DNA of 64,000 bases from Winogradskyella helgolandensis (GTDB taxonomy: Bacteria > Bacteroidota > Bacteroidia > Flavobacteriales > Flavobacteriaceae), in assembly GCF_013404085.1 (NCBI RefSeq), contig NZ_JABFHO010000001.1, positions 2,181,001 to 2,245,000 of the forward strand, written 5' to 3'. The notes under the pieces are model-generated. The model worked only from the letters and a program-made list of their open reading frames with translations. It was not told the origin of the DNA and did not search any database. Position 1 is the stretch's first letter; each line of letters begins with the position of its first letter. The position numbers and the translations under genes are program-made. Below are positions 1 to 64,000 of the stretch, piece by piece.

Positions 1-2
1 GA

Positions 3-1415
3 ATTTCTGTTGCAGATTTAGAAGCATTAAATCCATTTATGAATGAAACAATTCAGCCTGGAGATGAACTAAATGTACCTAATATACACGATAAGGAAGA
101 AAAGGATATTGAATCTAAATTTGGTTATTATGAAGTTTTACCTAAAGAAGGATTTTTTAGATTAAACATAAAACTCAACTTAACGCAAGAACAACTTGAA
201 GATTTAAATCCAGAGTTAAAAGAAACGGGTTTGAAAGCCGGTATGATTTTAAAAGTACCAGCAGGTGTTGATACGACTAGTGAATTAGAAGCTGTTCAAA
301 CTACAAATTTAAAAAGCAACTTAAGCAACTTTAAAACTAAAAAAATAGCCTTAATGATGCCGTATCGTCTAGATCGAATTGATGTAGATGCTGTAGAAGA
401 AACTAAAGAGAAGATTAAAGAAGACAAACGTTTATCTGTTGTTTTAGATTTTCATGTTGGTGTAATGATGGCTTTAGACTCGGCAAAACAATTAGGGATT
501 TCAACAGATTTGAAAGTTTTTGATACACGTTATCATATTTCAAAAACAGCAGAAATATTAGCAGAGAATGACTTCTCTGACTATGATGCAGTGATTGGAC
601 CAATGGAAGAAAATAGTTTTAATCGTGTTGCAATGACTTTAAAATCAGATAATATACCTGTAATTGCAGCAATGATTAAACCTAAGCAAGGTTACAGTAA
701 TGTATTTCAGACGATACCAGACGAAAAGTTGTTGAGTAAAGTTATGATAGATTTTGTGAAAGCAGATAGTTTAAAAACTAAAGTGGTTATTATTTCAGAT
801 CATGCGCACAAAACTAGTAGTGAAGCTTTACAAAAAGTGTTTCCTAATTCTAAATTAATCTTAACACAAAAAGATAAAAAAGACAAAACAAAAGATGCGT
901 ATTATATTTATCATGCTAATTTACAGAATGTATTTTCAGCTGGTAAGACCGTAGTGTTTTTAGAAACTGATAATTCATCTTTGGCATCAAGCGTTATTAG
1001 TATGCTAAATGGTTTTGCTGTAGATAAAACTGAAATTGTATTGGCAACCTTAAACAAAGGGAAGGCATTTGAAGGAAAAGATATAGATAACAATAACTTA
1101 TCTCATCTTAAATTTCATTATCCATCTGTACATAAAGATTTTGATGAGACAAAATCAAATGGCTTTGTTGAGGCATACCGCAAAGAATATGGTGTAACAC
1201 CAAGTAAATATGTGGCACGTGGCTTTGATATTACTTTAGATCTTTTAATGCGATTAGCTTCTGCTGAAAATTTATACGAAGCATCAACAGATTCAATTGA
1301 AACGGAATATATTGAAAATAAGTTTAGATATAATAAAGCGCTGTCTGGTGGCTATATTAACGAAGCGGTATATATTGTAAAATATGATGACCTTAGAATT
1401 GTAAAGGCAGAATAG
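3..1415 (+). CDS. LysM and periplasmic-binding (type 1) domain protein, 5' partial
   Basis: The frame is open to the left edge, so the start is outside the window; an internal ATG at 39 is not the true start because LysM sequence (ADLEALNPF, then QPGDELNVP) lies before and across it. About 470 residues are visible. Two LysM-like units occupy roughly the first 80 residues (second one ends GLKAGMILKVPAG). The remainder, from about residue 110 on, looks like a type 1 periplasmic-binding fold of the amino-acid ABC receptor class (KIALMMPYRLD, later SDYDAVIGPMEEN and a C-terminal KYVARGFDITLDLLMRL segment). LysM modules bind peptidoglycan, so a cell-wall-associated sensor or scaffold is likely; no ligand can be inferred. 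It is followed at 100 bp by a DUF922 gene on the same strand. Confidence 0.75.
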   Translation: MSVADLEALNPFMNETIQPGDELNVPNIHDKEEKDIESKFGYYEVLPKEGFFRLNIKLNLTQEQLEDLNPELKETGLKAGMILKVPAGVDTTSELEAVQTTNLKSNLSNFKTKKIALMMPYRLDRIDVDAVEETKEKIKEDKRLSVVLDFHVGVMMALDSAKQLGISTDLKVFDTRYHISKTAEILAENDFSDYDAVIGPMEENSFNRVAMTLKSDNIPVIAAMIKPKQGYSNVFQTIPDEKLLSKVMIDFVKADSLKTKVVIISDHAHKTSSEALQKVFPNSKLILTQKDKKDKTKDAYYIYHANLQNVFSAGKTVVFLETDNSSLASSVISMLNGFAVDKTEIVLATLNKGKAFEGKDIDNNNLSHLKFHYPSVHKDFDETKSNGFVEAYRKEYGVTPSKYVARGFDITLDLLMRLASAENLYEASTDSIETEYIENKFRYNKALSGGYINEAVYIVKYDDLRIVKAE

Positions 1416-1514
1416 TTTATAAATGATACCCTTAATAGTCATTTTCTAGGCTTATATCGCTTTTAGTATTATACTCTCGAAAAAGTTATTACTTTTAATT
1501 CGAAATAATTACTC

Positions 1515-2054
1515 TTGAAAAACCTACTTATAATTTTAACCCTATTTTTTCTAGGAAGCACTTTTAATGAAGACGAGTCCGTGACTTGGAGTGAAGCTAA
1601 ACTTACTTGGGTAGACTTTAAAGGAGCTCCTGATTCAGAATCTGATGCTGTTGCTTTAACAGCTTCTGGTATTACTTTTGGGTATTCTGTTAAAACATCG
1701 GGAGAGCGAATCGTTGATTTTTCTACGACTGTTGAAGCGCATTTTTACCCGAATAAATCTTGGTATTTAAAGGATAAAGCGAATGCTCATATTTTAGCTC
1801 ATGAACAGTTACATTTTGATATTACAGAACTTTATGCACGTCAATTTAGAGCGCAAATAAAAAAGTTGAAAGTGAATCAAAATGTGAAAGAGCAAATGAA
1901 CAGGTTACATGCAACCATAAATGAAGCTGTAAATGATACGCAAAGACGTTACGATGAGGAAACAGATCATTCTATGAATAGAGAAATGCAAAAAGAATGG
2001 CGAATCACAATTCAAAAAGAACTGAGTAAATTTGAAGATTACAAGTCTTTGTAG
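1515..2054 (+). CDS. DUF922-like secreted protein with HExxH motif
   Basis: 179 residues with a hydrophobic N-terminal signal segment (residues 2 to 17) and a HEQLH motif at residues 96 to 100, matching the zinc-binding HExxH of the DUF922 putative secreted protease family. The start codon is TTG at 1515; I keep it because the signal segment begins immediately. The C-terminal half is a charged helical region (KKLKVNQNVKEQ, NREMQKEWRI). Probably periplasmic and cell-envelope related. Substrate unknown. Confidence 0.65.
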   Translation: MKNLLIILTLFFLGSTFNEDESVTWSEAKLTWVDFKGAPDSESDAVALTASGITFGYSVKTSGERIVDFSTTVEAHFYPNKSWYLKDKANAHILAHEQLHFDITELYARQFRAQIKKLKVNQNVKEQMNRLHATINEAVNDTQRRYDEETDHSMNREMQKEWRITIQKELSKFEDYKSL

Positions 2055-2128
2055 GCTAATGATTTTGAAATTTTAATATCTTTTGCACAACACAATCTAC
2101 TTTTTATCTACATTAAAATTCATTTAAA

Positions 2129-2356
2129 ATGGAATTAGACGGCACAGTTTTAATTGAATTAGCCCATTACAAAATGCCATTTGGCAAATACAAAAATCAA
2201 TATTTAATAGATATTCCAGAATATTACTATATCTGGTATCAGCAAAAAGGATTTCCTGAAGGAAAACTTGGACGTATGATGGCTCAGATGTGCGAAATCA
2301 AAATCAATGGCTTAGAAGAATTAATTTATACCATACGTAGAGATTTTAGGAAGTGA
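2129..2356 (+). CDS. DUF3820 family small protein
   Basis: 75 residues matching the DUF3820 pattern: MPFGKYKNQYLIDIPEYYYIWY followed by KGFPEGKLGRMM. The family is sometimes labelled quorum-sensing-regulated virulence factor, but its biochemical role is unknown. No signal peptide; cytoplasmic. It stands alone between the DUF922 gene and pyrG. Confidence 0.75.
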   Translation: MELDGTVLIELAHYKMPFGKYKNQYLIDIPEYYYIWYQQKGFPEGKLGRMMAQMCEIKINGLEELIYTIRRDFRK

Positions 2357-4333
<1,977 letters not shown>

Positions 4334-4404
4334 TTAATAGTATGTCACTTTGGCGTAAACATAATTTTGGATAACTATTTGAGTTAACCAATTGTAGCCA
4401 CGCA

Positions 4405-4437
4405 AGACCTGTCAGGTATAATTTACATGACAGGTCT
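4405..4437. repeat. REP-like palindrome, GACCTGTC type
   Basis: Two perfect 10-nt arms, AGACCTGTCA (4405 to 4414) and TGACAGGTCT (4428 to 4437), enclose a 13-nt loop between pyrG and yidC. There is no T-run, so a terminator role is doubtful. Palindromes of this ACCTGTCAGGT type recur in Bacteroidota genomes, so I call it REP-like. Confidence 0.6.
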
Positions 4438-4454
4438 AAAACTGAAAATTAAAC

Positions 4455-6365
4455 ATGGAAGAAAAGAAATTCGACGTTAAATCTATAATAGGTTTTGTCC
4501 TCATATTTGGTATTTTGTTATATATCATGTACCAAAATCAGCCAAGTCCAGAGGAACTTGAAGCTCAGAAACTAGCAGAACAAGAACAAGTTGAAGCAGA
4601 AAAAGTTAGTAAGCAAAATGAAACTTTAGTAACGTCGGCCTCGGATTATTCCGTAAACACACAAGCTTTAGATTCTACTCAAAAAGTAGCACTTCAAAAT
4701 AAAGTAGGTTCTTTTGCTTATGCATTAACCTTACCAACTGTAGGAGATAAATTTACAACTGTAGAAACAGATGTTTATGAATTAAAGTTTAATACTAAAG
4801 GTGGGCACTTAGCAGAAGTAAAGCTGAGGAATTTTGTAGATTACGATTCTGTACCAGTTTATATGGTAAAGGATAATAACAGTGCCTTTAATATCACCTT
4901 CGGAACTTCGGATAATAGAACACTAAATACGCAAGATTTTCCTTTTCAACCAAGTGTAACTAAAAATGGAGAAAATACAGTAGTTTCTATGAAACTTAAA
5001 GTTTCTGAAACAGCATTTTTAGAATACCGTTACGAGTTGAAACCTAATGATTATATGATTGACTTTTCAATTAAATCACAAGGTTTAAGTAATGTTTTTA
5101 ATACATCGCAACCAATTGAATTAGATTGGAAACAAAAAAGTATTCGTCATTCTAAGAGTATAAGCTATGAAAATCGCTATACGAGATTAACGTATATGTA
5201 TGATGATGGTAAAGTAGATAAATTATCGCAAGCAAGTGATGATGACGAATCTATTAATGATGTAGAGTGGTTATCTTACAGACAGCATTTCTTCAGTACT
5301 ATTTTAGTGGCTAACGATAGTCCGTTTAATAAAGCTGCAATAACATCTGAAGATTTAGTAGAGGACGAAGAAATTGATACTCTATTTACAAAGTTGTATA
5401 CCTCTAAAATACCTTTAGCTTATAGTGGTGGCGAATTAAATCAAAACTTAGGTCTGTATTATGGTCCAACAGATAATTCAACATTAAAAGCATACGATAA
5501 AGACTTAGAAAAAAGTATACCATTTGGTTGGGGAATTTTTGGATGGATAAATGTCGTATTGTTTATTCCATTATTTGGTTTTCTTAGTGGATTTTTACCG
5601 TATGGTATCGCCATTATTGTAATGACCATTTTAGTAAAAATCGTATTGTCTTTTGTACAGTATAAGCAATTTTTATCTCAGGCAAAGATGAAAATCTTAA
5701 AGCCAGAATTAGATGCTGTTAGAGAAAAGTACAAAGACAATAAGTTAAAAGCACAGCAAGAAACGATGGCCATTCAGAGTAGAGCTGGGGCAAGTCCATT
5801 GAGTGGTTGTTTACCAGGTTTAATGCAGATTCCTGTATTCTATGCCTTATTTATGTTTTTCCCAACAGCTTTCGAGTTAAGACAAAAAGGATTCCTTTGG
5901 GCAGACGATTTAAGTTCTTATGATTCTGTTTTAGATTTACCGTTCCATATTCCATTATATGGGGATCACGTGGCTTTATTTCCAATTTTAGCAGCTATCG
6001 CTATTTTCTTTTACATGAAAATGACAACTGGTCAGCAAATGGCAACACAGCCAACACAAGAAGGTATGCCAGATATGCAAAAAATGATGAAGTATATGAT
6101 TTACTTCTCTCCAATTTTAATGTTGGTATTCTTTAATAACTATGCATCAGGCTTAAGTTTATATTATTTTATTTCTAACTTAATTAGTATTGGTATTATG
6201 TTAGTAATTAAAAACTACATTATCGATGAAGATAAAGTATTAGCTAAGATTGAAGTCAGTAAAACAAAGCCTAAGAAACAAAACAAGTTTCAGAAGAAAA
6301 TGGCTGAAATGATGGAGCAAGCTGAGGCACAAAAACAAGCACAACAAAAAGGTAAGAAGAAATAA
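4455..6365 (+). CDS. yidC: Membrane protein insertase YidC
   Basis: 636 residues. YidC inserts and folds inner-membrane proteins alone or with SecYEG. Visible layout: N-terminal anchor (about residues 9 to 25, IIGFVLIFGILLYIMY), a large periplasmic beta-rich domain (about 90 to 350), then the conserved five-helix core starting near residue 360 (INVVLFIPLFGFLSGFLPYGIAI), with the hallmark SPLSGCLPGLMQIPVFYALFMFF segment and a basic Lys/Gln-rich tail. It follows pyrG on the same strand and is terminated by a hairpin at 6399 to 6426. Confidence 0.96.
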   Translation: MEEKKFDVKSIIGFVLIFGILLYIMYQNQPSPEELEAQKLAEQEQVEAEKVSKQNETLVTSASDYSVNTQALDSTQKVALQNKVGSFAYALTLPTVGDKFTTVETDVYELKFNTKGGHLAEVKLRNFVDYDSVPVYMVKDNNSAFNITFGTSDNRTLNTQDFPFQPSVTKNGENTVVSMKLKVSETAFLEYRYELKPNDYMIDFSIKSQGLSNVFNTSQPIELDWKQKSIRHSKSISYENRYTRLTYMYDDGKVDKLSQASDDDESINDVEWLSYRQHFFSTILVANDSPFNKAAITSEDLVEDEEIDTLFTKLYTSKIPLAYSGGELNQNLGLYYGPTDNSTLKAYDKDLEKSIPFGWGIFGWINVVLFIPLFGFLSGFLPYGIAIIVMTILVKIVLSFVQYKQFLSQAKMKILKPELDAVREKYKDNKLKAQQETMAIQSRAGASPLSGCLPGLMQIPVFYALFMFFPTAFELRQKGFLWADDLSSYDSVLDLPFHIPLYGDHVALFPILAAIAIFFYMKMTTGQQMATQPTQEGMPDMQKMMKYMIYFSPILMLVFFNNYASGLSLYYFISNLISIGIMLVIKNYIIDEDKVLAKIEVSKTKPKKQNKFQKKMAEMMEQAEAQKQAQQKGKKK

Positions 6366-6398
6366 TTGAGCTTCACCTTAATTACTCATAAGTAAACT

Positions 6399-6431
6399 AT
6401 AGCCTCAGCATTTTTGTTGAGGCTATTTTTA
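6399..6431 (+). terminator. Rho-independent terminator after yidC
   Basis: Nine-base perfect stem ATAGCCTCA (6399 to 6407) and TGAGGCTAT (6418 to 6426) with a 10-nt loop, followed by a T-rich run. It lies 34 bp after the yidC stop. Confidence 0.85.
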
Positions 6432-6448
6432 TTAAATAATTAGAAAGG

Positions 6449-6892
6449 ATGAAAATTGAAGTTTGTAACAAAGCAGATATTAAAATAATTGTAGATGGTC
6501 TTAATGCTTATAATTTAGATAAGGTAGCTGCATTATCAAGTATTTGGACACCCTTAGAGTATAGTTTAAAAAATGAAGATGATACTGTTATTGGAGGTGT
6601 TTTGGCAGGAATCAATTACTGGAATGGCTTAGAGATTAAAATCCTTTGGATAAATGAAGACTTCAGAAATCAAGGTTTAGGAAGTAAGTTATTAAACTAT
6701 CTTGAAAATGAAGCCATAAAAAAAGGTGCAAGCATTGCAATGGTTGATACTTTTGATTTTCAAGCAGAAGAGTTTTATATAAAAAATGATTATGAAGTTA
6801 TTGGTGAAATTAAGAATTTCCCCAAAGGCCATCGTCGAATTTATTTTTCTAAAGTATTAGAATCAAAAAGACCCAAACCTTTTACCGTTTGA
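6449..6892 (+). CDS. GNAT family N-acetyltransferase
   Basis: 147 residues with a GNAT core: the acetyl-CoA-binding motif appears as NQGLGSKLLNYLENEAIKKGA (a Q/RxxGxG/A match, about residues 75 to 95), followed by VDTFDFQAEEFYIKNDYEVIGE, the usual beta5/alpha4 region. Cytoplasmic acyl transfer to an unknown substrate. It begins just downstream of the yidC terminator and converges on the fasciclin gene. Confidence 0.85.
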   Translation: MKIEVCNKADIKIIVDGLNAYNLDKVAALSSIWTPLEYSLKNEDDTVIGGVLAGINYWNGLEIKILWINEDFRNQGLGSKLLNYLENEAIKKGASIAMVDTFDFQAEEFYIKNDYEVIGEIKNFPKGHRRIYFSKVLESKRPKPFTV

Positions 6893-6928
6893 GCCTTTAC
6901 CTAACTAATTAATCAACCTAATAAAAAT

Positions 6929-6943
6929 GAGGGTGTCTACCTC
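6929..6943 (-). terminator. Weak terminator candidate after the fasciclin gene
   Basis: On the minus strand a short stem (GAGG/CCTC, 7-nt loop) is followed by ATTTTTA, 13 nt after the fasciclin stop. The stem is only four pairs, so this is tentative. Confidence 0.3.
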
Positions 6944-6955
6944 TAATTCTTAATT

Positions 6956-7948
6956 TTATTGCATTGGTAAAAGTACTTTGTCTATAACATGTACCACACC
7001 ATTTATGGATTGAATATCTACAAGGCTAGTGACAATGTTACTGACACGACTATTTGGGTCTGTTAATGTAAAAGCTGAATTATCAGCAGTAATGTCACCT
7101 CCTAAAGTGGTAACAGTTCCATTTGGTAAGCCACTAGATTGCACATTACCACTTACAATATGATATGTTAAAACGGCATCAACTGTGGCAGCGTCTAAAT
7201 CACCAAGAGCAGTATTTCCAGAAGGATCTAACTCTAATAATAAATCAGCAAAAGCATCATTAGAAGGAGCAAATACAGTGAATGGTCCTGCAGTAGCATC
7301 GGATACTGTAGCGATATAAGGTACAGTTGGTGTACCACTGTCAGCCAATTGTAAAGCCGCTACTAAATTTGATAAAGCAGGATTCGTTGTCGCAAACGTT
7401 GCAATAGTTGGTAAACCAATAACGTCATCAACAATATGCACAATACCGTTAGTTGCGGTATTATCTGCATTTGTAACGGTTGACGATCCATTCAGCATAA
7501 CGCCATTAGAGGTTGTGTAGTATAAACTAAGATTTGCATTGTTTGGACCTGTTGCAGCGGTGTTCGTATATCCTGATCCAGCATTAACTAAATCTGTAGA
7601 CGTTACAGTAGATCCAATAATTACATGATTTAATAGAATATTTCTTACTAAGGCTTCTTCATCTGTAGATAAATTATCTAAATCTAAACCTGTGTCATTT
7701 AATAATTGTGCAAATGCATCATTTGTAGGCGCAAAAACTGTAAATGGACCTTCACCTTGTAAGGTGGTTACCAAATCGGTTGCTTGTAAAGCAGCAGCTA
7801 AAGATGTTAAATTGTTTTCTAATGCTACATCTATAACTGTAGTTGTAGCTGGTGTTGTTACGTTGTCATCATCATCACTACATGAAGTGGTTCCTATCGT
7901 TAGCAGAAATACTGCAAGTAAAGTGAAGTTTTTTAAAATAATTTTCAT
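6956..7948 (-). CDS. Fasciclin (FAS1) domain lipoprotein
   Basis: 330 residues. The N-terminal lipoprotein signal ends in a lipobox (TIGTTSC) followed by an Asp-rich stretch SDDDDN typical of surface-exposed Bacteroidota lipoproteins. Two FAS1 domains follow, each with the H1/H2 hallmarks: GPFTVFAPTNDAFAQLL and NGIVHIVDDVI in the first (about 38 to 180), GPFTVFAPSNDAFADLL and NGVVHVIDKVLL in the second (about 185 to 328). FAS1 domains mediate adhesion or matrix contacts. Divergent from the YwqK-like gene at 8013. Confidence 0.93.
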   Translation of the reverse strand: MKIILKNFTLLAVFLLTIGTTSCSDDDDNVTTPATTTVIDVALENNLTSLAAALQATDLVTTLQGEGPFTVFAPTNDAFAQLLNDTGLDLDNLSTDEEALVRNILLNHVIIGSTVTSTDLVNAGSGYTNTAATGPNNANLSLYYTTSNGVMLNGSSTVTNADNTATNGIVHIVDDVIGLPTIATFATTNPALSNLVAALQLADSGTPTVPYIATVSDATAGPFTVFAPSNDAFADLLLELDPSGNTALGDLDAATVDAVLTYHIVSGNVQSSGLPNGTVTTLGGDITADNSAFTLTDPNSRVSNIVTSLVDIQSINGVVHVIDKVLLPMQ

Positions 7949-8012
7949 TGTTTTGAGTTTTTATATTGTTCAACATTCAAACCTCGACCGGTTTGTTTAA
8001 CAAATTTACTAA

Positions 8013-8723
8013 ATGATTAAACAAAAAGTTTACGCGCTTTTCACTTTAACACTATTTTTAACATCTGCATTCGCCCAAGATCCGGTGAATCAATTGGATA
8101 AAGACGGACTACGACACGGGTTATGGACCAAAAATTACCACAAAACCAAAGAAAAACGTTATGAAGGTGTTTTTAAACATGGTAAAGAAATTGACTCGTT
8201 TAAATTCTATACCTTATCTGGTGGGAAAAGTGTTTTAAGTGCTGTAAAAGTTTTTAATGAGAAAGACAGTATTGCCGATGTTACGTTTATAGCCTCTACT
8301 AAAAAGGTGATAAGTGAGGGTAAAATGAATGGTAAACGATTTATTGGACTATGGACGTATTATCATAAGAATTCTTCAATAAAAATGATTGAAGAGCATT
8401 ATAATGATGATGGTTTACTTGAAGGCGAACGCTATGTCTATTTCAAAAATGGGTCTGTTGCTGAAAGTGCACATTATAAAAAGGGAAAACTAGATGGTGA
8501 ATCTAAATGGTTTTCTGAGAAAGGTATTTTACTAAGGCATACGCATTATAAAGGCGGTGAATTAGAAGGCAAAACAATTAACTATGATGCTCTTGGAAAT
8601 ATAACTTCAGAAGGCAATTATAATAATAGTCAGAAAAAAGGTCTTTGGAACTATTATGAGGATGGGAAACTAACAAAAGAAATAGACCATACCACACAAG
8701 AAGTAATATCTAAAAAGGAATAG
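8013..8723 (+). CDS. YwqK/MORN-type repeat protein, secreted
   Basis: 236 residues with a signal peptide (ends SAFA) and repeated G-xW/Y-x-Y-Y-x-G units (RHGLWTKNYH, FIGLWTYYHKNSS, LEGERYVYFKNGS, LDGESKWFSEKG, KKGLWNYYEDGKL) as in the YwqK antitoxin/MORN-repeat superfamily. Many secreted flavobacterial members exist with no toxin partner, and none is visible here, so an antitoxin role is not supported. Monocistronic, with a terminator immediately after. Confidence 0.75.
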   Translation: MIKQKVYALFTLTLFLTSAFAQDPVNQLDKDGLRHGLWTKNYHKTKEKRYEGVFKHGKEIDSFKFYTLSGGKSVLSAVKVFNEKDSIADVTFIASTKKVISEGKMNGKRFIGLWTYYHKNSSIKMIEEHYNDDGLLEGERYVYFKNGSVAESAHYKKGKLDGESKWFSEKGILLRHTHYKGGELEGKTINYDALGNITSEGNYNNSQKKGLWNYYEDGKLTKEIDHTTQEVISKKE

Positions 8724-8756
8724 TTTAAAGCTATACATCTCATAGAATTTCAGAAT

Positions 8757-8784
8757 GGCAATCTTAATAGGATTGCCTTTTTTA
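8757..8784 (+). terminator. Rho-independent terminator after the YwqK-like gene
   Basis: Seven-base stem GGCAATC (8757 to 8763) and GATTGCC (8771 to 8777) with a 7-nt loop followed by a run of T. Confidence 0.85.
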
Positions 8785-8788
8785 TTTG

Positions 8789-8796
8789 TAATTTTG
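8789..8796 (+). promoter_or_regulatory. Candidate -7 promoter box for mnmA
   Basis: TAATTTTG matches TAnnTTTG. It lies just after the upstream terminator, 140 bp before mnmA, implying a long leader. Confidence 0.3.
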
Positions 8797-8850
8797 CCCA
8801 AGTTTTTCGAACAAAAACAATATGAATATGTAATGTTCATGTTTTAGATT

Positions 8851-8866
8851 GTCCCCTTGAGGGGAC
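8851..8866. repeat. REP-like palindrome, GTCCCC type
   Basis: GTCCCCTTGAGGGGAC is a perfect hairpin (GTCCCCT/AGGGGAC around TG) followed by TTTAGGGGTG, a pattern seen between genes in many flavobacterial genomes. No other copy was seen in this window. Confidence 0.5.
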
Positions 8867-8936
8867 TTTAGGGGTGTTTTTCAAAAAGCATCTAGTTATT
8901 AATTAAAAGAGAAACCTGCTTTCGTAGGTAATTAAT

Positions 8937-10124
8937 ATGAAAAGAGTCATTGTAGGACTTTCAGGAGGAGTAGATTCTAGTGTTGCAGCTTATCTTTTAA
9001 AAGAGCAAGGCTACGAGGTTATTGGACTTTTTATGAAAAATTGGCACGATGATTCTGTGACCATTTCAGATGAATGTCCGTGGTTAGAAGATAGCAATGA
9101 TGCCATGTTGGTCGCGGATAAATTAGGAATCCCTTTTCAGACGGTAGATTTAAGTGTGCAATATAAAGAGCGCATTGTAGATTACATGTTTAACGAATAC
9201 GAAAAAGGACGCACACCAAATCCAGATGTACTTTGTAATCGTGAAATAAAGTTTGATGTCTTTATGGATATCGCTTTAGAATTAGGTGCAGATTATGTTG
9301 CTACAGGTCATTACTGCAGAAAAGGAACTATTGAAAAAGAGGGGAAACAAATACATCAGTTGTTAGCTGGTGCTGATCCTAATAAAGACCAGTCGTATTT
9401 TCTTTGTCAATTATCACAACAACAATTAGCTAAGGCATTATTTCCTATAGGTGAATTATTAAAACCAGAAGTAAGAGCAATTGCAAAAGCACAAGATTTA
9501 ATCACAGCAGAAAAGAAAGATTCTCAAGGTTTATGTTTTATTGGGAAAGTGAGGTTGCCAGAATTCTTACAGCAACAATTAAAACCTAAAGAAGGAGATA
9601 TCGTTGAGGTTGATAGTCGTTTGGAAATCTATAATCAAGCGTTACCAGAATTCGATTCAAAAGAAAAGGAATTAGAATTTCTATCTAAAAAAACAATCTA
9701 TAATCTAACAGATGGAAAGGTTGTTGGGAAACATCAAGGTGCGCATTATTTTACTAAAGGGCAACGTAAAGGTTTAGGAGTTGGTGGAACAGTAGAACCT
9801 TTATTTGTTATTGATACAGACGTCAAAGACAATATTATTTACACAGGTCAAGGTAAACAACATCCTGGTTTATACCGAAATGTATTGTTTGTGACTAATG
9901 AAGAATTGCATTGGGTTAGAGAAGATTTAGCTTTAAAAGAAGGTGGGACTTTAGCTGTAATGGCTAGAATTCGTTACAGACAAACTTTGGAAAAAGCGAC
10001 CTTACATAAAGTCGCTTCTGGTATGTATGTAGAATTTGAAAACAAGCAATCTGCAATTACCGAAGGCCAGTTTGTGGCTTGGTATTTAGAAGATGAATTG
10101 TTAGGTTCGGGTGTAATTTCTTAA
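8937..10124 (+). CDS. mnmA: tRNA 2-thiouridine(34) synthase MnmA
   Basis: 395 residues. MnmA thiolates U34 of tRNA-Lys, -Glu and -Gln using ATP and sulfur relayed from a cysteine desulfurase. The PP-loop SGGVDSS is at residues 9 to 15. The catalytic cysteine pair is present: Cys100 ([14 protein letters not shown]) and Cys200 ([10 protein letters not shown]). The C-terminal part has the expected [10 protein letters not shown] and late beta-barrel. Length and motifs are normal. Start ATG is preceded by a purine-rich stretch. Confidence 0.97.
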
Positions 10125-10158
10125 CTTGCATTTAGATTAATTTTTCTGATAGATTACG

Positions 10159-10217
10159 TCGAAATCATCAGTTCGAGTGATTTTTAACTTTTTTATAGTT
10201 AGAAATTGTATCGAGAA
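10159..10217. repeat. Degenerate REP-like repeat (TTCGAGTG...GTATCGAGAA)
   Basis: Contains TTCGAGTGATTTTT and, 23 nt later, GTATCGAGAAC, the two arms of a common flavobacterial intergenic repeat. The inverted form of the same arms (CTTCTCGATACA...ACTCGAAGTGAC) lies inside the long attC-like sites of the right half. Confidence 0.55.
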
Positions 10218-10237
10218 CACGTTAGATTTAAAATCCT

Positions 10238-11851
10238 ATGAAAAATATTTTTACAATTATTCTTTTAATATTCATTACTAATAGCTTCGCTCAAGAAGAC
10301 GCATGGATCTACCTAACTGATAAGCCAAATGCTTCAGCTTTAGTAGAAAACCCAATTAGCATTCTTACACAAAAAGCTATAGATAGAAAGCAAAATCATA
10401 ATATTTCTATTGATGAACGTGATGTGCCGGTTAACGAAACCTATATTTCAGATTTAAAATCCCAAACAGGAATTGCAGTCTTGGCAAAATCCAAATGGTT
10501 TAATGCCGTTCATGTTAGAGGAACGGAAGATGACATTAATGCACTTGGCAATTTAATTTTTGTTGAGAGTATTGATTTTGCTAATAAAAGTTTAAACACC
10601 TTATCAAGATCTTCTTTAATTGTAAATAAAACACATACTGAAGACGAAACAATTGCTTTTACTTATGGAGATACACAAAACCAAGTAGAAATGATTAATG
10701 TTGATAATCTTCATTTGGCAGATTTTACAGGAGAAGGTATTACGATCGCCGTAATGGATTCTGGCTTTCCCGGTGTGAGTACGATGGGAGCATTTCAGCG
10801 TTTACGAGATAATGGTGACTTATTAGACGGTTATGATTTTGTAGATAGAACTTCAGATGTGTATGACTATACAGGAAGTAATCATGGTACTCAAGTATTG
10901 AGCACAATGGCAGGATTTATTCAAGATGACTATGTTGGCACTGCTCCAGATGCCTCGTATTATGTTTTTAGAACTGAAGATGCCGGAAGTGAAAATCCCG
11001 TAGAAGAAAGTTATTGGGTGGAAGCTGCAGAGCGCGCAGATAGCTTAGGTGTAGATATGATTAATACGTCATTGGGATATCAAACTTTTGATAACTCTAA
11101 TTACGATTATACACCAACGGATATGAATGGTGAAACGACCTTTATTTCTAAAGGAGCTTCCATTGCTGCAGAAAAAGGAATTTTAGTGGTTGTGAGTGCA
11201 GGAAATTCTGGGGCAACGGATTGGCAAACAGTTGGTTCTCCTGCAGATTCACCAAATGTATTATCTATTGGAGGAGTAGATGCGGATGGAGATTATGTGT
11301 CATTTAGTTCCAGAGGGAGTGATGCTCAAGTAGGTTATCAAAAACCAGATGTGGTTGCCAGAGCAGGATTAGCCTATGTGATTAATGAGTATAATAGTAT
11401 TGTTCAGAATAATGGAACTTCCTTTAGTGGCCCCATTCTTTGTGGAGGTATTGCATCGTTGTGGCAAGCTATTCCTAATGCGTCACCATCCGAAGTTATG
11501 GATTATGTGAGGCAATCAGCGTCACAATTTAATACGCCAGATGATTTTCTAGGGTATGGAATTCCAGATTTAGATTTAGTGAGAACTACGGTGTTATCTT
11601 TAAATGAAGAACAGCTTAAAGATTTTAAATTGTATCCTAATCCAGTAACCACTAATTTGAATATTGAAATGCCTTCAAACGTAAATCAGTTAGAAGTTTC
11701 AATTTACAATCAATTAGGTCAAGAAGTTTTAAATCAAATGATAACTGAAAATTCGAAGTCTATTACTGTTTCAGGTTTAGTTTCAGGATTATATGTAATT
11801 AAGCTTTCAACGAAAAATAGTTCAAAAACATTCAAATTTATAAAGCACTAA
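10238..11851 (+). CDS. Secreted subtilisin-like (S8) serine protease with T9SS sorting domain
   Basis: 537 residues: signal peptide ending SFA, an inhibitor-like prodomain (about 20 to 130), the peptidase S8 domain and a C-terminal type IX sorting domain (LKDFKLYPNPVTTNLNIEMP...GLYVIKLSTKNSSKTFKFIKH). The catalytic triad is visible as Asp174 (AVMDSG), His216 (SNHGTQ) and Ser395 (NGTSFSGP). It is presumably exported through the T9SS and displayed on or released from the cell surface. Its stop overlaps the ATG of the next gene by one base, so the two are probably cotranscribed although functionally unrelated. Confidence 0.95.
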   Translation: MKNIFTIILLIFITNSFAQEDAWIYLTDKPNASALVENPISILTQKAIDRKQNHNISIDERDVPVNETYISDLKSQTGIAVLAKSKWFNAVHVRGTEDDINALGNLIFVESIDFANKSLNTLSRSSLIVNKTHTEDETIAFTYGDTQNQVEMINVDNLHLADFTGEGITIAVMDSGFPGVSTMGAFQRLRDNGDLLDGYDFVDRTSDVYDYTGSNHGTQVLSTMAGFIQDDYVGTAPDASYYVFRTEDAGSENPVEESYWVEAAERADSLGVDMINTSLGYQTFDNSNYDYTPTDMNGETTFISKGASIAAEKGILVVVSAGNSGATDWQTVGSPADSPNVLSIGGVDADGDYVSFSSRGSDAQVGYQKPDVVARAGLAYVINEYNSIVQNNGTSFSGPILCGGIASLWQAIPNASPSEVMDYVRQSASQFNTPDDFLGYGIPDLDLVRTTVLSLNEEQLKDFKLYPNPVTTNLNIEMPSNVNQLEVSIYNQLGQEVLNQMITENSKSITVSGLVSGLYVIKLSTKNSSKTFKFIKH

Positions 11852-12792
11852 TGGCAAATAGAATTACCTCACTTTTCAATATAAAATATCCAATCATCCA
11901 AGCCGGAATGATTTGGAACAGTGGTTGGAGATTAGCATCTGCAGCAAGTAACTCAGGCATATTAGGTTTAATAGGAGCAGGTTCTATGTATCCAGATGTG
12001 TTGCGAGAACACATTCAAAAATGTAAAGCAGCAACCGATAACCCCTTTGGAGTTAATGTACCCATGTTGTATCCCAATGTTCAAGAAATCATGGATATCA
12101 TTGTAGAAGAAGGTGTGAAGGTTGTTTTCACATCTGCCGGAAATCCGAAGACTTGGACCAAATGGTTACAAGACAAAGGCATTACAGTGGTGCATGTGGT
12201 AAGTAGTGTGAAATTTGCCTTAAAAGCTCAAGATGCCGGAGTCGATGCTATTGTTGCAGAAGGTTTTGAAGCAGGAGGACATAATGGAAGAGATGAAACT
12301 ACAACGTTGACATTGATACCAATGGTAAAAGAACAACTTGAAATTCCTTTAATTGCAGCAGGTGGTATTGCCACAGGAAAAGCGATGTTAGCCTGTATGA
12401 TTTTGGGTGCCGATGGAGTACAAGTAGGAAGCCGATTTGTAGCGAGTGAAGAATCTTCAGCGCACCAAGCGTTTAAGCAAGTTGTTGTTGATGCTAAAGA
12501 AGGAGATACCCAATTAACCTTGAAAGAATTAGCTCCTGTTAGATTAGTGAAGAATAAATTCTACAACGACTTACAAGAACTCTATAAAACCAGTCCATCG
12601 CCAGAACAACTTAGAGAATTGCTCGGAAGGGCTAGAGCAAAACGTGGTATGTTTGAAGGTGATTTAGAAGATGGAGAATTAGAAATTGGTCAAATTGCAG
12701 GTTTGATTCATGATGTAAAACCAGTTGCTGAGATTGTAAAGGAGATGGTGAGTGAGTATGAGTTGGCTAAAAATACTATCAGTTCATTATAA
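11851..12792 (+). CDS. Nitronate monooxygenase / 2-nitropropane dioxygenase family flavoprotein
   Basis: 313 residues of the FMN-dependent TIM-barrel NMO family: KYPIIQAGM at the N-terminus, GLIGAGS, EGFEAGGHNGRDETTTLTLIP and AAGGIATGKAMLACMILGADGVQVGSRF, which bind FMN. It oxidises propionate-3-nitronate-like compounds or acts as an NAD(P)H flavin oxidoreductase; FabK-like activity cannot be excluded. Starts one base inside the protease stop (TAATG). Confidence 0.85.
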   Translation: MANRITSLFNIKYPIIQAGMIWNSGWRLASAASNSGILGLIGAGSMYPDVLREHIQKCKAATDNPFGVNVPMLYPNVQEIMDIIVEEGVKVVFTSAGNPKTWTKWLQDKGITVVHVVSSVKFALKAQDAGVDAIVAEGFEAGGHNGRDETTTLTLIPMVKEQLEIPLIAAGGIATGKAMLACMILGADGVQVGSRFVASEESSAHQAFKQVVVDAKEGDTQLTLKELAPVRLVKNKFYNDLQELYKTSPSPEQLRELLGRARAKRGMFEGDLEDGELEIGQIAGLIHDVKPVAEIVKEMVSEYELAKNTISSL

Positions 12793-12941
12793 CTCCATTT
12801 AAAAGACTGTGAATATGGTAATTAAACTGTTTGGATTTTGTCTAAATTGATAAATGACAAGTCTTTTGTTATAAGTTCATAATTTATTGAAGGACTACGT
12901 TTTAAAACGTTTATTTACTGCATTTTTTTTAATAAAAAACT

Positions 12942-12949
12942 TAAATTTG
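12942..12949 (+). promoter_or_regulatory. Candidate -7 promoter box for the antiporter gene
   Basis: TAAATTTG matches TAnnTTTG, 26 bp before the antiporter ATG. Confidence 0.35.
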
Positions 12950-12975
12950 TGCTTGCTAATTTTAGCTAGTAATGT

Positions 12976-14448
12976 ATGAATTTAACCACTGAAAACATCC
13001 TCTTAATAGGATCCCTATTACTTTTTATAAGTATTGTCGTAGGTAAAACATCTTATAAATTTGGAGTTCCGACATTAATCCTCTTTTTGGCTATCGGAAT
13101 GCTTGCAGGATCTGATGGTATTGGTGGTATTCGATTTGATGATCCTAAGTTAGCACAGCTGATAGGTATTATTTCTCTTAATTTTATCTTGTTTTCCGGT
13201 GGTTTAGATACCAATTTTAAAGCCATCAAACCCATTCTTAAAGAAGGGCTCATTTTATCAACTCTTGGCGTTTTTCTAACTGCAGCAACATTGGGAACAT
13301 TTGTTTGGTTTGTAACAGATTTTACAATTTATGAAAGTATGTTGTTGGGGTCTATTGTATCTTCTACAGATGCGGCAGCCGTTTTTTCTATTTTACGTTC
13401 CAAGAATCTAGCTTTAAAAACGAATTTAAGACCAACATTAGAGCTTGAAAGTGGAAGTAATGATCCCATGGCATATGTGTTAACCTTGGCGTGTTTAAGT
13501 TTGGTAATTAATCAAGACCAGAGTTTTCTCAACATGATTCTAATGTTTTTACAACAAATGATATTAGGTGGTATTGCTGGTTTTGCCTTTGGGAAATTAA
13601 GTGAATTAATTATCAATAGAATTAAATTAGGTTTCGAAGGACTTTACCCAGTCCTAGTTATCGCCCTAATGTTTATTACATTTTCTGCCACTGATTTTAT
13701 AGGTGGTAATGGGTTTCTTGCCATTTATATATGTGCGGTTTATTTAGGTAATCAAGATTTAATACATAAGTCTACAATTCTGAAAATGTTTGATGGAATA
13801 GCATGGTTAATGCAAATCGTGCTATTCCTCACATTAGGATTACTTGTTTTTCCTTCGCAAATAATCCCTTATATGGGAATTGGATTACTCATTTCAATCT
13901 TCCTTATTCTTGTCGCACGACCTGCAGCGGTATTTATAAGTCTTATGTTTTTTAAAATGAAACTTGGTAGGAGGTTTTATATTTCTTGGGTTGGTTTGCG
14001 TGGTGCTGTTCCGATCGTGTTTGCTACGTATCCGCTTTTAGCAGGAATAGATAAAGCCAATATGATATTTAATATTGTATTTTTTATTTCGGTGACTTCT
14101 GTTTTAATTCAAGGAACAACGCTATCTCTGTTTGCAAAATGGTTAAATGTAGCCTTGCCAGAAGAGATAAAACCTATAGCGGAAAATGACAGATATATTC
14201 TTAATTTGCCCAAATCAGCAATGGAAGAAATTTTGATACCTGCTCATAGTTTTGCAGTAGATAAACGTATTATAGATTTACATTTTCCAACATCAGCGTT
14301 TATTGTAATGATTAAACGAAATAATAAGTTTGTGCGTCCAGGCGGATCTACTATTATTGAAGCTAACGATATTTTAGTGCTACTTTTGGATAATGACGAT
14401 AGCTTATCAGAAGTTAATAATATATTAGGAAATACTATATTGAATTAA
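12976..14448 (+). CDS. Potassium/proton antiporter, CPA1 type with TrkA-C domain
   Basis: 490 residues. About 12 membrane helices span residues 5 to 390 with the Na/H exchanger family motifs (FSGGLDTNFKAIKPILKEG, GSIVSSTDAAAVFSILR, LELESGSNDPMAYVL and WVGLRGAVPIVFATYPLL). The tail (about 400 to 488) is a cytoplasmic TrkA-C/RCK-C regulatory domain (IIDLHFPTSAFIVMIKRNNKFVRPGGSTIIEANDILVLLL). This is the NhaP2/CvrA architecture, which exports K+ (or Na+) in exchange for protons. Monocistronic. Confidence 0.92.
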   Translation: MNLTTENILLIGSLLLFISIVVGKTSYKFGVPTLILFLAIGMLAGSDGIGGIRFDDPKLAQLIGIISLNFILFSGGLDTNFKAIKPILKEGLILSTLGVFLTAATLGTFVWFVTDFTIYESMLLGSIVSSTDAAAVFSILRSKNLALKTNLRPTLELESGSNDPMAYVLTLACLSLVINQDQSFLNMILMFLQQMILGGIAGFAFGKLSELIINRIKLGFEGLYPVLVIALMFITFSATDFIGGNGFLAIYICAVYLGNQDLIHKSTILKMFDGIAWLMQIVLFLTLGLLVFPSQIIPYMGIGLLISIFLILVARPAAVFISLMFFKMKLGRRFYISWVGLRGAVPIVFATYPLLAGIDKANMIFNIVFFISVTSVLIQGTTLSLFAKWLNVALPEEIKPIAENDRYILNLPKSAMEEILIPAHSFAVDKRIIDLHFPTSAFIVMIKRNNKFVRPGGSTIIEANDILVLLLDNDDSLSEVNNILGNTILN

Positions 14449-14586
14449 AACTAAAACGAAGGTTGAGGGAGATGTATATTAAGTTTTAATTTTATTTGCA
14501 GTTCCAAAATTTATCATTATAATTAAGTGTTTAAACCCATTCAATCCCGTATTTTTATTATGAATCATAAAGCAAATTATCACATT

Positions 14587-15096
14587 ATGAAAAGAATAAT
14601 AATTTTATTTATAGTGCTCTTTGGTTTTTACTCTTGTAATGAAGTTTTGGGTAAAGAGGAATTTAAAAAAGTCGATTGGAAGGCGAGACAAGCAACTATT
14701 AAACCTACTGATTCATTAACTTCAGGAGAATCATATTTATCGGTTTACTCTCAGATCTATAGTTACTCTCAGCATAAAATGTATAATCTTACAGCTATGA
14801 TAAGTTTAAGAAATACAAGCGCCAAAGACAGTATTTATTTATCTAAAATCAATTATTACGATACACACGGTGCCTTAATTAAATCGTATATAGACGATCC
14901 TATTTATTTAACTCCTATGGAAACGATAGATATTGTAATCAATGAAGTGGATATTTCAGGTGGTACAGGTGGTAATTTTATTTTCGATTGGAATACACCT
15001 AAAGCTTGTCCTGAGCCAATTTTTGAAGGAGTAATGACGTCTACATCTGGTCAGCAAGGCTTATCGTTTTTAACACAGGCTAAGAGAATCGATTAA
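14587..15096 (+). CDS. DUF3124 family lipoprotein
   Basis: 169 residues from ATG 14587; an upstream in-frame start at 14527 only adds a non-signal extension, so I prefer the ATG that begins MKRIIILFIVLFGFYSC, a clear lipoprotein signal with Cys as acylation site. The mature part matches DUF3124 (YLSVYSQIYSYSQHKMYNLTAMISLRNTS ... NFIFDWNTPKACPEPIFEGVM). Periplasmic or outer-membrane anchored; function unknown. Confidence 0.82.
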   Translation: MKRIIILFIVLFGFYSCNEVLGKEEFKKVDWKARQATIKPTDSLTSGESYLSVYSQIYSYSQHKMYNLTAMISLRNTSAKDSIYLSKINYYDTHGALIKSYIDDPIYLTPMETIDIVINEVDISGGTGGNFIFDWNTPKACPEPIFEGVMTSTSGQQGLSFLTQAKRID

Positions 15097-15193
15097 TTTG
15101 GCTTAACTTTAAGGGTTCTATTGTACACTTTTTCTACTTTAAAGTTGTGTTTTATTTACCAGATATTTCATTATTAAAACTAAATGGAAGTAT

Positions 15194-15201
15194 TACTTTT
15201 G
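15194..15201 (+). promoter_or_regulatory. Candidate -7 box, MATE gene, possibly leaderless
   Basis: TACTTTTG matches TAnnTTTG and ends only 4 nt before the MATE ATG at 15206, so a transcript from it would begin at or next to the start codon. Confidence 0.3.
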
Positions 15202-15205
15202 CACC

Positions 15206-16582
15206 ATGGTTTTAAGCAACTACACGAAAGAATTTAGATACAATCTGAAACTCGCATCTCCAGTAATGTTGGGTATGCTTGGTCATACCTTTGTGAGTTT
15301 TGTAGATAATATAATGGTTGGTCAGTTGGGTGCAGCAGAATTAGCTGCTGTATCTTTAGGTAATAGCTTCATTTTTATTGCAATGTCTATAGGTATTGGT
15401 TTTTCTACAGCGATTACACCTTTAGTTGCAGAAGCAGATACAGAAAATAATTTTGAAAAAGGAAAATCTGTTTTTAAGCATGGCCTTTTTCTATGTACGG
15501 TTTTAGGTCTCGTATTATTTGGTGTTTTATTATTTGCAAAGCCCTTAATGTATATCATGGATCAGCCAGAAGAAGTGGTCGATTTAGCAATTCCGTATCT
15601 AGATTTAGTGGCATTTTCATTGGTTCCTTTAATTGTTTTTCAGGCCTTTAAGCAATTTAGCGATGGTTTATCGTTAACCAAATATCCTATGTATGCAACC
15701 ATTGTTGCCAACCTGCTCAATGTGGCTATTAATTACGTTTTAATTTTTGGAAAGTTTGGTTGTCCTGAAATGGGAATTGTTGGTGCGGCTGTTGGTACTT
15801 TAGTTTCACGTTTTGTAATGGTCGCATATTTATGGTGGCTATTAGCAAAACGCGAAAAATCAAAAGCTTACGTGACTAATATTAAATTCTTTCAGCTAAG
15901 TAAACAACCTATTAAAAAGCTAAGTAATTTAGGATTGCCTAGTGCGATGCAAATGTTTTTTGAAGTGGGTATTTTTACAGCTGCCATTTGGCTAAGCGGA
16001 ACTTTAGGAGCTAATGCGCAAGCTGCGAATCAGATTGCACTTAACTTGTCTTCAATGACCTTTATGGTGGCAACAGGATTAAGTGTTGCTGCAATGGTGA
16101 GAGTCGGTAATCAAAAAGGATTAAAAGATTTCAAAGCTTTAAAACGTATTGCTGAATCGATATTTTTTGTCGGGTTTATTTTTGCCGTTATTTTTGCTTT
16201 GTTCTTTGTCTTATTCCATCAATTTCTTCCAGATTTGTATGTAGATTTAGATGATCCTGAAAATGCAGTTGACACAGCAGAAGTTGTGAAAATTGCTGCA
16301 ACTTTATTGTTAGCTGCAGCTGTTTTTCAGATTAGTGATAGTCTTCAGGTGATAGCACTTGGTGCGTTACGTGGTTTGCAGGATGTTAAAATCCCGACTA
16401 TAATTACCTTTATTTCGTATTGGGTTGTTGGTTTCCCTATTAGTTATTATTTAGGAAAAGAAGACGCCTATGGTAGCTTAGGTATTTGGGTTGGACTTAT
16501 AGCAGGCTTAACTGTTGCGGCAATTCTTTTGTTTATTCGCTTTAATCTACTTACCAAAAAACTTATTTTGAAGACTAATTAG
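15206..16582 (+). CDS. MATE family efflux transporter
   Basis: 458 residues, 12 predicted membrane helices in two homologous halves. N-terminal segment LASPVMLGMLGHTFVSFVDNIMVGQLGAAELAAVSLGNS is the classical MATE helix 1/2 region; second half restarts at LSNLGLPSAMQMFFEVGIF. Cation-coupled export of drugs or metabolites; the NorM-type Asp region (DNIMVGQLG) is present. Substrate unknown. The ATG is the first in frame. Confidence 0.93.
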   Translation: MVLSNYTKEFRYNLKLASPVMLGMLGHTFVSFVDNIMVGQLGAAELAAVSLGNSFIFIAMSIGIGFSTAITPLVAEADTENNFEKGKSVFKHGLFLCTVLGLVLFGVLLFAKPLMYIMDQPEEVVDLAIPYLDLVAFSLVPLIVFQAFKQFSDGLSLTKYPMYATIVANLLNVAINYVLIFGKFGCPEMGIVGAAVGTLVSRFVMVAYLWWLLAKREKSKAYVTNIKFFQLSKQPIKKLSNLGLPSAMQMFFEVGIFTAAIWLSGTLGANAQAANQIALNLSSMTFMVATGLSVAAMVRVGNQKGLKDFKALKRIAESIFFVGFIFAVIFALFFVLFHQFLPDLYVDLDDPENAVDTAEVVKIAATLLLAAAVFQISDSLQVIALGALRGLQDVKIPTIITFISYWVVGFPISYYLGKEDAYGSLGIWVGLIAGLTVAAILLFIRFNLLTKKLILKTN

Positions 16583-16616
16583 CATTATAAGTACTTTTAA
16601 CTCCTAACTAAATTCG

Positions 16617-16624
16617 TATTTTTG
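16617..16624 (+). promoter_or_regulatory. Candidate -7 promoter box for the 16688 operon
   Basis: TATTTTTG matches TAnnTTTG, 63 bp before the small acidic gene and in the right direction. Confidence 0.35.
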
Positions 16625-16687
16625 CAGTAATAGTAAGAAACCCTTTAGACACTTTAAGTACTCATAATTTATAACTCATAACTATAC

Positions 16688-16915
16688 ATGGAATTACCAA
16701 AATTCATACTAGGTGATAATACAGATTATCCTAATGCTATATTTATAATACATACTGAATTTCCTCGTTTTATCATTAACCTAGAAGATGATGAGGTAGA
16801 ATGGTTTGAAGAGTTTGATCAGCATGACGAAAAGGAATTAGAAACTGAAACTGAAAATTATATTCAGGAAGCTACCGACTTTTACGATAGAGAAATTGCG
16901 AGATACGACGATTAA
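16688..16915 (+). CDS. Small acidic protein of unknown function
   Basis: 75 residues, very acidic (NLEDDEVEWFEEFDQHDEKELETETENY), no signal or membrane segment. I do not recognise a family. Its stop TAA shares an A with the next gene's ATG, so it is translationally coupled to the PAP2 gene, which argues it is a real gene. Confidence 0.7.
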   Translation: MELPKFILGDNTDYPNAIFIIHTEFPRFIINLEDDEVEWFEEFDQHDEKELETETENYIQEATDFYDREIARYDD

Positions 16916-17481
16916 TGCTAGAACAACTTATAGAGTACGATAAAGAACTGTTTATATACCTCAATAACTTAGGGTCTGAAACTTGGGATGGTTTATGGTT
17001 GGTAATCACCAATAAGCTGTCTTCAATTCCTCTATACGTTTTATTACTGTTCTTAATTTATAAGAAACTAGGTTGGAGAGCGTTAGTTCTAGCTGTATTT
17101 GTTGTGGCTGCTATGATAGCCTTTACAGATCAAATTTCAAATCTCTTTAAGTCTTCGTTTGAACGCCCTAGACCGTGTAGAGCAGAAGGAGTAATGGATT
17201 TAGCCCGTTTGGTTGCACCACGATGCAGTTTATATGGTTTCTTCTCTGGGCATGCTTCTAACTCAATGGCAGCTGCTATTTTTGCGGGTTTATTATTAAG
17301 ACCTTATTTTAAGAATCTTATGTATCTATTATTAGTTTGGAGTTTCGTTGTAGCCTATAGCCGCATTTATGTAGGTGTTCACTATCCACTAGATTTATTA
17401 TGTGGTATGACATTTGGTGGACTATCTGGTTTTGGGTTTTATAAACTGTTTAATTATATTTTTAAAAAATATATCGCTTAA
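16915..17481 (+). CDS. PAP2 family phosphatase
   Basis: 188 residues with several membrane helices and the three-part PAP2 signature: KSSFERPRPC (motif KxxxxxxRP), FFSGHASN (PSGH-like) and SRIYVGVHYPLD (SRxxxxxHxxxD). Such enzymes dephosphorylate lipid phosphates such as undecaprenyl pyrophosphate or phosphatidic acid at the inner membrane. Overlaps the preceding small gene by one base. Confidence 0.92.
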   Translation: MLEQLIEYDKELFIYLNNLGSETWDGLWLVITNKLSSIPLYVLLLFLIYKKLGWRALVLAVFVVAAMIAFTDQISNLFKSSFERPRPCRAEGVMDLARLVAPRCSLYGFFSGHASNSMAAAIFAGLLLRPYFKNLMYLLLVWSFVVAYSRIYVGVHYPLDLLCGMTFGGLSGFGFYKLFNYIFKKYIA

Positions 17482-17527
17482 GTTTTAGTCCTTTGATAAA
17501 GCAGATTTAACAACTGACATTTGATTC

Positions 17528-18151
17528 TTAATCAGTGGCTTGCTGAATTAAATACGTGTTACGAGCGTAAATCACCACGCCAAATAAATGTCCTATAAAC
17601 AAGACAGGATCTTTTCTTATAATAGCATACGTTAATATTAAACACGCTCCAATTAAACTCAATATCCAGAATCCCAAAGGTAAAACAGAGGCTTTGTTAC
17701 GTTCAGAATAAATCCATTGATACACAAAACGTAGTGTAAAAATGACTTGAGCAACAATACCTAATGTCAATAACCATGCAGGAATATCTGCATTTTGAAA
17801 AAGTAACTCGACATCAATTTTGTTGTTATTATAATAAAACACAACGATTAAAACCGGAACAACAAAAAGTAAATACTGTATAATTTTGGGGAATTTCCCC
17901 CATTCTCCTTGCAGTTGCAAATTTCGGATATAAATATAATACGTTAAACTCTGCCCCAACATAATAGCAAAATCTAAGCGTAAATAACCATAAATAAATA
18001 ATAAGAAAGATGCTATTAAACTCAGTATCCAAAATGCTTTTGGGGAACTGACTTTACGTTGCTTTTCTGAAGTGATCCATTGAACGATAAGCCGAGAAGA
18101 AAATAAAATCTGAGCTAAGAATCCGATGCTGTAAATAATCCAGTCTTTCAT
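17528..18151 (-). CDS. Lipid-A-disaccharide synthase N-terminal (LAB_N) domain membrane protein
   Basis: 207 residues made of two tandem LAB_N units (about 4 to 80 and 120 to 200), each with the pattern FxxRFxxQWxxSE (SSRLIVQWITSEKQRKVSSPKAFW and TLRFVYQWIYSERNKASVLPLGFW). Multi-pass membrane protein, resembling PQ-loop/small scaffold proteins. It overlaps by 4 bases (ATGA) the glycosyltransferase gene upstream, a frequent pair in Bacteroidota that suggests a joint role in lipid-linked sugar transfer. Confidence 0.88.
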   Translation of the reverse strand: MKDWIIYSIGFLAQILFSSRLIVQWITSEKQRKVSSPKAFWILSLIASFLLFIYGYLRLDFAIMLGQSLTYYIYIRNLQLQGEWGKFPKIIQYLLFVVPVLIVVFYYNNNKIDVELLFQNADIPAWLLTLGIVAQVIFTLRFVYQWIYSERNKASVLPLGFWILSLIGACLILTYAIIRKDPVLFIGHLFGVVIYARNTYLIQQATD

Positions 18152-18864
18152 TTACTGGATTTTAATATCTCGTAATTAATGTATTTTTTCTTCATCCATA
18201 AATAGGCAAAACAATCCATTAGAGGACCAAATAACCTGTTCCAAACCCCAAATTTGCCTGTGCCAGCTATTCTTGGAAAATGTTGAACCGTAATTTGTTT
18301 GATGCGTCCATCTTGAAGCATAATCATCGCAGGTAAAAAACGATGTAACCCTCTAAACATTGGAATGCGTTTCGCATAATCCGTTCTAATAACTTTCAGT
18401 GGACAACCCGTGTCAATCATTCCATCATGCGTGAAAGCGCGTCTTATGCCGTTTGCAATTTTAGACGACATACTTTTTATAAATGAATCTTTCCGGTGAG
18501 ACCGTACACCAGTCACCAACTCATAAGAATCAATATGTTCTAAAAGGCGATTAAAATCTTCTGGAGTAGTTTGTAAATCAGAATCTATATAGCCCACTAA
18601 CTCAGAATTAACATTGTCAAAACCCGCTTTTATAGCAGCACTTAAACCTCTGTTTTCTTTAAAGGAGATGTACTCAAATGCGTCGTTGCGTTCGCAAATA
18701 GCTTCGATTAACGCTTGACTATTATCACTAGAGCCATCATTAACAAAGAGTACAGACGTTGTAAACGTAGCAACCTTAAGATATTTTAATAGTTCTGATT
18801 CTACACGTTGTAAATTATCCTCTTCATTATAAACGGGAACTATGATAGTGAATTGGTACGTCAT
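18148..18864 (-). CDS. Glycosyltransferase family 2, DPM1-like
   Basis: 238 residues. GT-A fold features: IIVPVYNEEDNL at the N-terminus, FVNDGSSDNS for nucleotide sugar binding and the DxD-like YIDSDLQTTPED. KENRGLSAAIKAGF is typical of polyprenyl-phosphate (dolichol-phosphate mannose synthase-like) transferases. No C-terminal membrane pair; the partner LAB_N protein probably provides the membrane anchor. First gene of the two-gene operon. Confidence 0.92.
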   Translation of the reverse strand: MTYQFTIIVPVYNEEDNLQRVESELLKYLKVATFTTSVLFVNDGSSDNSQALIEAICERNDAFEYISFKENRGLSAAIKAGFDNVNSELVGYIDSDLQTTPEDFNRLLEHIDSYELVTGVRSHRKDSFIKSMSSKIANGIRRAFTHDGMIDTGCPLKVIRTDYAKRIPMFRGLHRFLPAMIMLQDGRIKQITVQHFPRIAGTGKFGVWNRLFGPLMDCFAYLWMKKKYINYEILKSSK

Positions 18865-18967
18865 GCAGTGTATGGCTTTGTAAGTACAAAAATATCGTTT
18901 TTTTGTAAGTCAGCAAGCTCTTGTAATTTAATGTATAATATAGAGGTTTTTTAAGTAAAAAGTATTA

Positions 18968-19558
18968 CTACTCGTCGGATTCCATTTTTAGCCTTACTTC
19001 ATTAGTTATTTGTTGTAGTTCTAAATTCTCTGGGTCTTTCATTTCATTTTTGACCGCTTCAATATATTCAGGGTAATCTCTAAATGTCATTTCTACTATA
19101 GTTTCAGGTTTTGTTAAGAACAATACTAATCCAACTATCGAAATTATAGAAAGACGCATTAAAAGTGAGCTGTAAAACGTGTTTTTATATTTAATATATT
19201 TAAAAATTACAACAGCAATTATTGGTAATACACTAATCAATCCTATTAATAGAATTATACTCCCATAAGGCCACCTTTGGAATTTGAATAAAATACTGAT
19301 TGAAATTAAAGATAAAACAAATCCAGTACCAACTGTTCCCAGGATTCTTAACATACTTATGCTTGCGTAGGATTCCTTTTTGAATAAATTTCTAAATCTA
19401 ATTTGATTTAACAATCCGAAACTAAACACAAAATATAGCATTGCTAATAATAAAGTAAGCTGTGTAATAAGTAGAGCGGCATATGGATACGTAAAACATA
19501 GTCGTAACACCATTAATAATAGAATTCCTATGCCAATACTTATTTCGGTCTGTTTCAT
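18968..19558 (-). CDS. Membrane protein of unknown function, about five helices
   Basis: 196 residues. Hydrophobic segments near residues 7 to 25, 29 to 50, 70 to 90, 98 to 118 and 132 to 150 with a charged C-terminal tail (DYPEYIEAVKNEMKDPENLELQQI). No known motif recognised. Its upstream region contains a MeaB-like gene remnant. Confidence 0.65.
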   Translation of the reverse strand: MKQTEISIGIGILLLMVLRLCFTYPYAALLITQLTLLLAMLYFVFSFGLLNQIRFRNLFKKESYASISMLRILGTVGTGFVLSLISISILFKFQRWPYGSIILLIGLISVLPIIAVVIFKYIKYKNTFYSSLLMRLSIISIVGLVLFLTKPETIVEMTFRDYPEYIEAVKNEMKDPENLELQQITNEVRLKMESDE

Positions 19559-19632
19559 TTTTTGGTTGGTTATTTAGCACATTTATAAGCGTAAATATTA
19601 TGCAGCTGCTAATAGGGTTGTTTTTCTAATCT

Positions 19633-19830
19633 TTAGCTAATAATGTCGTTTGCTTTTTTAATGTGTGAAGGGTTAGTACTTTTAATTAAAGTAATGGTTC
19701 TACTTAACGCAGTTATATTTCCGGATATAATTCTATAAACCAAATCATTAATAGAAACTGTCTTCTTAAGATTCGCTTTTATGAATTTGGCACCGTTAGA
19801 ACTTAAACTATATGGTGGTTCAAGACTATT
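19633..19830 (-). pseudogene. Remnant resembling the N-terminus of the MeaB/ArgK GTPase
   Basis: In the 328-bp gap between two genes the minus strand has an open stretch ending at TAA 19633 to 19635 whose translation includes NDLVYRIISGNITALSRT and ITLIKSTNPSHIKKANDII. This closely resembles the N-terminal helical region of methylmalonyl-CoA mutase-associated GTPase MeaB (family pattern: LxxxILxGDxTALSRAITLVESxxPxHxxKAxxII). It stops just where family members continue to the LPH and P-loop region, so the GTPase domain is missing. No good start codon is seen, and a stop lies upstream near 19857. I infer a decayed gene fragment. Confidence 0.6.
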
Positions 19831-19886
19831 CTGTTTATAACAAGCAGATTGGAATATCTAGTTTTGCGTTGCCATTTTTAGGCCGT

Positions 19887-20456
19887 TTACTTCTGTGTGT
19901 TTGTTTCTTTAATTTCAATTGGGACTTCAATTAAGGTGTTGTCCCAAGCCATGGTTAATTTTAAATGCCCTGTTTTATGGTCGAAAGCAATGGTGAAACG
20001 TTCTACGGTGACGTCTAATTCTTGGGCTGGGACTACCAATTCAAGTGCATCATAGTTTGGGTCCCACATGGGTTCCATTTTTTCGTTAACACCCCAATCA
20101 TATTGTTTAGAGTTAAACATGACTTTCCAATTGTCTTTCATTGGAACGGTCCAAATGGTATATTTTCCTTTTTTTAATACTATGCCATCAATTAATAATG
20201 CTTGATTAGTTTCAAAAGTTGTAGCTTCATTTGCACCTGTTCTCCATACTTTATCAAAAGGAACTAAAGCTCCAAAAATATCTCTATCACGTTTGGATGG
20301 TCTGTTGTATTCTACTTTAAGGGTTAAGTCGTTAAGTGAAATTTCAGCAGTATCTTTTGGACTTAAAGGTGGTGAAAAAATATCTTCAACAAATACAGAA
20401 TACAATAGCAAACCTAAAGCTAAAATGGATAAGATGATAAGGAGGCGTTTAAACAT
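19887..20456 (-). CDS. DUF2911 family protein
   Basis: 189 residues with an N-terminal membrane or signal segment (LLIILSILALGLLLYSVFV). Body matches DUF2911: LKVEYNRPSKRDRDIFGALVPFDKVWRTGANEATTFETN followed by LKKGKYTIWTVPMKDNWKVMFNSK and a closing beta strand. Periplasmic; function unknown. Confidence 0.85.
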   Translation of the reverse strand: MFKRLLIILSILALGLLLYSVFVEDIFSPPLSPKDTAEISLNDLTLKVEYNRPSKRDRDIFGALVPFDKVWRTGANEATTFETNQALLIDGIVLKKGKYTIWTVPMKDNWKVMFNSKQYDWGVNEKMEPMWDPNYDALELVVPAQELDVTVERFTIAFDHKTGHLKLTMAWDNTLIEVPIEIKETNTQK

Positions 20457-20607
20457 AATTGTTAATCTTAAAATAATATAGGTTGAAAATTAAAATGCAA
20501 ACTTATGCATTCAAGATTTAAAGATAATTGAAATCCATAACTTTATAGATGTCAAACGTTGAATTTTATGGAAATCTTATAAAATTGAAAATATTTTAAA
20601 GATTCTT

Positions 20608-20633
20608 GCAACACTTCAATTTTTATGTCGTCT
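20608..20633 (+). promoter_or_regulatory. ECF-type autoregulatory promoter candidate
   Basis: GCAACA (-35, AAC core) and CGTCT (-10) are separated by 15 nt, the classic ECF sigma promoter layout, directly upstream of the sigma/anti-sigma genes. It implies autoregulation. Confidence 0.5.
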
Positions 20634-20727
20634 TTAAGGTGTAACCAATCAAAAAACTAAAACCAAAATCAGCAACTTTCAAATTCATATTGTTGAAAAA
20701 TGCAGGCAGAATGATAGACAAGCGCAA

Positions 20728-21225
20728 ATGCAATTGTATAATCAGTATTGTAATGGCATGTTAATCGTAGCGCTTCGATTTGTAAAAGATACAATGGAAG
20801 CAGAAGATATTGTACAAGAAGCGTTTATTAAAGCGTTTTCAAAATTAGAACAATATAAAGCTGAAGTGAGTTTTGGAGCATGGCTAAAACGTATTGTTAT
20901 TAATAAATGTATCGATGTTTTAAAGTCGAAAAGACAGCGAATAGTTGAATTAGAAGACTATCATTTAAATGTTATTGAAGATAACAACGACAATGATTGG
21001 ACAGTTGACGAAGGTATTTCAGTAGATGACGTAAAAACAGCTATAGAAGCACTGCCAGAAAAATACAAGTATGTTGTGTTGTTGTATTTAATGGAAGGCT
21101 ACGATCATAAAGAGATTTCTGAAATTTTAAATATTACAGAGATTGCTTCTCGAACACAGCTATCGCGAGGAAAGCAAAAATTAAAAGATGCATTAAAACT
21201 GAAAAGAAATGGGACAAGATCTTAG
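20728..21225 (+). CDS. ECF-family RNA polymerase sigma factor
   Basis: 165 residues from ATG 20728. Sigma-70 region 2 is VKDTMEAEDIVQEAFIKAFSKL and region 4 is LPEKYKYVVLLYLMEGYDHKEISEILNITEIASRTQLSRGKQKLK. The coding frame is open upstream to 20638 and encodes a typical ECF N-terminus there (SNFQIHIVEKCRQNDRQAQMQLYNQYC), but no ATG, GTG or TTG lies in that part; the expected position holds ATC at 20668. So either a non-canonical start is used, the start has been lost, or a shortened protein is made. Followed with a 17-bp overlap by its anti-sigma partner. Confidence 0.88.
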   Translation: MQLYNQYCNGMLIVALRFVKDTMEAEDIVQEAFIKAFSKLEQYKAEVSFGAWLKRIVINKCIDVLKSKRQRIVELEDYHLNVIEDNNDNDWTVDEGISVDDVKTAIEALPEKYKYVVLLYLMEGYDHKEISEILNITEIASRTQLSRGKQKLKDALKLKRNGTRS

Positions 21226-21778
21226 AAATTTATGTAAACAAGACCCAAAGGATCAGCAAGCTAAAATGTCTGAAGGGCATGAAGCACGTTTTCTTGAAAA
21301 ATTAGAAAATGAGTTTCCTACAAAGAAAAAACAAACTAATAGATTCGGGTTTTTAAATATAGCAGCGAGTGTCATTGTATTGTTAGGGTTGAGTTATGGC
21401 GCATATCAATATTATCAGGTTCCAACAAAAACAGTTGAACCTATTAAAGTTGTAGAAGCTGAAATAAAAACCTTAGGAGATGTGTCTCCAGATTTAAAAA
21501 AGGTGGAAGATTACTATTTAGCAAGTATTAATCTGGAATTATCTAAAGTGCAACTCACTCCAGAAAATAAAGAATTATTTGATGGCTACGTCGGAAGACT
21601 GAAAGAGTTAAACGATGAATATAAGACCTTAACGATAGAGTTAAACAACAACGGACCCAATACGGCCACTTTAGATGCACTTATTAATAATTTAAAATTT
21701 AGATTGAATTTAGTAATGCGCCTGAAAGAAAAATTGTTAGAATTTAAAGACGACTCCGTTACACAAGAAATTTTATAA
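21209..21778 (+). CDS. Anti-sigma factor-like single-pass membrane protein
   Basis: 189 residues. A cytoplasmic N-terminus (about 1 to 48) is followed by one membrane helix (FLNIAASVIVLLGLSYGAY, about 49 to 68) and a periplasmic helical region (KVQLTPENKELFDGYVGRLKELNDEYKTL). Overlap of 17 bp with the ECF sigma gene and the topology indicate the cognate membrane anti-sigma factor, although no zinc-binding HxxxCxxC is visible. Confidence 0.75.
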   Translation: MGQDLRNLCKQDPKDQQAKMSEGHEARFLEKLENEFPTKKKQTNRFGFLNIAASVIVLLGLSYGAYQYYQVPTKTVEPIKVVEAEIKTLGDVSPDLKKVEDYYLASINLELSKVQLTPENKELFDGYVGRLKELNDEYKTLTIELNNNGPNTATLDALINNLKFRLNLVMRLKEKLLEFKDDSVTQEIL

Positions 21779-21788
21779 ATCAGAATCA

Positions 21789-21823
<35 letters not shown>

Positions 21824-21875
21824 AACGAACAGATTTTACTCGGCTTTACTGGGTACGTCTAAAAAATCAAAAATC

Positions 21876-23438
21876 ATGAACACCATTAGAATTTTAGTTA
21901 TGTGTCTAATAACCACGTTTTGTTATGCACAGAAAAAGATGAGTAAAACATCACAAGCCATCAAAGTGAATAAGGATGTGGTTGTAGAATTAAACACCAG
22001 TTATGTAGAAATAGAAATAGACACCTGGAATAAAGATGTCGTTGAAGTTGAAGCTTATATTGAAGGAGATAAATTATCTGACGAGGAATTAAAAAACGCT
22101 TTAAAAGCATGGCAACTTAAAGTTGAAGGTTCTAATAACAACGTCATTATTTCGTCTATTGGAGGTATGAGTTCGGGTTCATTTCCGGATTCTGATTATG
22201 CAGATGTCTTAAAAGAATTAGAATATCAATTAATCGAATTACCAGAAATGCCAGAAATGCCGGAAATGCCAATGATGCCGATAATGCCGGCTATAGCAGA
22301 AATGCCATTGATTCCTGAAATTCCCGAAATGCCAGTAATGCCAAAACTACCGGAGTTGCCAAAAGGCATTACAACCATAGAATTTGATTACGAAGCATAT
22401 CAAAAAGATGGAGAAACCTATTTAGCTGAATGGAGCAAAAAGTATGAAAAGCAAGGTGGTAAAGAATTTCAGAAAAAGATGGAAGACTGGGCACGTAAGT
22501 TTGGAGACTCAGGATATCAGGAGAAAATGGAAAAATGGGGAGAAGAGTACGGGAAGCGTTTTGAAGGTAAATGGGCAAGAGATATGGAAAAATGGGGAGA
22601 GAAGTTTGGTGAGACCTACGGTAAGGATATGGAAAAATGGGGAGAGGAATTTGGTGAAAAATTTGGTAAAGAATGGGGTGAGAAAATGGAAATTTGGGGA
22701 GAGCGTTTGGAGAAACAAATGGAACAACAGGCCGACGCTATGGAGAAAAGAGGTGAGTCTTTAGAGAAAAGACAGGAAGCGCTTGCCAAACGATACGAAC
22801 ATATGGCAGATAGAAGATCTTCTGTTTATGTAAAGCGATTAGAATTGGGAAATAATAGTAAAATAAAAAAGGTGATTAAAATTAAAATCCCTAAAAAAGC
22901 CCAACTAAAGACTAATATTAGGCATGGTGAATTAAAAATAACATCTGCAATACACAATATGAAAGGCGATATTTCGCATTCATTTTTAGTAGCAGAACAC
23001 ATTGATGGAAGCGAGACTTCCATCAATGTCTCTTATTCACCAGTCATAGTGAATATTTGGAATATGGGAACTTTAAATCTCAATTTTGTAGATAAAGCTC
23101 AGATTAAAACCGCTCAAAATTTAGTGCTCAATTCTAAATCCTCTAATGTAACGCTAGCGAATTTAAATGATACCGCTATTATTGACGGCAGTTTTGGGGA
23201 TTTAACGATTTCTAATTTAAGTGCCACCTTTAAGAATCTTAATTTGGTATTAGAAAATAGCGATGCGCTAATCAACTTGCCACAAGCTATAGATTACACA
23301 CTCTACTATAAAGGCAACCGTTCAAAGTATAATAACAAAACGACAGAACAAAAAACAATTCGTCATTATCCTGATGGTCAGAATTCTAATCGAAATATTG
23401 TGGTCAATGCCAAATTTAGTAACGTGATTATTAATTAA
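21876..23438 (+). CDS. Secreted repeat-rich protein downstream of the ECF operon
   Basis: 520 residues. Signal peptide (MNTIRILVMCLITTFCYAQ), then a beta-rich domain (about 20 to 115), a Met/Pro-rich stretch of MP repeats (about 125 to 165, EMPEMPEMPMMPIMP), a highly charged stretch with at least six W-G/A-E-x-F/Y-G units (KMEKWGEEYGKRFEGK, DMEKWGEKFGETYGK, KMEIWGERLEKQ; about 185 to 310) and a C-terminal beta-helix-like domain (about 325 to 520) resembling DUF4097 or head-GIN proteins. Placed directly after sigma and anti-sigma, it is a likely regulon member in envelope stress. I do not recognise the full architecture. Confidence 0.75.
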   Translation: MNTIRILVMCLITTFCYAQKKMSKTSQAIKVNKDVVVELNTSYVEIEIDTWNKDVVEVEAYIEGDKLSDEELKNALKAWQLKVEGSNNNVIISSIGGMSSGSFPDSDYADVLKELEYQLIELPEMPEMPEMPMMPIMPAIAEMPLIPEIPEMPVMPKLPELPKGITTIEFDYEAYQKDGETYLAEWSKKYEKQGGKEFQKKMEDWARKFGDSGYQEKMEKWGEEYGKRFEGKWARDMEKWGEKFGETYGKDMEKWGEEFGEKFGKEWGEKMEIWGERLEKQMEQQADAMEKRGESLEKRQEALAKRYEHMADRRSSVYVKRLELGNNSKIKKVIKIKIPKKAQLKTNIRHGELKITSAIHNMKGDISHSFLVAEHIDGSETSINVSYSPVIVNIWNMGTLNLNFVDKAQIKTAQNLVLNSKSSNVTLANLNDTAIIDGSFGDLTISNLSATFKNLNLVLENSDALINLPQAIDYTLYYKGNRSKYNNKTTEQKTIRHYPDGQNSNRNIVVNAKFSNVIIN

Positions 23439-23486
23439 TCTTAAATCCGTATTTTTATAGAGAACTAACGACTTTAAACATAAATT

Positions 23487-24986
23487 ATGAGATTCATAAC
23501 TCAATTTGCTATAGTGTGCTTTTTTACAGCATGCTTTTTTTGTTGTAAAACAGATTCTAACGCTAAAGTTAACTCAGAAGTCAATAACTATGATGCATTT
23601 ATTTCAAAATTAAAAGCGAAGGGCATTACTACAGGTAATATTCTCGTGTATAAAGATGGTGCTATTATATATCAAAGTTCTAACGGATTACGGTCTATAG
23701 ACCCAATAGATTCGTTGAATTTAAACTCACAGTTTAGACTGGCATCTGTAAGCAAGCAATTTACTGGTATGGCTATTATGAAATTAAAAGAAGCTGGTAA
23801 ATTGGAGTATGATCAAAAGGTAAATACTATATTAACCGACTTTCCTTATGATCATATTACCATTCGTCAATTATTGCATCATACTTCAGGACTTGCAGAT
23901 TACGAGCGTTTGATTGCTGAGAATTTTGTAAAGGAAGATTCGACTAAAAAGTACATTTTAGGTAATAATGAGATATTAACTGAGTTTTACCGTGTGAATC
24001 CGGAGTTAGATTTTCAACCTGGAGATAAATGGGAGTACAGTAATACAGGCTATTTGGTTTTAGCGTCGATTGTAGAAAAAATATCGGGTCAACACTTTAA
24101 AGCGTTTTTAAAAGAACAGATTACAGATCCCGTGGGCATGACAAATACAACCTTGTACAGCTATCAAATAGAAACCGATTCCGCAATGCCTAATCGTGTA
24201 TTTGGTTACCAATTGGCATTAAACCAGAACGATTTAGTGTCAAATGATTACCATATTGTAAACGATGTTAGAGGTGATGGAGGAATTTATTCAACCTTAG
24301 AAGATTTATACAAATGGAATATGGCCTTAGCTAACCAAACTATAATTTCAAAAGCCTATTTAGATGACGCTTGGACGCCAGGTATTTTAAATAATGGAGA
24401 TCTTACCAACTATGGTTTTGGTTGGTTTTTAGAGCAGGATCCATCCAAACCAAAAACAGTCTTTCACTCTGGAGGTTGGGTTGGTTTTGTAACGTTTTTA
24501 TATAATGAACTCGATACAAAAAGTGGTTTTATAATATTAACCAACAATACAACCAATGACTTTGGAACTATTATAAATGGGATTTCAAATATTAGAGCCG
24601 GACAACCATATGAGATGCCAAAAACAGTACTAGTTGCAGGAATGGCAAAACGTATTTTTTCAGAGGATTCAAACACCGCAATGCGCTACTACCATGCTCA
24701 TAAAATGGATACCCTTGATTATTCGGTGTCTGAAGGAGATTTAAATGTGTTAGGCTATCAATTATTAAACGAAGATGAACTAAATGCGGCATTGGCTATT
24801 TTTAAATTAAATATTGAAGAACATCCCACTTCGGCAAATCCATACGATAGTTATGGTGATGCCTTATTGATAAAAGGTGATTCTATAAATGCGTTGAAGA
24901 ATTTCAAAAAATGTTTTAAAATGGATAGTACTTTAACCTATGCAAAGGATAAATCTGAAAAATTAGAAGCCGCATTAAAACTATGA
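23487..24986 (+). CDS. Serine hydrolase, beta-lactamase class C fold
   Basis: 499 residues. N-terminal signal with cysteine-rich end (FFTACFFCCK), possibly a lipoprotein. Penicillin-binding fold: active-site SxxK at Ser87 to Lys90 (LASVSKQF), YSN motif (KWEYSNTGYLV) and HSGGW near the C-terminal side of the domain. The last 80 residues contain a TPR-like pair (ALAIFKLNIEEHPTSANPYDSYGDALLIKGDSINALKNFKKCFKMD). Likely an esterase or D-amino peptidase rather than a beta-lactamase. Overlaps the next gene by 4 bp (ATGA). Confidence 0.92.
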   Translation: MRFITQFAIVCFFTACFFCCKTDSNAKVNSEVNNYDAFISKLKAKGITTGNILVYKDGAIIYQSSNGLRSIDPIDSLNLNSQFRLASVSKQFTGMAIMKLKEAGKLEYDQKVNTILTDFPYDHITIRQLLHHTSGLADYERLIAENFVKEDSTKKYILGNNEILTEFYRVNPELDFQPGDKWEYSNTGYLVLASIVEKISGQHFKAFLKEQITDPVGMTNTTLYSYQIETDSAMPNRVFGYQLALNQNDLVSNDYHIVNDVRGDGGIYSTLEDLYKWNMALANQTIISKAYLDDAWTPGILNNGDLTNYGFGWFLEQDPSKPKTVFHSGGWVGFVTFLYNELDTKSGFIILTNNTTNDFGTIINGISNIRAGQPYEMPKTVLVAGMAKRIFSEDSNTAMRYYHAHKMDTLDYSVSEGDLNVLGYQLLNEDELNAALAIFKLNIEEHPTSANPYDSYGDALLIKGDSINALKNFKKCFKMDSTLTYAKDKSEKLEAALKL

Positions 24987-25672
24987 CTATATTAGATTTG
25001 CTAATCCAACTTGAAGCTCATCCTTTAGTGGATCCTTCAATACCAAAAGCATCCTATATGCCTTTAGATTTATCCGTTGATAATTCAGAATTAAGGGCTG
25101 TTAATGTTTCTAATTCTAAGGATTTAGAAAAATTCATCTGGAATCATATAAATACCAACAACGCCAAAATCGCTTATGGAGGTTACCTAGAAAAACGAGC
25201 GATTTACCAACGTAGTAATTATTTTAATCAAACAAATTCTGACACGGAACGTAACATTCATTTAGGATTGGATCTTTGGATAGAAGCTAATACACCCATT
25301 TTTGCACCATTATTAGGAACCATTCATAGTTTTAAAAACAATACCAATTATGGTGATTACGGACCAACTATTGTTTTGAAACATCACATTGAAGAATTTG
25401 AATTTTATACACTCTATGGTCATCTTAGTTTAGAATCTATTGAGGATTTAGAAGTTGGAGTAGAAGTGAACCAAGGCGAGCAAATAGCAACATTAGGAAC
25501 GGCAGAGATCAATGGTGATTATCCTCCACATTTACATTTTCAAATTATAAAGGATATACAAGATTATTCAGGTGATTATCCTGGAGTGAGTAGTTTGTTA
25601 GATTTAGAATTTTATAAAGAAAATTGTTTAAACCCTAATTTGTTAGTGGGTATAGGTGTAAGAAATTTTTGA
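24983..25672 (+). CDS. M23 family metallopeptidase
   Basis: 229 residues with LytM/M23 motifs: HLGLDLW (HxxxD zinc site), LYGHL and the HLHF motif near residue 185. It cleaves peptide cross-links of peptidoglycan or related peptides. No signal peptide, unusual for a wall enzyme; some flavobacterial members without one occur next to other hydrolases. Starts within the stop of the serine hydrolase gene, so the two form an operon. Confidence 0.88.
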   Translation: MTILDLLIQLEAHPLVDPSIPKASYMPLDLSVDNSELRAVNVSNSKDLEKFIWNHINTNNAKIAYGGYLEKRAIYQRSNYFNQTNSDTERNIHLGLDLWIEANTPIFAPLLGTIHSFKNNTNYGDYGPTIVLKHHIEEFEFYTLYGHLSLESIEDLEVGVEVNQGEQIATLGTAEINGDYPPHLHFQIIKDIQDYSGDYPGVSSLLDLEFYKENCLNPNLLVGIGVRNF

Positions 25673-25700
25673 TTATTATTGTATCAATAAAATTATTCCT

Positions 25701-28700
25701 ATGAAAAAGAGCTACGTGTTAATATTCTTATTCTTTGTTTCAACTATAATGAATGCGCAAATTGTTGATATTCCTGATGCTAATTTTAAGAACGCCTTAT
25801 TAAATACCAATTGCGCAGACCTAAACGGTGAGGGTTATTATAGTAGCGACGCTGATTTAAATGATGATGGTGAAATTCAGGTTTCTGAAGCAGAAGCTAT
25901 TTTAGGTCTTAATCTTAGTAACCAAAATATAAGCTCGTTAGAAGGTTTAGATTCCTTTGTAAATATTAAGAGCTTTAAATGTGCGAGTAATGATATAACT
26001 TCGATCGATTTAAGTTTTGTTACTGATATTGAACACGATTTAATAATCTCTGCAAATCAAAACCTGATAAGTGCTAACTTGGGAAATATTACCTCTATTG
26101 GTGGTGATTTTACTTGCTTCAATAATGCAGCTCTAAATAATCTAGATTTAGGAGCATTGGTCTCGGTAGGTGAGGATTTTTCATGTCAATCAAATGGTAG
26201 TTTGATTACTGTCAATTTACAGAATTTATATCAAGTTAATGCTAGTTTAAGTTTTAATAACAACGATGCTATAAACGGATATAATCTATCTAACTTATAT
26301 AATGTTGCAGGTCTTTTTCGTATTTCAGGTCATTACGATTTAACAAGTATCGATATAAATTCTTTAAACAACGTACGATCTTTGGAGATCACAGATAATG
26401 TCAATCTTTCCTCTCTTAATGTGCCAAATCTATTAACAACAAATAGTATAAATGTACATGGCAACAGTAATCTTACTTCAGTAAGTTTTGATAATTTAAC
26501 TACAGTTACATATGACCTACCTATTGCTGGTGCATGTATAATAATAGATAATCCAGTAATAGAGTCAATAAATTTTGAAAGCCTAGTCAATGTTGATGGC
26601 TCTTTAACGATTGATGGTTCTGATAACCTAAACACGTTAGAATTTTCTAATTTAGTAAATGCAGGCAATTTAACAATGGAGTTCATAGAAATACCAAATT
26701 TAAATTTAAGCAGCTTACAAACTGTAGGTTATGATTTGGATATATATGCTATTACTAATACATTAAATTCTATTGATTTAGGTAGTTTAAATAGTGTGAT
26801 TTATGATATTAATATTACAGCTAATAATCTTTCAGTTGTTAATCTTAATAATTTACAAAGTGTAGATGATCTTAGAGTTTATGGTAGTTTTAATGAGATA
26901 AGTTTTCCTAGTTTAATAGACGATGTCTATAAAATTGATTTGTCTGATAATATAAACTTAACAAATTTAGATTTTAGCAATATAACGTCATTGCACACTT
27001 TAGACTTATCTAATAATGATATTATTAATTTAGATATAAGTAATTTAGAGTCTGCACAAAATATCGATGTACAAAATAATACTCTTACAGAACTTAATTT
27101 AGAAAGTTTAACTAACGCTTCTTCTATAAATTTAGGCTATAATAATTTGGTTGATTTGGATATTAGTAGTTTAGAAAGTGTTAGCTATCTAACGTTAACA
27201 AATAATGCTTTTACTTTTTTAGACTTAAGCACTGCTGAAATTACAACAGCTCTTCAATTGTATGGTAATACCAACCTAACAACTTTGTTTGTTAAAAATG
27301 GAAGTGAAACTAATAACATTACATTTAATAATTGCCCAAATTTGGCATATATCTGTGCAGATGATTTTGAAATAGACCAAATTCAAAATTATGATGATAC
27401 TATAAATATGTCAGGTGTTAATATTAATACCTATTGCAGCTTTGTGCCGGGAGGTGATTATTTTACTTTAGAAGGTGAAAATAAGTTCGATTCTAATAAT
27501 GACGGCTGTGCTAGTGGCAATATAATTTATCCAGAACTAAATTTTAATATTTCCGATGGTACAAATGATGGTTCCTTTATTTCTAATATTTCGGGAGATT
27601 ACTCAATAGCTTTACAACAGGGATCCTATACTATAACTCCATTACTTGAAAATGCAGAGTACTTTAATGTCTCTCCATCCACTGTAGTTCTTGATTTTCC
27701 ATCACAAGTATCACCATTTACTCAAGACTTTTGTATTACACCAAATGGTGATTTTAATGATTTAGAAATTGTTGTTTATCCAATAACTCAGGCCATACCT
27801 GGTTTTAATGCTCAATATGGAATTGTTTATACAAACCGAGGAACAACAACATTATCGGGAACAGTTGACTTTGTTTATAATGGTAATCTTAATGAATCTA
27901 CCTTCGTAAGCGCGTTTCCAGCACAAGATAATCTTTCAGATGGTGTAATAACATGGAACTATTCTAATTTACAACCCTTTGAAACTAGAGAAATTGATAT
28001 CGTATTAGAGTTAAATACACCAACCAATCCGAGTTTTCCACTAAATGATGGAGATATTTTAAGTTATTTTGCTCAGATTTTTCTTGAAGTAGGTGATGAG
28101 ATACTACCGAATAGTAATTCATCTTTAAAACAAGTGGTGGTAAATTCTTATGATCCTAATGACAAAACATGCTTAGAAGGAGAAACAATTTTTCCTGAAA
28201 TGATTGGTGAATATGTGCAATACATGATTCGTTTTGAAAACTTGGGTACTGCCAATGCAATAAATGTTGTGGTTAAAGATATTATAGATGAAACTAAATT
28301 TGATATTAGTACACTTATTCCGTTACATGCAAGTCATAATTATGTTACAAAAATTACGAATATTAATACCGTAGAATTTATTTTTGAAAACATTAACTTA
28401 CCTTTTGATGATGCAAACAACGATGGTTATATTTTATTCAAAATTAAAACAAAGCCAACTTTAATTGTAGGTGATACATTTAGCAATTCTGCTGAAATTT
28501 ATTTTGATTTCAATTTTCCTATCATTACCAATACTGCTGAAACAATTGTAGTGGAAGCACTTTCTGTAAACGATTTTCAATCTAACTTTCCGATTAAATT
28601 ATATCCAAATCCTGCAGAAAACACACTTCATATTTCATCACCGATAGCGGTGAAATCAGTTTATATTTATGATATTAATGGTAGGGTTTTACAGAGTATT

Positions 28701-28820
28701 AAATATGATGATAACATATTGGAAAAAACAATTGATATCAAAGAATTATCAAAAGGCGTTTATTTTGTTAAATTGATTTCTAGTGAGATGGAATCGATTA
28801 ATAAAATTTTTAAAGACTAG
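25701..28820 (+). CDS. Secreted leucine-rich-repeat protein with T9SS sorting domain
   Basis: 1039 residues: signal peptide (ends MNAQ), a calcium-type loop region (DLNDDGEIQVSEAEA), a long array of LRR-like units (about 70 to 560; units such as LDLSNNDIINLDISNLESAQNIDV), a linker with a DUF11/DUF7619-like domain (about 680 to 940, DPNDKTCLEGETIFPEMIGEYVQYMIRFENLGTANAINVVVKDIID) and a C-terminal type IX sorting domain (KLYPNPAENTLHIS...SKGVYFVKLIS). A surface adhesin or binding protein is likely. Ends convergently, overlapping the next minus-strand gene by 4 bp. Confidence 0.9.
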   Translation: MKKSYVLIFLFFVSTIMNAQIVDIPDANFKNALLNTNCADLNGEGYYSSDADLNDDGEIQVSEAEAILGLNLSNQNISSLEGLDSFVNIKSFKCASNDITSIDLSFVTDIEHDLIISANQNLISANLGNITSIGGDFTCFNNAALNNLDLGALVSVGEDFSCQSNGSLITVNLQNLYQVNASLSFNNNDAINGYNLSNLYNVAGLFRISGHYDLTSIDINSLNNVRSLEITDNVNLSSLNVPNLLTTNSINVHGNSNLTSVSFDNLTTVTYDLPIAGACIIIDNPVIESINFESLVNVDGSLTIDGSDNLNTLEFSNLVNAGNLTMEFIEIPNLNLSSLQTVGYDLDIYAITNTLNSIDLGSLNSVIYDINITANNLSVVNLNNLQSVDDLRVYGSFNEISFPSLIDDVYKIDLSDNINLTNLDFSNITSLHTLDLSNNDIINLDISNLESAQNIDVQNNTLTELNLESLTNASSINLGYNNLVDLDISSLESVSYLTLTNNAFTFLDLSTAEITTALQLYGNTNLTTLFVKNGSETNNITFNNCPNLAYICADDFEIDQIQNYDDTINMSGVNINTYCSFVPGGDYFTLEGENKFDSNNDGCASGNIIYPELNFNISDGTNDGSFISNISGDYSIALQQGSYTITPLLENAEYFNVSPSTVVLDFPSQVSPFTQDFCITPNGDFNDLEIVVYPITQAIPGFNAQYGIVYTNRGTTTLSGTVDFVYNGNLNESTFVSAFPAQDNLSDGVITWNYSNLQPFETREIDIVLELNTPTNPSFPLNDGDILSYFAQIFLEVGDEILPNSNSSLKQVVVNSYDPNDKTCLEGETIFPEMIGEYVQYMIRFENLGTANAINVVVKDIIDETKFDISTLIPLHASHNYVTKITNINTVEFIFENINLPFDDANNDGYILFKIKTKPTLIVGDTFSNSAEIYFDFNFPIITNTAETIVVEALSVNDFQSNFPIKLYPNPAENTLHISSPIAVKSVYIYDINGRVLQSIKYDDNILEKTIDIKELSKGVYFVKLISSEMESINKIFKD

Positions 28821-29044
28821 TCTTGAATGGCTTTCTTTTTCTTTTCAGAAGTTTTATAAATCCATTCTACAATAAAGCACAACCCAATAATACCAAGAGA
28901 GACCAACACTCCTGTAAGATTCGATTGGTATTGTTGATTAATTAAAACCACTAAGGCGATCAGGCAAAGGACACAGCCACTTATCGGAATGATTTTATTA
29001 CTACCTGTGGCTTTGGTGCACTTAATACCTACCCAATTGACCAT
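28817..29044 (-). CDS. Small membrane protein, start uncertain
   Basis: 75 residues from ATG 29044, with membrane segments at about 22 to 36 and 45 to 63 and a lysine-rich tail. The frame stays open upstream to 29119 and reads like protein with a further membrane segment (FESISTAGSVGFILIFG), but has no ATG, GTG or TTG there. Either a rare start is used or the 5' end has been lost. Family not recognised. Confidence 0.55.
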   Translation of the reverse strand: MVNWVGIKCTKATGSNKIIPISGCVLCLIALVVLINQQYQSNLTGVLVSLGIIGLCFIVEWIYKTSEKKKKAIQD

Positions 29045-29154
29045 TCCAAAGATGAGAATAAAACCAACGCTTCCTGCCGTTGAAATACTTTCAAAGTCTA
29101 GAATGTTGACTACAACTAATTAAATATGCGTATAATTCTGAGCGTACGCGTCTA

Positions 29155-29565
29155 TTAAAAATTCTTGTTTACCTGTCTTTTGGTCAGGATATGTCCCAAA
29201 ATGAAACCTACTATAGCAAATACACCATCTGAAAGTGTAAACCACAGTTCTTTTGGTAGCATCACGATATTAAAGAATGTAGCCGCAAGCATTAGTGCTC
29301 CTACGATGTAACTTGGTACGATACTGGTTTTAGATATTTTGGCCGCTACAAACATTCCAAAACACACTCCAACGAAATGGGCGATGACGACACATATTTT
29401 CATGCCCACAGGAATCTTATCCATGTTGTTGCTTAGCCAATCCATATTTAATGGGTCTGCGCCATCTGGTAAAGGAAATAGGTTATGACCGATTAGGTTT
29501 TCGATGAGGTAAACACTTAGTGATGCTGCGATAAAGCCAATAATGGTCGCTAATACATGTCTCAT
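29155..29565 (-). CDS. Four-helix membrane protein of unknown function
   Basis: 136 residues with hydrophobic segments at about 4 to 20, 52 to 74, 82 to 105 and 108 to 128. The first helix carries ENLIGHNLFPLP, a pattern shared with small uncharacterised Bacteroidota membrane proteins. Function unknown. Confidence 0.7.
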   Translation of the reverse strand: MRHVLATIIGFIAASLSVYLIENLIGHNLFPLPDGADPLNMDWLSNNMDKIPVGMKICVVIAHFVGVCFGMFVAAKISKTSIVPSYIVGALMLAATFFNIVMLPKELWFTLSDGVFAIVGFILGHILTKRQVNKNF

Positions 29566-29622
29566 TATTCCAATTGATTAGTGGTTATTATAGATGCTAT
29601 GCGTAATTAAAGGTATGAATTA

Positions 29623-31530
29623 TTATAGGGTTTCCTTCAGCCACTTAAAAAATTCGTGTTGCCATACGAGTGCATTTTGAGGGTTTAATACCCAGTGGTT
29701 CTCTTCAGGGAAATATAATAATTTGCTTTTCAAGCCTAATAGTTGTGCTGCTTGGTAAGCACTTAACCCTTGTTCAATTGGCACTCTGTAATCTTTTCCA
29801 CCTTGAATGATTAACATTGGAGTATTCCATTCCGCAACCTTGTTCACAGGATTAAATTCATTATAGGTCTTTTGTGCCGTTTTATTGTCTTTGTCCCAAT
29901 AGGCTCCTCCAAAATCATAATTCACAAAGAATAATTCTTCGGTGGTGCCATACATCGATCTGGTATCAAAAACACCATCGTGAGAAATAAAGGTTTTAAA
30001 GCGGTTGTTGTGAATTCCGGCTAAGTAAAATATAGAATAGCCACCAAAACTGGCACCAATAGCACCCAATCGGTCGTTGTCTACATACGATTCTTTTGCG
30101 ATATCATCAATAGCAGACAGGTAATCGTCCATCACTTGGCCTCCCCAATCTTTACTAATATCTTCATTCCATTTTACACCATGTCCTGGCATACCACGAC
30201 GGTTAGGAGCTACGACAATATAGCCTTGTGACGCCATGAGTTGGAAATTCCAACGGTACGAATAAAACTGAGATAAGGGAGATTGTGGTCCACCTTGCGC
30301 ATATAATAAGGTTGGGTATTTCTTTGTCGCATCAAAATTAGGAGGTAGAATAACCCAAACTAACATTTGTTGGCCATCGGTTGTGGTGACGTAGCGTTTT
30401 TCGACTTTAGGTAAATCGACACTATTGTATAAATCTTTGTTAATGTTGGTGAGTTGGGTAAAGCTTTTCTTTTTTAGGTTGAAATTATAAATATCAGCCG
30501 CATGGTTCATGTCGGTTCTGGTTACCACTAAGGTATTGTCTTTTTGAGCGATAATACTAGTCACATCAAATTGTCCTTCCGAAAGTTGTTCTACTACCGG
30601 AGCGATACGTTTTTTACCTGGATAATTCACTTTAAAAAGTTGAATGGTGCCGTCTACAGGTGCTGTGAAATACACCGTGTTGCCATCGTTACTCCATAGA
30701 AAGCTTCTGACGGTGCCATCCCATTGTTGGGTTAGGTTTTGTTGTATGCCGTTGTTTAAAACGATGATATCGTTTTTATCGCTTTCGTAGCCATCGGTTT
30801 TCATTTGTAACCACGCCAATGCACCCGTTGAAGCAAACGCCGGATTGGTATCGTAGCCTTTGTTATCTTCTGTAATGTTCTCCGTGGTTTTATTGGCTAA
30901 GGTGTATTTGTAAATATCTGTATTGGTGGTGGTAGCATAGGCTTTGCCTTTTAGCTTTTTACTGACGTAGTAAATGGCTTTACTGTCTGGCGACCAGATA
31001 TAATCTTCATCACCACCAAACGGTTTTTGAGGGGTGTGATAAGGTTCGTTAGGCATAATGTCTATGGCTGAGGTATCCTCAGCACCGACTTTTTTATAAA
31101 ACAAATGGTTGAAACTGCCATCGCTCCAGGTATCCCAATGGCGAATGTCTAAGTCTGAAAATATATACACATCAGACTTGTCTAGATGCTTGTAAGCGTC
31201 TGTTCCCTTTATGTTTTCGATATGAACTTCGTTGTTAAATAATTGATAGTTACCATCGGCAGAGGTGTTTTTGTCGGTTGCTTTGACGTCTTCCTCTTTT
31301 ATTTCTACGATAGCACCACCATCTACAGGCATTTTAAAGTACTTGGAATCGTAACTATTGTCTTCAATGTTTGGTGTTTTTACCTTAAAAAATAGGGTCG
31401 TTCCTTCGCTATCTAAACCCATAACACTAAGGCGTTCTACTTGCCATAATAATTCTGGGGTCATTGTTTTTTGTGCGATCATTAGGTTGCTTGTCAGGAT
31501 TAATGTGAAAATAAAGAGGGTGTTTTTCAT
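29623..31530 (-). CDS. S9 family prolyl oligopeptidase-type peptidase
   Basis: 635 residues. Signal peptide (MKNTLFIFTLILTSNLMIAQ), a beta-propeller (about 25 to 370, WSPDSKAIYYVSKK, SNDGNTVYFTAP) and an alpha/beta hydrolase domain. Catalytic Ser lies in GASFGGYS, with Asp in GGKDYRVP and His in EENHW close to the C-terminus. The layout is that of acylaminoacyl-peptidase or dipeptidyl-peptidase enzymes; a periplasmic peptide-degrading enzyme is likely. Confidence 0.94.
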   Translation of the reverse strand: MKNTLFIFTLILTSNLMIAQKTMTPELLWQVERLSVMGLDSEGTTLFFKVKTPNIEDNSYDSKYFKMPVDGGAIVEIKEEDVKATDKNTSADGNYQLFNNEVHIENIKGTDAYKHLDKSDVYIFSDLDIRHWDTWSDGSFNHLFYKKVGAEDTSAIDIMPNEPYHTPQKPFGGDEDYIWSPDSKAIYYVSKKLKGKAYATTTNTDIYKYTLANKTTENITEDNKGYDTNPAFASTGALAWLQMKTDGYESDKNDIIVLNNGIQQNLTQQWDGTVRSFLWSNDGNTVYFTAPVDGTIQLFKVNYPGKKRIAPVVEQLSEGQFDVTSIIAQKDNTLVVTRTDMNHAADIYNFNLKKKSFTQLTNINKDLYNSVDLPKVEKRYVTTTDGQQMLVWVILPPNFDATKKYPTLLYAQGGPQSPLSQFYSYRWNFQLMASQGYIVVAPNRRGMPGHGVKWNEDISKDWGGQVMDDYLSAIDDIAKESYVDNDRLGAIGASFGGYSIFYLAGIHNNRFKTFISHDGVFDTRSMYGTTEELFFVNYDFGGAYWDKDNKTAQKTYNEFNPVNKVAEWNTPMLIIQGGKDYRVPIEQGLSAYQAAQLLGLKSKLLYFPEENHWVLNPQNALVWQHEFFKWLKETL

Positions 31531-31882
31531 AATGGCTCATTCAATTATTTGCAAGTGTAAAGTTAAGAAGATTTTTCCATTGCATGGAACTGTAGTGTCA
31601 GTCTTCTGTGTTTTTGCAGTAGGTTGATGGGGTGTATTTCCGACTTCGTTGCGGTGGATTAGTGGTAATTTGGGGTAAAATGCTTCTAGGCCTTGGTATG
31701 ACTCGCTTTAACGGTGCTTTAACCATATTATAAGCACGGTATAACCACGCTATAACCTGTATTTTTGGATGTGCGTTTTTTGCATGACCATGGGTAGCGT
31801 TTTGGTGTAACGCTAATTGGATTGGACGCGTTATGTTATTGAATTGGAACTCGGATTTAGAACCGTATGCTGTTGCGCTAGG
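31531..31882. other. Intergenic region with one hairpin
   Basis: 352 bp without a recognisable gene or gene remnant. A 7-bp stem (TAGCGTT at 31795 to 31801, AACGCTA at 31809 to 31815) with a 7-nt loop is present but has no T-run. GC-richer than its surroundings. Confidence 0.5.
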
Positions 31883-32446
31883 TTATTTTTTTAAGGGAAT
31901 TGTGATACCAACGGCCATGGCTCCAACGAATTGTTTTACAGAAGGTTGAGAGTAATAGGTAAATCCAACATCGACATTGTTGTTTTTTCCTAATTCCAGT
32001 CCGAATGCAATCGGGATGTGATAGATGATGCCGCCTTTATCAATATCATAGTAGTAGGTGAAGGTTTGAAATTTACCGATGGACGTGCCTATTCCTAGTT
32101 CAAGATAGGGAGCTACCCATGGAATTGGTGCTCTAAGTCGCGCTTTTCCTCCAAGTAAAAAGGCTTTGGATTCTGCTATTTCATCGGTGGGGTTGTTATT
32201 TAAATCTTTACCATTGGAATTGGTTATGATCACACCAGCATAAGGTCTTAATTCAAACCAAGACCTGACTTTTAGTACGAGTTCTCCTTGTAGCAACAGA
32301 CCGCGATCAGCCACGTCGTCCATACTGTCATAAGGGACACTAATGCCGTATCCGATGATGGCATTTATTGATTTTTCCTTTACAAACTGTGCGCTTGCTA
32401 TGTTTGAAGTAATAAGGACTATGAGGATTATTAGTGCTTTTTTCAT
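31883..32446 (-). CDS. Outer-membrane beta-barrel protein
   Basis: 187 residues with signal peptide (ends NIASAQ) and alternating beta strands with terminal aromatic residues (ELRPYAGVIITNS, PYLELGIGTSIGKF, VDVGFTYYSQPSVKQFVGAMAVGITIPL). An 8-stranded barrel of the OmpX/OmpA-like class is likely. It is the last ordinary chromosomal gene before the cassette array. Confidence 0.75.
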   Translation of the reverse strand: MKKALIILIVLITSNIASAQFVKEKSINAIIGYGISVPYDSMDDVADRGLLLQGELVLKVRSWFELRPYAGVIITNSNGKDLNNNPTDEIAESKAFLLGGKARLRAPIPWVAPYLELGIGTSIGKFQTFTYYYDIDKGGIIYHIPIAFGLELGKNNNVDVGFTYYSQPSVKQFVGAMAVGITIPLKK

Positions 32447-32480
32447 GAGGTGTGATTAGGTTTAGGGTAGGGATGGTTAG

Positions 32481-32582
32481 GTGGTTTATGGAACTAATTT
32501 AATGAATAAATTTGAAAATAAAATTCGAGAGGATTTTAGTAAGTAGGCTAGAACTAGCAATAAATTATATACGGTGTTGTGC
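32481..32582 (-). repeat. Distal boundary attC-like site, left half lost
   Basis: Carries the gene-proximal half of the repeat (GAGAGGATTTTAGTAAG, AAGTAGGCTAGAACTAGC, then TATACGGTGTTGTGC) and a weak match to the middle (GTGGTTTATGGAACTAATTTAATG), but not the outer core. It follows the AbiH-like gene and ends the array against chromosomal sequence. Confidence 0.65.
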
Positions 32583-32589
32583 AACGTTT

Positions 32590-33795
32590 TTATACAACTG
32601 AAACTCTAGTTGATGACGATATGTCTCTTTTCAATTCAGTTTTCAATTCTTTTGATTCTATATGTTGAAAATCTAAAATCTTGTTTCTCATTAATGATTG
32701 GATATCTTTTTTTCCTCTAATATTTAATAGGTTTATTAATAGTTGAGATTTAGACTTTTTACTATGATATATTACAATAATTTTCTTTTTCCTTGATTTA
32801 GATTGATTAATAAAATCAAAAACTTCATTAATATAATCTGCATCAGAACTATCTAATGAATGACCAAAAAAGAAAAAATAAAAGTTAGAATTTTTTCTTT
32901 TTTCATATTCTCCAATAAATTCAAAATCAGTACTATTATTCAGTTTTTGGAAGTATTTAGTAAATGGCAAAAAGAATCTCTTGTCTAAATCGTCATTTGG
33001 TATTTCATTGATACCTAAAACTATTTCATTTGATAAAGAGTCTATCTTACCGTGAAGAAATTTGGTTTTATTTATTCGTTTATAAATTTTTTCAAATGTT
33101 GGTGTGTAGTTAAATGTATAATGTTTTGAAATAGTAGAGAATAAGGTTCTATCAAAGCGTTTTTTTGGATTGTCATAAAACGGAAAAACAAAGACCTCAA
33201 AATAAAGATTGAATATTCGTTTAAAAACATTTAACTCTTCCGTCAATATTTTTGTTATCGCACTTATGTCAACATTTATATAAAAATCATATTTCTTTAT
33301 AAAGTAATCTAAATTTAAAGTGATAGTATAATCTTTATCTACAGATATAATATTGAAGCTATTTAGTACTTGAATTATCTCAATGTCATTGTTAAACAAT
33401 TTTGTGTTGTATGTGATATTGTCTTCTGAAAGAGAACCTTTTGAGAATATATTTTCTTTTATGTAATTTATTGATGAGAATAAAATATTTAGAACATATT
33501 CAATTTTATTTTCAAAGTCAATCCATGTTTCTATTTCTAACTCGTTTTTGAAAAACTGAAACCATAAATTATCTTGAATATTCTGTCTTAATAGCTCGGT
33601 TTTTTCTAAATCAAAATCGAATTTTTTATAATATTCTGAAAGTTTCTCAAAGTTATTACTATGCGAATAAATAGTATCAAAATTAGGTTCTTCGTAACTA
33701 TTTAAAGAGTTCAAAATATTAATGAATTCATTGTAAGATGTGGGCAAACCAAAACTCAAATCAAATCCATTTCCTGTTATTAATATTTTAGGCAT
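32590..33795 (-). CDS. AbiH-like abortive infection family protein (cassette)
   Basis: 401 residues. Opens with ILITGNGFDLSFGLPTSYNEF, the AbiH family N-terminal signature, and continues with FNYTPTFEKIYKRI, KFLHGKIDSLSNEIVLGINEI and FFFGHSLDSSDADYINEVFDFI, all matching that family. AbiH proteins were found as phage abortive-infection factors in lactococci; the mechanism is not settled. The gene sits in a cassette with cores GTTGTGC (32576 to 32582) and GCACAAC (33814 to 33820), a perfect pair extended to 10 nt. Last cassette of the array. Confidence 0.85.
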   Translation of the reverse strand: MPKILITGNGFDLSFGLPTSYNEFINILNSLNSYEEPNFDTIYSHSNNFEKLSEYYKKFDFDLEKTELLRQNIQDNLWFQFFKNELEIETWIDFENKIEYVLNILFSSINYIKENIFSKGSLSEDNITYNTKLFNNDIEIIQVLNSFNIISVDKDYTITLNLDYFIKKYDFYINVDISAITKILTEELNVFKRIFNLYFEVFVFPFYDNPKKRFDRTLFSTISKHYTFNYTPTFEKIYKRINKTKFLHGKIDSLSNEIVLGINEIPNDDLDKRFFLPFTKYFQKLNNSTDFEFIGEYEKRKNSNFYFFFFGHSLDSSDADYINEVFDFINQSKSRKKKIIVIYHSKKSKSQLLINLLNIRGKKDIQSLMRNKILDFQHIESKELKTELKRDISSSTRVSVV

Positions 33796-33813
33796 AGTTT
33801 TTTTTCAAATGTT

Positions 33814-34306
33814 GCACAACTTGTTAGATGAGTACAATCCCTCACGATATCCCTTTTTTTAATTCCGGATAATAAGAGCTATTGCACTTCATTCTTAGTT
33901 TATAAAACTACGCAATACTTTGCAAAGTTTAGTACGTGACTTTACGTACATTTTGATAAAAATAAGATAGTTATGAGACTTATGGTTACTGTTTTCCGTA
34001 ATGGTGTAAAAAGAAATAAGCGATTGCTGAGCATTTTAGATGGTGGTTGTAGACGTAGGGTGGCTTTTGAAGCTGCCTAAATGATGTATATGCTCATTGT
34101 AAATAGATTGATGCTTGGTTGTGATGCTTCTCGATACATGCCGACAAAAAGGTCGGCACACTCGAAGTGACGGTTTGGGAGGGGTTTATATGTGTTGGTA
34201 TATAAGTTACAGATAGATCCGAGCGCAGCGAATTGGTGAAGCTATATTCTGTGAGGATTTTGGTAAGTAGGCGAGGACTAGCTATAAATTATATGCGGTG
34301 TTAGGC
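33814..34306 (-). repeat. Long attC-like site 1 (about 490 bp)
   Basis: Outer core GCACAAC (33814) and inner core GTTAGGC (34300). Between the two shared ends is a MITE/REP-like middle with hairpins GTACGT/ACGTAC (33932 to 33949) and GCCGAC/GTCGGC (34140 to 34157) nested in TCTCGATACA...CACTCGAAG. It belongs to the CHAT cassette. Confidence 0.7.
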
Positions 34307-34310
34307 AAAG

Positions 34311-35366
34311 TTATTTTTTCGGTTTTACAATTATTAAATCCTCAGAATTAATTCCTTCTTTAATAAATAATTCAGGTGTTTCTTCCTCGCTGATATTTTC
34401 TAGCATAAGAAGTGCTTTAGCTTGTTCGAAAGATTTTTTGACAGATAAACCAAAACCGATGGAAGAATAAAATTGAGATGAAAATATTCTTGCAGCTTCG
34501 TCTCCGATTGAAGTATTCATTCCAATTGTTGCTTCAACATATTCAGATACCGCTTCGGCCTGATTTTTAGAATAACAAGTGTTGAAAAAGACTAATCTAA
34601 TTCCGTCTGATGAAGCCATAATTGTTTGTACAATTGCCTCTTTACTAACTATTTTAGTTCTACCATCATTAGTTTGAAAAATGATTTCATCATTATCAGA
34701 TCCGTGTCCGCTAAAGTGAATTATTGATGGTTTGTACTCATTAATAGCTTGTAATAAGTCTATCGGTTGAACTGCCCAGCAGGTTTCAAACTTAACAGAA
34801 TCTCTATGCTTAGATTTCCGTATCATTTCAGATATTGCTCTAGCTTCTTCGTCTAATCTTAATTGTTGTTGGTCAATTGGATTTGATGCAAGAAATAGGA
34901 CAACAATTTTTTCAGGAATATTTTTTAATTCTTCAATTTGATATCGTGTTTCGGTATGTAAATTATTATGATGTTGAAGTGTTGAACCAATATTCCTAAG
35001 GTTTTGTTCTTGTTCTCTTCTTAATTTATCTGCTTCAGCTTTTCTTTTTTTATCAATAGAAGCTAATTCCTTGTCAACTTTAGTTTGAGCGTCTTGAATT
35101 TCTTTATTCTTTTTTCCAATCTTAGTTTCTATATCCGCTATTTTCTTGTAAGAATTAGCAAGGTCTTTTTCATATCTAGTTATCTCTCTTAGTTTAGATT
35201 GAATTGTACTAGTTGATTTAGTCCGATTAATAGCTTCACTCGCTCTATTAATTTTAATTGTTGTATCGGATATTTTTTTTTGCTCTTTGGCTTTATCTGT
35301 CAAAAGCTTAGTCAAATCGCTTTGTTTTCTGGATAGATTATTTCTGTGTGAATCAATTAAAGCCAT
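34311..35366 (-). CDS. CHAT-domain caspase-like protease with N-terminal coiled coil (cassette)
   Basis: 351 residues. Residues 1 to about 145 are a long charged coiled coil (KSTSTIQSKLREITRYEKDLANSYKKI, RKAEADKLRREQEQNL). Residues 150 to 345 are a CHAT domain: FLASNPIDQQQLRLDEEARAI, catalytic His221 in HFSGHGS, catalytic Cys264 in FFNTCYS and the closing FYSSIGFGLSVKKSFEQAKALL. CHAT proteases cut partner proteins in bacterial immune and cell-death systems, but no partner gene is in this cassette. Cores GTTAGGC/GCCTAAC pair perfectly. Confidence 0.88.
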   Translation of the reverse strand: MALIDSHRNNLSRKQSDLTKLLTDKAKEQKKISDTTIKINRASEAINRTKSTSTIQSKLREITRYEKDLANSYKKIADIETKIGKKNKEIQDAQTKVDKELASIDKKRKAEADKLRREQEQNLRNIGSTLQHHNNLHTETRYQIEELKNIPEKIVVLFLASNPIDQQQLRLDEEARAISEMIRKSKHRDSVKFETCWAVQPIDLLQAINEYKPSIIHFSGHGSDNDEIIFQTNDGRTKIVSKEAIVQTIMASSDGIRLVFFNTCYSKNQAEAVSEYVEATIGMNTSIGDEAARIFSSQFYSSIGFGLSVKKSFEQAKALLMLENISEEETPELFIKEGINSEDLIIVKPKK

Positions 35367-35389
35367 TTTTTTAGTTTCGATTTAATTTT

Positions 35390-35881
35390 GCCTAACGTGT
35401 TATAAGAGCACAATCATTCTAGTTATCCCTTTTTTAATTCCAGATAACAAAAGCTATAGTACTCCATTCTTGGTTTATAAAGCTACGCAATACTTTGCAA
35501 AGTTTAGTACGTGACTTTACGTACATTTTGATAAAAATAAGGTAGTTATGAGACTTATGGTTACTGTTTTCCGTAATGCTATAAAAAAAACGAAGCGGTT
35601 GCTGAGCATTTTAGATGGTGGTTGTAGGCGTTGGGTGGTTTTTGGAGCTGTCTAAGTGCTGTATACGATCATTGTAAATAGATTGATGCTTGGTTGTGAT
35701 GCTTCTCGATACATGCCGACAGAAAGGTCGGCACACTCTAAGTGACGGTTTGGAAGGGTTTTATATGCGTTGGTACATAAGTTGCAGATAGGTCCTAGGG
35801 CAGAAATCTTGTGAAGCTATATTCTGCGAGGATTTTGGTAAGTGGGCTAGGACTAGCACTAAGTTATATGCGGTGTTGTAC
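35390..35881 (-). repeat. Long attC-like site 2 (about 490 bp)
   Basis: Outer core GCCTAAC (35390), inner core GTTGTAC (35875). The middle is very similar to site 1, including the TACGTGACTTTACGTA hairpin. Belongs to the cassette of the gene at 35886. Confidence 0.7.
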
Positions 35882-35885
35882 ATAG

Positions 35886-36383
35886 TTATTTTATATTCCA
35901 AATTTTTATAATACTATCAACTTCCTTTTCATTTAATTCAGTTCTTTCACGTGGTTCACTATTGTAAAATATTTTTCCAGTTCGTGTTATTATCGAATCA
36001 TTAATTACCTCACAGTATATGTTAAATTGTCGAGTTCTACCATTAGTTTCCTTTTTCCTAAAAGCATCCCATTCTTCATCCAAGACATAGTTTTCATTTT
36101 CAGAAGGAATTACATTTTTCCAAGCGTGAAGAACTTCATTTTCTTTTGGTTTCTGTCTCCAGGTTTCCCATCTATTTCCGAAAAATTCATCGTGTCTATT
36201 TTCGGCACTCATATTGTCTTTAATAATTGGGATATTCAAAGAATTTCTCAATTCGTTAGCATTGATTCCGTAATTCAGATTTTCTATCTTTTTTTTGTTG
36301 TCAAAGTAGTCGTACGTCAAGTAAATTCCGAAAATCAGAAGTATAATTTTTAAGAAATGTTTTTTCAGATTAAGGTTTTTCAT
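35886..36383 (-). CDS. Membrane-anchored protein of unknown function (cassette)
   Basis: 165 residues from ATG 36383; a longer frame begins at a TTG inside the recombination core (36395) and is not believable. One N-terminal membrane or signal-anchor segment (HFLKIILLIFGIYLTYDYF), then a soluble, polar domain rich in Glu and Arg (GNRWETWRQKPKENEVLHAWKN, DEEWDAFRKKETNGRTRQFNIYCEV). No family recognised. Cores GTTGTAC/GTACAAC pair perfectly. Confidence 0.65.
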   Translation of the reverse strand: MKNLNLKKHFLKIILLIFGIYLTYDYFDNKKKIENLNYGINANELRNSLNIPIIKDNMSAENRHDEFFGNRWETWRQKPKENEVLHAWKNVIPSENENYVLDEEWDAFRKKETNGRTRQFNIYCEVINDSIITRTGKIFYNSEPRERTELNEKEVDSIIKIWNIK

Positions 36384-36389
36384 AATTAT

Positions 36390-36519
36390 GTACAACGTGA
36401 TTGAGTATGGTTTACTTCGTCTGTTCGCTGCGCTCGGGTGTTGCGTGGTTTAGCAACTAAGTTAGTAAACATTCACAAGTAGAGAAGAATACAGCAATTA
36501 ATTATACACGGTGTTGTAG
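36390..36519 (-). repeat. Standard attC-like site (about 130 bp)
   Basis: Outer core GTACAAC, then CGTGATTGAGTATGG, the shared TTCGCTGCGCTCGGG and TTGCGTGG blocks, AAGTTAGTAAA, and the inner half GCAATTAATTATACACGGT with core GTTGTAG (36513). Confidence 0.75.
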
Positions 36520-36526
36520 CACGTTT

Positions 36527-37036
36527 TTATTTTTTGTTATTCCATTCTTCATTTTCTTTCCAAATACTTTCTTCGTCTTTAATTTCAAAACGATATTTAT
36601 TCAAATTGTCAATCAGATGAGTGAAATCGGAAGATTCTTCAATCTTATGTTTAAAAAAATCGGCATCTACAAACTGTGTTAAAATGTCATCATCCTTATC
36701 AATACAATTTTTAATTTCTGCTTTGAGGTCAGTCAGATTATAAGTTCCTATTTGTTTCCAATTTAGATTTACATCAAATGATGGGTTATAAATTGTTTTC
36801 GCCAAGAATCTATTCCATTTAGTGTTTTTGAATTTATCAGCTTTTTGCTCCAAAGTCAATATTTTCATATCGCTAGAATACATTTCCGAATCATCATTTT
36901 CTTGTATCAAGCTGTAAGCACTTGCTTTGTTAAAAAACTTGATGGTTTCGTCATTGATAATTTCAATTCCTCTGTTTTTGTAGATACAAATTAGAGGAAG
37001 TTCAGGCTGTTCAGATATTTGATTAATGTTCGTCAT
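36527..37036 (-). CDS. Cytoplasmic protein of unknown function (cassette)
   Basis: 169 residues, acidic and soluble, no signal or membrane segment. Distinctive segments are NRGIEIINDETIKFFNKASAY and ADFFKHKIEESSDFTHLIDNLNKYRFEIKDEESIWKENEEW. Family not recognised. Cores GTTGTAG/CTACAAC pair perfectly, showing a complete cassette. Confidence 0.65.
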   Translation of the reverse strand: MTNINQISEQPELPLICIYKNRGIEIINDETIKFFNKASAYSLIQENDDSEMYSSDMKILTLEQKADKFKNTKWNRFLAKTIYNPSFDVNLNWKQIGTYNLTDLKAEIKNCIDKDDDILTQFVDADFFKHKIEESSDFTHLIDNLNKYRFEIKDEESIWKENEEWNNKK

Positions 37037-37045
37037 TCAAATGTG

Positions 37046-37508
37046 CTACAACTTGTTATAAAAGTACAATCACTCACGTTATCCCTATTTTAATTCCGGA
37101 TAACAAAAGCTATAGCACTCCATTCTTAGTTTATAAAACTACGCAATACTTTGCAAAGTTTAGTACGTAGCTTTAGTACATTTCAATAAAAATAAGGTAG
37201 TTACAAGATTTATGGTTGCTGTTTTCCGTAATGGTATAAAAAAGTTAAGCGGTTGCTGAGCATTTTTGATGGTGGTTGTAGGCGTTGGGTGGTTTTTGAA
37301 GCTGTCTACGTGCTGTATACGATCATTGTAAATAGATTGGTGCTTGGTTGTGATGCTTCTCGATACATGCCGACAAAAAGGTTGGCACACTCGAAGTGAC
37401 AGGGTGGGAGCGTTTTGTGTTAGTTACTATTTTGCAATTAATAACTAAAGTCAGTCCGAGTGTTTTGAGTAGGAGAGAACAAGCAATTACCTATAGCCAT
37501 TGTTACCA
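37046..37508 (-). repeat. Long attC-like site 3 with divergent inner half
   Basis: Outer core CTACAAC (37046) and the same MITE-like middle as sites 1 and 2, but the inner half differs (GAACAAGCAATTACC, TATAGCCATT, core GTTACCA at 37502). A similar inner half is found at 54620 to 54648. Suggests exchange of site halves. Confidence 0.65.
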
Positions 37509-37528
37509 CACGTTATTTTTTATTACAG

Positions 37529-40519
37529 TTAATGATTTACAATTAATTTTAAGGTCTCAATTTTATGATCTGTTAAAAAAACTCTCACAAAATAAATTCC
37601 ATCACTTAGTTTGTTGGTATTATAAGTAATATTAGATACTTTTCTATTGGATTCTTTATGAATACTTTTTCCCGATAAATCCCAAATTTCAAATTTTTCA
37701 ATATTTGAATTTGTAATTGACTCAATTGTAATATAATTTTCAGATGGATTAGGGTAAAGTCTAACTATTTGAGAATTTCCATTTTCAGTAATTTGATAAT
37801 TATTGATACTTAAAGTTGAGGCATCAATATCTGTTACATAAAGCTCATTACCGCTAATATCATTTCTTGCTCTAAAATATAGATTATTATCCGTTGCTCC
37901 CATTTCTTCTATCGAATTATAATTCTCAAAGTTTGGACCGTTTAGAATATTTACATCTAATTGCAATGGTACATTTAGATTATCATTGGTTATCCATATT
38001 TTATGCGGAAATGATTCGGCCAAATAGAGTAGATTATTATTGTAGCAAGTTAAATTACTTATATACGAGAAATCTGTAGTGTTAGACCCTGCTATCTGTT
38101 GCGTGGTAATTCCGTTAGTTCTCCATAATTCTTGATCTATTCCAAATTTATCTTCAGCTAAAAAATAAACATATCCTCCACAAGTAGTAATTATATTGAT
38201 ATCAGTATTTGGTATTGCTATTGATGAATCTGTAAAGGCATCAAATAGTTGTGCGGTACCATCAATTGTTCCATCAGTTTTATAAATAACCTTATTAGAG
38301 AAGTTTACAGGATGGTTTGCTACAAAATAGATTTCATTGTTTAAGAGTGTGGTAAACTGGATGTTACTATCTATATTATCTCCAAAAGACTGTAAATGGC
38401 TAGTGCCAGAGGCTGTACCGTCAGAAATCCATACATCATGTGGACCATAAGTAGTTCCAGAGGTTTCTGCAACTATTATTAATTTATCATTAACAGCCTT
38501 TAAAACTCTCATATCGTTTAAATTGATTATTTTATTTGTTCCAGATTCTGTGCCATCTGTTGTCCATAAACCAGAGCCAGAATTATCGTTAGCAATAAAA
38601 TATACTGTATTGTTCATCATTACAAATTCCCTAGCATGACTACCATAATTATAGTTTGAACTGGTATTGATGTTTTTTATCATATAAGTGCCTGATTCGC
38701 TACCATCACTTCTCCATAGCTCAGAACCATTAATCCCATCATCAGCACTGAAGTAAAGAATATCATCCAGAACTGTGAATTGCTGATAGTCTTGCATACT
38801 ACTTTGGCTGTTAGTTCTGATATCTTTTACCATAAAAGTACCACTTTCAGTTCCGTCACTTCTCCATAGTTCAAAGCCATGTGTGCCATCAATTGCGCTA
38901 AAATATAATATACCATTCATTTCTTTCATTTCAGAATCATCATCGATGCTGTTATATCCAGGGTTTATATCTTTTATTAGTTGTGTCCCGATTGCTGTTC
39001 CATCACTTTTAAATAATTGGCTACCATATTCTGTTCCTCTTGCTCTGAAAAAAAGATTTCCATTAACATTAGTGAATTTTGAAGCATTGCTACTATTTGA
39101 ATAGTTTAAATCTGCAAAAAATGATGTTCCGGTAATCGTTCCATCAGTCATCCATAATTCATTACCGTTTGTTTCATTCTGTCCCGTCAAAATAGTAGAA
39201 TTATTAACAGTAACGAAACTTTCTTCTAAACCAGAAATGTTACTATCTGTAATATTTGATAATTCAAATGTTCCATTTGATGAACCGTCACTTACCCATA
39301 GTGTTCGATCAGACGAATTGGTACTAGTTGTAAAAAAAAGAAGCTTGTTATTTACATTGTCTAAATGGAATTTTTTAATCCATACTGATGAATTCCCGTC
39401 ATTAATATCCTTAAGTAAAGTTGTACCCGTTTCTGTTCCATCTGATTTCCATATTTCAGTTCCATGAACATTGTCGTCTGCTAGGAAGTACACTTCATTG
39501 TTGAATGATATATATTGGTTATTAGATGATATACTATTAAAATTTGTATTGTTTATGTTCTTTACCATTGATGTGCCTGCTTCGGTTCCATCGCTTTTCC
39601 ATAGTTCCGTTCCGTTTATTCCATCATTAGCTTCAAAAATTATAAAATTGTTAATGGAACTACCTTTTAATGAATAGGCACTTGAGTTAGAACCTGTTTT
39701 TATATCTTTAACGATAGTTGTTCCTGATTCTGTCCCATCACTTCTCCATAATTCGTTACCATTAGTTCCATTGTCAGCAAAAAAATAAAAGAAGTTATTC
39801 AAGGATAAAAATTGAATTCCACTACTTAATCCAGAATAATTTGCATTAATGTCTTTTACCATTGCTGTTCCGGCTTCTGTTCCATCACTTTTCCATAGTT
39901 CAGTTCCATTTACCCCATCATTAGCTGTAAAATAGATAATGTTATTAAAAACGAATAAACTATTTGGACTTCCATTTCCGTTTGAATTAATATCTTTTAT
40001 CATTATTGTCCCAGCTTCTGTTCCATCACTTTTCCATAATTCATAGCCATCAACATCATTGGTGGCGGTAAAGAATAGTGTTCCGTTAAAATCTATCAAA
40101 TTTGTAGGGCCGATGTAAGAACTGTTATTATTGGGGAGAATATCTTTAATCATTACTGTACCATTTTCAGTTCCATCACTTTTCCATAATTCCGAACCGT
40201 ACACTCCATCGTCTGCTGTAAAATAAAGCGTATTGTTGACAACAACTAAAGAACTTGGACTCGATGAGTTTTGACCTTGTTTTATATCCTTAACCATTAA
40301 AGTTCCGTCAGAAGTTCCATCTGAATACCATAATTCCCTACCGAAGTTTTCAAATGAACCATCTGTAGCAGTAAAGTAAAAACCATTTTGAAAAGCTACA
40401 AAGGTTTGTGGGTCGCTATCTTCGTGAAAATTTATTTCAATAAGACTTGCATCTATTGTCTGGGCTGTTAAAATTCTAGTAATGAAAATAAATAATAGAA
40501 AAGTAAAATTGTATTTCAT
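37529..40519 (-). CDS. Giant ELWxSDGT-repeat secreted protein with T9SS sorting domain (cassette)
   Basis: 996 residues. Signal peptide, then about 15 repeats of roughly 45 to 60 residues built around ELWKSDGTEAGT followed by a hydrophobic-V/I-K-D-I/N strand and a YFxA-D/N-DGxxGxELW link, a beta-propeller-like pattern. The C-terminus (about 915 to 996) is a type IX sorting domain (RLYPNPSENYITIES...GIYFVRVFLTDHKIETLKLIV). Surface-exposed or secreted; ligand unknown. At about 3.5 kb with its site, this is an exceptionally large cassette. Cores GTTACCA/TGGTAAC pair perfectly. Confidence 0.85.
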   Translation of the reverse strand: MKYNFTFLLFIFITRILTAQTIDASLIEINFHEDSDPQTFVAFQNGFYFTATDGSFENFGRELWYSDGTSDGTLMVKDIKQGQNSSSPSSLVVVNNTLYFTADDGVYGSELWKSDGTENGTVMIKDILPNNNSSYIGPTNLIDFNGTLFFTATNDVDGYELWKSDGTEAGTIMIKDINSNGNGSPNSLFVFNNIIYFTANDGVNGTELWKSDGTEAGTAMVKDINANYSGLSSGIQFLSLNNFFYFFADNGTNGNELWRSDGTESGTTIVKDIKTGSNSSAYSLKGSSINNFIIFEANDGINGTELWKSDGTEAGTSMVKNINNTNFNSISSNNQYISFNNEVYFLADDNVHGTEIWKSDGTETGTTLLKDINDGNSSVWIKKFHLDNVNNKLLFFTTSTNSSDRTLWVSDGSSNGTFELSNITDSNISGLEESFVTVNNSTILTGQNETNGNELWMTDGTITGTSFFADLNYSNSSNASKFTNVNGNLFFRARGTEYGSQLFKSDGTAIGTQLIKDINPGYNSIDDDSEMKEMNGILYFSAIDGTHGFELWRSDGTESGTFMVKDIRTNSQSSMQDYQQFTVLDDILYFSADDGINGSELWRSDGSESGTYMIKNINTSSNYNYGSHAREFVMMNNTVYFIANDNSGSGLWTTDGTESGTNKIINLNDMRVLKAVNDKLIIVAETSGTTYGPHDVWISDGTASGTSHLQSFGDNIDSNIQFTTLLNNEIYFVANHPVNFSNKVIYKTDGTIDGTAQLFDAFTDSSIAIPNTDINIITTCGGYVYFLAEDKFGIDQELWRTNGITTQQIAGSNTTDFSYISNLTCYNNNLLYLAESFPHKIWITNDNLNVPLQLDVNILNGPNFENYNSIEEMGATDNNLYFRARNDISGNELYVTDIDASTLSINNYQITENGNSQIVRLYPNPSENYITIESITNSNIEKFEIWDLSGKSIHKESNRKVSNITYNTNKLSDGIYFVRVFLTDHKIETLKLIVNH

Positions 40520-40554
40520 AGGTTTGTTTTTTTACGTAATTTTTGTTTAATGTG

Positions 40555-41045
40555 TGGTAACTAGTTATAATAGTACAATCACTCATGTTATCCCTTTTTT
40601 AATTCCAGATAACAAAAGTTATAGCACTCCATTCTAAGTTATAAAACTACGCAATACTTTGCAAAGTTTAGTACGTGACTTTACGTACATTTTGATAAAA
40701 ATAAGGTAGTTATGAGACTTATGGTTACTGTTTTCCGTAATGGTATAAAAAAAACGAAGCGGTTGCTGAGAATTTTAGGTGGTGGTTGTAGGCGTTGGGT
40801 GGTTTTTGGAGCTTTCTAAGTAATGGATACGATCATTGTAAATAGATTGGTGCTTGGTTCTAATGCTTCTCGATACATGCCGACAAAAAGGTCGGCACAC
40901 TCGAAGTGACGGTTTGGGAGGGTTTTGTATGTGTTGGTACATAAGTTACAGATAGATCCTAAGGCAGAAATCTTGTGAAGCTATATTCTGTGAGGATTTT
41001 GGTAAATGGGCTAGGATTAGCAATGAATTATATGCGGTGTTGTAC
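40555..41045 (-). repeat. Long attC-like site 4 (about 490 bp)
   Basis: Outer core TGGTAAC (40555), inner core GTTGTAC (41039). Middle as in sites 1 and 2. Belongs to the CoiA-like cassette. Confidence 0.7.
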
Positions 41046-41057
41046 GCAGTTTTTTGT

Positions 41058-41975
41058 TCAGGTGTATTCCAAATATTTGTTAATAAAATCAGAACGTTTT
41101 ATAATTCTATTTTCTTGATACCAATACATTAAATTAGATTCTAAACCATTCAAGTTGTCAATGAATATTGGAAAAGACATATAGTCGATAAAACTTCTCC
41201 AATATAGTTTATTCAGTCTAACAGGTGAGTAATTATCTTTTTTTACACTTATATAAGAAATGTTAAAATCTGAATACATTTTATGATATGCGTTATAATC
41301 ATATAGTTCATTACAGATTTTTTCGAACAGATAAGATAGTTCAGATTTAATTTCTAAAAAGTTCTTATTAGTATCAAACTCATATTCAAAATAGTTGCCA
41401 TTGCTTACTTTAAAGTCTATTAAATTTTTGTCATTCTTTAAATCCAATAGTAATTGGTTTCTGAATAAGGTTGCTTTAAATGCGTCCATATCATATAGGG
41501 AAACTAATGGACTATATGCTGGTATTGAAAAGTATAGAACAAACTGTTTTTTGTTAAATTGATAAGTTATACTTGATTTTTTTGCTAATTTTTCTCCATT
41601 CAAAATCCAAATCATATTGTTTTCCCCATAGAAATTTTCTCTTTCTTCAATTTCGGCGATGTTTATTGGTGAGTTTTGGACTTCAATTACTAAATTGTTA
41701 TTAAGTCTTAAATCAGCACGATGAGATTTACCATTAGTTTTCTTTATGGAAATTTCTCTATACTGTTTAGGAAAAAAATTTTGCCATTTTAAATGCCATT
41801 CAGTTATTGGTTCATACCAACTGTCACATTCGTTTTTAGCCTTATGAGACCAATGTTCTATTTTGAATGAACCTTTTTTTCCAATCACAACAGAACCACA
41901 GTCTGGACATCTTGCTCTTTCTCCAGAAACCGAAACCTCTATTTTTTCATTCTGTTCATCGTAAGCGTATCTCAT
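41058..41975 (-). CDS. CoiA-like nuclease-domain protein (cassette)
   Basis: 305 residues. N-terminal zinc-binding region (CPDCG near residue 19, then HWSHKAKNECDSW), followed by a restriction-endonuclease-like core: EWHLKWQNFFP, SHRADLRLNNNLVIEVQNSPI (the D...ExQ signature of CoiA-type PD-(D/E)XK nucleases) and ERENFYGENNMIWILNG. CoiA is a competence protein in Gram-positives; relatives in Bacteroidota are of unknown role, and a function in DNA processing is inferred. The last 150 residues are not recognised. Cores GTTGTAC/GTAGAAC pair with one mismatch. Confidence 0.75.
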   Translation of the reverse strand: MRYAYDEQNEKIEVSVSGERARCPDCGSVVIGKKGSFKIEHWSHKAKNECDSWYEPITEWHLKWQNFFPKQYREISIKKTNGKSHRADLRLNNNLVIEVQNSPINIAEIEERENFYGENNMIWILNGEKLAKKSSITYQFNKKQFVLYFSIPAYSPLVSLYDMDAFKATLFRNQLLLDLKNDKNLIDFKVSNGNYFEYEFDTNKNFLEIKSELSYLFEKICNELYDYNAYHKMYSDFNISYISVKKDNYSPVRLNKLYWRSFIDYMSFPIFIDNLNGLESNLMYWYQENRIIKRSDFINKYLEYT

Positions 41976-41993
41976 TGGTTTTGTTCAAATTGA

Positions 41994-42124
41994 GTAGAAC
42001 GTGTTTGTATATGGTTTGTTGCGTGTTTAAGCACCTAATTTAGCAAATAATAACCAAATAGAAAATCCGCAAGGATTTTCGTAAGCAAGCCAAAACTAGC
42101 AATAAATTATATACTTTGTTGGCA
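41994..42124 (-). repeat. Standard attC-like site
   Basis: Outer core GTAGAAC (41994), middle with the palindrome GAAAATCCGCAAGGATTTTC, inner core GTTGGCA (42118). Confidence 0.75.
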
Positions 42125-42128
42125 AACG

Positions 42129-42926
42129 TTATTTATTTTTCCAATATCTTTTTACAAAATAAGAACTAATATTTTCTTTTAATAATTTAGGTAAAAGATA
42201 GAAATATTTTTTTCGAGAATATGTGGAATCTACTTTGTCTGCATAATAATCTGAATTGTTAAATTTATCACTCAAGTATTTATATTTTTTTAATACTCTA
42301 ATGCTTTTAAATCCTTTTATATTACTTTCAATTAAGTTTCTTATAATCTTATATTGTTCTTTTGTATCATGATTACCACCGCCAACTATATCCCCATAAT
42401 TTTCACGCCAAGTAACTTCATAGAAATCGGTGTTTTCTATTTGTTCATAATATTTTGATATGAATTCAATTTCTTGTTCTGGGTACATTTTATTTCCTTC
42501 GCCGGGAAATTCTCTTGCAATTTCTAATAAGACTTTATGAAATTTTATTCTTGGTAAATCCTCTAATGCTTCTTGTTTCATAACGTTAATGAATTCAGGG
42601 CCAAATAATAAATTTCCCTTGTGGTATAATTTCCCAACAGAAATGTAGCCCTTACATATAAATTCATTTTTAAATAATGCGTGTATTGCGAAACACGCAT
42701 CTGATATTATGTAGTATATTCCACCTGGATAATTAACAGGAACTGTAATCACAATGGAATCCGAAAATTGAGTAAATTCTAAAGAATCATCAGCAATATT
42801 ATTTGAGAATAGAGTTTCGATATACTCAAGCGTTTCCTTTAATTTTTTCACTTTATCCTCTTGATAAATCCGATTTGTAAATCCTAAAATATCAATAAAT
42901 AGGATGATTCTTTCTTCGTATTTCAC
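42129..42926 (-). CDS. Class III nucleotidyl cyclase-like protein (cassette)
   Basis: 265 residues, GTG start. ILFIDILGFTNRI places an Asp as in the first metal site of class III adenylate/guanylate cyclases; FTQFSDSIVITV resembles the second (usually GD), and FICKGYISVGKLYHKGNLLFGPEFINVMKQEALEDLPRI follows the RxGIxxGxVxxGxxxGxAVN region. The C-terminal 110 residues are not recognised. Whether it makes a cyclic nucleotide is uncertain because the second metal-site Gly is missing. No effector gene is in the cassette. Cores GTTGGCA/TGCCAAC pair perfectly. Confidence 0.65.
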   Translation of the reverse strand: MKYEERIILFIDILGFTNRIYQEDKVKKLKETLEYIETLFSNNIADDSLEFTQFSDSIVITVPVNYPGGIYYIISDACFAIHALFKNEFICKGYISVGKLYHKGNLLFGPEFINVMKQEALEDLPRIKFHKVLLEIAREFPGEGNKMYPEQEIEFISKYYEQIENTDFYEVTWRENYGDIVGGGNHDTKEQYKIIRNLIESNIKGFKSIRVLKKYKYLSDKFNNSDYYADKVDSTYSRKKYFYLLPKLLKENISSYFVKRYWKNK

Positions 42927-42943
42927 TTGCTTTTTTTAATGTT

Positions 42944-43296
42944 TGCCAACTTGTTATAAAAGTACAATCACTCACGTTATCCCTATCTTAATTCCAGATA
43001 ACAAAAGCTATAGCACTCCATTCTTAGTTTATAAAACTACGCAATACTTTGCAAAGTTTAGTACGTGACTTTACGTACATTTTGATAAAAATAAGGTAGT
43101 TATGAGACTTATGGTTACTGTTTTCCGTAATGGTATAAAAAAACGAAGCGGTTGCTGAGCATTTTAGGTGGTGTTTGTAGGGGTTGGGTGGTTTTTGAAG
43201 CTGCCTAAATGCTGTATACGATCATTGTAAATAGATTGTTGCTTGGTTGTGATGCTTCTCGATACATGCCGACAGAAAAGTCGGCACACTCGAAGA
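42944..43296 (-). repeat. Long attC-like site 5, truncated
   Basis: Outer core TGCCAAC and the MITE-like middle are present up to TCGGCACACTCGAAG, then the similarity stops. The inner half and its core are missing, so the following gene pair is not bounded by a proper site on this side. Confidence 0.65.
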
Positions 43297-43340
43297 GACA
43301 ACATGGGGTCGCTTTATGTTTCTTAGTTTAAAAGAAGGTC

Positions 43341-44039
43341 TTAAAAAGGCACGACAATTCCAATACCAGATCTAAAACCGCTCCAGCCAGCATTTACACG
43401 ATCTCCATCATCATCTTCTAAAGCAAAATCATTGTTTTCTTTTAATTTTAGTTCTCCGCCTAACACTAAGTCATAGCCAAGATTTAATCTCAATTTTACG
43501 ACAGAAATAGGAATATCGTAAATGAATCTTATACCTAGTCCGATATCAATGGAATTAAAGTCAATGGATTCTGTTGAGGTTGTATTAGATATTTTTGAAT
43601 AACTCTCTAAATCTAATTGGGTATAATTAACAAAAGCTCTTCCTCCGAAATAAAACACGTTTTTACTGCTGTTTTCTGATAGCTTAATTTGGTATTCTCC
43701 GCCAAATGTATACGCCTTTAATAGCTGAGTTAACCTAATTAGTCCGGAGTAATCTGAATACGATATTTTACCACCAGTAGAATTATAAGAAGCAAAAAAC
43801 TGCGTACTAATATCCTCGATTTTTATACCAAACGAATAACCAATATTTGCTCCGAAATCATCATTAACGTCTAGATTTACCTCATTGATATCGTCTCTTA
43901 ATTGTAGCTGAAAGTTTTTTAAATCAGTATGTGAAAACGTGTTATAATTGACTTCAACTATAGCAGAGATATTATTTTGAGCTTGTACATTAAAATATAC
44001 AAAAGCCATTAGAAGAATAATAACTTGTGTTTTTTTCAT
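43341..44039 (-). CDS. Outer-membrane beta-barrel-like protein
   Basis: 232 residues with signal peptide (ends NVQAQ) and regular amphipathic strands (VEVNYNTFSHTDLKNF, NIGYSFGIKIEDISTQFFASYN, YFGGRAFVNYTQ, GLGIRFIYDIPISVVKLRLNLGYDLVLGGEL, GFRSGIGIVVPF). Second gene of a two-gene unit with the lipoprotein gene, separated by only 2 bp. Confidence 0.7.
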   Translation of the reverse strand: MKKTQVIILLMAFVYFNVQAQNNISAIVEVNYNTFSHTDLKNFQLQLRDDINEVNLDVNDDFGANIGYSFGIKIEDISTQFFASYNSTGGKISYSDYSGLIRLTQLLKAYTFGGEYQIKLSENSSKNVFYFGGRAFVNYTQLDLESYSKISNTTSTESIDFNSIDIGLGIRFIYDIPISVVKLRLNLGYDLVLGGELKLKENNDFALEDDDGDRVNAGWSGFRSGIGIVVPF

Positions 44040-44041
44040 AA

Positions 44042-45880
44042 TTAGTTGGTGTAAAGGTTAGATTCAAAAACATACCCGTTAGGTGAGAAAATATAACCAT
44101 TAAAATAGCGATAAGACTGTTGAAAAGAGGTATCTATTAATTTGGTTTCATTAAGATTAATGTCATAGATATGAGATCTATTTCCTGCCGAAAAATGGTT
44201 GCAATTTATAAAGGGTTTTCCAGTATCTGTATATTTTACATCATAAACAATTTCTGTGTCCCAGATGTAAGTTTGGTTATAGTTAGATAAATCTAAATAA
44301 AACGTACTTCTATACCATCCAAAAACGGCGGAATTGCTTAATTTATCAAAGGTCATATGTTCTAGATCAGGTGCATCTGTATTATATCTTGAATCTTGAA
44401 TGGTGTTTAAAAAAACGAATTCCCCAAAATCTAGTTTGTATAGATCACCGTTGGCATAAAAATAACTAGCATCTATGGCACTAAAGAAGTTGGTTGTTTT
44501 GTTAATACCAAATTTTTGAATTCCAGTTGAGATGTCATAAATCAATACTTCACCAGAAGCCCAGGAATCTTCTAAAATTATATAATTCCCTCTGAAATAT
44601 GTATCTGCATTTGCTTTGTTAGCATTGAAGTCAACGGCATTGTAAGTGTTAGCAATAGAGAACGTCATAGGATTAAATACCAGTGCTTTTTCTTTGAGAT
44701 TTAATAGTATTGTATCAGAATTATTGTCGAACTCTAATGAATTAAAATCTTCTGAAAAGCTTAATGTTGTTAGTATTTGCGAGTTTTCTATTTCAAAAGA
44801 TTCTGCATTTAACTGATAGATCATTAATTCGTTTGAATTTGTTATTTCTACAATAAAATATTTGTTTATAGATGGCACATAGGTTATGTCTTCAAACTCG
44901 GAAATAGGTAAACTATCACCAACTGGTATTTGTTCATTTAGTTCTCCAAATAAAGAATTGTTTTTGAAGATTTTAAAATTTAAGAAAATATTTCCTCCAA
45001 AATAAAAGCCTTTATCAATAATTGTTTCACCTCCTTGAGGATTCAAATTAACAAATGCACCTCCGGAGAAAGGATAGGTGTAACCAGATAATCCTATGGT
45101 ATCGAAATTGCCATATAATGGGTGCTCATTGTAAATTAACTTAAATTCTCTGTAGAGAAGAGGTTCTATACTAAAATTCATTTTTGTGGTGGGAAGTAGT
45201 ACAAAATCAGAAATATCTTCAGTAAATGAATTTTTAAGTTTGATGGCATAGCTGGGATTATAAAATATAGTCTGATCATCATGTATTTGTAAATCGGACA
45301 AATCCTCTTGAGAAATGGGTCTTTCTTCTATAATAAAGTCATATTCATTTTTAATGACAAGGAAGGCTTCATCAAAATTATTATCTAAAATAGGGTTTAA
45401 GGTAATAAAGATTGAACCTTGGTTTATGTTAATACTCGCTATGCCAAAAGGATTTGCTAAAGTTTTATCTACTATAAAATTGTATTCTGCCAAACCAACA
45501 AAAAATTCTCCATTTAAAGCATCAGCTAAACTTCCAGAATTTGTAGGGAAAGCATATTCGATAGTTAATTCATGCTCTCCATCAGTTAATTCATCCACAT
45601 ACAAATAAAATTCTCCTGTTGTTTCTTGACTTCTATAGGTTTCTGTTCCGTCAATTTTAACAATCATTTCAAATTCATTGTTTCCAGCCCCTGTTATGGT
45701 ATATTGTATTATTTTAGAAGAACTTGTTTGTTCCCCATTTGAAAATCCTGTTAAAATGACATTTACATTTGGATTATTTGTTTGAATGTCTTTGAAAGAA
45801 TCCTCTGAAAAATCATATGTACAATTCGTTAAAAACAAAGTACTCACTATAAAAAGTATATATCTAAATCGTAATTTCAT
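44042..45880 (-). CDS. Large lipoprotein with propeller-like repeats
   Basis: 612 residues. Lipobox FLTNC in the first 21 residues. The first third has Ig-like features (NVILTGFSNGEQTSSSKIIQYTITGAGNNEFEM); the rest contains about six strand groups resembling a beta-propeller (INKYFIVEITNSNELMIYQLNAESFEIENSQILTTL and similar). First gene of the pair with the barrel protein; a surface complex of lipoprotein and barrel is plausible. No family recognised. Confidence 0.7.
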   Translation of the reverse strand: MKLRFRYILFIVSTLFLTNCTYDFSEDSFKDIQTNNPNVNVILTGFSNGEQTSSSKIIQYTITGAGNNEFEMIVKIDGTETYRSQETTGEFYLYVDELTDGEHELTIEYAFPTNSGSLADALNGEFFVGLAEYNFIVDKTLANPFGIASININQGSIFITLNPILDNNFDEAFLVIKNEYDFIIEERPISQEDLSDLQIHDDQTIFYNPSYAIKLKNSFTEDISDFVLLPTTKMNFSIEPLLYREFKLIYNEHPLYGNFDTIGLSGYTYPFSGGAFVNLNPQGGETIIDKGFYFGGNIFLNFKIFKNNSLFGELNEQIPVGDSLPISEFEDITYVPSINKYFIVEITNSNELMIYQLNAESFEIENSQILTTLSFSEDFNSLEFDNNSDTILLNLKEKALVFNPMTFSIANTYNAVDFNANKANADTYFRGNYIILEDSWASGEVLIYDISTGIQKFGINKTTNFFSAIDASYFYANGDLYKLDFGEFVFLNTIQDSRYNTDAPDLEHMTFDKLSNSAVFGWYRSTFYLDLSNYNQTYIWDTEIVYDVKYTDTGKPFINCNHFSAGNRSHIYDINLNETKLIDTSFQQSYRYFNGYIFSPNGYVFESNLYTN

Positions 45881-45918
45881 AACACTAGTTTTTCAATTTG
45901 TAGTATTTATCTAATGGG

Positions 45919-46084
45919 CTACAACGTTGTTGTATATTATTAGGGTAGTATTTTAAGCGCGGAAGTTAGCAAATAAATGGCAGATAGACCCGAGCGCAGT
46001 GCACTGGAGAAGCAATATTCTGCAGAAATGTTTGTAAGTTGGCAGTGACCAAGTCATTTTTTATACACGGCTAAAGTGTACGGT
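45919..46084 (-). repeat. Degenerate attC-like site of mixed type
   Basis: Outer core CTACAAC (45919), AAGTTAGCAAATAAA, and a block shared with the long sites (CAGATAGACCCGAGCGCAG, GAAGCAATATTCTGCAG). The inner end reads ATACACGGCTAAAGTGTACG in place of the usual GTT core. Confidence 0.5.
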
Positions 46085-46086
46085 TT

Positions 46087-46576
46087 TTAATGATTTTGTA
46101 AAGTTTCGAATACTATTTTCCAAGAATCATCTGGTTGTCTTTTCCAATTGATAATGTACGTTCCAATATTTTTAATGGTATCTGAACTTTCTTTATTAAT
46201 AAATATTTCATTAAACGTGTTATATGAAATCGCCATATCCTCTGAGGGTATGATAGTTGGTCTTCCACGATGAATGAGTTGTACATCATATTTAGTGTAA
46301 ATCCGTTCCCATTGTGCTTTTAAAGAATCTTTTGTTAAATGTTGAATTTGTGAATTTGGATAAATAGCCGTGTAGTTGTCTGCGTAAAATTCAATCCAAT
46401 CATAATCAAACCTTTCATAAACTGAATAAAGACTGTCAACTTGTTTTGTTATCAGGGTTGTTAGTTCTGAATCAGAGGTTTTTATTGCAATTTCTTTTTT
46501 TTTTGTGATTTTCACATCCAATGAAAAAACCGGTCATAAGTAGCATTAGACCTAATTGTGATTTTAAATTTTTCAT
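46087..46576 (-). pseudogene. SnoaL/DUF4440-like lipoprotein, frameshifted in a run of ten A
   Basis: A proper lipoprotein start (MKNLKSQLGLMLLMTGFFIGCENHK, ATG at 46576) runs into a homopolymer of ten A (46497 to 46506 on the plus strand as T) and would stop soon after. The mature domain continues in the next frame (KKKEIAIKTSDSELTTLITKQVDSLYSVYERFDYDWIEFYADNYTAIYPNSQI...DDSWKIVFETLQNH, an NTF2-like SnoaL/DUF4440 domain). With nine A the two parts fuse in frame. It is either a recent pseudogene, a phase-variable gene, or uses transcriptional slippage. The downstream frame alone would start at 46521 without a signal. Confidence 0.75.
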
Positions 46577-46593
46577 ATGGGTTAGTTTTAATT

Positions 46594-46612
46594 GTTGGCA
46601 ATGTTGTTGTCC
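46594..46612 (-). repeat. Residual attC-like core
   Basis: Only 41 bp separate the frameshifted gene from the next. They contain GTTGGCAATG and GTTGTTGTC but none of the repeat body, so the site is deleted or was never complete. Confidence 0.35.
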
Positions 46613-46617
46613 TTTTG

Positions 46618-47349
46618 TTATTTGTTTTTAAGTTCGAGATTAATCAGTTCTTTTAATTCTTGTACATTAATCAGCATTTCGTTAATGGCTTTAGCATTGT
46701 TAATTTCAGTATAATATTTTAACCCTAATGCACCTTCTAATGCCAAAATAATGTCTTCTATATTATCATTGATTTTTGACTCTTTATAGATGGGTTTTTT
46801 AGTGCTTAATCTAAGAAGGCCTAATTGCAAAGGTTTCATAAGAGCATTTAAGTAAACGGCATTATTACCGTTTGATACTGTTATATAACTTTCTTGAGAA
46901 CGCTTTAATTCTAATAATCTATTTCGAATATGTTCTGGCATTAATATGATGTCTCCTGTGGATTCTAATGTCTGAATTGTATTGGTGTTGAATGATGCAT
47001 ATCTGGATACTCTGTTAATTTTAAATATTTCCTTAAGTATTTGATTAGGCTCTAAATCTGAAGTCTCAATATAGTTGTTGTATTTTTCATAAGCTAAAGT
47101 ATTACTGTTCAAATACGCCACTCTACTATTCATATTTTCTACTTCTTTATCGAGATCAACTAAAATCTGATTATAATAATTCTGCTTGCTTTCATTTAGT
47201 TTACTAATTTCTTTAGCATTGTTGAGTTGAAGCGCAATTAAAATTCCGATAACCACGAGTACAATCTCTCCTATGGCATAAAGTAAATATTTACTGAATT
47301 TATTTTCAGTTAAAAGTTCTTGTCTTATTCGTCTAAAAAACTTGATCAT
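46618..47349 (-). CDS. DUF6090 family membrane protein, copy 1
   Basis: 243 residues from ATG 47349 (a start 21 bp upstream adds non-conserved residues). Hallmark N-terminus MIKFFRRIRQEL, then LLYAIGEIVLVVIGILIALQLNN, one membrane helix, then a periplasmic helical domain (YYNQILVDLDKEVENMNSRV, ILMPEHIRNRLLELKRSQESY). The family is widespread in Flavobacteriaceae with unknown function. A paralogue lies next to it. Confidence 0.85.
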   Translation of the reverse strand: MIKFFRRIRQELLTENKFSKYLLYAIGEIVLVVIGILIALQLNNAKEISKLNESKQNYYNQILVDLDKEVENMNSRVAYLNSNTLAYEKYNNYIETSDLEPNQILKEIFKINRVSRYASFNTNTIQTLESTGDIILMPEHIRNRLLELKRSQESYITVSNGNNAVYLNALMKPLQLGLLRLSTKKPIYKESKINDNIEDIILALEGALGLKYYTEINNAKAINEMLINVQELKELINLELKNK

Positions 47350-47501
47350 ATTTTTTATGTTTAATTCCAACGCGGCTATCTCATCGGGGTGCTTACATCA
47401 AAGATCTACTAGATGTTTGGTATCGCTTCACGATACTTCATTTTAGCACTATCATTGGTTAGCGGTTAGTGGTAATGAAGCACAACGTTGTTATGCTTTC
47501 G
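47350..47501 (-). repeat. Spacer with atypical attC-like ends
   Basis: Contains GCACAAC (47480 to 47486) and GTTATGC (47490 to 47496) close together near the inner end and CCAACGCGGCTA near the outer end. The standard repeat body is absent; a separate hairpin-forming segment (GGTATCGCTTCACGATACT) is present. Confidence 0.4.
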
Positions 47502-48233
47502 TTATTTGTTTAATTCTGCGTTAATTAGTTCAGACAGTTCTTTTATGGTATCTAATAAATTTTTCATAGAATTCAATAAGTTCTTTTCCGTAAAATCTTT
47601 TAATTGAAACGTTCCGTTTATGATATTAATAGCTGAAATTATATCTTCCTTTCTATTTAATTGGTTTAATAATTTGGGATTAATATCTAAAAGAAGATTA
47701 GTCACACCAAGACCTGCAGCTTTCTGGCTGTTTTGAAGCCAATTATTATCATTACCGGATGTCACTTTTAAAATTGCATTTTGTGTCGTTTTTAAATCTA
47801 AAAGTTTATTTCTTAGGTGATCTGGTAGCAGTTTAATATCACCAGTAGATATTAAAGATTCTATGGTGTTGGTATTGAAATTAATATATTGAAATTCCCA
47901 ATTAAGTTCGAACAAAATAGCCAAGATGTCATCTGTGCTTTCTGCTTTAGACAGTTTTTCTAAATAATTTTGATAATTTAAAATATTAATTTCTAGATTT
48001 TTAATGATGACATTAATATAAGCTGTGTCCTTTTCTAAATCTTGTAATACTTGTTCATAGTAATTATCGCGAATTTCTGAGCTTTTTCTGTTTTCATTCC
48101 AATTATTGATTTGTAGCGCAATCAATATTCCGATAACCACCAGTATAATTTCGCCAATGGCGTATTTAAAATACTTTCCCGTTTTGTTTTTTTCCATAAG
48201 GTCGTAGCGTATTTTTCGAAAGAACTTGATCAT
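47502..48233 (-). CDS. DUF6090 family membrane protein, copy 2
   Basis: 243 residues. MIKFFRKIRYDLMEKNKTGKYFKYAIGEIILVVIGILIALQINNWNE is the family N-terminus with one membrane helix; the rest parallels copy 1 (YYEQVLQDLEKDTAYINVII, IKLLPDHLRNKLLDLKTTQNAILKVTSGN). Both copies have the same length, which suggests duplication or parallel capture. Confidence 0.87.
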   Translation of the reverse strand: MIKFFRKIRYDLMEKNKTGKYFKYAIGEIILVVIGILIALQINNWNENRKSSEIRDNYYEQVLQDLEKDTAYINVIIKNLEINILNYQNYLEKLSKAESTDDILAILFELNWEFQYINFNTNTIESLISTGDIKLLPDHLRNKLLDLKTTQNAILKVTSGNDNNWLQNSQKAAGLGVTNLLLDINPKLLNQLNRKEDIISAINIINGTFQLKDFTEKNLLNSMKNLLDTIKELSELINAELNK

Positions 48234-48272
48234 TGGTTCGCGGTTGGTGAAAATGAATGCTAAGGTGTTTGT

Positions 48273-48439
48273 ATCTAACCTGTTGAGGTTTTTAGACCTC
48301 TAATTTAGGGAATAAAAACCGAATAAATTTTGAAAGCAGTTTATAAGTGACTAATAATTAGTTATGTGCGTGATAAAATTTCGCAGGAATTTTTGCAAGT
48401 AGGGAAGAACCTAGCCATTACTTAGATGCGGTGTTGACT
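48273..48439 (-). repeat. Divergent attC-like site
   Basis: Outer part GTATCTAACC with a local palindrome (GAGGTTTTTAGACCTC), then CTAATTTAGGGAATAAAAACCGAATA shared with standard sites. Inner part GCAGGAATTTTTGCAAGTAGG and GATGCGGT with core GTTGACT (48433). Confidence 0.55.
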
Positions 48440-48449
48440 GCTGTTTTTA

Positions 48450-48974
48450 TTATTTGAATTCTCGAACCATTATATGCATTAAGAAGCTATCAATTCCAAT
48501 TTCAAAATCATAATTAGCAACTCTATTAAAATTATTTTCTTTATAAAATTGAATTGCTTTATCATTTGTATGAAGTACTGATAGCCACATGTTATCACAT
48601 TTTTGTTCTTTAACCTTCTCAAGTATCTTATTCCAAAGTTTTAACCCAATCTTCATGGAATGAAAATCGTTTAACACATAAAAATTATGAAGCTTACAAG
48701 TATTTTTTCCTTTTACGAATTCCGAATCCGTATGCATTTCTATTTTAGCATACCCAACTGGAAATTCATTTACATAAGCTATCCAAAAATGAGCATTGGG
48801 GTTCTTTAAAAATGATTTAACCATACTTATAGAAAAGTTATGATCTGCATAATTTTTTGCATCTTCTTTTCTTCTGAATAATGCTGCAAAAGTTTCTTTC
48901 CATGTAGTTCTGCCTAATAATGCAAGAATTTCATAATCATTCTTTTCAGCTTGTTTGATTGTTATCAAATCCAT
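48450..48974 (-). CDS. GNAT family N-acetyltransferase (cassette)
   Basis: 174 residues. GNAT fold: KQAEKNDYEILALLGRTTWKETFAALF at the N-terminus, VKGKNTCKLHNFYVLNDFHSMKIGLKLWNKILEKVKEQKCDNMWLSVLHTNDKAIQFYKENNF covers the acetyl-CoA motif (the usual RGxGxG appears as HSMKIG) and the late helix. Acetyltransferases are among the commonest integron cassette cargo. Inner core is GTTGACT; the outer core by the start codon is degenerate (CTGCTAAT). Confidence 0.87.
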   Translation of the reverse strand: MDLITIKQAEKNDYEILALLGRTTWKETFAALFRRKEDAKNYADHNFSISMVKSFLKNPNAHFWIAYVNEFPVGYAKIEMHTDSEFVKGKNTCKLHNFYVLNDFHSMKIGLKLWNKILEKVKEQKCDNMWLSVLHTNDKAIQFYKENNFNRVANYDFEIGIDSFLMHIMVREFK

Positions 48975-48988
48975 TGAATTTAAATTTC

Positions 48989-49139
48989 TGCTAATGTGTA
49001 TGGTTTACTTCGTCTGTTCGCTGCGCTCGGGTGTTGCGTGGTTAAGCACCTAAGTTAGTAAATAAAAATTGAATAGAAAGTCTGCGAGGATTTTCGTAAG
49101 TAGGCTTTAACTAGCAAAGAATTATATGCGGTGTTGACA
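48989..49139 (-). repeat. Standard attC-like site, outer core altered
   Basis: Outer end TGCTAATGTGTATGG (AAT in place of AAC), complete middle with TTCGCTGCGCTCGGG, and inner core GTTGACA (49133). Confidence 0.7.
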
Positions 49140-50318
49140 TTAGTTTTTTATTATTTTCGGTAAAATGTTTTTCCATTCATTAATATTGAATTTCTCAACA
49201 ATTTTATTGTCTTTTCCAATAACATAGCAAAGTCTAGAACAATATTCTTTTCTGTAATTATTGTAAAAATCTTTATTGAACTCTTTTTGAGAGTCTATAT
49301 GTATTCCAATATCGAACATTTTTATATCTGAATCAACGTGCAGAATATTTATTTGATTTCTAAATGTTCTTTCCATTTCATAAAATGCTTCAGTTGATTC
49401 TTTGTCGCCACCGCAACCGCAAGAATTAGCAATGACTGTGAGTTTATTTTGTAAGAATGAATTCGTTAAAGTATCTCCAGACATAGTAATAACGTTAAAG
49501 CTAGGGGCAATCATACCTTTTTGAGTTCCAATTTTGGATTCAAAGCTTTTATCTTTAACTAGTGTTATTATATCTCCATTGTTGGAAATTTTTTCAAAAC
49601 GATAATATTTACCATTTAAATTTAAAGCTTCTCCGAAAGCTATTAAATCACTTTCAGATATTGAATCTTTTTTTATTTCTGAATCTGATAGTATCGAAAT
49701 TTGGGGTCGAAAACCATAGGTAAAACTCAATGGATTTCGAGGTTCAATAATTCCAATTTCAAATTTCTTGTTGTCAATTTCAAATTTGCTTATTAAATAT
49801 TCCCGTTTTCCAAGTGAAAAATTACCGTTTGAGTCTCCGATGTTCAACCAAGAAGAATCTGTTACTACTTCTGTGCCATTGGAAATTAAATATTTACATT
49901 TAATTAAGTTTGCAGATTTACTCCAATTTATTGGTTTGTATTCTCTAATAGAGTCGTCGGTAAAATCTTTGTTATTATTTTCATCGACAATAAAAATTTG
50001 TTTACCATTTTTAATACCTTTCAGCATTTCCACATTATAATTTTTTGTTTCATTGAAATCTGTTTTCAGTTGAAAGCGTTTTAGGTCATTAATGTTTTTT
50101 GGATATTTGACTGGATTTGAAAAGTTTTTCGAAGTGTCTTGAAACTCTATGCTACTAACTCCGAATTGAAATAAACCATTTCCTTTTACTTTCTTTGTTT
50201 TTAGAATTATCGTATCATTTAATGAGGAAAATCTATTTTCAATGCTCTTATGATTTTGACACCCAATTATCATATAGATTAGTGCGAAAAACATTGAAAT
50301 TTTAAATATATATTTCAT
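49140..50318 (-). CDS. Lipoprotein with C-terminal thioredoxin-like domain (cassette)
   Basis: 392 residues. Lipobox MIIGC near residue 20. Residues 30 to 260 form a beta-rich domain of unknown type; residues 265 to 392 look like a TlpA/AhpC-type thioredoxin fold (KGMIAPSFNVITMSGDTLTNSFLQNKLTVIANSCGCGGDKESTEAFYEMERTF) with CGCGG at the place of the CxxC. Envelope thiol chemistry is inferred. The stop codon overlaps the end of the inner core. Cores GTTGACA/TGACAAC pair with one mismatch. Confidence 0.75.
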   Translation of the reverse strand: MKYIFKISMFFALIYMIIGCQNHKSIENRFSSLNDTIILKTKKVKGNGLFQFGVSSIEFQDTSKNFSNPVKYPKNINDLKRFQLKTDFNETKNYNVEMLKGIKNGKQIFIVDENNNKDFTDDSIREYKPINWSKSANLIKCKYLISNGTEVVTDSSWLNIGDSNGNFSLGKREYLISKFEIDNKKFEIGIIEPRNPLSFTYGFRPQISILSDSEIKKDSISESDLIAFGEALNLNGKYYRFEKISNNGDIITLVKDKSFESKIGTQKGMIAPSFNVITMSGDTLTNSFLQNKLTVIANSCGCGGDKESTEAFYEMERTFRNQINILHVDSDIKMFDIGIHIDSQKEFNKDFYNNYRKEYCSRLCYVIGKDNKIVEKFNINEWKNILPKIIKN

Positions 50319-50344
50319 TTACTTTTGAGTTTGTTCAAAATTAA

Positions 50345-50503
50345 TGACAACGGTTTTGTGTATGGTTTACTTCGTCTGTTCGCTGCGCTCGAGTGTTGCG
50401 TGGTATAGCACGTAATTTAGCAAATAAAAGACAGAAATAGAAAATCTGCGAGGATTTTAGTAAGTAGGCTAGAACCAGCAATAAATTATATACGGTGTTG
50501 TGC
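50345..50503 (-). repeat. Standard attC-like site (about 160 bp)
   Basis: Outer core TGACAAC, GGTTTTGTGTATGG, TTCGCTGCGCTCGAG, AATCTGCGAGGATTTTAG, AAGTAGGCTAGAACCAGC, inner core GTTGTGC (50497). Confidence 0.78.
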
Positions 50504-50513
50504 TTTCGTTTTT

Positions 50514-51122
50514 TTACGATTTTGTGATTGTTATATATTCATATATTTTTGCGTCTCTTTCCGTGTGATTTTTTAAAATTATAAAATTCCATTTTCTTTT
50601 TGGGTCAGAAACTTGAAATATTTCACCTTTTTTATGTTCTCTAATCGCATTTTCAAAGCTTTTAATCATTCGACCTTCAGGAAACCACCCTAAATCACCG
50701 TCCTTACTTCCAGGGTCCATTGAGTATTTATTTGCAACTTCACTAAAAGCTTTTCCCTTTTTCAATTCTTTATTAGCGTTCTTTTGAATTTTCTTAATTT
50801 CCTTTTCGCTAAGGTTTTTCCCATTAATAAATATATATTTTACTTTAAATTCTTTTATGTTTTTTTGGGATAATAGTTTAATTGCATCAACGCTGTCTGC
50901 CATTATTTCTTTGTCCTTGAGCAAGAAAACTTTTTTATTAATGTTTTTATCTCCAGTAGATAAAGTGTGCTTTTTGATAGTTAGATTTGGATATAAAAAT
51001 TTCAGACTATCTATTTCACTTTGACTTTCAATATTTTTTATCATTTCTGTTAAGTGAATATCAGTCTGAGCTTTTGCGTGATAAAAACAGACTATTGTAA
51101 TAAATATGAAGATTCTTTTCAT
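50514..51122 (-). CDS. Parvulin-type peptidyl-prolyl isomerase, secreted (cassette)
   Basis: 202 residues from ATG 51122, which begins MKRIFIFITIVCFYHAKAQ, a signal peptide; an upstream in-frame start is less likely. Parvulin/PpiC core in the C-terminal half: VKYIFINGKNL, KNANKELKKGKAFSEVANKYSMDPGSKDGDLGWFPEGRMIKSFENAIREHKKGEIFQV and WNFIILKNHTERDA. It would assist folding of envelope proteins. Cores GTTGTGC/GCACAAC pair perfectly. Confidence 0.88.
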   Translation of the reverse strand: MKRIFIFITIVCFYHAKAQTDIHLTEMIKNIESQSEIDSLKFLYPNLTIKKHTLSTGDKNINKKVFLLKDKEIMADSVDAIKLLSQKNIKEFKVKYIFINGKNLSEKEIKKIQKNANKELKKGKAFSEVANKYSMDPGSKDGDLGWFPEGRMIKSFENAIREHKKGEIFQVSDPKRKWNFIILKNHTERDAKIYEYITITKS

Positions 51123-51145
51123 TAATTGGGTTTTTGTTAAATGAA

Positions 51146-51305
51146 GCACAACGTGATTGTGTATGGTTTAATTCGTCTGTTCGCTGCGCTCGGGTGTTGC
51201 GTGGTTTAGCACCTAATTTAGTAAACAAATACGAACGCGAGAAAATTCCGAAGGAATTTTCCAAATAAGCACTTGCAAAGCAATTAATTATACACGTTGT
51301 TAGCA
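51146..51305 (-). repeat. Standard attC-like site (about 160 bp)
   Basis: Outer core GCACAAC (51146), middle as standard with the palindrome GAAAATTCCGAAGGAATTTTC, inner half CAATTAATTATACACGTT with core GTTAGCA (51299). Confidence 0.78.
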
Positions 51306-51313
51306 CCTGTTAT

Positions 51314-52096
51314 TTATAGTGCAAATGTTCCAATGAAACTTAAATTCTCTTTTTCTGGTGGATAATAATAAAGTCCGAGAATAATTTTTGTTTGTTCAGG
51401 AATTTCATTCACTTTTCCCTTTCTTCCAACACTTATGTTTTTCTCTATGAAATCTAATAGTTCAATTTTTAGTTTCTCATTGTCGAATGCTTTCAATTCT
51501 TTTACATCTAAAACACTTAAGTCTCTGTCAATAGTTAATTCATAAATTGCAAACTTTTCATTATTTACTTCATAACCTTTAAACTTTTTTATTGACTCTA
51601 ATGAAAATGAAGTGTGAAGTTCAAATTCATTTTGTGGTTCGATATTTTCTTTTTTCAAAAACTGTAAAAGTTCAATTTCCCGTTTTAAACTCTTTTTGTA
51701 ATTTTTTTCAGCATTTGGATATTTCTCTAATTTTTTTGAGTCATATTTTTTATCTAATTGTTTTACTCCAGAGCAGTAACCAAAAGTTAAATTGCCATTC
51801 TTGTCTTTTGAAGCAAAAATCAGCCATTTTGTGTTTTCAGGTGTGTAAATTCCACACATACCTCTTGATTTAGGTATTTTCAAAGAATCAGTTATCTTTC
51901 CTTTGTAAAGTTCCAAGATTTTTACTTGAAGATTTAAATAATTATCATCTTTTTCGGAATCAATATTCAGGACGTTTACAGTCGCAACAAAATCCGATTT
52001 TGCATATCTATCGATAACTTTCTGTATCATACAAGTGCAAGCCAACATTTTGCTTGAAATTGCAATGAATAATATGGTAAGCAAGATTTTTTTCAT
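51314..52096 (-). CDS. Secreted protein with TIMP/NTR-like N-terminal domain (cassette)
   Basis: 260 residues. Signal peptide followed directly by CTCMIQKVIDRYAKSDFVATVNVLNI. The CxC at the mature N-terminus, the later CGIYTPENTKWLIFA and a further Cys (GYCSG) match the bacterial TIMP-like/netrin OB-fold pattern. The C-terminal half (DRDLSVLDVKELKAFDNEK...LGLYYYPPEK) is not recognised and may be an energy-transducer-like beta domain. Cores GTTAGCA/TGCTAAC pair perfectly. Confidence 0.72.
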   Translation of the reverse strand: MKKILLTILFIAISSKMLACTCMIQKVIDRYAKSDFVATVNVLNIDSEKDDNYLNLQVKILELYKGKITDSLKIPKSRGMCGIYTPENTKWLIFASKDKNGNLTFGYCSGVKQLDKKYDSKKLEKYPNAEKNYKKSLKREIELLQFLKKENIEPQNEFELHTSFSLESIKKFKGYEVNNEKFAIYELTIDRDLSVLDVKELKAFDNEKLKIELLDFIEKNISVGRKGKVNEIPEQTKIILGLYYYPPEKENLSFIGTFAL

Positions 52097-52102
52097 AATT
52101 GT

Positions 52103-52259
52103 TGCTAACGTGATTGTGTATGGTTTACTTCGTCTGTTCGCTGCGCTCGGGTGTTGCGTGGTTAAGCACCTAATTTAGCAAATAAAAACCGAATAGAAAA
52201 TCCGCGAGGATTTTCGTAAGTAGGCTAGAACTAGCAATAAATTATATACGGTGTTGTGC
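52103..52259 (-). repeat. Standard attC-like site, type example
   Basis: The clearest copy: outer core TGCTAAC (52103), GTGATTGTGTATGG, TTCGCTGCGCTCGGG, TTGCGTGG, AAAATCCGCGAGGATTTT, AAGTAGGCTAGAACTAGC, TATATACGGT, inner core GTTGTGC (52253). Confidence 0.8.
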
Positions 52260-52277
52260 AACGTTTTTTGTTATTCT

Positions 52278-53132
52278 TTAAAAATCTTTCAGTTTTAATA
52301 TATGGTGTTTACGGTCGTAAAAATGTAAACTTTTAATATTTTTATAATCTTTCCAATATCGATTGTCAGTTTCTAAAATTTTTGTTCCTGCAATATTTAA
52401 TTCTTCCAAATTTTTCAAGCCATCTAATAATGGTCTTAAAGATTTAATCGGTGTACTACTATAATAATGCAATTTCCGAGTGTTTGGGAATAATTTAATA
52501 ATCTTTTCCAACTCTATCTTTTTACAACTTTCAATATATAAATTTTTGATATTGTTAAAAGGAATTTCAATTTCATTTATAGATAATGCTCTATTTGCAA
52601 TTAAAATTAGTTCGCTTATATTTTTAAGTTTCTCAATTCCAATAATACCTTTTATATTACTTTGAATAATTCTTAATTCATTTAGACTTATTAGGTTTTC
52701 AAATTCACTTAAATTTTTATTTTTTGGTTTATATGACCAAAGACTTAATTCCTTTATCTTTTTTAAAGAGTTTAAATTTTGTGTTTTTTTATTCCACTCT
52801 AGTCTCAAAATCTCTAGATTTGGAAAGTGTTTAAAATCATATTCTAAATTTCCACATCTATCATCGAGTTCTATTAATTCAGTAATTTTGAAAAGAGCAT
52901 TGTAATTATATTCTTTCCTAGAATTTCCGCTTAACATTAATTTGGTTATGTTAATATTCGAAAGATCATTGAAGTCATTATGGTTCTCTTTGTCCATAAT
53001 TTCCGAAAAACTTATAATCAAAGTAGCGTCTTTATTTTGGTCAAAATATTTCTTTATTTGCTGAACAGATTCAGGTAAATAGCAAACTCTTTTTTCCTCT
53101 TCATTAAAAAACTTTATTTCAGTATTTTCCAT
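52278..53132 (-). CDS. Leucine-rich-repeat-like protein (cassette)
   Basis: 284 residues from ATG 53132 (MENTEIKFFNEEEKRVCYLPES); longer frames run into the recombination core and are rejected. Irregular LRRs over residues 60 to 280 (LSNINITKLMLSGNSRKEYN, FPNLEILRLEWNKKTQNLNSLKKIKELSLW, LKNISELILIANRAL, LKNLEELNIAGTKIL). No signal peptide, so probably a cytoplasmic protein-binding protein. Cores GTTGTGC/GCACAAC pair perfectly and are the same as those of the AbiH-like cassette. Confidence 0.75.
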   Translation of the reverse strand: MENTEIKFFNEEEKRVCYLPESVQQIKKYFDQNKDATLIISFSEIMDKENHNDFNDLSNINITKLMLSGNSRKEYNYNALFKITELIELDDRCGNLEYDFKHFPNLEILRLEWNKKTQNLNSLKKIKELSLWSYKPKNKNLSEFENLISLNELRIIQSNIKGIIGIEKLKNISELILIANRALSINEIEIPFNNIKNLYIESCKKIELEKIIKLFPNTRKLHYYSSTPIKSLRPLLDGLKNLEELNIAGTKILETDNRYWKDYKNIKSLHFYDRKHHILKLKDF

Positions 53133-53158
53133 AAAAGTTCCTATGTTCTTTAAATGTT

Positions 53159-53289
53159 GCACAACGTGTTGTGTATGGTTAGTTGCGTGTTTGAGCAACT
53201 AATTTAGCAAATAAATCACAGATAGAATATTCCGCAGGAATATTCGTAAGTAGGCTAGACCTAGCAATTAATTATACACGTTGTTAGCA
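53159..53289 (-). repeat. Standard attC-like site (about 130 bp)
   Basis: Outer core GCACAAC (53159), GTGTTGTGTATGG, palindrome GAATATTCCGCAGGAATATTC, AAGTAGGCTAGACCTAGC, inner core GTTAGCA (53283). Confidence 0.8.
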
Positions 53290-53303
53290 CACGTTATTTG
53301 TTT

Positions 53304-54356
53304 TTATTCTATTATAAACTTGATAGAATTTCCATTGTTAAATTTCAAAAAATAAGAGCCATTCATAAAATCTTGAATATCAATTTTTTCATTATTGGAA
53401 ATATTACCTTTTTTAACTTCAACTCCTAAAATATTATAAATTTTGTAGCCTTCATTTTTTGTTAATCCAGAAACTTTTAAAAAGTTATTTGTAGGGTTTG
53501 GGTATAGTTTAATGTTATTATTAGTATTTAATTGATTTATTGATAATACGCTTAGATTAAATTTTGAAACTTTCCCTGCGCCAGATTCACAAATATAAAG
53601 GTCGTTACCATTTAGCAAAATTCCGAAAGGACTATTTAAATTCGTTACTACGTCAGTTATTGTTGGTGAGCTATCTGTAATATCTATTTTTGAAACTTTC
53701 CCTGCGCCAGATTCACAAATATAAAGTTCGTTACCATTTATTTGAAGTGCAATAGGACTATTTAAACCAGTAATCACATCGGTTACCGTTGGTATAGTTT
53801 CTGTAATATCTATTTTTGAAACTTTATTTGAGCTAATTTGAATAAAATAAAGGTCGTTGCCATTTAGCAAAAGTGCAGTAGGATTATTTAAGCCTGTAAC
53901 CACATTGGTTTTTGTTGGGGTTGCCGCAGTTATATCTACTTTTGAAATTTTATTTGACCCTATTTCGCTAATATAAAGATCGTTACCACTTAAAGCTAAA
54001 CCAAAAGGAATACTTGAACTTACAACGAAATTAATTGTTGTTGGCGTTGAAGCAGTTATATCTATTTTTGAAATTTGATTTGTCTCAACATCAGAAATAT
54101 AGAGGTCATTACTATTTAATATTAGTGTGCTAGGACTACCTAATCCAGTTGTAACCACATCGGTTATGGTAGGTGTGGCTTCTGTTATATCTATTTTTAA
54201 AATTTTATCTGATCCCGAATCACTAATATAAAGGTCGTTACCATTCAATAGAAGTCCAATAGGTTCATTTAAACCTGAAACTACATCAGTAGTTTGCGCA
54301 TTAGTATAGCTTAGGTTAAATAAAACAGCTATAATAAAAAAGTAAATTTGTTTCAT
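53304..54356 (-). CDS. Secreted beta-propeller protein with C-terminal sorting domain (cassette)
   Basis: 350 residues from ATG 54356 (MKQIYFFIIAVLFNLSYTNAQ, signal peptide). Six repeats of about 42 residues with the pattern TDVVTGLNxPxxLLLNGNDLYISxxGSxKISKIDITxxxPT, an NHL/SMP-30-like propeller. The C-terminus (about 270 to 350, IKLYPNPTNNFLKVSGLTKNEGYKIYNILG...GSYFLKF) is a type IX sorting domain. Cores GTTAGCA/TGCTAAC pair perfectly. Confidence 0.87.
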   Translation of the reverse strand: MKQIYFFIIAVLFNLSYTNAQTTDVVSGLNEPIGLLLNGNDLYISDSGSDKILKIDITEATPTITDVVTTGLGSPSTLILNSNDLYISDVETNQISKIDITASTPTTINFVVSSSIPFGLALSGNDLYISEIGSNKISKVDITAATPTKTNVVTGLNNPTALLLNGNDLYFIQISSNKVSKIDITETIPTVTDVITGLNSPIALQINGNELYICESGAGKVSKIDITDSSPTITDVVTNLNSPFGILLNGNDLYICESGAGKVSKFNLSVLSINQLNTNNNIKLYPNPTNNFLKVSGLTKNEGYKIYNILGVEVKKGNISNNEKIDIQDFMNGSYFLKFNNGNSIKFIIE

Positions 54357-54392
54357 TTTTATATTTTTTAAATTGTTCTTGATTTTAATGTT

Positions 54393-54648
54393 TGCTAACA
54401 ATTTGATATACGCTATTGTCTATATTCAATCTATAACGTTAATTACAAATCTAATATAATTTTTTGATAATCAGATTTTTATAAGGCGGTATAGCGGTCA
54501 GTCTTAAAAAGTTAAGCACATTAAACCATGTAACTGTAGACCTAAAGGTTGTTATAATACGTTCTCTAAAAGAGCCGGAACTTGTAAAATGAAGATGGAA
54601 TTATCGTAAGTATGCTAGACTAGCAATTAGTTATAGCCATTGTTATGC
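54393..54648 (-). repeat. Divergent attC-like site (about 256 bp)
   Basis: Outer core TGCTAAC (54393) and inner core GTTATGC (54642). The middle is largely unrelated to standard sites, but the inner portion keeps GTAAGTATGCTAGACTAGCAA and TATAGCCATT, as in the inner half at 37480 to 37502. Confidence 0.55.
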
Positions 54649-54655
54649 ACATGTT

Positions 54656-56416
54656 TTATTTTATTATTGGTAATTCTAAAAAAGATTTGTTTGTTTTATT
54701 TCTGTATATGTTCAAAGTTGGTATTCCTTCGGTTGGAACTTTGTCAAATGTGTCTTTATCCGCTCCAGAAATCGCAATTCTGATAGAATGTCCTTTTTTG
54801 ATGAGAATAGATGTTGGATGTAATTTAAAGCAGACTTCTTCAATTTTATCAATGGACATAGGTGATGCATCTGATTTTTTAAATGAATGATACGGTATCT
54901 TATCAAACATATCATTCTTAGATAATTTTCGGTGTTGGAGCAAAAGCCCTCCTTCTGTTATATATCTACTTTTTCCACTTGGGTCAACATCTTCTAAGTA
55001 GACAAAAATCCCACCTTCTTGGTGTGTTGAAGACAGATTGAGAGAAATTACGGGTGTTCCTGTGATTTGAAGCGGTTCTGCAAGAGGTGCAGTAGTATAC
55101 GTTAACATTAAAGAATCGGCAGCATTGCGATTATCGAGGTTAAGAATGTGTTTTCCCATTTGGGTTGTCCACCTATTATTTGTACCCGTACTTACCGAAA
55201 AGTCAACGATATATTCATCCATACCTAGATGTTCATCAGGTGATGACGTATTTAATTCCCCATTGGCATCTAAAAAGTATTGGATTCTTTGTTGCCCTTT
55301 AGGCGGCCAAATATCAGATTGTTTAAACGATTCTTCTCCAAAATTATAGTACTTAATGGTTGGCCAATCCTCAACTCCTTTGTCATTCCCCTTTATGAAA
55401 TGGTCAAAGAAGTTAAGTTGCAGTCTAAGCTGTTCAATTACCGATGGGATAGGGTCCACAACACTGTCCGAAACAACAAATGGGCTGGCATGAGAACGTC
55501 CTCCATGTGAAGTTGGCATCATGACAACTTTCTGCGGATTAGTAAAGTGCTGTAACCTTAATAAAGTGCCTTCTGCTGTTCCAGCATCAAGCCAACTTGT
55601 AAGAACAAGCATTGGTACATTTGATTCCGAAATTTCTTTTTTCCAATGCAAGGGGTCAAGTTCTTCAAATTTGAAATCCCCAAATTTGGAATCCTTGAAT
55701 GGTGATGCCGTTAGGGCTTCCAATACGATTGGATTGTTTTTGTGCTCTTTAATGGCATCTATTGGAAAATCTTCACTCACACGCCTCACACTTGCGCCCA
55801 GATTCTCCACTGAATTTTGGTCTAACCAATCGACATATTGACTCCATGGAGCTATAAAACTTGTTGCAAGCATTCCATAAGGACGACTAGGACTCTCATA
55901 TACGTCAAAATCTGACCACCCAGGAATGACCGCTTTAATGGCTGGATGTTGCGTTGCACATAAAAGCTCTGCTGTTGTCCCAGAGTAAGAGGTGCCATAG
56001 GCTCCCACTTTACCATCAGACCACTGTTGGTTAACTACCCAATCTACAATGTACCAAGCATCTTTAACTTCCGTAGGCGTGTATTCTCCTGAACGAACTC
56101 CATAAGAAGCACCCGTTCCTCTGACGTCAACTTTTGCGAGGATGTAATCATTGTCAAGAAAATACTTATCTCGTTTACTGAGTGAGGCCATTGGTTTTCC
56201 TGTTTTCGCGTCTTCTTTGCCTCTCCAGTATCGGGTAAATTCAAAGAGTACAGGCAGTTTTTGATTGTTGTAATCTTCTGGAAAGTAAACGTCCATGGCT
56301 AATTTTGTTCCATTGACCGCAGGTATGTAATATGAGTCAACATTGCTTGCTTGCGAGAAACCGAATTGAAAAGTTGAAACAAAAAAGAGTATAAATAAAA
56401 ATTTTTTAGCTATCAT
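54656..56416 (-). CDS. CocE/NonD family (X-Pro dipeptidyl-peptidase S15) hydrolase (cassette)
   Basis: 586 residues. Signal peptide (ends FGFSQ), alpha/beta hydrolase domain with DVRGTGASYGVRSGEYTPTEVKDAWYIVDWVVNQ and the nucleophile Ser in GAYGTSYSGTTAEL, a lid region, then the C-terminal jelly-roll (PLQITGTPVISLNLSSTHQEGGIFVYLEDVDPSGKSRYITEGGL). Family members hydrolyse acyl esters or X-Pro peptides; the substrate here is unknown. Inner core GTTATGC against outer GTAAAAC, partly degenerate. Confidence 0.92.
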   Translation of the reverse strand: MIAKKFLFILFFVSTFQFGFSQASNVDSYYIPAVNGTKLAMDVYFPEDYNNQKLPVLFEFTRYWRGKEDAKTGKPMASLSKRDKYFLDNDYILAKVDVRGTGASYGVRSGEYTPTEVKDAWYIVDWVVNQQWSDGKVGAYGTSYSGTTAELLCATQHPAIKAVIPGWSDFDVYESPSRPYGMLATSFIAPWSQYVDWLDQNSVENLGASVRRVSEDFPIDAIKEHKNNPIVLEALTASPFKDSKFGDFKFEELDPLHWKKEISESNVPMLVLTSWLDAGTAEGTLLRLQHFTNPQKVVMMPTSHGGRSHASPFVVSDSVVDPIPSVIEQLRLQLNFFDHFIKGNDKGVEDWPTIKYYNFGEESFKQSDIWPPKGQQRIQYFLDANGELNTSSPDEHLGMDEYIVDFSVSTGTNNRWTTQMGKHILNLDNRNAADSLMLTYTTAPLAEPLQITGTPVISLNLSSTHQEGGIFVYLEDVDPSGKSRYITEGGLLLQHRKLSKNDMFDKIPYHSFKKSDASPMSIDKIEEVCFKLHPTSILIKKGHSIRIAISGADKDTFDKVPTEGIPTLNIYRNKTNKSFLELPIIK

Positions 56417-56437
56417 TTTCTAGGTGTGTTAAATTGT

Positions 56438-56621
56438 GTAAAACGTGTTGTGTATGGTTTACTTCGTCTGCTCGCTGCGCTCGGGTGTTGCGTGGTTAAG
56501 CAACTAAGTTAGTAAATTCAAACCGAATAGACACGAGCGTAACGAACTGTGCGTAGCAAAAATCCGCAAGGATTTTCGTAAGTAGGCTAGTACTAGCAAT
56601 GGAATATATACGGTGTTAGGC
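56438..56621 (-). repeat. Standard attC-like site (about 184 bp)
   Basis: Outer core GTAAAAC (56438), GTGTTGTGTATGG, TCGCTGCGCTCGGG; contains an extra segment CACGAGCGTAACGAACTGTGCG before AAAATCCGCAAGGATTTTC. Inner core GTTAGGC (56615). Confidence 0.77.
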
Positions 56622-56628
56622 ACAGTAT

Positions 56629-57519
56629 TTATTCAATTTTATATGTCGCAATCACTTTTTTTCTAATTTCTTCACTTGCTAATTCAACGCCTCCTTGACT
56701 TCCAAAAATTTGATAATTTTCTTTTTGACTATAAATTCTGTCAATTAGCATTTTGAATGGTGTTTGGTGTAAGTCATCGTCTTGAACTGCTTTTTGAATT
56801 ATTGGTAGATATTTTTCCATCATTTCAAGGTTTGAATGTTGAATTACACTCCACATTACAGACTCAAATTTTTCTCCAACTAATGTTTTACCAATATATT
56901 TTTGATATTTATTAAATAATGAATCGATGAGTTTTTGATTTCGTTTGTCCAATTCAGGCTGTTTTTTTAAATATATCTTTTCTTCAGCACTCCGATATTC
57001 TTGGTCAAGTTTGCTAATATTTGAAATCAATTCTACAAGATTATAATCTAGATTATTTTCTGAAGAATAAGTTTTTAAATTAAATTTGGATGCCTCTTTT
57101 AAATTGGAATCTTGGCATATTTTTATTTGTTTTTCTATATCATCACGTATTATATCAAATTTGCTTGATTTAAAAAATATACTAGACGTAAAATATTCGC
57201 AACTCCCTTCCGATTTTTTAAATTTGTTATATGCTATTAATATATTTTTCTTGCTTTCATTTAATGTGAGAAAGGATGATAGTATATTAAAATAATCAGC
57301 TCGATTGAAGCCTAGAGCATCATTATTTACATCTTTCTTCACTTCATTTAATACAAATACTGAGTGTTCAAATTTTTTGTCTGAAACTTCATTTTGTTTT
57401 GGTTCATAACCTATAATTTCTTTTTCAAAATTTTCATAGCTAAAAGTAAATTCATTTGTTTGAGCATTGCAACAAATAAAAATTGAGAGAATAAAAACTG
57501 GTAAAATTAAATATTTCAT
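56629..57519 (-). CDS. Secreted helical protein of unknown function (cassette)
   Basis: 296 residues. Signal peptide MKYLILPVFILSIFICCNAQ; the rest is charged, mostly helical (EEKIYLKKQPELDKRNQKLIDSLFNKYQKYIGKTLVGEKFESVMWSVIQHSNLEMMEKYLPII). The segment QKYIGKTLVGEKFESVMWSVIQHS resembles the DUF6624 region common in Bacteroidota. Cores GTTAGGC/GCCTAAC pair perfectly, although the outer one lies 118 bp before the ATG. Confidence 0.7.
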   Translation of the reverse strand: MKYLILPVFILSIFICCNAQTNEFTFSYENFEKEIIGYEPKQNEVSDKKFEHSVFVLNEVKKDVNNDALGFNRADYFNILSSFLTLNESKKNILIAYNKFKKSEGSCEYFTSSIFFKSSKFDIIRDDIEKQIKICQDSNLKEASKFNLKTYSSENNLDYNLVELISNISKLDQEYRSAEEKIYLKKQPELDKRNQKLIDSLFNKYQKYIGKTLVGEKFESVMWSVIQHSNLEMMEKYLPIIQKAVQDDDLHQTPFKMLIDRIYSQKENYQIFGSQGGVELASEEIRKKVIATYKIE

Positions 57520-57637
57520 TCTAGTGTCTTTTTAAATTAAAATTATGTTGGCAATTTCAATAATTTTTAACTTTATTTCAGTTAATTAGTGTTAATGACT
57601 GCTAATCGATTTATGGCACGGACTTTTTCCATATTGT

Positions 57638-57768
57638 GCCTAACGGTTTTGTGTATGAAAAGTAGGCGATTTCTAAGCACGAAACTTTCGGTTAAACCAA
57701 ACTTTGATAAGAGCCGAAAACCTTGAATTTAGCATTAATTCGCCTATTTTTTATATACATTGTGATGC
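57638..57768 (-). repeat. Divergent attC-like site
   Basis: Outer core GCCTAAC and GGTTTTGTGTATG are standard. The middle is different, with long complementary arms AAAGTAGGCGA (57660) and TCGCCTATTTT (57740) around a hairpin CTTTCGGTT/AACC. Inner core is GTGATGC (57762), altered from GTTATGC. Confidence 0.6.
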
Positions 57769-57791
57769 TCTATTTTAATTCAGTTCTTCTA

Positions 57792-59054
57792 TTAATTAAA
57801 AAGGTCTGATTTAGAAACCTGTCTTGAAATATCATCTAATTCGTTATGAACTCCATTATCATCGGCAGTTCCAAAAAAGGCTATCACTAAATTGCGGGAA
57901 GGTGAAATATAAAGACCTTGTCCGCTAAATCCACCTTTATAAAAATCTCCGTTTTCCATTACTTTGTCCCATTGATAGGTATTGTGATGAACAACTTCTT
58001 TATCAAGTGTATAATTTTCAGAACCGTATGCAGTTACCAAGTGAGGACGACCTTGCTTTTGAATTTTATCAAAATATTCATTTGAAACGAAAGCATTCTC
58101 ACCTGAACGACCATCGGTTAAAAACATATAGCCAAATCGAGCTAAATCTCGAAGTGTAGAATTCATTCCTGCGTGAGAAATGCTAGTGCCATTTGTTTGA
58201 GTAATAAATGCATCAGATTCCGCACCGATTTTTCGCCAAATTTCACGTTCAATATTTTTCGCATAAGAAAGACCTGTGATTCTCTCTATGAGGCAAGAGA
58301 GAACGAATGTGTTTATTGAAGTATATTCAAATATCTCTCCAGAAGGTTTTGCAGATGATAAGGTTTTAATGTGCTCAAAAGCATTGTCTGCGGTTTTTTC
58401 TGTTCGTTTTAAAAATCCGAGAGCTGCTTCAAATTGATAGTAACAAGTTTCAGGGTTTTCAAAAGCACCATCAACCCATTCACGACAATCAATTCCTGAA
58501 GCCATATCGAGAATGTCAATAACAGGAACGTTTTCCCATCCAGACCCTTTAAGTTCAGGTAGATAATGTTCTATTGGTTTAGTTACATCAAGTTGTTTTC
58601 TGTCTTCCAAAATTGCTATAAGAGTTGAAGCAAACACTTTAGATACTGACCAGTAAAGATGCCTATCGTTTGGAAACATTCTTGGGTAGGCTTCATATAC
58701 AATACGGTCTCCTTGCATTATGATCATACCATCCACTTTCTCGCTAGTTTTGACATAGTTTTGAAGTGTCATTTGTCCTAAACCAGAAGTAACAACAAAC
58801 TCCTCGATTTCTTTGCGGTAATCTTCTTTCAGGCTTTTAATATTTCCTTCTCTATTGATAATGGCGTGAGTCCAAAATTCAGGCATATTTAAAAATATAT
58901 AACGAGATATTTCACCTCCATCATCCCAATTATCCAAATTCCATTGCTTAAATACGGATTGAATTTCCTTATTTGAAAAGCCATCATAAGTTTGAGCAAA
59001 TAAATTTGAATATGGAACAATTAATAAAAGAAGTAATAGTCTGTAATAGTACAT
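57792..59054 (-). CDS. Serine hydrolase, beta-lactamase class C fold (cassette)
   Basis: 420 residues from ATG 59054 (MYYYRLLLLLLIVPYSNLFAQ, signal peptide); the longer frame upstream crosses the recombination core. Active-site SxxK at Ser136 to Lys139 (YWSVSKVF); EYTSINTFVLS takes the YxN place; the glycine-rich HNTYQWDKVMENGDFYKGGFSGQGLYIS is near the end. Esterase or peptidase activity is more likely than beta-lactamase. Cores GTGATGC/GCATAAC pair with one mismatch. Confidence 0.9.
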   Translation of the reverse strand: MYYYRLLLLLLIVPYSNLFAQTYDGFSNKEIQSVFKQWNLDNWDDGGEISRYIFLNMPEFWTHAIINREGNIKSLKEDYRKEIEEFVVTSGLGQMTLQNYVKTSEKVDGMIIMQGDRIVYEAYPRMFPNDRHLYWSVSKVFASTLIAILEDRKQLDVTKPIEHYLPELKGSGWENVPVIDILDMASGIDCREWVDGAFENPETCYYQFEAALGFLKRTEKTADNAFEHIKTLSSAKPSGEIFEYTSINTFVLSCLIERITGLSYAKNIEREIWRKIGAESDAFITQTNGTSISHAGMNSTLRDLARFGYMFLTDGRSGENAFVSNEYFDKIQKQGRPHLVTAYGSENYTLDKEVVHHNTYQWDKVMENGDFYKGGFSGQGLYISPSRNLVIAFFGTADDNGVHNELDDISRQVSKSDLFN

Positions 59055-59087
59055 TTTTTTCAAGGATGTTTGGTTTTTAGAAATTGA

Positions 59088-59222
59088 GCATAACGTGATT
59101 GTATATGGTTTGTTGCGTGGTTTAGCTACTAAGTTAGCACACATTTACGAACCTGTGAATATTCCACATGAACCTTTACAAGTAGGGAAATACAAAGCCA
59201 TTAAGTATGCCTCTTGTTGTGT
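59088..59222 (-). repeat. attC-like site with altered inner end
   Basis: Outer core GCATAAC (59088), GTGATTGTATATGG, TTGCGTGG, AAGTTAGCACACA. Inner end CAAGTAGGGAAATACAAAGCCATTAAGTATGC is followed by CTCTTGTTGTG instead of the expected GGTGTT core. Confidence 0.6.
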
Positions 59223-59231
59223 TTAAGCATC

Positions 59232-60920
59232 CTAACGGCTAATTTCTTTAGCCCAATCCCCTCTATAAATTATTTTTTGATCGTGAATTTTAAAAGTAAA
59301 CTTGCCATACCTAACCGACATTCCTGCTGATGCATTTACAACCCAACAATTATCAGGAATAGTAAAGGAATTTTCAGAAGTAATTATATTTTTATCCCTT
59401 TGATTATGAATAGGAACAGAGACTTGTGGACCAACATCCCATCCAAGATGTGTATTATAGCTCACTATTAAATCGCCAATCAATTTAAAATTTTCATTGG
59501 TTTCTATTGTTGTTTTAATGCTTCCAGTTGTTGCATCGTTTAAATCGTTTTCAGGTGTGACTTCTATCGTTAATTTTGGTAAGTCGATAGCTGTTTTAGA
59601 AGCTAGGATTATAATAGATTCGTTTTTGATAACTTTATCTTCACTATCATAAAACTCGAAAGCAAGTTCCATCGCTTCTAATCCTACTGGGTTAATGGTT
59701 AATTGGTCTGCAAAATAACCTTCGCGTGTTATGTTTTTAGAATAGATGATTTTATCACGGTTTTTCACAACCACTTTTTTAATCGTCTCGTCGTTATATA
59801 GTTCTATAGGTATGGTTGTATTGGTGTGTACTGTTTTATTTTTAGGACTTATAATTAGCCCTTTCATATAATCTTGCATGGCAAACCAAACAGGACGAGG
59901 TGACCCATATTTGTCGTTAACATCTTTGTACCCCCAGAAACCAAACCATTCTTCGGGTTGTTCTTTATTATGGATGCTTTTTTCGCCTCCTTTCCACCAA
60001 CCATCAGCATAATAGAATGGGCACATTCCTACAGCACCAGCATCTATCAGATCGCGGTAATTAGATATCAATCCTTCACTTTGTTCCTTTAGGGTACGAG
60101 AACCAAAACTACCAAAACCTCCTTTTGGTGATACTGAATGTCCGAATTCAGTAATTATAAACGGTTTATCTAATCCGTTTAACTCATTTAAACCTTTAAT
60201 ATAATCTCTAAATCCCATGGTGGCTGTTTGGCCTTCATTGTAGCCATAACAATTGTAAGCATATACATCATACATACTTTCATCCATCCAATCGCTTATC
60301 ATGGCATTTGCAGAAAGTGTTACTGGTACATTTGGATGATTCTTATGAATCATATTTACCATCATCTTCATCAGGTCTTTAAATGCCTTGGCAGAAACTT
60401 TATGAATGTGGTCTGTTTGCGGTTCGTTAATAACCAAATACGTAATTATACAATCATAGTTTGGTGCATATTTCAATATATTTTCAAGCTGTGTCTTACA
60501 ATGCTTTATAAATTTAGGGTCTCCATAATCTTCTTCTGGATTAACTTCTAAACCCATAATTAATTTTAAACCCGATTCTTGTACCAATTTTAATTGTGCT
60601 TCAGAAAATTGACTCCAAGTTCTTATGGTATTATAACCTCCTTTTTTAATGTTCTCGAGATCAAATTTCATTAACTCTAAGTGATCTTTCTTTTCATCTT
60701 CATAAGGATGTTGTCCGGGACGTGCACCTATTTCGTAGCCGATTGCTTTAATAAAAAACTTTTCTCCATTGAGGTAGTACCAATTGTCTTTGAGTTCAAT
60801 TGTTGTTGCTGTTACTGTTGCTGCTGTTGTTTCTGTTGTTACTGTCGTTTCCGATTGAGAACATCCGCAAATCAGTAGAGCAAGACTTGCCATGACTATT
60901 AATGCTAAATTTTGTTTCAT
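59232..60920 (-). CDS. Clan GH-A glycoside hydrolase-like lipoprotein (cassette)
   Basis: 562 residues. Lipobox LICGC near residue 20, a Thr-rich linker, then a TIM-barrel glycosidase (about 45 to 370): FFIKAIGYEIGARPGQ, KGGYNTIRTWSQFSE, acid/base candidate Glu166 in LVINEPQ and nucleophile candidate Glu258 in FIITEFGHS. This NEP...E pair is the clan GH-A signature (GH2, GH5 and others). A C-terminal beta domain follows. Probable outer-membrane polysaccharide-degrading enzyme, though no SusCD pair is near. Confidence 0.82.
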   Translation of the reverse strand: MKQNLALIVMASLALLICGCSQSETTVTTETTAATVTATTIELKDNWYYLNGEKFFIKAIGYEIGARPGQHPYEDEKKDHLELMKFDLENIKKGGYNTIRTWSQFSEAQLKLVQESGLKLIMGLEVNPEEDYGDPKFIKHCKTQLENILKYAPNYDCIITYLVINEPQTDHIHKVSAKAFKDLMKMMVNMIHKNHPNVPVTLSANAMISDWMDESMYDVYAYNCYGYNEGQTATMGFRDYIKGLNELNGLDKPFIITEFGHSVSPKGGFGSFGSRTLKEQSEGLISNYRDLIDAGAVGMCPFYYADGWWKGGEKSIHNKEQPEEWFGFWGYKDVNDKYGSPRPVWFAMQDYMKGLIISPKNKTVHTNTTIPIELYNDETIKKVVVKNRDKIIYSKNITREGYFADQLTINPVGLEAMELAFEFYDSEDKVIKNESIIILASKTAIDLPKLTIEVTPENDLNDATTGSIKTTIETNENFKLIGDLIVSYNTHLGWDVGPQVSVPIHNQRDKNIITSENSFTIPDNCWVVNASAGMSVRYGKFTFKIHDQKIIYRGDWAKEISR

Positions 60921-60938
60921 TTACTTCTTATTTTGATT

Positions 60939-61011
60939 GTACCGGTTTTGAGTATGGTTTACTTCGTCTATTCGCTGCGCTTGGGTGTTGCGTGGTTCAG
61001 CAACTAAGTTA
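60939..61011 (-). repeat. Truncated attC-like site
   Basis: Only the outer half is present: GTACCGGTTTTGAGTATGG, TTCGCTGCGCTTGGG, TTGCGTGG, CAACTAAGTTAG. The following gene's stop codon (61009 to 61011) is inside the repeat sequence AAGTTAGT, and the inner half is missing. Confidence 0.65.
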
Positions 61012-61482
61012 GTGAACAATTATTTTTTCAGCAATGTATTTCTCAATTTGTTCTTTGTCCGTTTTATTTTTTAATATTAATAATTCGTTGTTCTTATGTG
61101 TTCGATAAATCATTAAGTATTTCGTTTTTCCACTGCGAGTTAATGCCGAGTATTGGAATCGGTTTGGGTCAAACGTTTCACTTATTAATTCCGTGTTTTG
61201 AGTTCGGTCGAGTATTTTTTTCAGTCGAGTTAATTTTCCGCTTTTCTCGTCTATTTTTAATTCCGAGTAGTAAATCCAAGACGTAAATCGGTAAATAGTA
61301 TATCCGATTAAAGTCAAAATTGCAACAAAAATGCCGATTCCAATTCCGAGAAACCAAATTAAGAATACGAATGAGGTAGAAGTCCAAATTAATAATTCTT
61401 TCCAGTTAAATGGAATTCTATCGCTCAGCGTGTGAACGTGTCCATTTTTGGAAATTCTAAGGTAGTCTTCGTGTTCGTTCAT
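61009..61482 (-). CDS. Two-helix membrane protein, 3' end fused into an attC remnant
   Basis: 157 residues from ATG 61482 (MNEHEDYLRISKNGHVHTL). Two membrane helices (about 32 to 50 and 52 to 70), then a cytoplasmic domain (GKLTRLKKILDRTQNTELISETFDPNRFQYSALTRSGKTKYLMIYRTHKNNELLILKNKTD). The last residues and stop codon are read from attC-like sequence, so the natural C-terminus was probably altered by a deletion. Outer core GTACACC (61489) is AAC to ACC. Family not recognised. Confidence 0.65.
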   Translation of the reverse strand: MNEHEDYLRISKNGHVHTLSDRIPFNWKELLIWTSTSFVFLIWFLGIGIGIFVAILTLIGYTIYRFTSWIYYSELKIDEKSGKLTRLKKILDRTQNTELISETFDPNRFQYSALTRSGKTKYLMIYRTHKNNELLILKNKTDKEQIEKYIAEKIIVH

Positions 61483-61488
61483 AATTGC

Positions 61489-61645
61489 GTACACCGTGTT
61501 TGTGTATGGTTTGCTTGGCCTATTCGTTGCGCTAGGGTGGTGCGTGGTTAGGTAACTAAGTTAGTAAATATAAACCGAATAGAAAATCCGCTCAGGTTTT
61601 CGGAAGTGAGCTAGAATTAGCCATAAATTATATACGGTGTTGGCA
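61489..61645 (-). repeat. Standard attC-like site (about 157 bp)
   Basis: Outer core GTACACC, GTGTTTGTGTATGG, diverged GC-rich block, AAATCCGCTCAGGTTTTC, AGTGAGCTAGAATTAGCC, inner core GTTGGCA (61639). Confidence 0.72.
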
Positions 61646-61652
61646 GTAGTTT

Positions 61653-61796
61653 TTATTCTTTTTGTCCTAATTCTCTATCAATCATTTTCTTTTCAGCTAA
61701 TCGCTCTCCTTTCCAAAAAAAACGCTTTCCAATTTTTCTCAAATGCTTTCGCCATTCAGAGTCCGTTGTTAATTGACCTTTTCTTTTATTAGACAT
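61653..61796 (-). CDS. 47-residue basic small protein (cassette, second gene)
   Basis: ATG 61796 to TAA 61653 encodes 47 residues, rich in Lys, Arg and Trp: TTDSEWRKHLRKIGKRFFWKGERLAEKKMI is the core. It is below the usual size for automatic ORF lists. It lies 15 bp after the DUF4844-like lipoprotein gene and ends 7 bp before the site core, so one cassette carries two genes. I have the impression of similar short EWxKHLRK..KRxFWKxER proteins in other bacteria but cannot name a family. Confidence 0.7.
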   Translation of the reverse strand: MSNKRKGQLTTDSEWRKHLRKIGKRFFWKGERLAEKKMIDRELGQKE

Positions 61797-61811
61797 TTTA
61801 ATTTTCTTTTT

Positions 61812-62243
61812 TTATTCGTTCGGGTCAAATCCATAATAAAAGTCATTCAACTTTCCATTCGAACTTTGAAGTCCAACTATGTCCATTATTTCCTGAAAAT
61901 AAAGTAAAATCCTTTCTCTATCTTCAGAATCATATCCTAATTCCATTTCTGGGAATTTTAAAAGTCCGATTTTAATTGCTTCTTGGTATTTTTCGTCCGT
62001 TGGTTTTTTAGATTCCGCAATTTGTTTAAAATCAGTTGCGACTTCGTTGATTTTTTTGGTCAATATTGGTCTCAATTTTTCATCCGATATATTTGGTGAA
62101 TGATTTTCCGCATAGAATTTTTTCTTTGCAATAAATTCTACAAATTTTTCATTCGCATTTTTAGGTGTTTTCATTTCGGTTGCATTTTGTCCGCAAGCAG
62201 ATAAAGTTAAAAACAGAACTAATATTTTGATGTATTTCATCAT
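61812..62243 (-). CDS. DUF4844-like lipoprotein (cassette, first gene)
   Basis: 143 residues. Lipobox LSACG, then a compact helical domain ending in GLLKFPEMELGYDSEDRERILLYFQEIMDIVGLQSSNGKLNDFYYGFDP, which matches the DUF4844 C-terminal signature. Function unknown. Forms a two-gene cassette with the small basic gene downstream. Outer core TTCACAAT is degenerate. Confidence 0.8.
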   Translation of the reverse strand: MMKYIKILVLFLTLSACGQNATEMKTPKNANEKFVEFIAKKKFYAENHSPNISDEKLRPILTKKINEVATDFKQIAESKKPTDEKYQEAIKIGLLKFPEMELGYDSEDRERILLYFQEIMDIVGLQSSNGKLNDFYYGFDPNE

Positions 62244-62256
62244 TTCTCAAATGGCT

Positions 62257-62387
62257 TCACAATGTTGATGTATAAGGTTAGTTGCGCATGTAAGCAACTA
62301 AATTAGTGAATAAATCACAGATAGCATATTCCGCAGTAACATTCGTAAGTCGGCTAGAACTAGCATTAATTATACCTGTTGTTACTA
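62257..62387 (-). repeat. Standard attC-like site (about 130 bp)
   Basis: Outer end TTCACAATGTTGATGTATAAGG (AAT for AAC), CATATTCCGCAGTAACATTCG, AAGTCGGCTAGAACTAGC, TATACCTGTT, inner core GTTACTA (62381). Confidence 0.68.
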
Positions 62388-62936
62388 CCAGTTTTTATTC
62401 AGCTTTTCTACAATCAAATAATTCTCTGTTGCAGAAATTTCTTTTTTAAATGACACTTTTTTAATTCCGTTATAATCTTTCATAAACCTCAAAGTTGCTT
62501 TAAAATCGGAAATCCCAAAGTTTTCATTTAGTTTGATATCCATAAAATAGCTCGCGAACTTTCCTAAACTATCATTTTCTATTCTGTATTCGGCTATTGG
62601 TCCATCAGTTATTTTAAATGAACCAGGAATTGGTGTAATCCTCACATTGGTTTTTCCAATTCCAATTTTTATGTTGTCAAGTTTATGTTTGACATCATAT
62701 TCTCTAATTGGAAGAATCATTGATGAATCACAAAGAAAATGGTAATTCTGAACAACGGAACTTTGATTGTTTTCTAGAAAATGATTTATATTCGACAATA
62801 TTAAACTGTCTTTCTTTTTTTCTTTTTCAGATGATGTGAGTTCAATATTTACAGATTTAACGTCATTCTTACAGCCAACTAAGAAGATTAGAAGTATTTC
62901 GAGTATTGAAATTCGTATTTGTGTTTTAATTCTCAA
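62385..62936 (-). CDS. Lipoprotein of unknown function (cassette)
   Basis: 183 residues, TTG start. Signal and lipobox (ILEILLIFLVGCKND), then a beta-rich domain (NIKIGIGKTNVRITPIPGSFKITDGPIAEYRIENDSLGKFASYFMDIKL). Family not recognised. Its stop falls in the inner core. Cores GTTACTA/TGGTAAC pair with one mismatch. Confidence 0.65.
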   Translation of the reverse strand: MRIKTQIRISILEILLIFLVGCKNDVKSVNIELTSSEKEKKKDSLILSNINHFLENNQSSVVQNYHFLCDSSMILPIREYDVKHKLDNIKIGIGKTNVRITPIPGSFKITDGPIAEYRIENDSLGKFASYFMDIKLNENFGISDFKATLRFMKDYNGIKKVSFKKEISATENYLIVEKLNKNW

Positions 62937-62952
62937 GAGTTTTTCTAATTGT

Positions 62953-63090
62953 GGTAACGTGATTGTGTATGGTTAGTTGCGAGGTTAAGCAACTAAATTA
63001 GTAAACTTTAACGAACCCGTGAATATTCCGCAGGAATTTTCGCAAGTTGGCAAGAACCAAGCAATTAATTATTCACGGCTTAAGTTGGCA
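62953..63090 (-). repeat. Standard attC-like site (about 138 bp)
   Basis: Outer core TGGTAAC, GTGATTGTGTATGG, AAATTAGTAAAC, GAATATTCCGCAGGAATTTTC, CAAGCAATTAATTATTCACGG, inner core GTTGGCA (63084). Confidence 0.76.
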
Positions 63091-63103
63091 GTAGTTTTTA
63101 TTT

Positions 63104-63568
63104 TCAGATTTTATTATTTTCAGATTTAATCGTATATATATAATTTGATTGTTTTTGCCTTTTTGATAAATTAATTAAGTCGTTGATTGATATTTTTTTA
63201 TTATCATATTCTATATAATCAATGTAATGTATATAGCTCATATTAAAAGTTTCTTCAATTCTGACTGTAGAATTTTTTGGGATGAGAACGCTTAAAGTAT
63301 TATTATTCAGTCGTTGTTTTTTAATAATATTTACCTCATTGATTTTACTGAATTCTTTTGGGTTTAAAATTCCTTTTTTACAATCAACTTCAAAATGATT
63401 GCTTCCGTAATCAGGCAATTCAGACAATTCGTTGATATCAATATTATAAGTTACTTTAAACAGAACATCATTAGACATTATGTTTTGAATAAATAAATCA
63501 CTTTTTGTTGTACAACTTATAAAAAGAGTCAAAATTATTAAGAGAGAAAAGAGTTTTATTTTTTTCAT
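63104..63568 (-). CDS. Small lipoprotein of unknown function (cassette)
   Basis: 154 residues. Lipobox LFISC near residue 19, then a beta-rich domain (NDVLFKVTYNIDINELSELPDYGSNHFEVDCKKG, VLIPKNSTVRIEETFN). No family recognised. Cores GTTGGCA/TGCCAAC pair perfectly, with complementarity over 10 to 12 nt. Confidence 0.68.
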   Translation of the reverse strand: MKKIKLFSLLIILTLFISCTTKSDLFIQNIMSNDVLFKVTYNIDINELSELPDYGSNHFEVDCKKGILNPKEFSKINEVNIIKKQRLNNNTLSVLIPKNSTVRIEETFNMSYIHYIDYIEYDNKKISINDLINLSKRQKQSNYIYTIKSENNKI

Positions 63569-63590
63569 CAGATTGCTGTGTTCAAATTAC

Positions 63591-63721
63591 TGCCAACGGC
63601 TCGAATATGGGGCGTTTGGCATTTCTAAACTCCAACCTGTCAAACCGCTAATATATTTATTAAATGTTATTATGTTCAAAATTAGCACTATCCGCCAAAA
63701 GACTTATATTTTTTGTTAGTG
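63591..63721 (-). repeat. Divergent attC-like site
   Basis: Outer core TGCCAAC, GGCTCGAATATGGGGCGTTTGG; the middle does not match standard sites. Inner core GTTAGTG (63715), overlapping the stop codon of the edge gene. Confidence 0.5.
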
Positions 63722-64000
63722 CCAGTACTTCCTTATCTCTGTCTCCAATTCTATCATTATTTTCGAATCTATTCTTATTTCAGAATCCTTAATAAATATC
63801 GACACACCTAAATAATGTTCTTGATGAAGTGTCAAAATATAATTCCTGTATTCAAAATCCCAATATTTTTGGTCAAGTCCGTTATTTTTTTTAGTAAATC
63901 TAACATTCAATTTTGTCTCTAAAATATTCGAAATCAATTTGAAATCATCGGGATTTGAAGATAAGTCAATCTCTGTATTTTTGTTTTCAATAAGTATTAA
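63716..64000 (-). CDS. Hypothetical protein, 5' partial at the right edge (cassette)
   Basis: The frame is open to base 64,000, so about 94 residues of the C-terminal part are visible (LILIENKNTEIDLSSNPDDFK then LISNILETKLNVRFTKKNNGLDQKYWDFEYRNYILTLHQEHYLGVSIFIKD). A TTG at 63937 is an internal codon, not the start. The length and beta-rich C-terminus resemble small Bacteroidota proteins of immunity type, but I cannot assign a family. Confidence 0.6.
   Translation of the reverse strand, partial: LILIENKNTEIDLSSNPDDFKLISNILETKLNVRFTKKNNGLDQKYWDFEYRNYILTLHQEHYLGVSIFIKDSEIRIDSKIMIELETEIRKYWH

What the first reader, a model, noticed from the sequence alone, without database searches (positions are those of the whole stretch)
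32481..64000. A 31.5-kb integron-like gene cassette array in a flavobacterial chromosome
From 32.5 kb to the right edge, about 27 unrelated genes all lie on the minus strand and are separated by about 25 related 130 to 490-bp structured repeats. Each repeat has AAC- and GTT-ended cores at its two ends and an imperfect inverted repeat inside them (AAC-GTGATT-GTGTATGG near one end, CGTATATAATT-type sequence near the other), as in attC sites. Known integron biology explains one-gene-per-repeat, uniform orientation and unrelated cargo. Integrons are well known in proteobacteria and Treponema but sparsely described in Bacteroidota, so this could be an under-described cassette system.
Basis: partly seen in the sequence, partly recalled or inferred. 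Interest (0 to 1): 0.93.

Follow-up and report, generated by a model that had tools for sequence, protein, structure and literature searches.

The report
Integron-like gene cassettes across marine flavobacteria
This stretch is part of a gene-collecting system that works like an integron, in which single genes are moved in and out of long arrays; related arrays occur across a whole family of flavobacteria, but their recombinase lacks the domain that defines integron enzymes, so standard search tools would probably miss them.

Summary
It is a cassette array. In 115 cassettes of this genome, found by motif alone, the 7 bases after the 5' GTT are the exact reverse complement of the 7 bases before the 3' AAC of the same cassette in 75; the two halves of an integrated site match exactly in 0 of 113. 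Near-identical cassette copies lose identity 0-2 bp after the GTT in 7 of 8 pairs. Sites fold better as the bottom strand in 110 of 113. The window's array starts with the same attI but has no integrase. Related sites occur in 91 of 120 genera sampled in the family. The recombinase lacks the IntI-specific insert held to be essential in integrons. I call it an integron-type system with a non-IntI integrase. The same integrase-attI arrangement precedes tet(X3) on Acinetobacter plasmids. Recombination was not assayed.

The parts
32526..64000 (-). cassette array; continues to about 68.3 kb outside the window (L013), where an attI copy heads it
32526..32588 (-). terminal half-site (3' end of last cassette) joining the chromosome; core GTT-GTGCAAC at 32576
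32590..33795 (-). cassette 1 gene: AbiH-like abortive-infection protein; ends GTGCAAC/GTTGCAC match exactly
33811..34309 (-). long (about 490 bp) recombination site
34311..35366 (-). cassette 2 gene: CHAT-domain protein (PDC-S66-like)
35387..35884 (-). long recombination site
35886..36395 (-). cassette 3 gene, no Pfam match
36387..36522 (-). recombination site (used in model R1)
36527..37036 (-). cassette 4 gene, no Pfam match
37043..37511 (-). long recombination site
37529..40519 (-). cassette 5 gene: 996-aa repeat protein with type IX secretion tail
40552..41048 (-). long recombination site
41058..41975 (-). cassette 6 gene: CoiA-like nuclease
41991..42127 (-). recombination site (used in R1)
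42129..42926 (-). cassette 7 gene, no Pfam match
43341..45880 (-). unit 8, two genes, no recognisable 3' core (interrupted or degenerate part)
45916..46095 (-). degenerate recombination site
46618..48233 (-). two related DUF6090 genes with a reduced site between them (about 47.48 kb)
48450..48974 (-). cassette gene: GNAT acetyltransferase
49000..49142 (-). recombination site (used in R1)
49140..50318 (-). cassette gene, no Pfam match; homologue (52% id) is the first gene behind the left flank at the same locus in G002
50342..50506 (-). recombination site
50514..51149 (-). cassette gene: PPIC-type prolyl isomerase
51143..51308 (-). recombination site (used in R1)
51314..52096 (-). cassette gene, TIMP/NTR-like
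52100..52262 (-). recombination site (used in R1)
52278..53198 (-). cassette gene; ends GTGCAAC/GTTGCAC match exactly
53156..53292 (-). recombination site (used in R1)
53304..54401 (-). cassette gene: beta-propeller protein with type IX secretion tail
54397..54427 (-). internal integrase-less attI copy (palindrome then GTT-AGCAAAC), fused to the 3' half-site of the next cassette (to about 54652)
54656..56416 (-). cassette gene: X-Pro dipeptidyl-peptidase family S15
56435..56624 (-). recombination site
56629..57519 (-). cassette gene (DUF6624-like, just under the cut-off); ends AGGCACA/TGTGCCT match exactly
57792..59144 (-). cassette gene: beta-lactamase-fold serine hydrolase
59085..59222 (-). 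recombination site (used in R1)
59232..60920 (-). cassette gene: glycoside hydrolase
61009..61494 (-). cassette gene, unknown
61486..61648 (-). recombination site (used in R1)
61812..62243 (-). cassette gene: DUF4844
62254..62390 (-). recombination site (used in R1)
62385..62936 (-). cassette gene, no Pfam match
62949..63093 (-). recombination site (used in R1)
63104..63568 (-). cassette gene, no Pfam match; ends GGCAGTA/TACTGCC match exactly
63716..64000 (-). cassette gene running off the window (to 64504)

Best explanation
The array is made of mobile gene cassettes that are captured and excised by site-specific recombination, as in an integron. Each cassette starts with GTT-N7 and ends N7'-AAC followed by the left half of a site of usually 122-189 bp. 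When a cassette leaves as a circle, its own two ends come together, N7 pairs with N7', and the bottom strand of the rebuilt site folds into a hairpin with a 10-bp terminal stem, an unpaired spacer of unequal arms and a long inner stem. A dedicated tyrosine recombinase recognises it and joins it at the GTT, either to another site or to attI. attI is a palindrome that mostly ends 3-7 bp before a GTT, 26-124 bp behind the integrase stop codon. The integrase acts in trans on several arrays; the window's array is one that keeps an attI at its head but has no integrase. Shown: the cassette unit, the crossover at GTT in natural copies, the predicted strand asymmetry, the attI-first-cassette junctions, cassette duplication and exchange, array gain or loss between species. 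Inferred: that this integrase catalyses the reaction, that the single strand is the substrate, and that it works in trans.
For: Own-end pairing: 75 of 115 cassettes exact, 99 of 115 at 6 of 7 or better, against 0 of 113 exact (4 of 113 at 6 or better) for integrated-site partners and 116 of 13,110 exact for other pairs. Natural junctions: 10 own-genome pairs inspected, picked from 30 printed of 42 listed rows; of the 8 with 95% identity or more, 7 lose identity 0-2 bp after GTT; one cassette stands behind an attC in array A and behind an attI in array C, identical from exactly GTT; the first cassette of this genome's integrase-linked array recurs inside arrays of Xanthomarina and Gelidibacter, alike from GTT on. 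Bottom strand more stable in 110 of 113 sites; mean probability of the 10-bp end stem 0.89 in the excised form, 0.24 in the integrated form (91 sites). attI: palindrome (arms 6 or more, loop up to 8) plus GTTRN6A behind the integrase stop in 32 of 54 loci, 2 of 104 control ORF ends. First-cassette end partner found exactly: 9 of 25 and 14 of 24 loci and, with a shorter window and longer reach, 18 of 26 (sets overlap), against 121 of 5,000 random positions. Orientation: 68 of 68 site matches face the same way relative to the integrase, in 16 of 32 loci. Co-occurrence over 120 genera: both 74, sites only 17, integrase only 10, neither 19, p = 5e-6, not corrected for kinship. Empty and refilled locus.
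Against: No recombination was assayed. The integrase lacks the insert reported as necessary for integron recombination. Of 27 integrases in the first set, 8 have no modelled site in the stretch held, some at contig ends, some in other families where the model may not reach. 17 of 120 genomes have sites without this integrase at my cut-off, 10 the reverse. Three integrases (G004, G009, G018) point away from the sites instead of towards them. Two less similar cassette pairs (90% and 94%) lose identity inside the site, not at GTT, and the eighth close pair is out of register by a base in my print. The inner stem shows no significant covariation (52 of 500 shuffles reach the score), and RNAalifold did not propose it. 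2 of 18 window sites fold better as the coding strand. 22 of 54 integrase loci, this genome's own among them (its palindrome has a longer loop), miss the attI rule.
Confidence: 0.9

Rival explanations
1. It is an ordinary IntI-type integron remnant (CALIN): classical attC sites whose IntI has been lost.
For: Uniform cassettes, AAC/GTT cores, bottom-strand folding, no integrase in the window array. Classical IntI occurs in the phylum: over the cut-off in 84 of 296 genomes.
Against: No IntI over the cut-off in this 99.97% complete genome, and of the 85 genomes with a strong hit one was marked as of the same class, the rest only as of the same phylum. Arrays sit behind a different integrase with its own attI. 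Core is GTT-R-N6, not GTTRRRY, and end pairing goes 7 bases beyond GTT.
Confidence: 0.05
2. The sites are recombined by the housekeeping XerC/XerD pair, like dif modules, and the extra integrase is a neighbour by chance.
For: Own genome has two Xer-like proteins of about 300-310 aa; the integrase family is named XerA-like by NCBI.
Confidence: 0.04
3. The repeats are dispersed transposon ends or MITEs between unrelated genes.
For: Related repeats, inverted-repeat ends, long forms with an extra insert.
Against: End sequences are cassette-specific and pair within the gene-bearing unit, not within the repeat; close duplicated units include gene plus repeat and end at GTT; genes run in one direction.
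Confidence: 0.01

Closest known systems
Sedentary chromosomal integrons with IntI (e.g. the Vibrio superintegron; attC sites, attI)
   Same: One gene per cassette, uniform direction, R-box end pairing inside the cassette, crossover at GTT, bottom-strand hairpin, integrase beside attI, large arrays, gene turnover (the Vibrio features are recalled or from the passages).
   Different: Integrase lacks the IntI-specific insert and has an extra ~100-aa N-terminal part; core GTT-R-N6 with 7 pairing bases instead of 4; attI is a palindrome behind the integrase gene, which in most loci runs in the same direction as the cassettes.
Treponema-type integrons with a reversed integrase gene
   Same: Integrase in unusual orientation; the Archaea integron paper says typical Spirochaetota IntIs are generally reversed (passage).
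   Different: Those are IntIs, which that paper defines by the specific domain; the present enzymes lack it.
XerA / XerC-like tyrosine recombinases (NCBIfam NF040815)
   Same: Best solved structures by sequence are archaeal XerC-like and XerA, with IntI4 (2a3v) next; by fold XerA, then 2a3v; NCBI names relatives 'site-specific tyrosine recombinase/integron integrase'.
   Different: Tied to cassette arrays and attI; in the tree they stand with IntI and apart from four Xer (100/99), IntI on a long branch among them.
CALIN (clusters of attC lacking an integrase)
   Same: The window array has no integrase.
   Different: It still has an attI at its head and another inside, and an integrase elsewhere in the same genome.

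Membership tests
Integron (IntI-type) | Integrase with the IntI-specific additional domain around patch III | tested here: not met
   All 25 relatives aligned lack the ~40-aa insert present in 6 of 6 IntIs; IntI4 residues 180-245 face 22 query residues; TIGR02249 and NF011946 below cut-off.
Integron (IntI-type) | Array of cassettes, mostly one ORF each, same direction, separated by recombination sites | tested here: met
Integron (IntI-type) | R'' and R' complementary within the cassette, not within the integrated site | tested here: met
   75 of 115 exact against 0 of 113
Integron (IntI-type) | Core consensus RYYYAAC / GTTRRRY | tested here: not met
   AAC/GTT (used to find the units) and the first purine hold (112 of 115), but base 2 is a purine in only 52 of 115 and base 3 in 52 of 115
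Integron (IntI-type) | Site folds preferentially as the bottom strand, with unpaired central spacer | tested here: met
   110 of 113; spacer 6 against 3 nt seen in the alignment; by energy model only, inner-stem covariation not significant
Integron (IntI-type) | attI next to the integrase gene, first cassette joined to it | tested here: met
   by sequence pattern and natural junctions, not by assay
Integron (IntI-type) | Integrase recombines attI with attC and attC with attC | not testable with these tools
   no assay; natural junctions only
Integron (IntI-type) | Cassette promoter Pc | not tested
   -
Integron (IntI-type) | Found by IntegronFinder / HattCI | not testable with these tools
   programs not available; a Tenacibaculum genome paper reports no integrons after using IntegronFinder 2.0 (passages), a genus in which I find integrase and sites, though not in that strain
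CALIN | attC cluster without an integrase | tested here: met
   window array; but it keeps attI copies
XerC/XerD dif module | Short dif-like sites used by XerC and XerD | tested here: not met
   site lengths 122-189 bp; a role of XerCD was not tested

The most novel reading that the evidence does not exclude
The I2-less integrases are a second branch of integron integrases, perhaps the stock from which IntI arose by gaining its insert, in which a new N-terminal domain does the work of hairpin recognition. They maintain a shared cassette pool across the Flavobacteriaceae. The long-noted 'xerD' in front of tet(X3)/tet(X5) is a truncated member of this family followed by its attI, so tet(X) left the flavobacteria as a first-position cassette.
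Probability: 0.45. Interest if true: 0.97.

Novelty: new variant of a known kind. Interest (0 to 1): 0.92.

Why it matters
The IntegronFinder 2.0 survey names one complete integron in Bacteroidetes proper, in Salinibacter ruber (passage). Here sites are found in 91 of 120 genera sampled in one flavobacterial family, with at least 149 in a single genome. If right, a large cassette gene pool with many genes of unknown function and some phage-defence-like genes has been overlooked, probably because the tools look for the IntI domain. It also challenges the view that the IntI insert is needed for integron recombination, and gives a testable answer to a question left open in print, whether 'XerD' moves tet(X) (passage).

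Tried and rejected
RNAalifold on 15 aligned sites gave only 3 pairs and no long stem, so model R1 is in practice a sequence profile; my hand-written inner stem pairs in 87.8% of cells against 29-52% when slid, but its covariation is not significant. Rfam has no match to window 32-64 kb at E up to 1. The idea that the N-terminal part of the integrase is HARP-like is recalled from memory only; Pfam at E up to 1 gave no such match in 10 proteins, a sequence search of the PDB with the 105 residues gave one match at E 0.13 of no apparent meaning, the whole-protein structure comparison did not cover that part, and its separate prediction could not be queued. Exact first-cassette matches include some that look accidental by position or flank (for example L098; L133, L155); I left them in the counts, and the control rate is 2.4%. 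In one search some 5' cores were chosen with the help of the match, so, which uses motifs alone, is the test to rely on; it used six arrays and 115 units, not every site of the genome, and the site statistics leave out sites over 300 bp. The pairs were my pick from a printed list cut at 30 of 42 rows. In one search I gave 32 of the 34 loci (two fragments left out). The unit at 43.3-45.9 kb could not be resolved. Papers: ten searches of the held library listed nothing that describes this system by title or start of abstract; no bioRxiv and few subscription papers are held, so I do not claim that none exists. Passages only were read from PMC8618304, PMC9024848, PMC9668308, PMC8138268, PMC2727003, PMC10013915, PMC8565304, PMC7494873 and PMC7473080.
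Full report
What is there. The window is C1:2181001-2245000 of a 4.6-Mb, two-contig genome. From 32.5 kb rightwards the main genes lie on the minus strand and are separated by related repeats. The array runs on beyond the window to about 68.3 kb; left of it lie a 187-aa gene and an S9 peptidase, right of it a CHU_C-tailed protein and, further on, SecA-type chromosomal genes (SecA named by eye). No integrase lies at either end. The closest named integrase relatives belong to Winogradskyella and Psychroserpens, so the host is probably of that group (inference).

The mobile unit. On the coding strand a unit reads GTT-N7-A[T/A/G].. gene ..AAY-N7'-AAC-ACCGTATATAATT.., and N7' is the reverse complement of N7 of the same unit. 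With 25 hand-curated units of the window array (extended to 68.3 kb) the match is 5.84 of 7, against 2.29 of 7 for the partner across the same integrated site; no permutation of 100,000 reaches it. As some 5' ends there were picked with the match in view, I repeated the test on six arrays of the genome with motifs alone: 115 units, 75 exact and 99 at 6 of 7 or better; integrated-site partners 0 of 113 exact; all other pairs 116 of 13,110. There are 74 different N7 among 115. Complementary ends within a cassette, not within an integrated site, are the mark of integron cassettes (recalled). Here 7 bases beyond GTT pair, and the core is GTT-R-N6 rather than GTTRRRY.

The crossover point. Cassette-sized blocks recur in different places of this genome's arrays at 96-99% identity. 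I inspected 10 pairs, picked from a list of which 30 of 42 rows were printed. In 7 of the 8 pairs at 95% or more, identity stops 0-2 bp after the GTT that ends the unit's site; the eighth is out of register by one base in the print and was not resolved; two pairs at 90% and 94% lose identity earlier, inside the site. One unit lies behind a normal site in one array and behind an attI in another, and the two copies are alike from exactly GTT on. The first cassette of this genome's integrase-linked array is 91% identical to cassettes inside arrays of Xanthomarina and Gelidibacter, again from GTT on (the Xanthomarina copy ends in a masked stretch).

The folded site. Sites that passed the motifs and a 300-bp limit are 122-189 bp from AAC to GTT, median 127 (113 sites). 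With DNA parameters the bottom strand is more stable in 110 of 113. Several pairs of the inner stem are G-T on the bottom strand and would be A-C mismatches on the top strand, which may be how strand choice is encoded; in classical attC sites an extrahelical base does this (passages). The 10-bp end stem forms with mean probability 0.89 in the excised form and 0.24 in the integrated form (91 sites). The inner stem is conserved in sequence and gives no significant covariation.

The integrase and attI. A model built from 15 sites (R1) gives 150 matches in this genome, the most that the tool scored, 149 of them at E 1e-8 or better, in several arrays. One array starts at C1:4329922, close behind a 375-aa tyrosine recombinase at C1:4327165-4328292, and runs to the contig end; a 43-kb array at the start of contig 2 in the same direction may be its continuation (inference). 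Behind the recombinase's stop codon stands a palindrome (GGATATA..TATATCC here), a few bases, then GTT-N7-A: the start of the first cassette. The same layout is seen across genera: palindrome plus GTTRN6A in 32 of 54 loci against 2 of 104 control ORF ends (this genome's own attI is among the 22 misses because its loop is longer than the rule allows). The first cassette's exact end partner is found downstream in 9 of 25 and 14 of 24 loci and 18 of 26 (160 bp scanned and 4 kb reached instead of 200 bp and 2.5 kb; the sets overlap), against 121 of 5,000 random positions. In 32 loci of named or metagenome-assembled genomes all 68 site matches face the same way relative to the integrase, in 16 of the 32 loci; 6 of the others end within 170 bp of the integrase. 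In the first set 19 of 27 integrases have sites in the stretch held, 16 with the integrase running towards them and 3 (G004, G009, G018) away from them. The attI palindrome without integrase also heads three other arrays of this genome, heads the window's array at about 68.27 kb and occurs once inside it at 54.4 kb. So the window's array looks like an integrase-less daughter or remnant served in trans, and may be two arrays fused (inference).

Spread and turnover. R1 sites occur in 24 of 25 genomes of the genus, this one included, and in 1 of 15 others of the order, and in 91 of 120 genomes, one per genus, of the family. The integrase at E 1e-50 occurs in 84 of the same 120: both 74, sites only 17, integrase only 10, neither 19, Fisher p = 5e-6, not corrected for kinship. 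At the window's locus three relatives (G015, G017, G021) have the left S9 peptidase and the right SecA gene 2-5 kb apart and no sites; two close relatives (G002, G013) have sites in the same place, and of the genes held there only one resembles a cassette gene of the window (52% identity). G005 keeps only the S9 peptidase of the flank genes, with two sites a few kb away, and is uninformative; the other 19 genomes had no match to the peptidase at the cut-off. Cargo in the window includes an AbiH-like and a CHAT protein, a CoiA-like nuclease, an acetyltransferase, a prolyl isomerase, peptidases, a glycoside hydrolase and many unknowns.

A link to tet(X). A plasmid search with the integrase found Acinetobacter plasmids in which a shorter (221-aa) relative is followed by tet(X3). 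Between them stand a palindrome, a few bases and GTT-ATGTGCC-ATT: the attI and cassette-start pattern. The 261-bp junction is present in 50 plasmid records, 49 of Acinetobacter. I saw no matching 3' end in the 211 bases printed around and behind the end of tet(X3), so only the 5' side of a cassette is shown. One paper gives the xerD-tet(X3) order (passage); another, on tet(X14) in Empedobacter, where the xerD gene runs the other way, says no integron was found nearby and that it would be interesting to test whether XerD moves tet(X) genes (passages).

Verdict. The observation and the integron-like reading are both upheld. By the IntI domain it is not an integron in the strict sense; by how the DNA behaves it is one. 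I rate it a new variant of a known kind, widespread and, in the listings I could search, undescribed.

Noticed in passing
L165:4708-4898 (Acinetobacter indicus plasmid): Palindrome + GTT-N7-ATT, the flavobacterial attI pattern, lies between a 221-aa relative of the integrase and tet(X3); 50 plasmid records share the junction.
   Followed up: partly
window 33811-34309, 35387-35884, 37043-37511, 40552-41048, 42941-43330: Five neighbouring sites share a ~350-bp insert with a GCCGAC..GTCGGC hairpin, possibly a small mobile element inside the sites; not searched elsewhere.
   Followed up: no
window 54397-54580 and 68269-68450 (L013 5269-5450): Integrase-less attI copies share about 150 bp upstream with each other and with array E, longer than the attI of the integrase array; a conserved module of unknown use.
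   Followed up: partly
L013 about 4493-5262 (window numbering 67493-68262): Two units with matching ends (6 of 7 each) but no ORF of 80 aa or more, perhaps gene-less cassettes.
   Followed up: no
G004, G009, G018 (L075, L044, L062): A subgroup of integrases points away from its sites, as in classical integrons; in G018 the adjacent cassette is 96% identical to one in this genome's array E, from GTT on.
   Followed up: partly
G000 contig 2 position 1 and contig 1 end; loci: Contigs break inside arrays, and 6 of 32 integrases lie within 170 bp of a contig end: the repeats probably break assemblies and hide the arrays.
   Followed up: no
G000:C2:44989-45786 and C1:4178180-4179157: Other tyrosine recombinases sit about 2 and 4 kb past the last listed site of two arrays; array ends may be targets for other elements.
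   Followed up: no
phylum-wide search: Classical IntI genes over the cut-off in 84 of 296 genomes of the phylum, nearly all outside this class, although the survey names very few in the Bacteroidetes/Chlorobi group.
   Followed up: no
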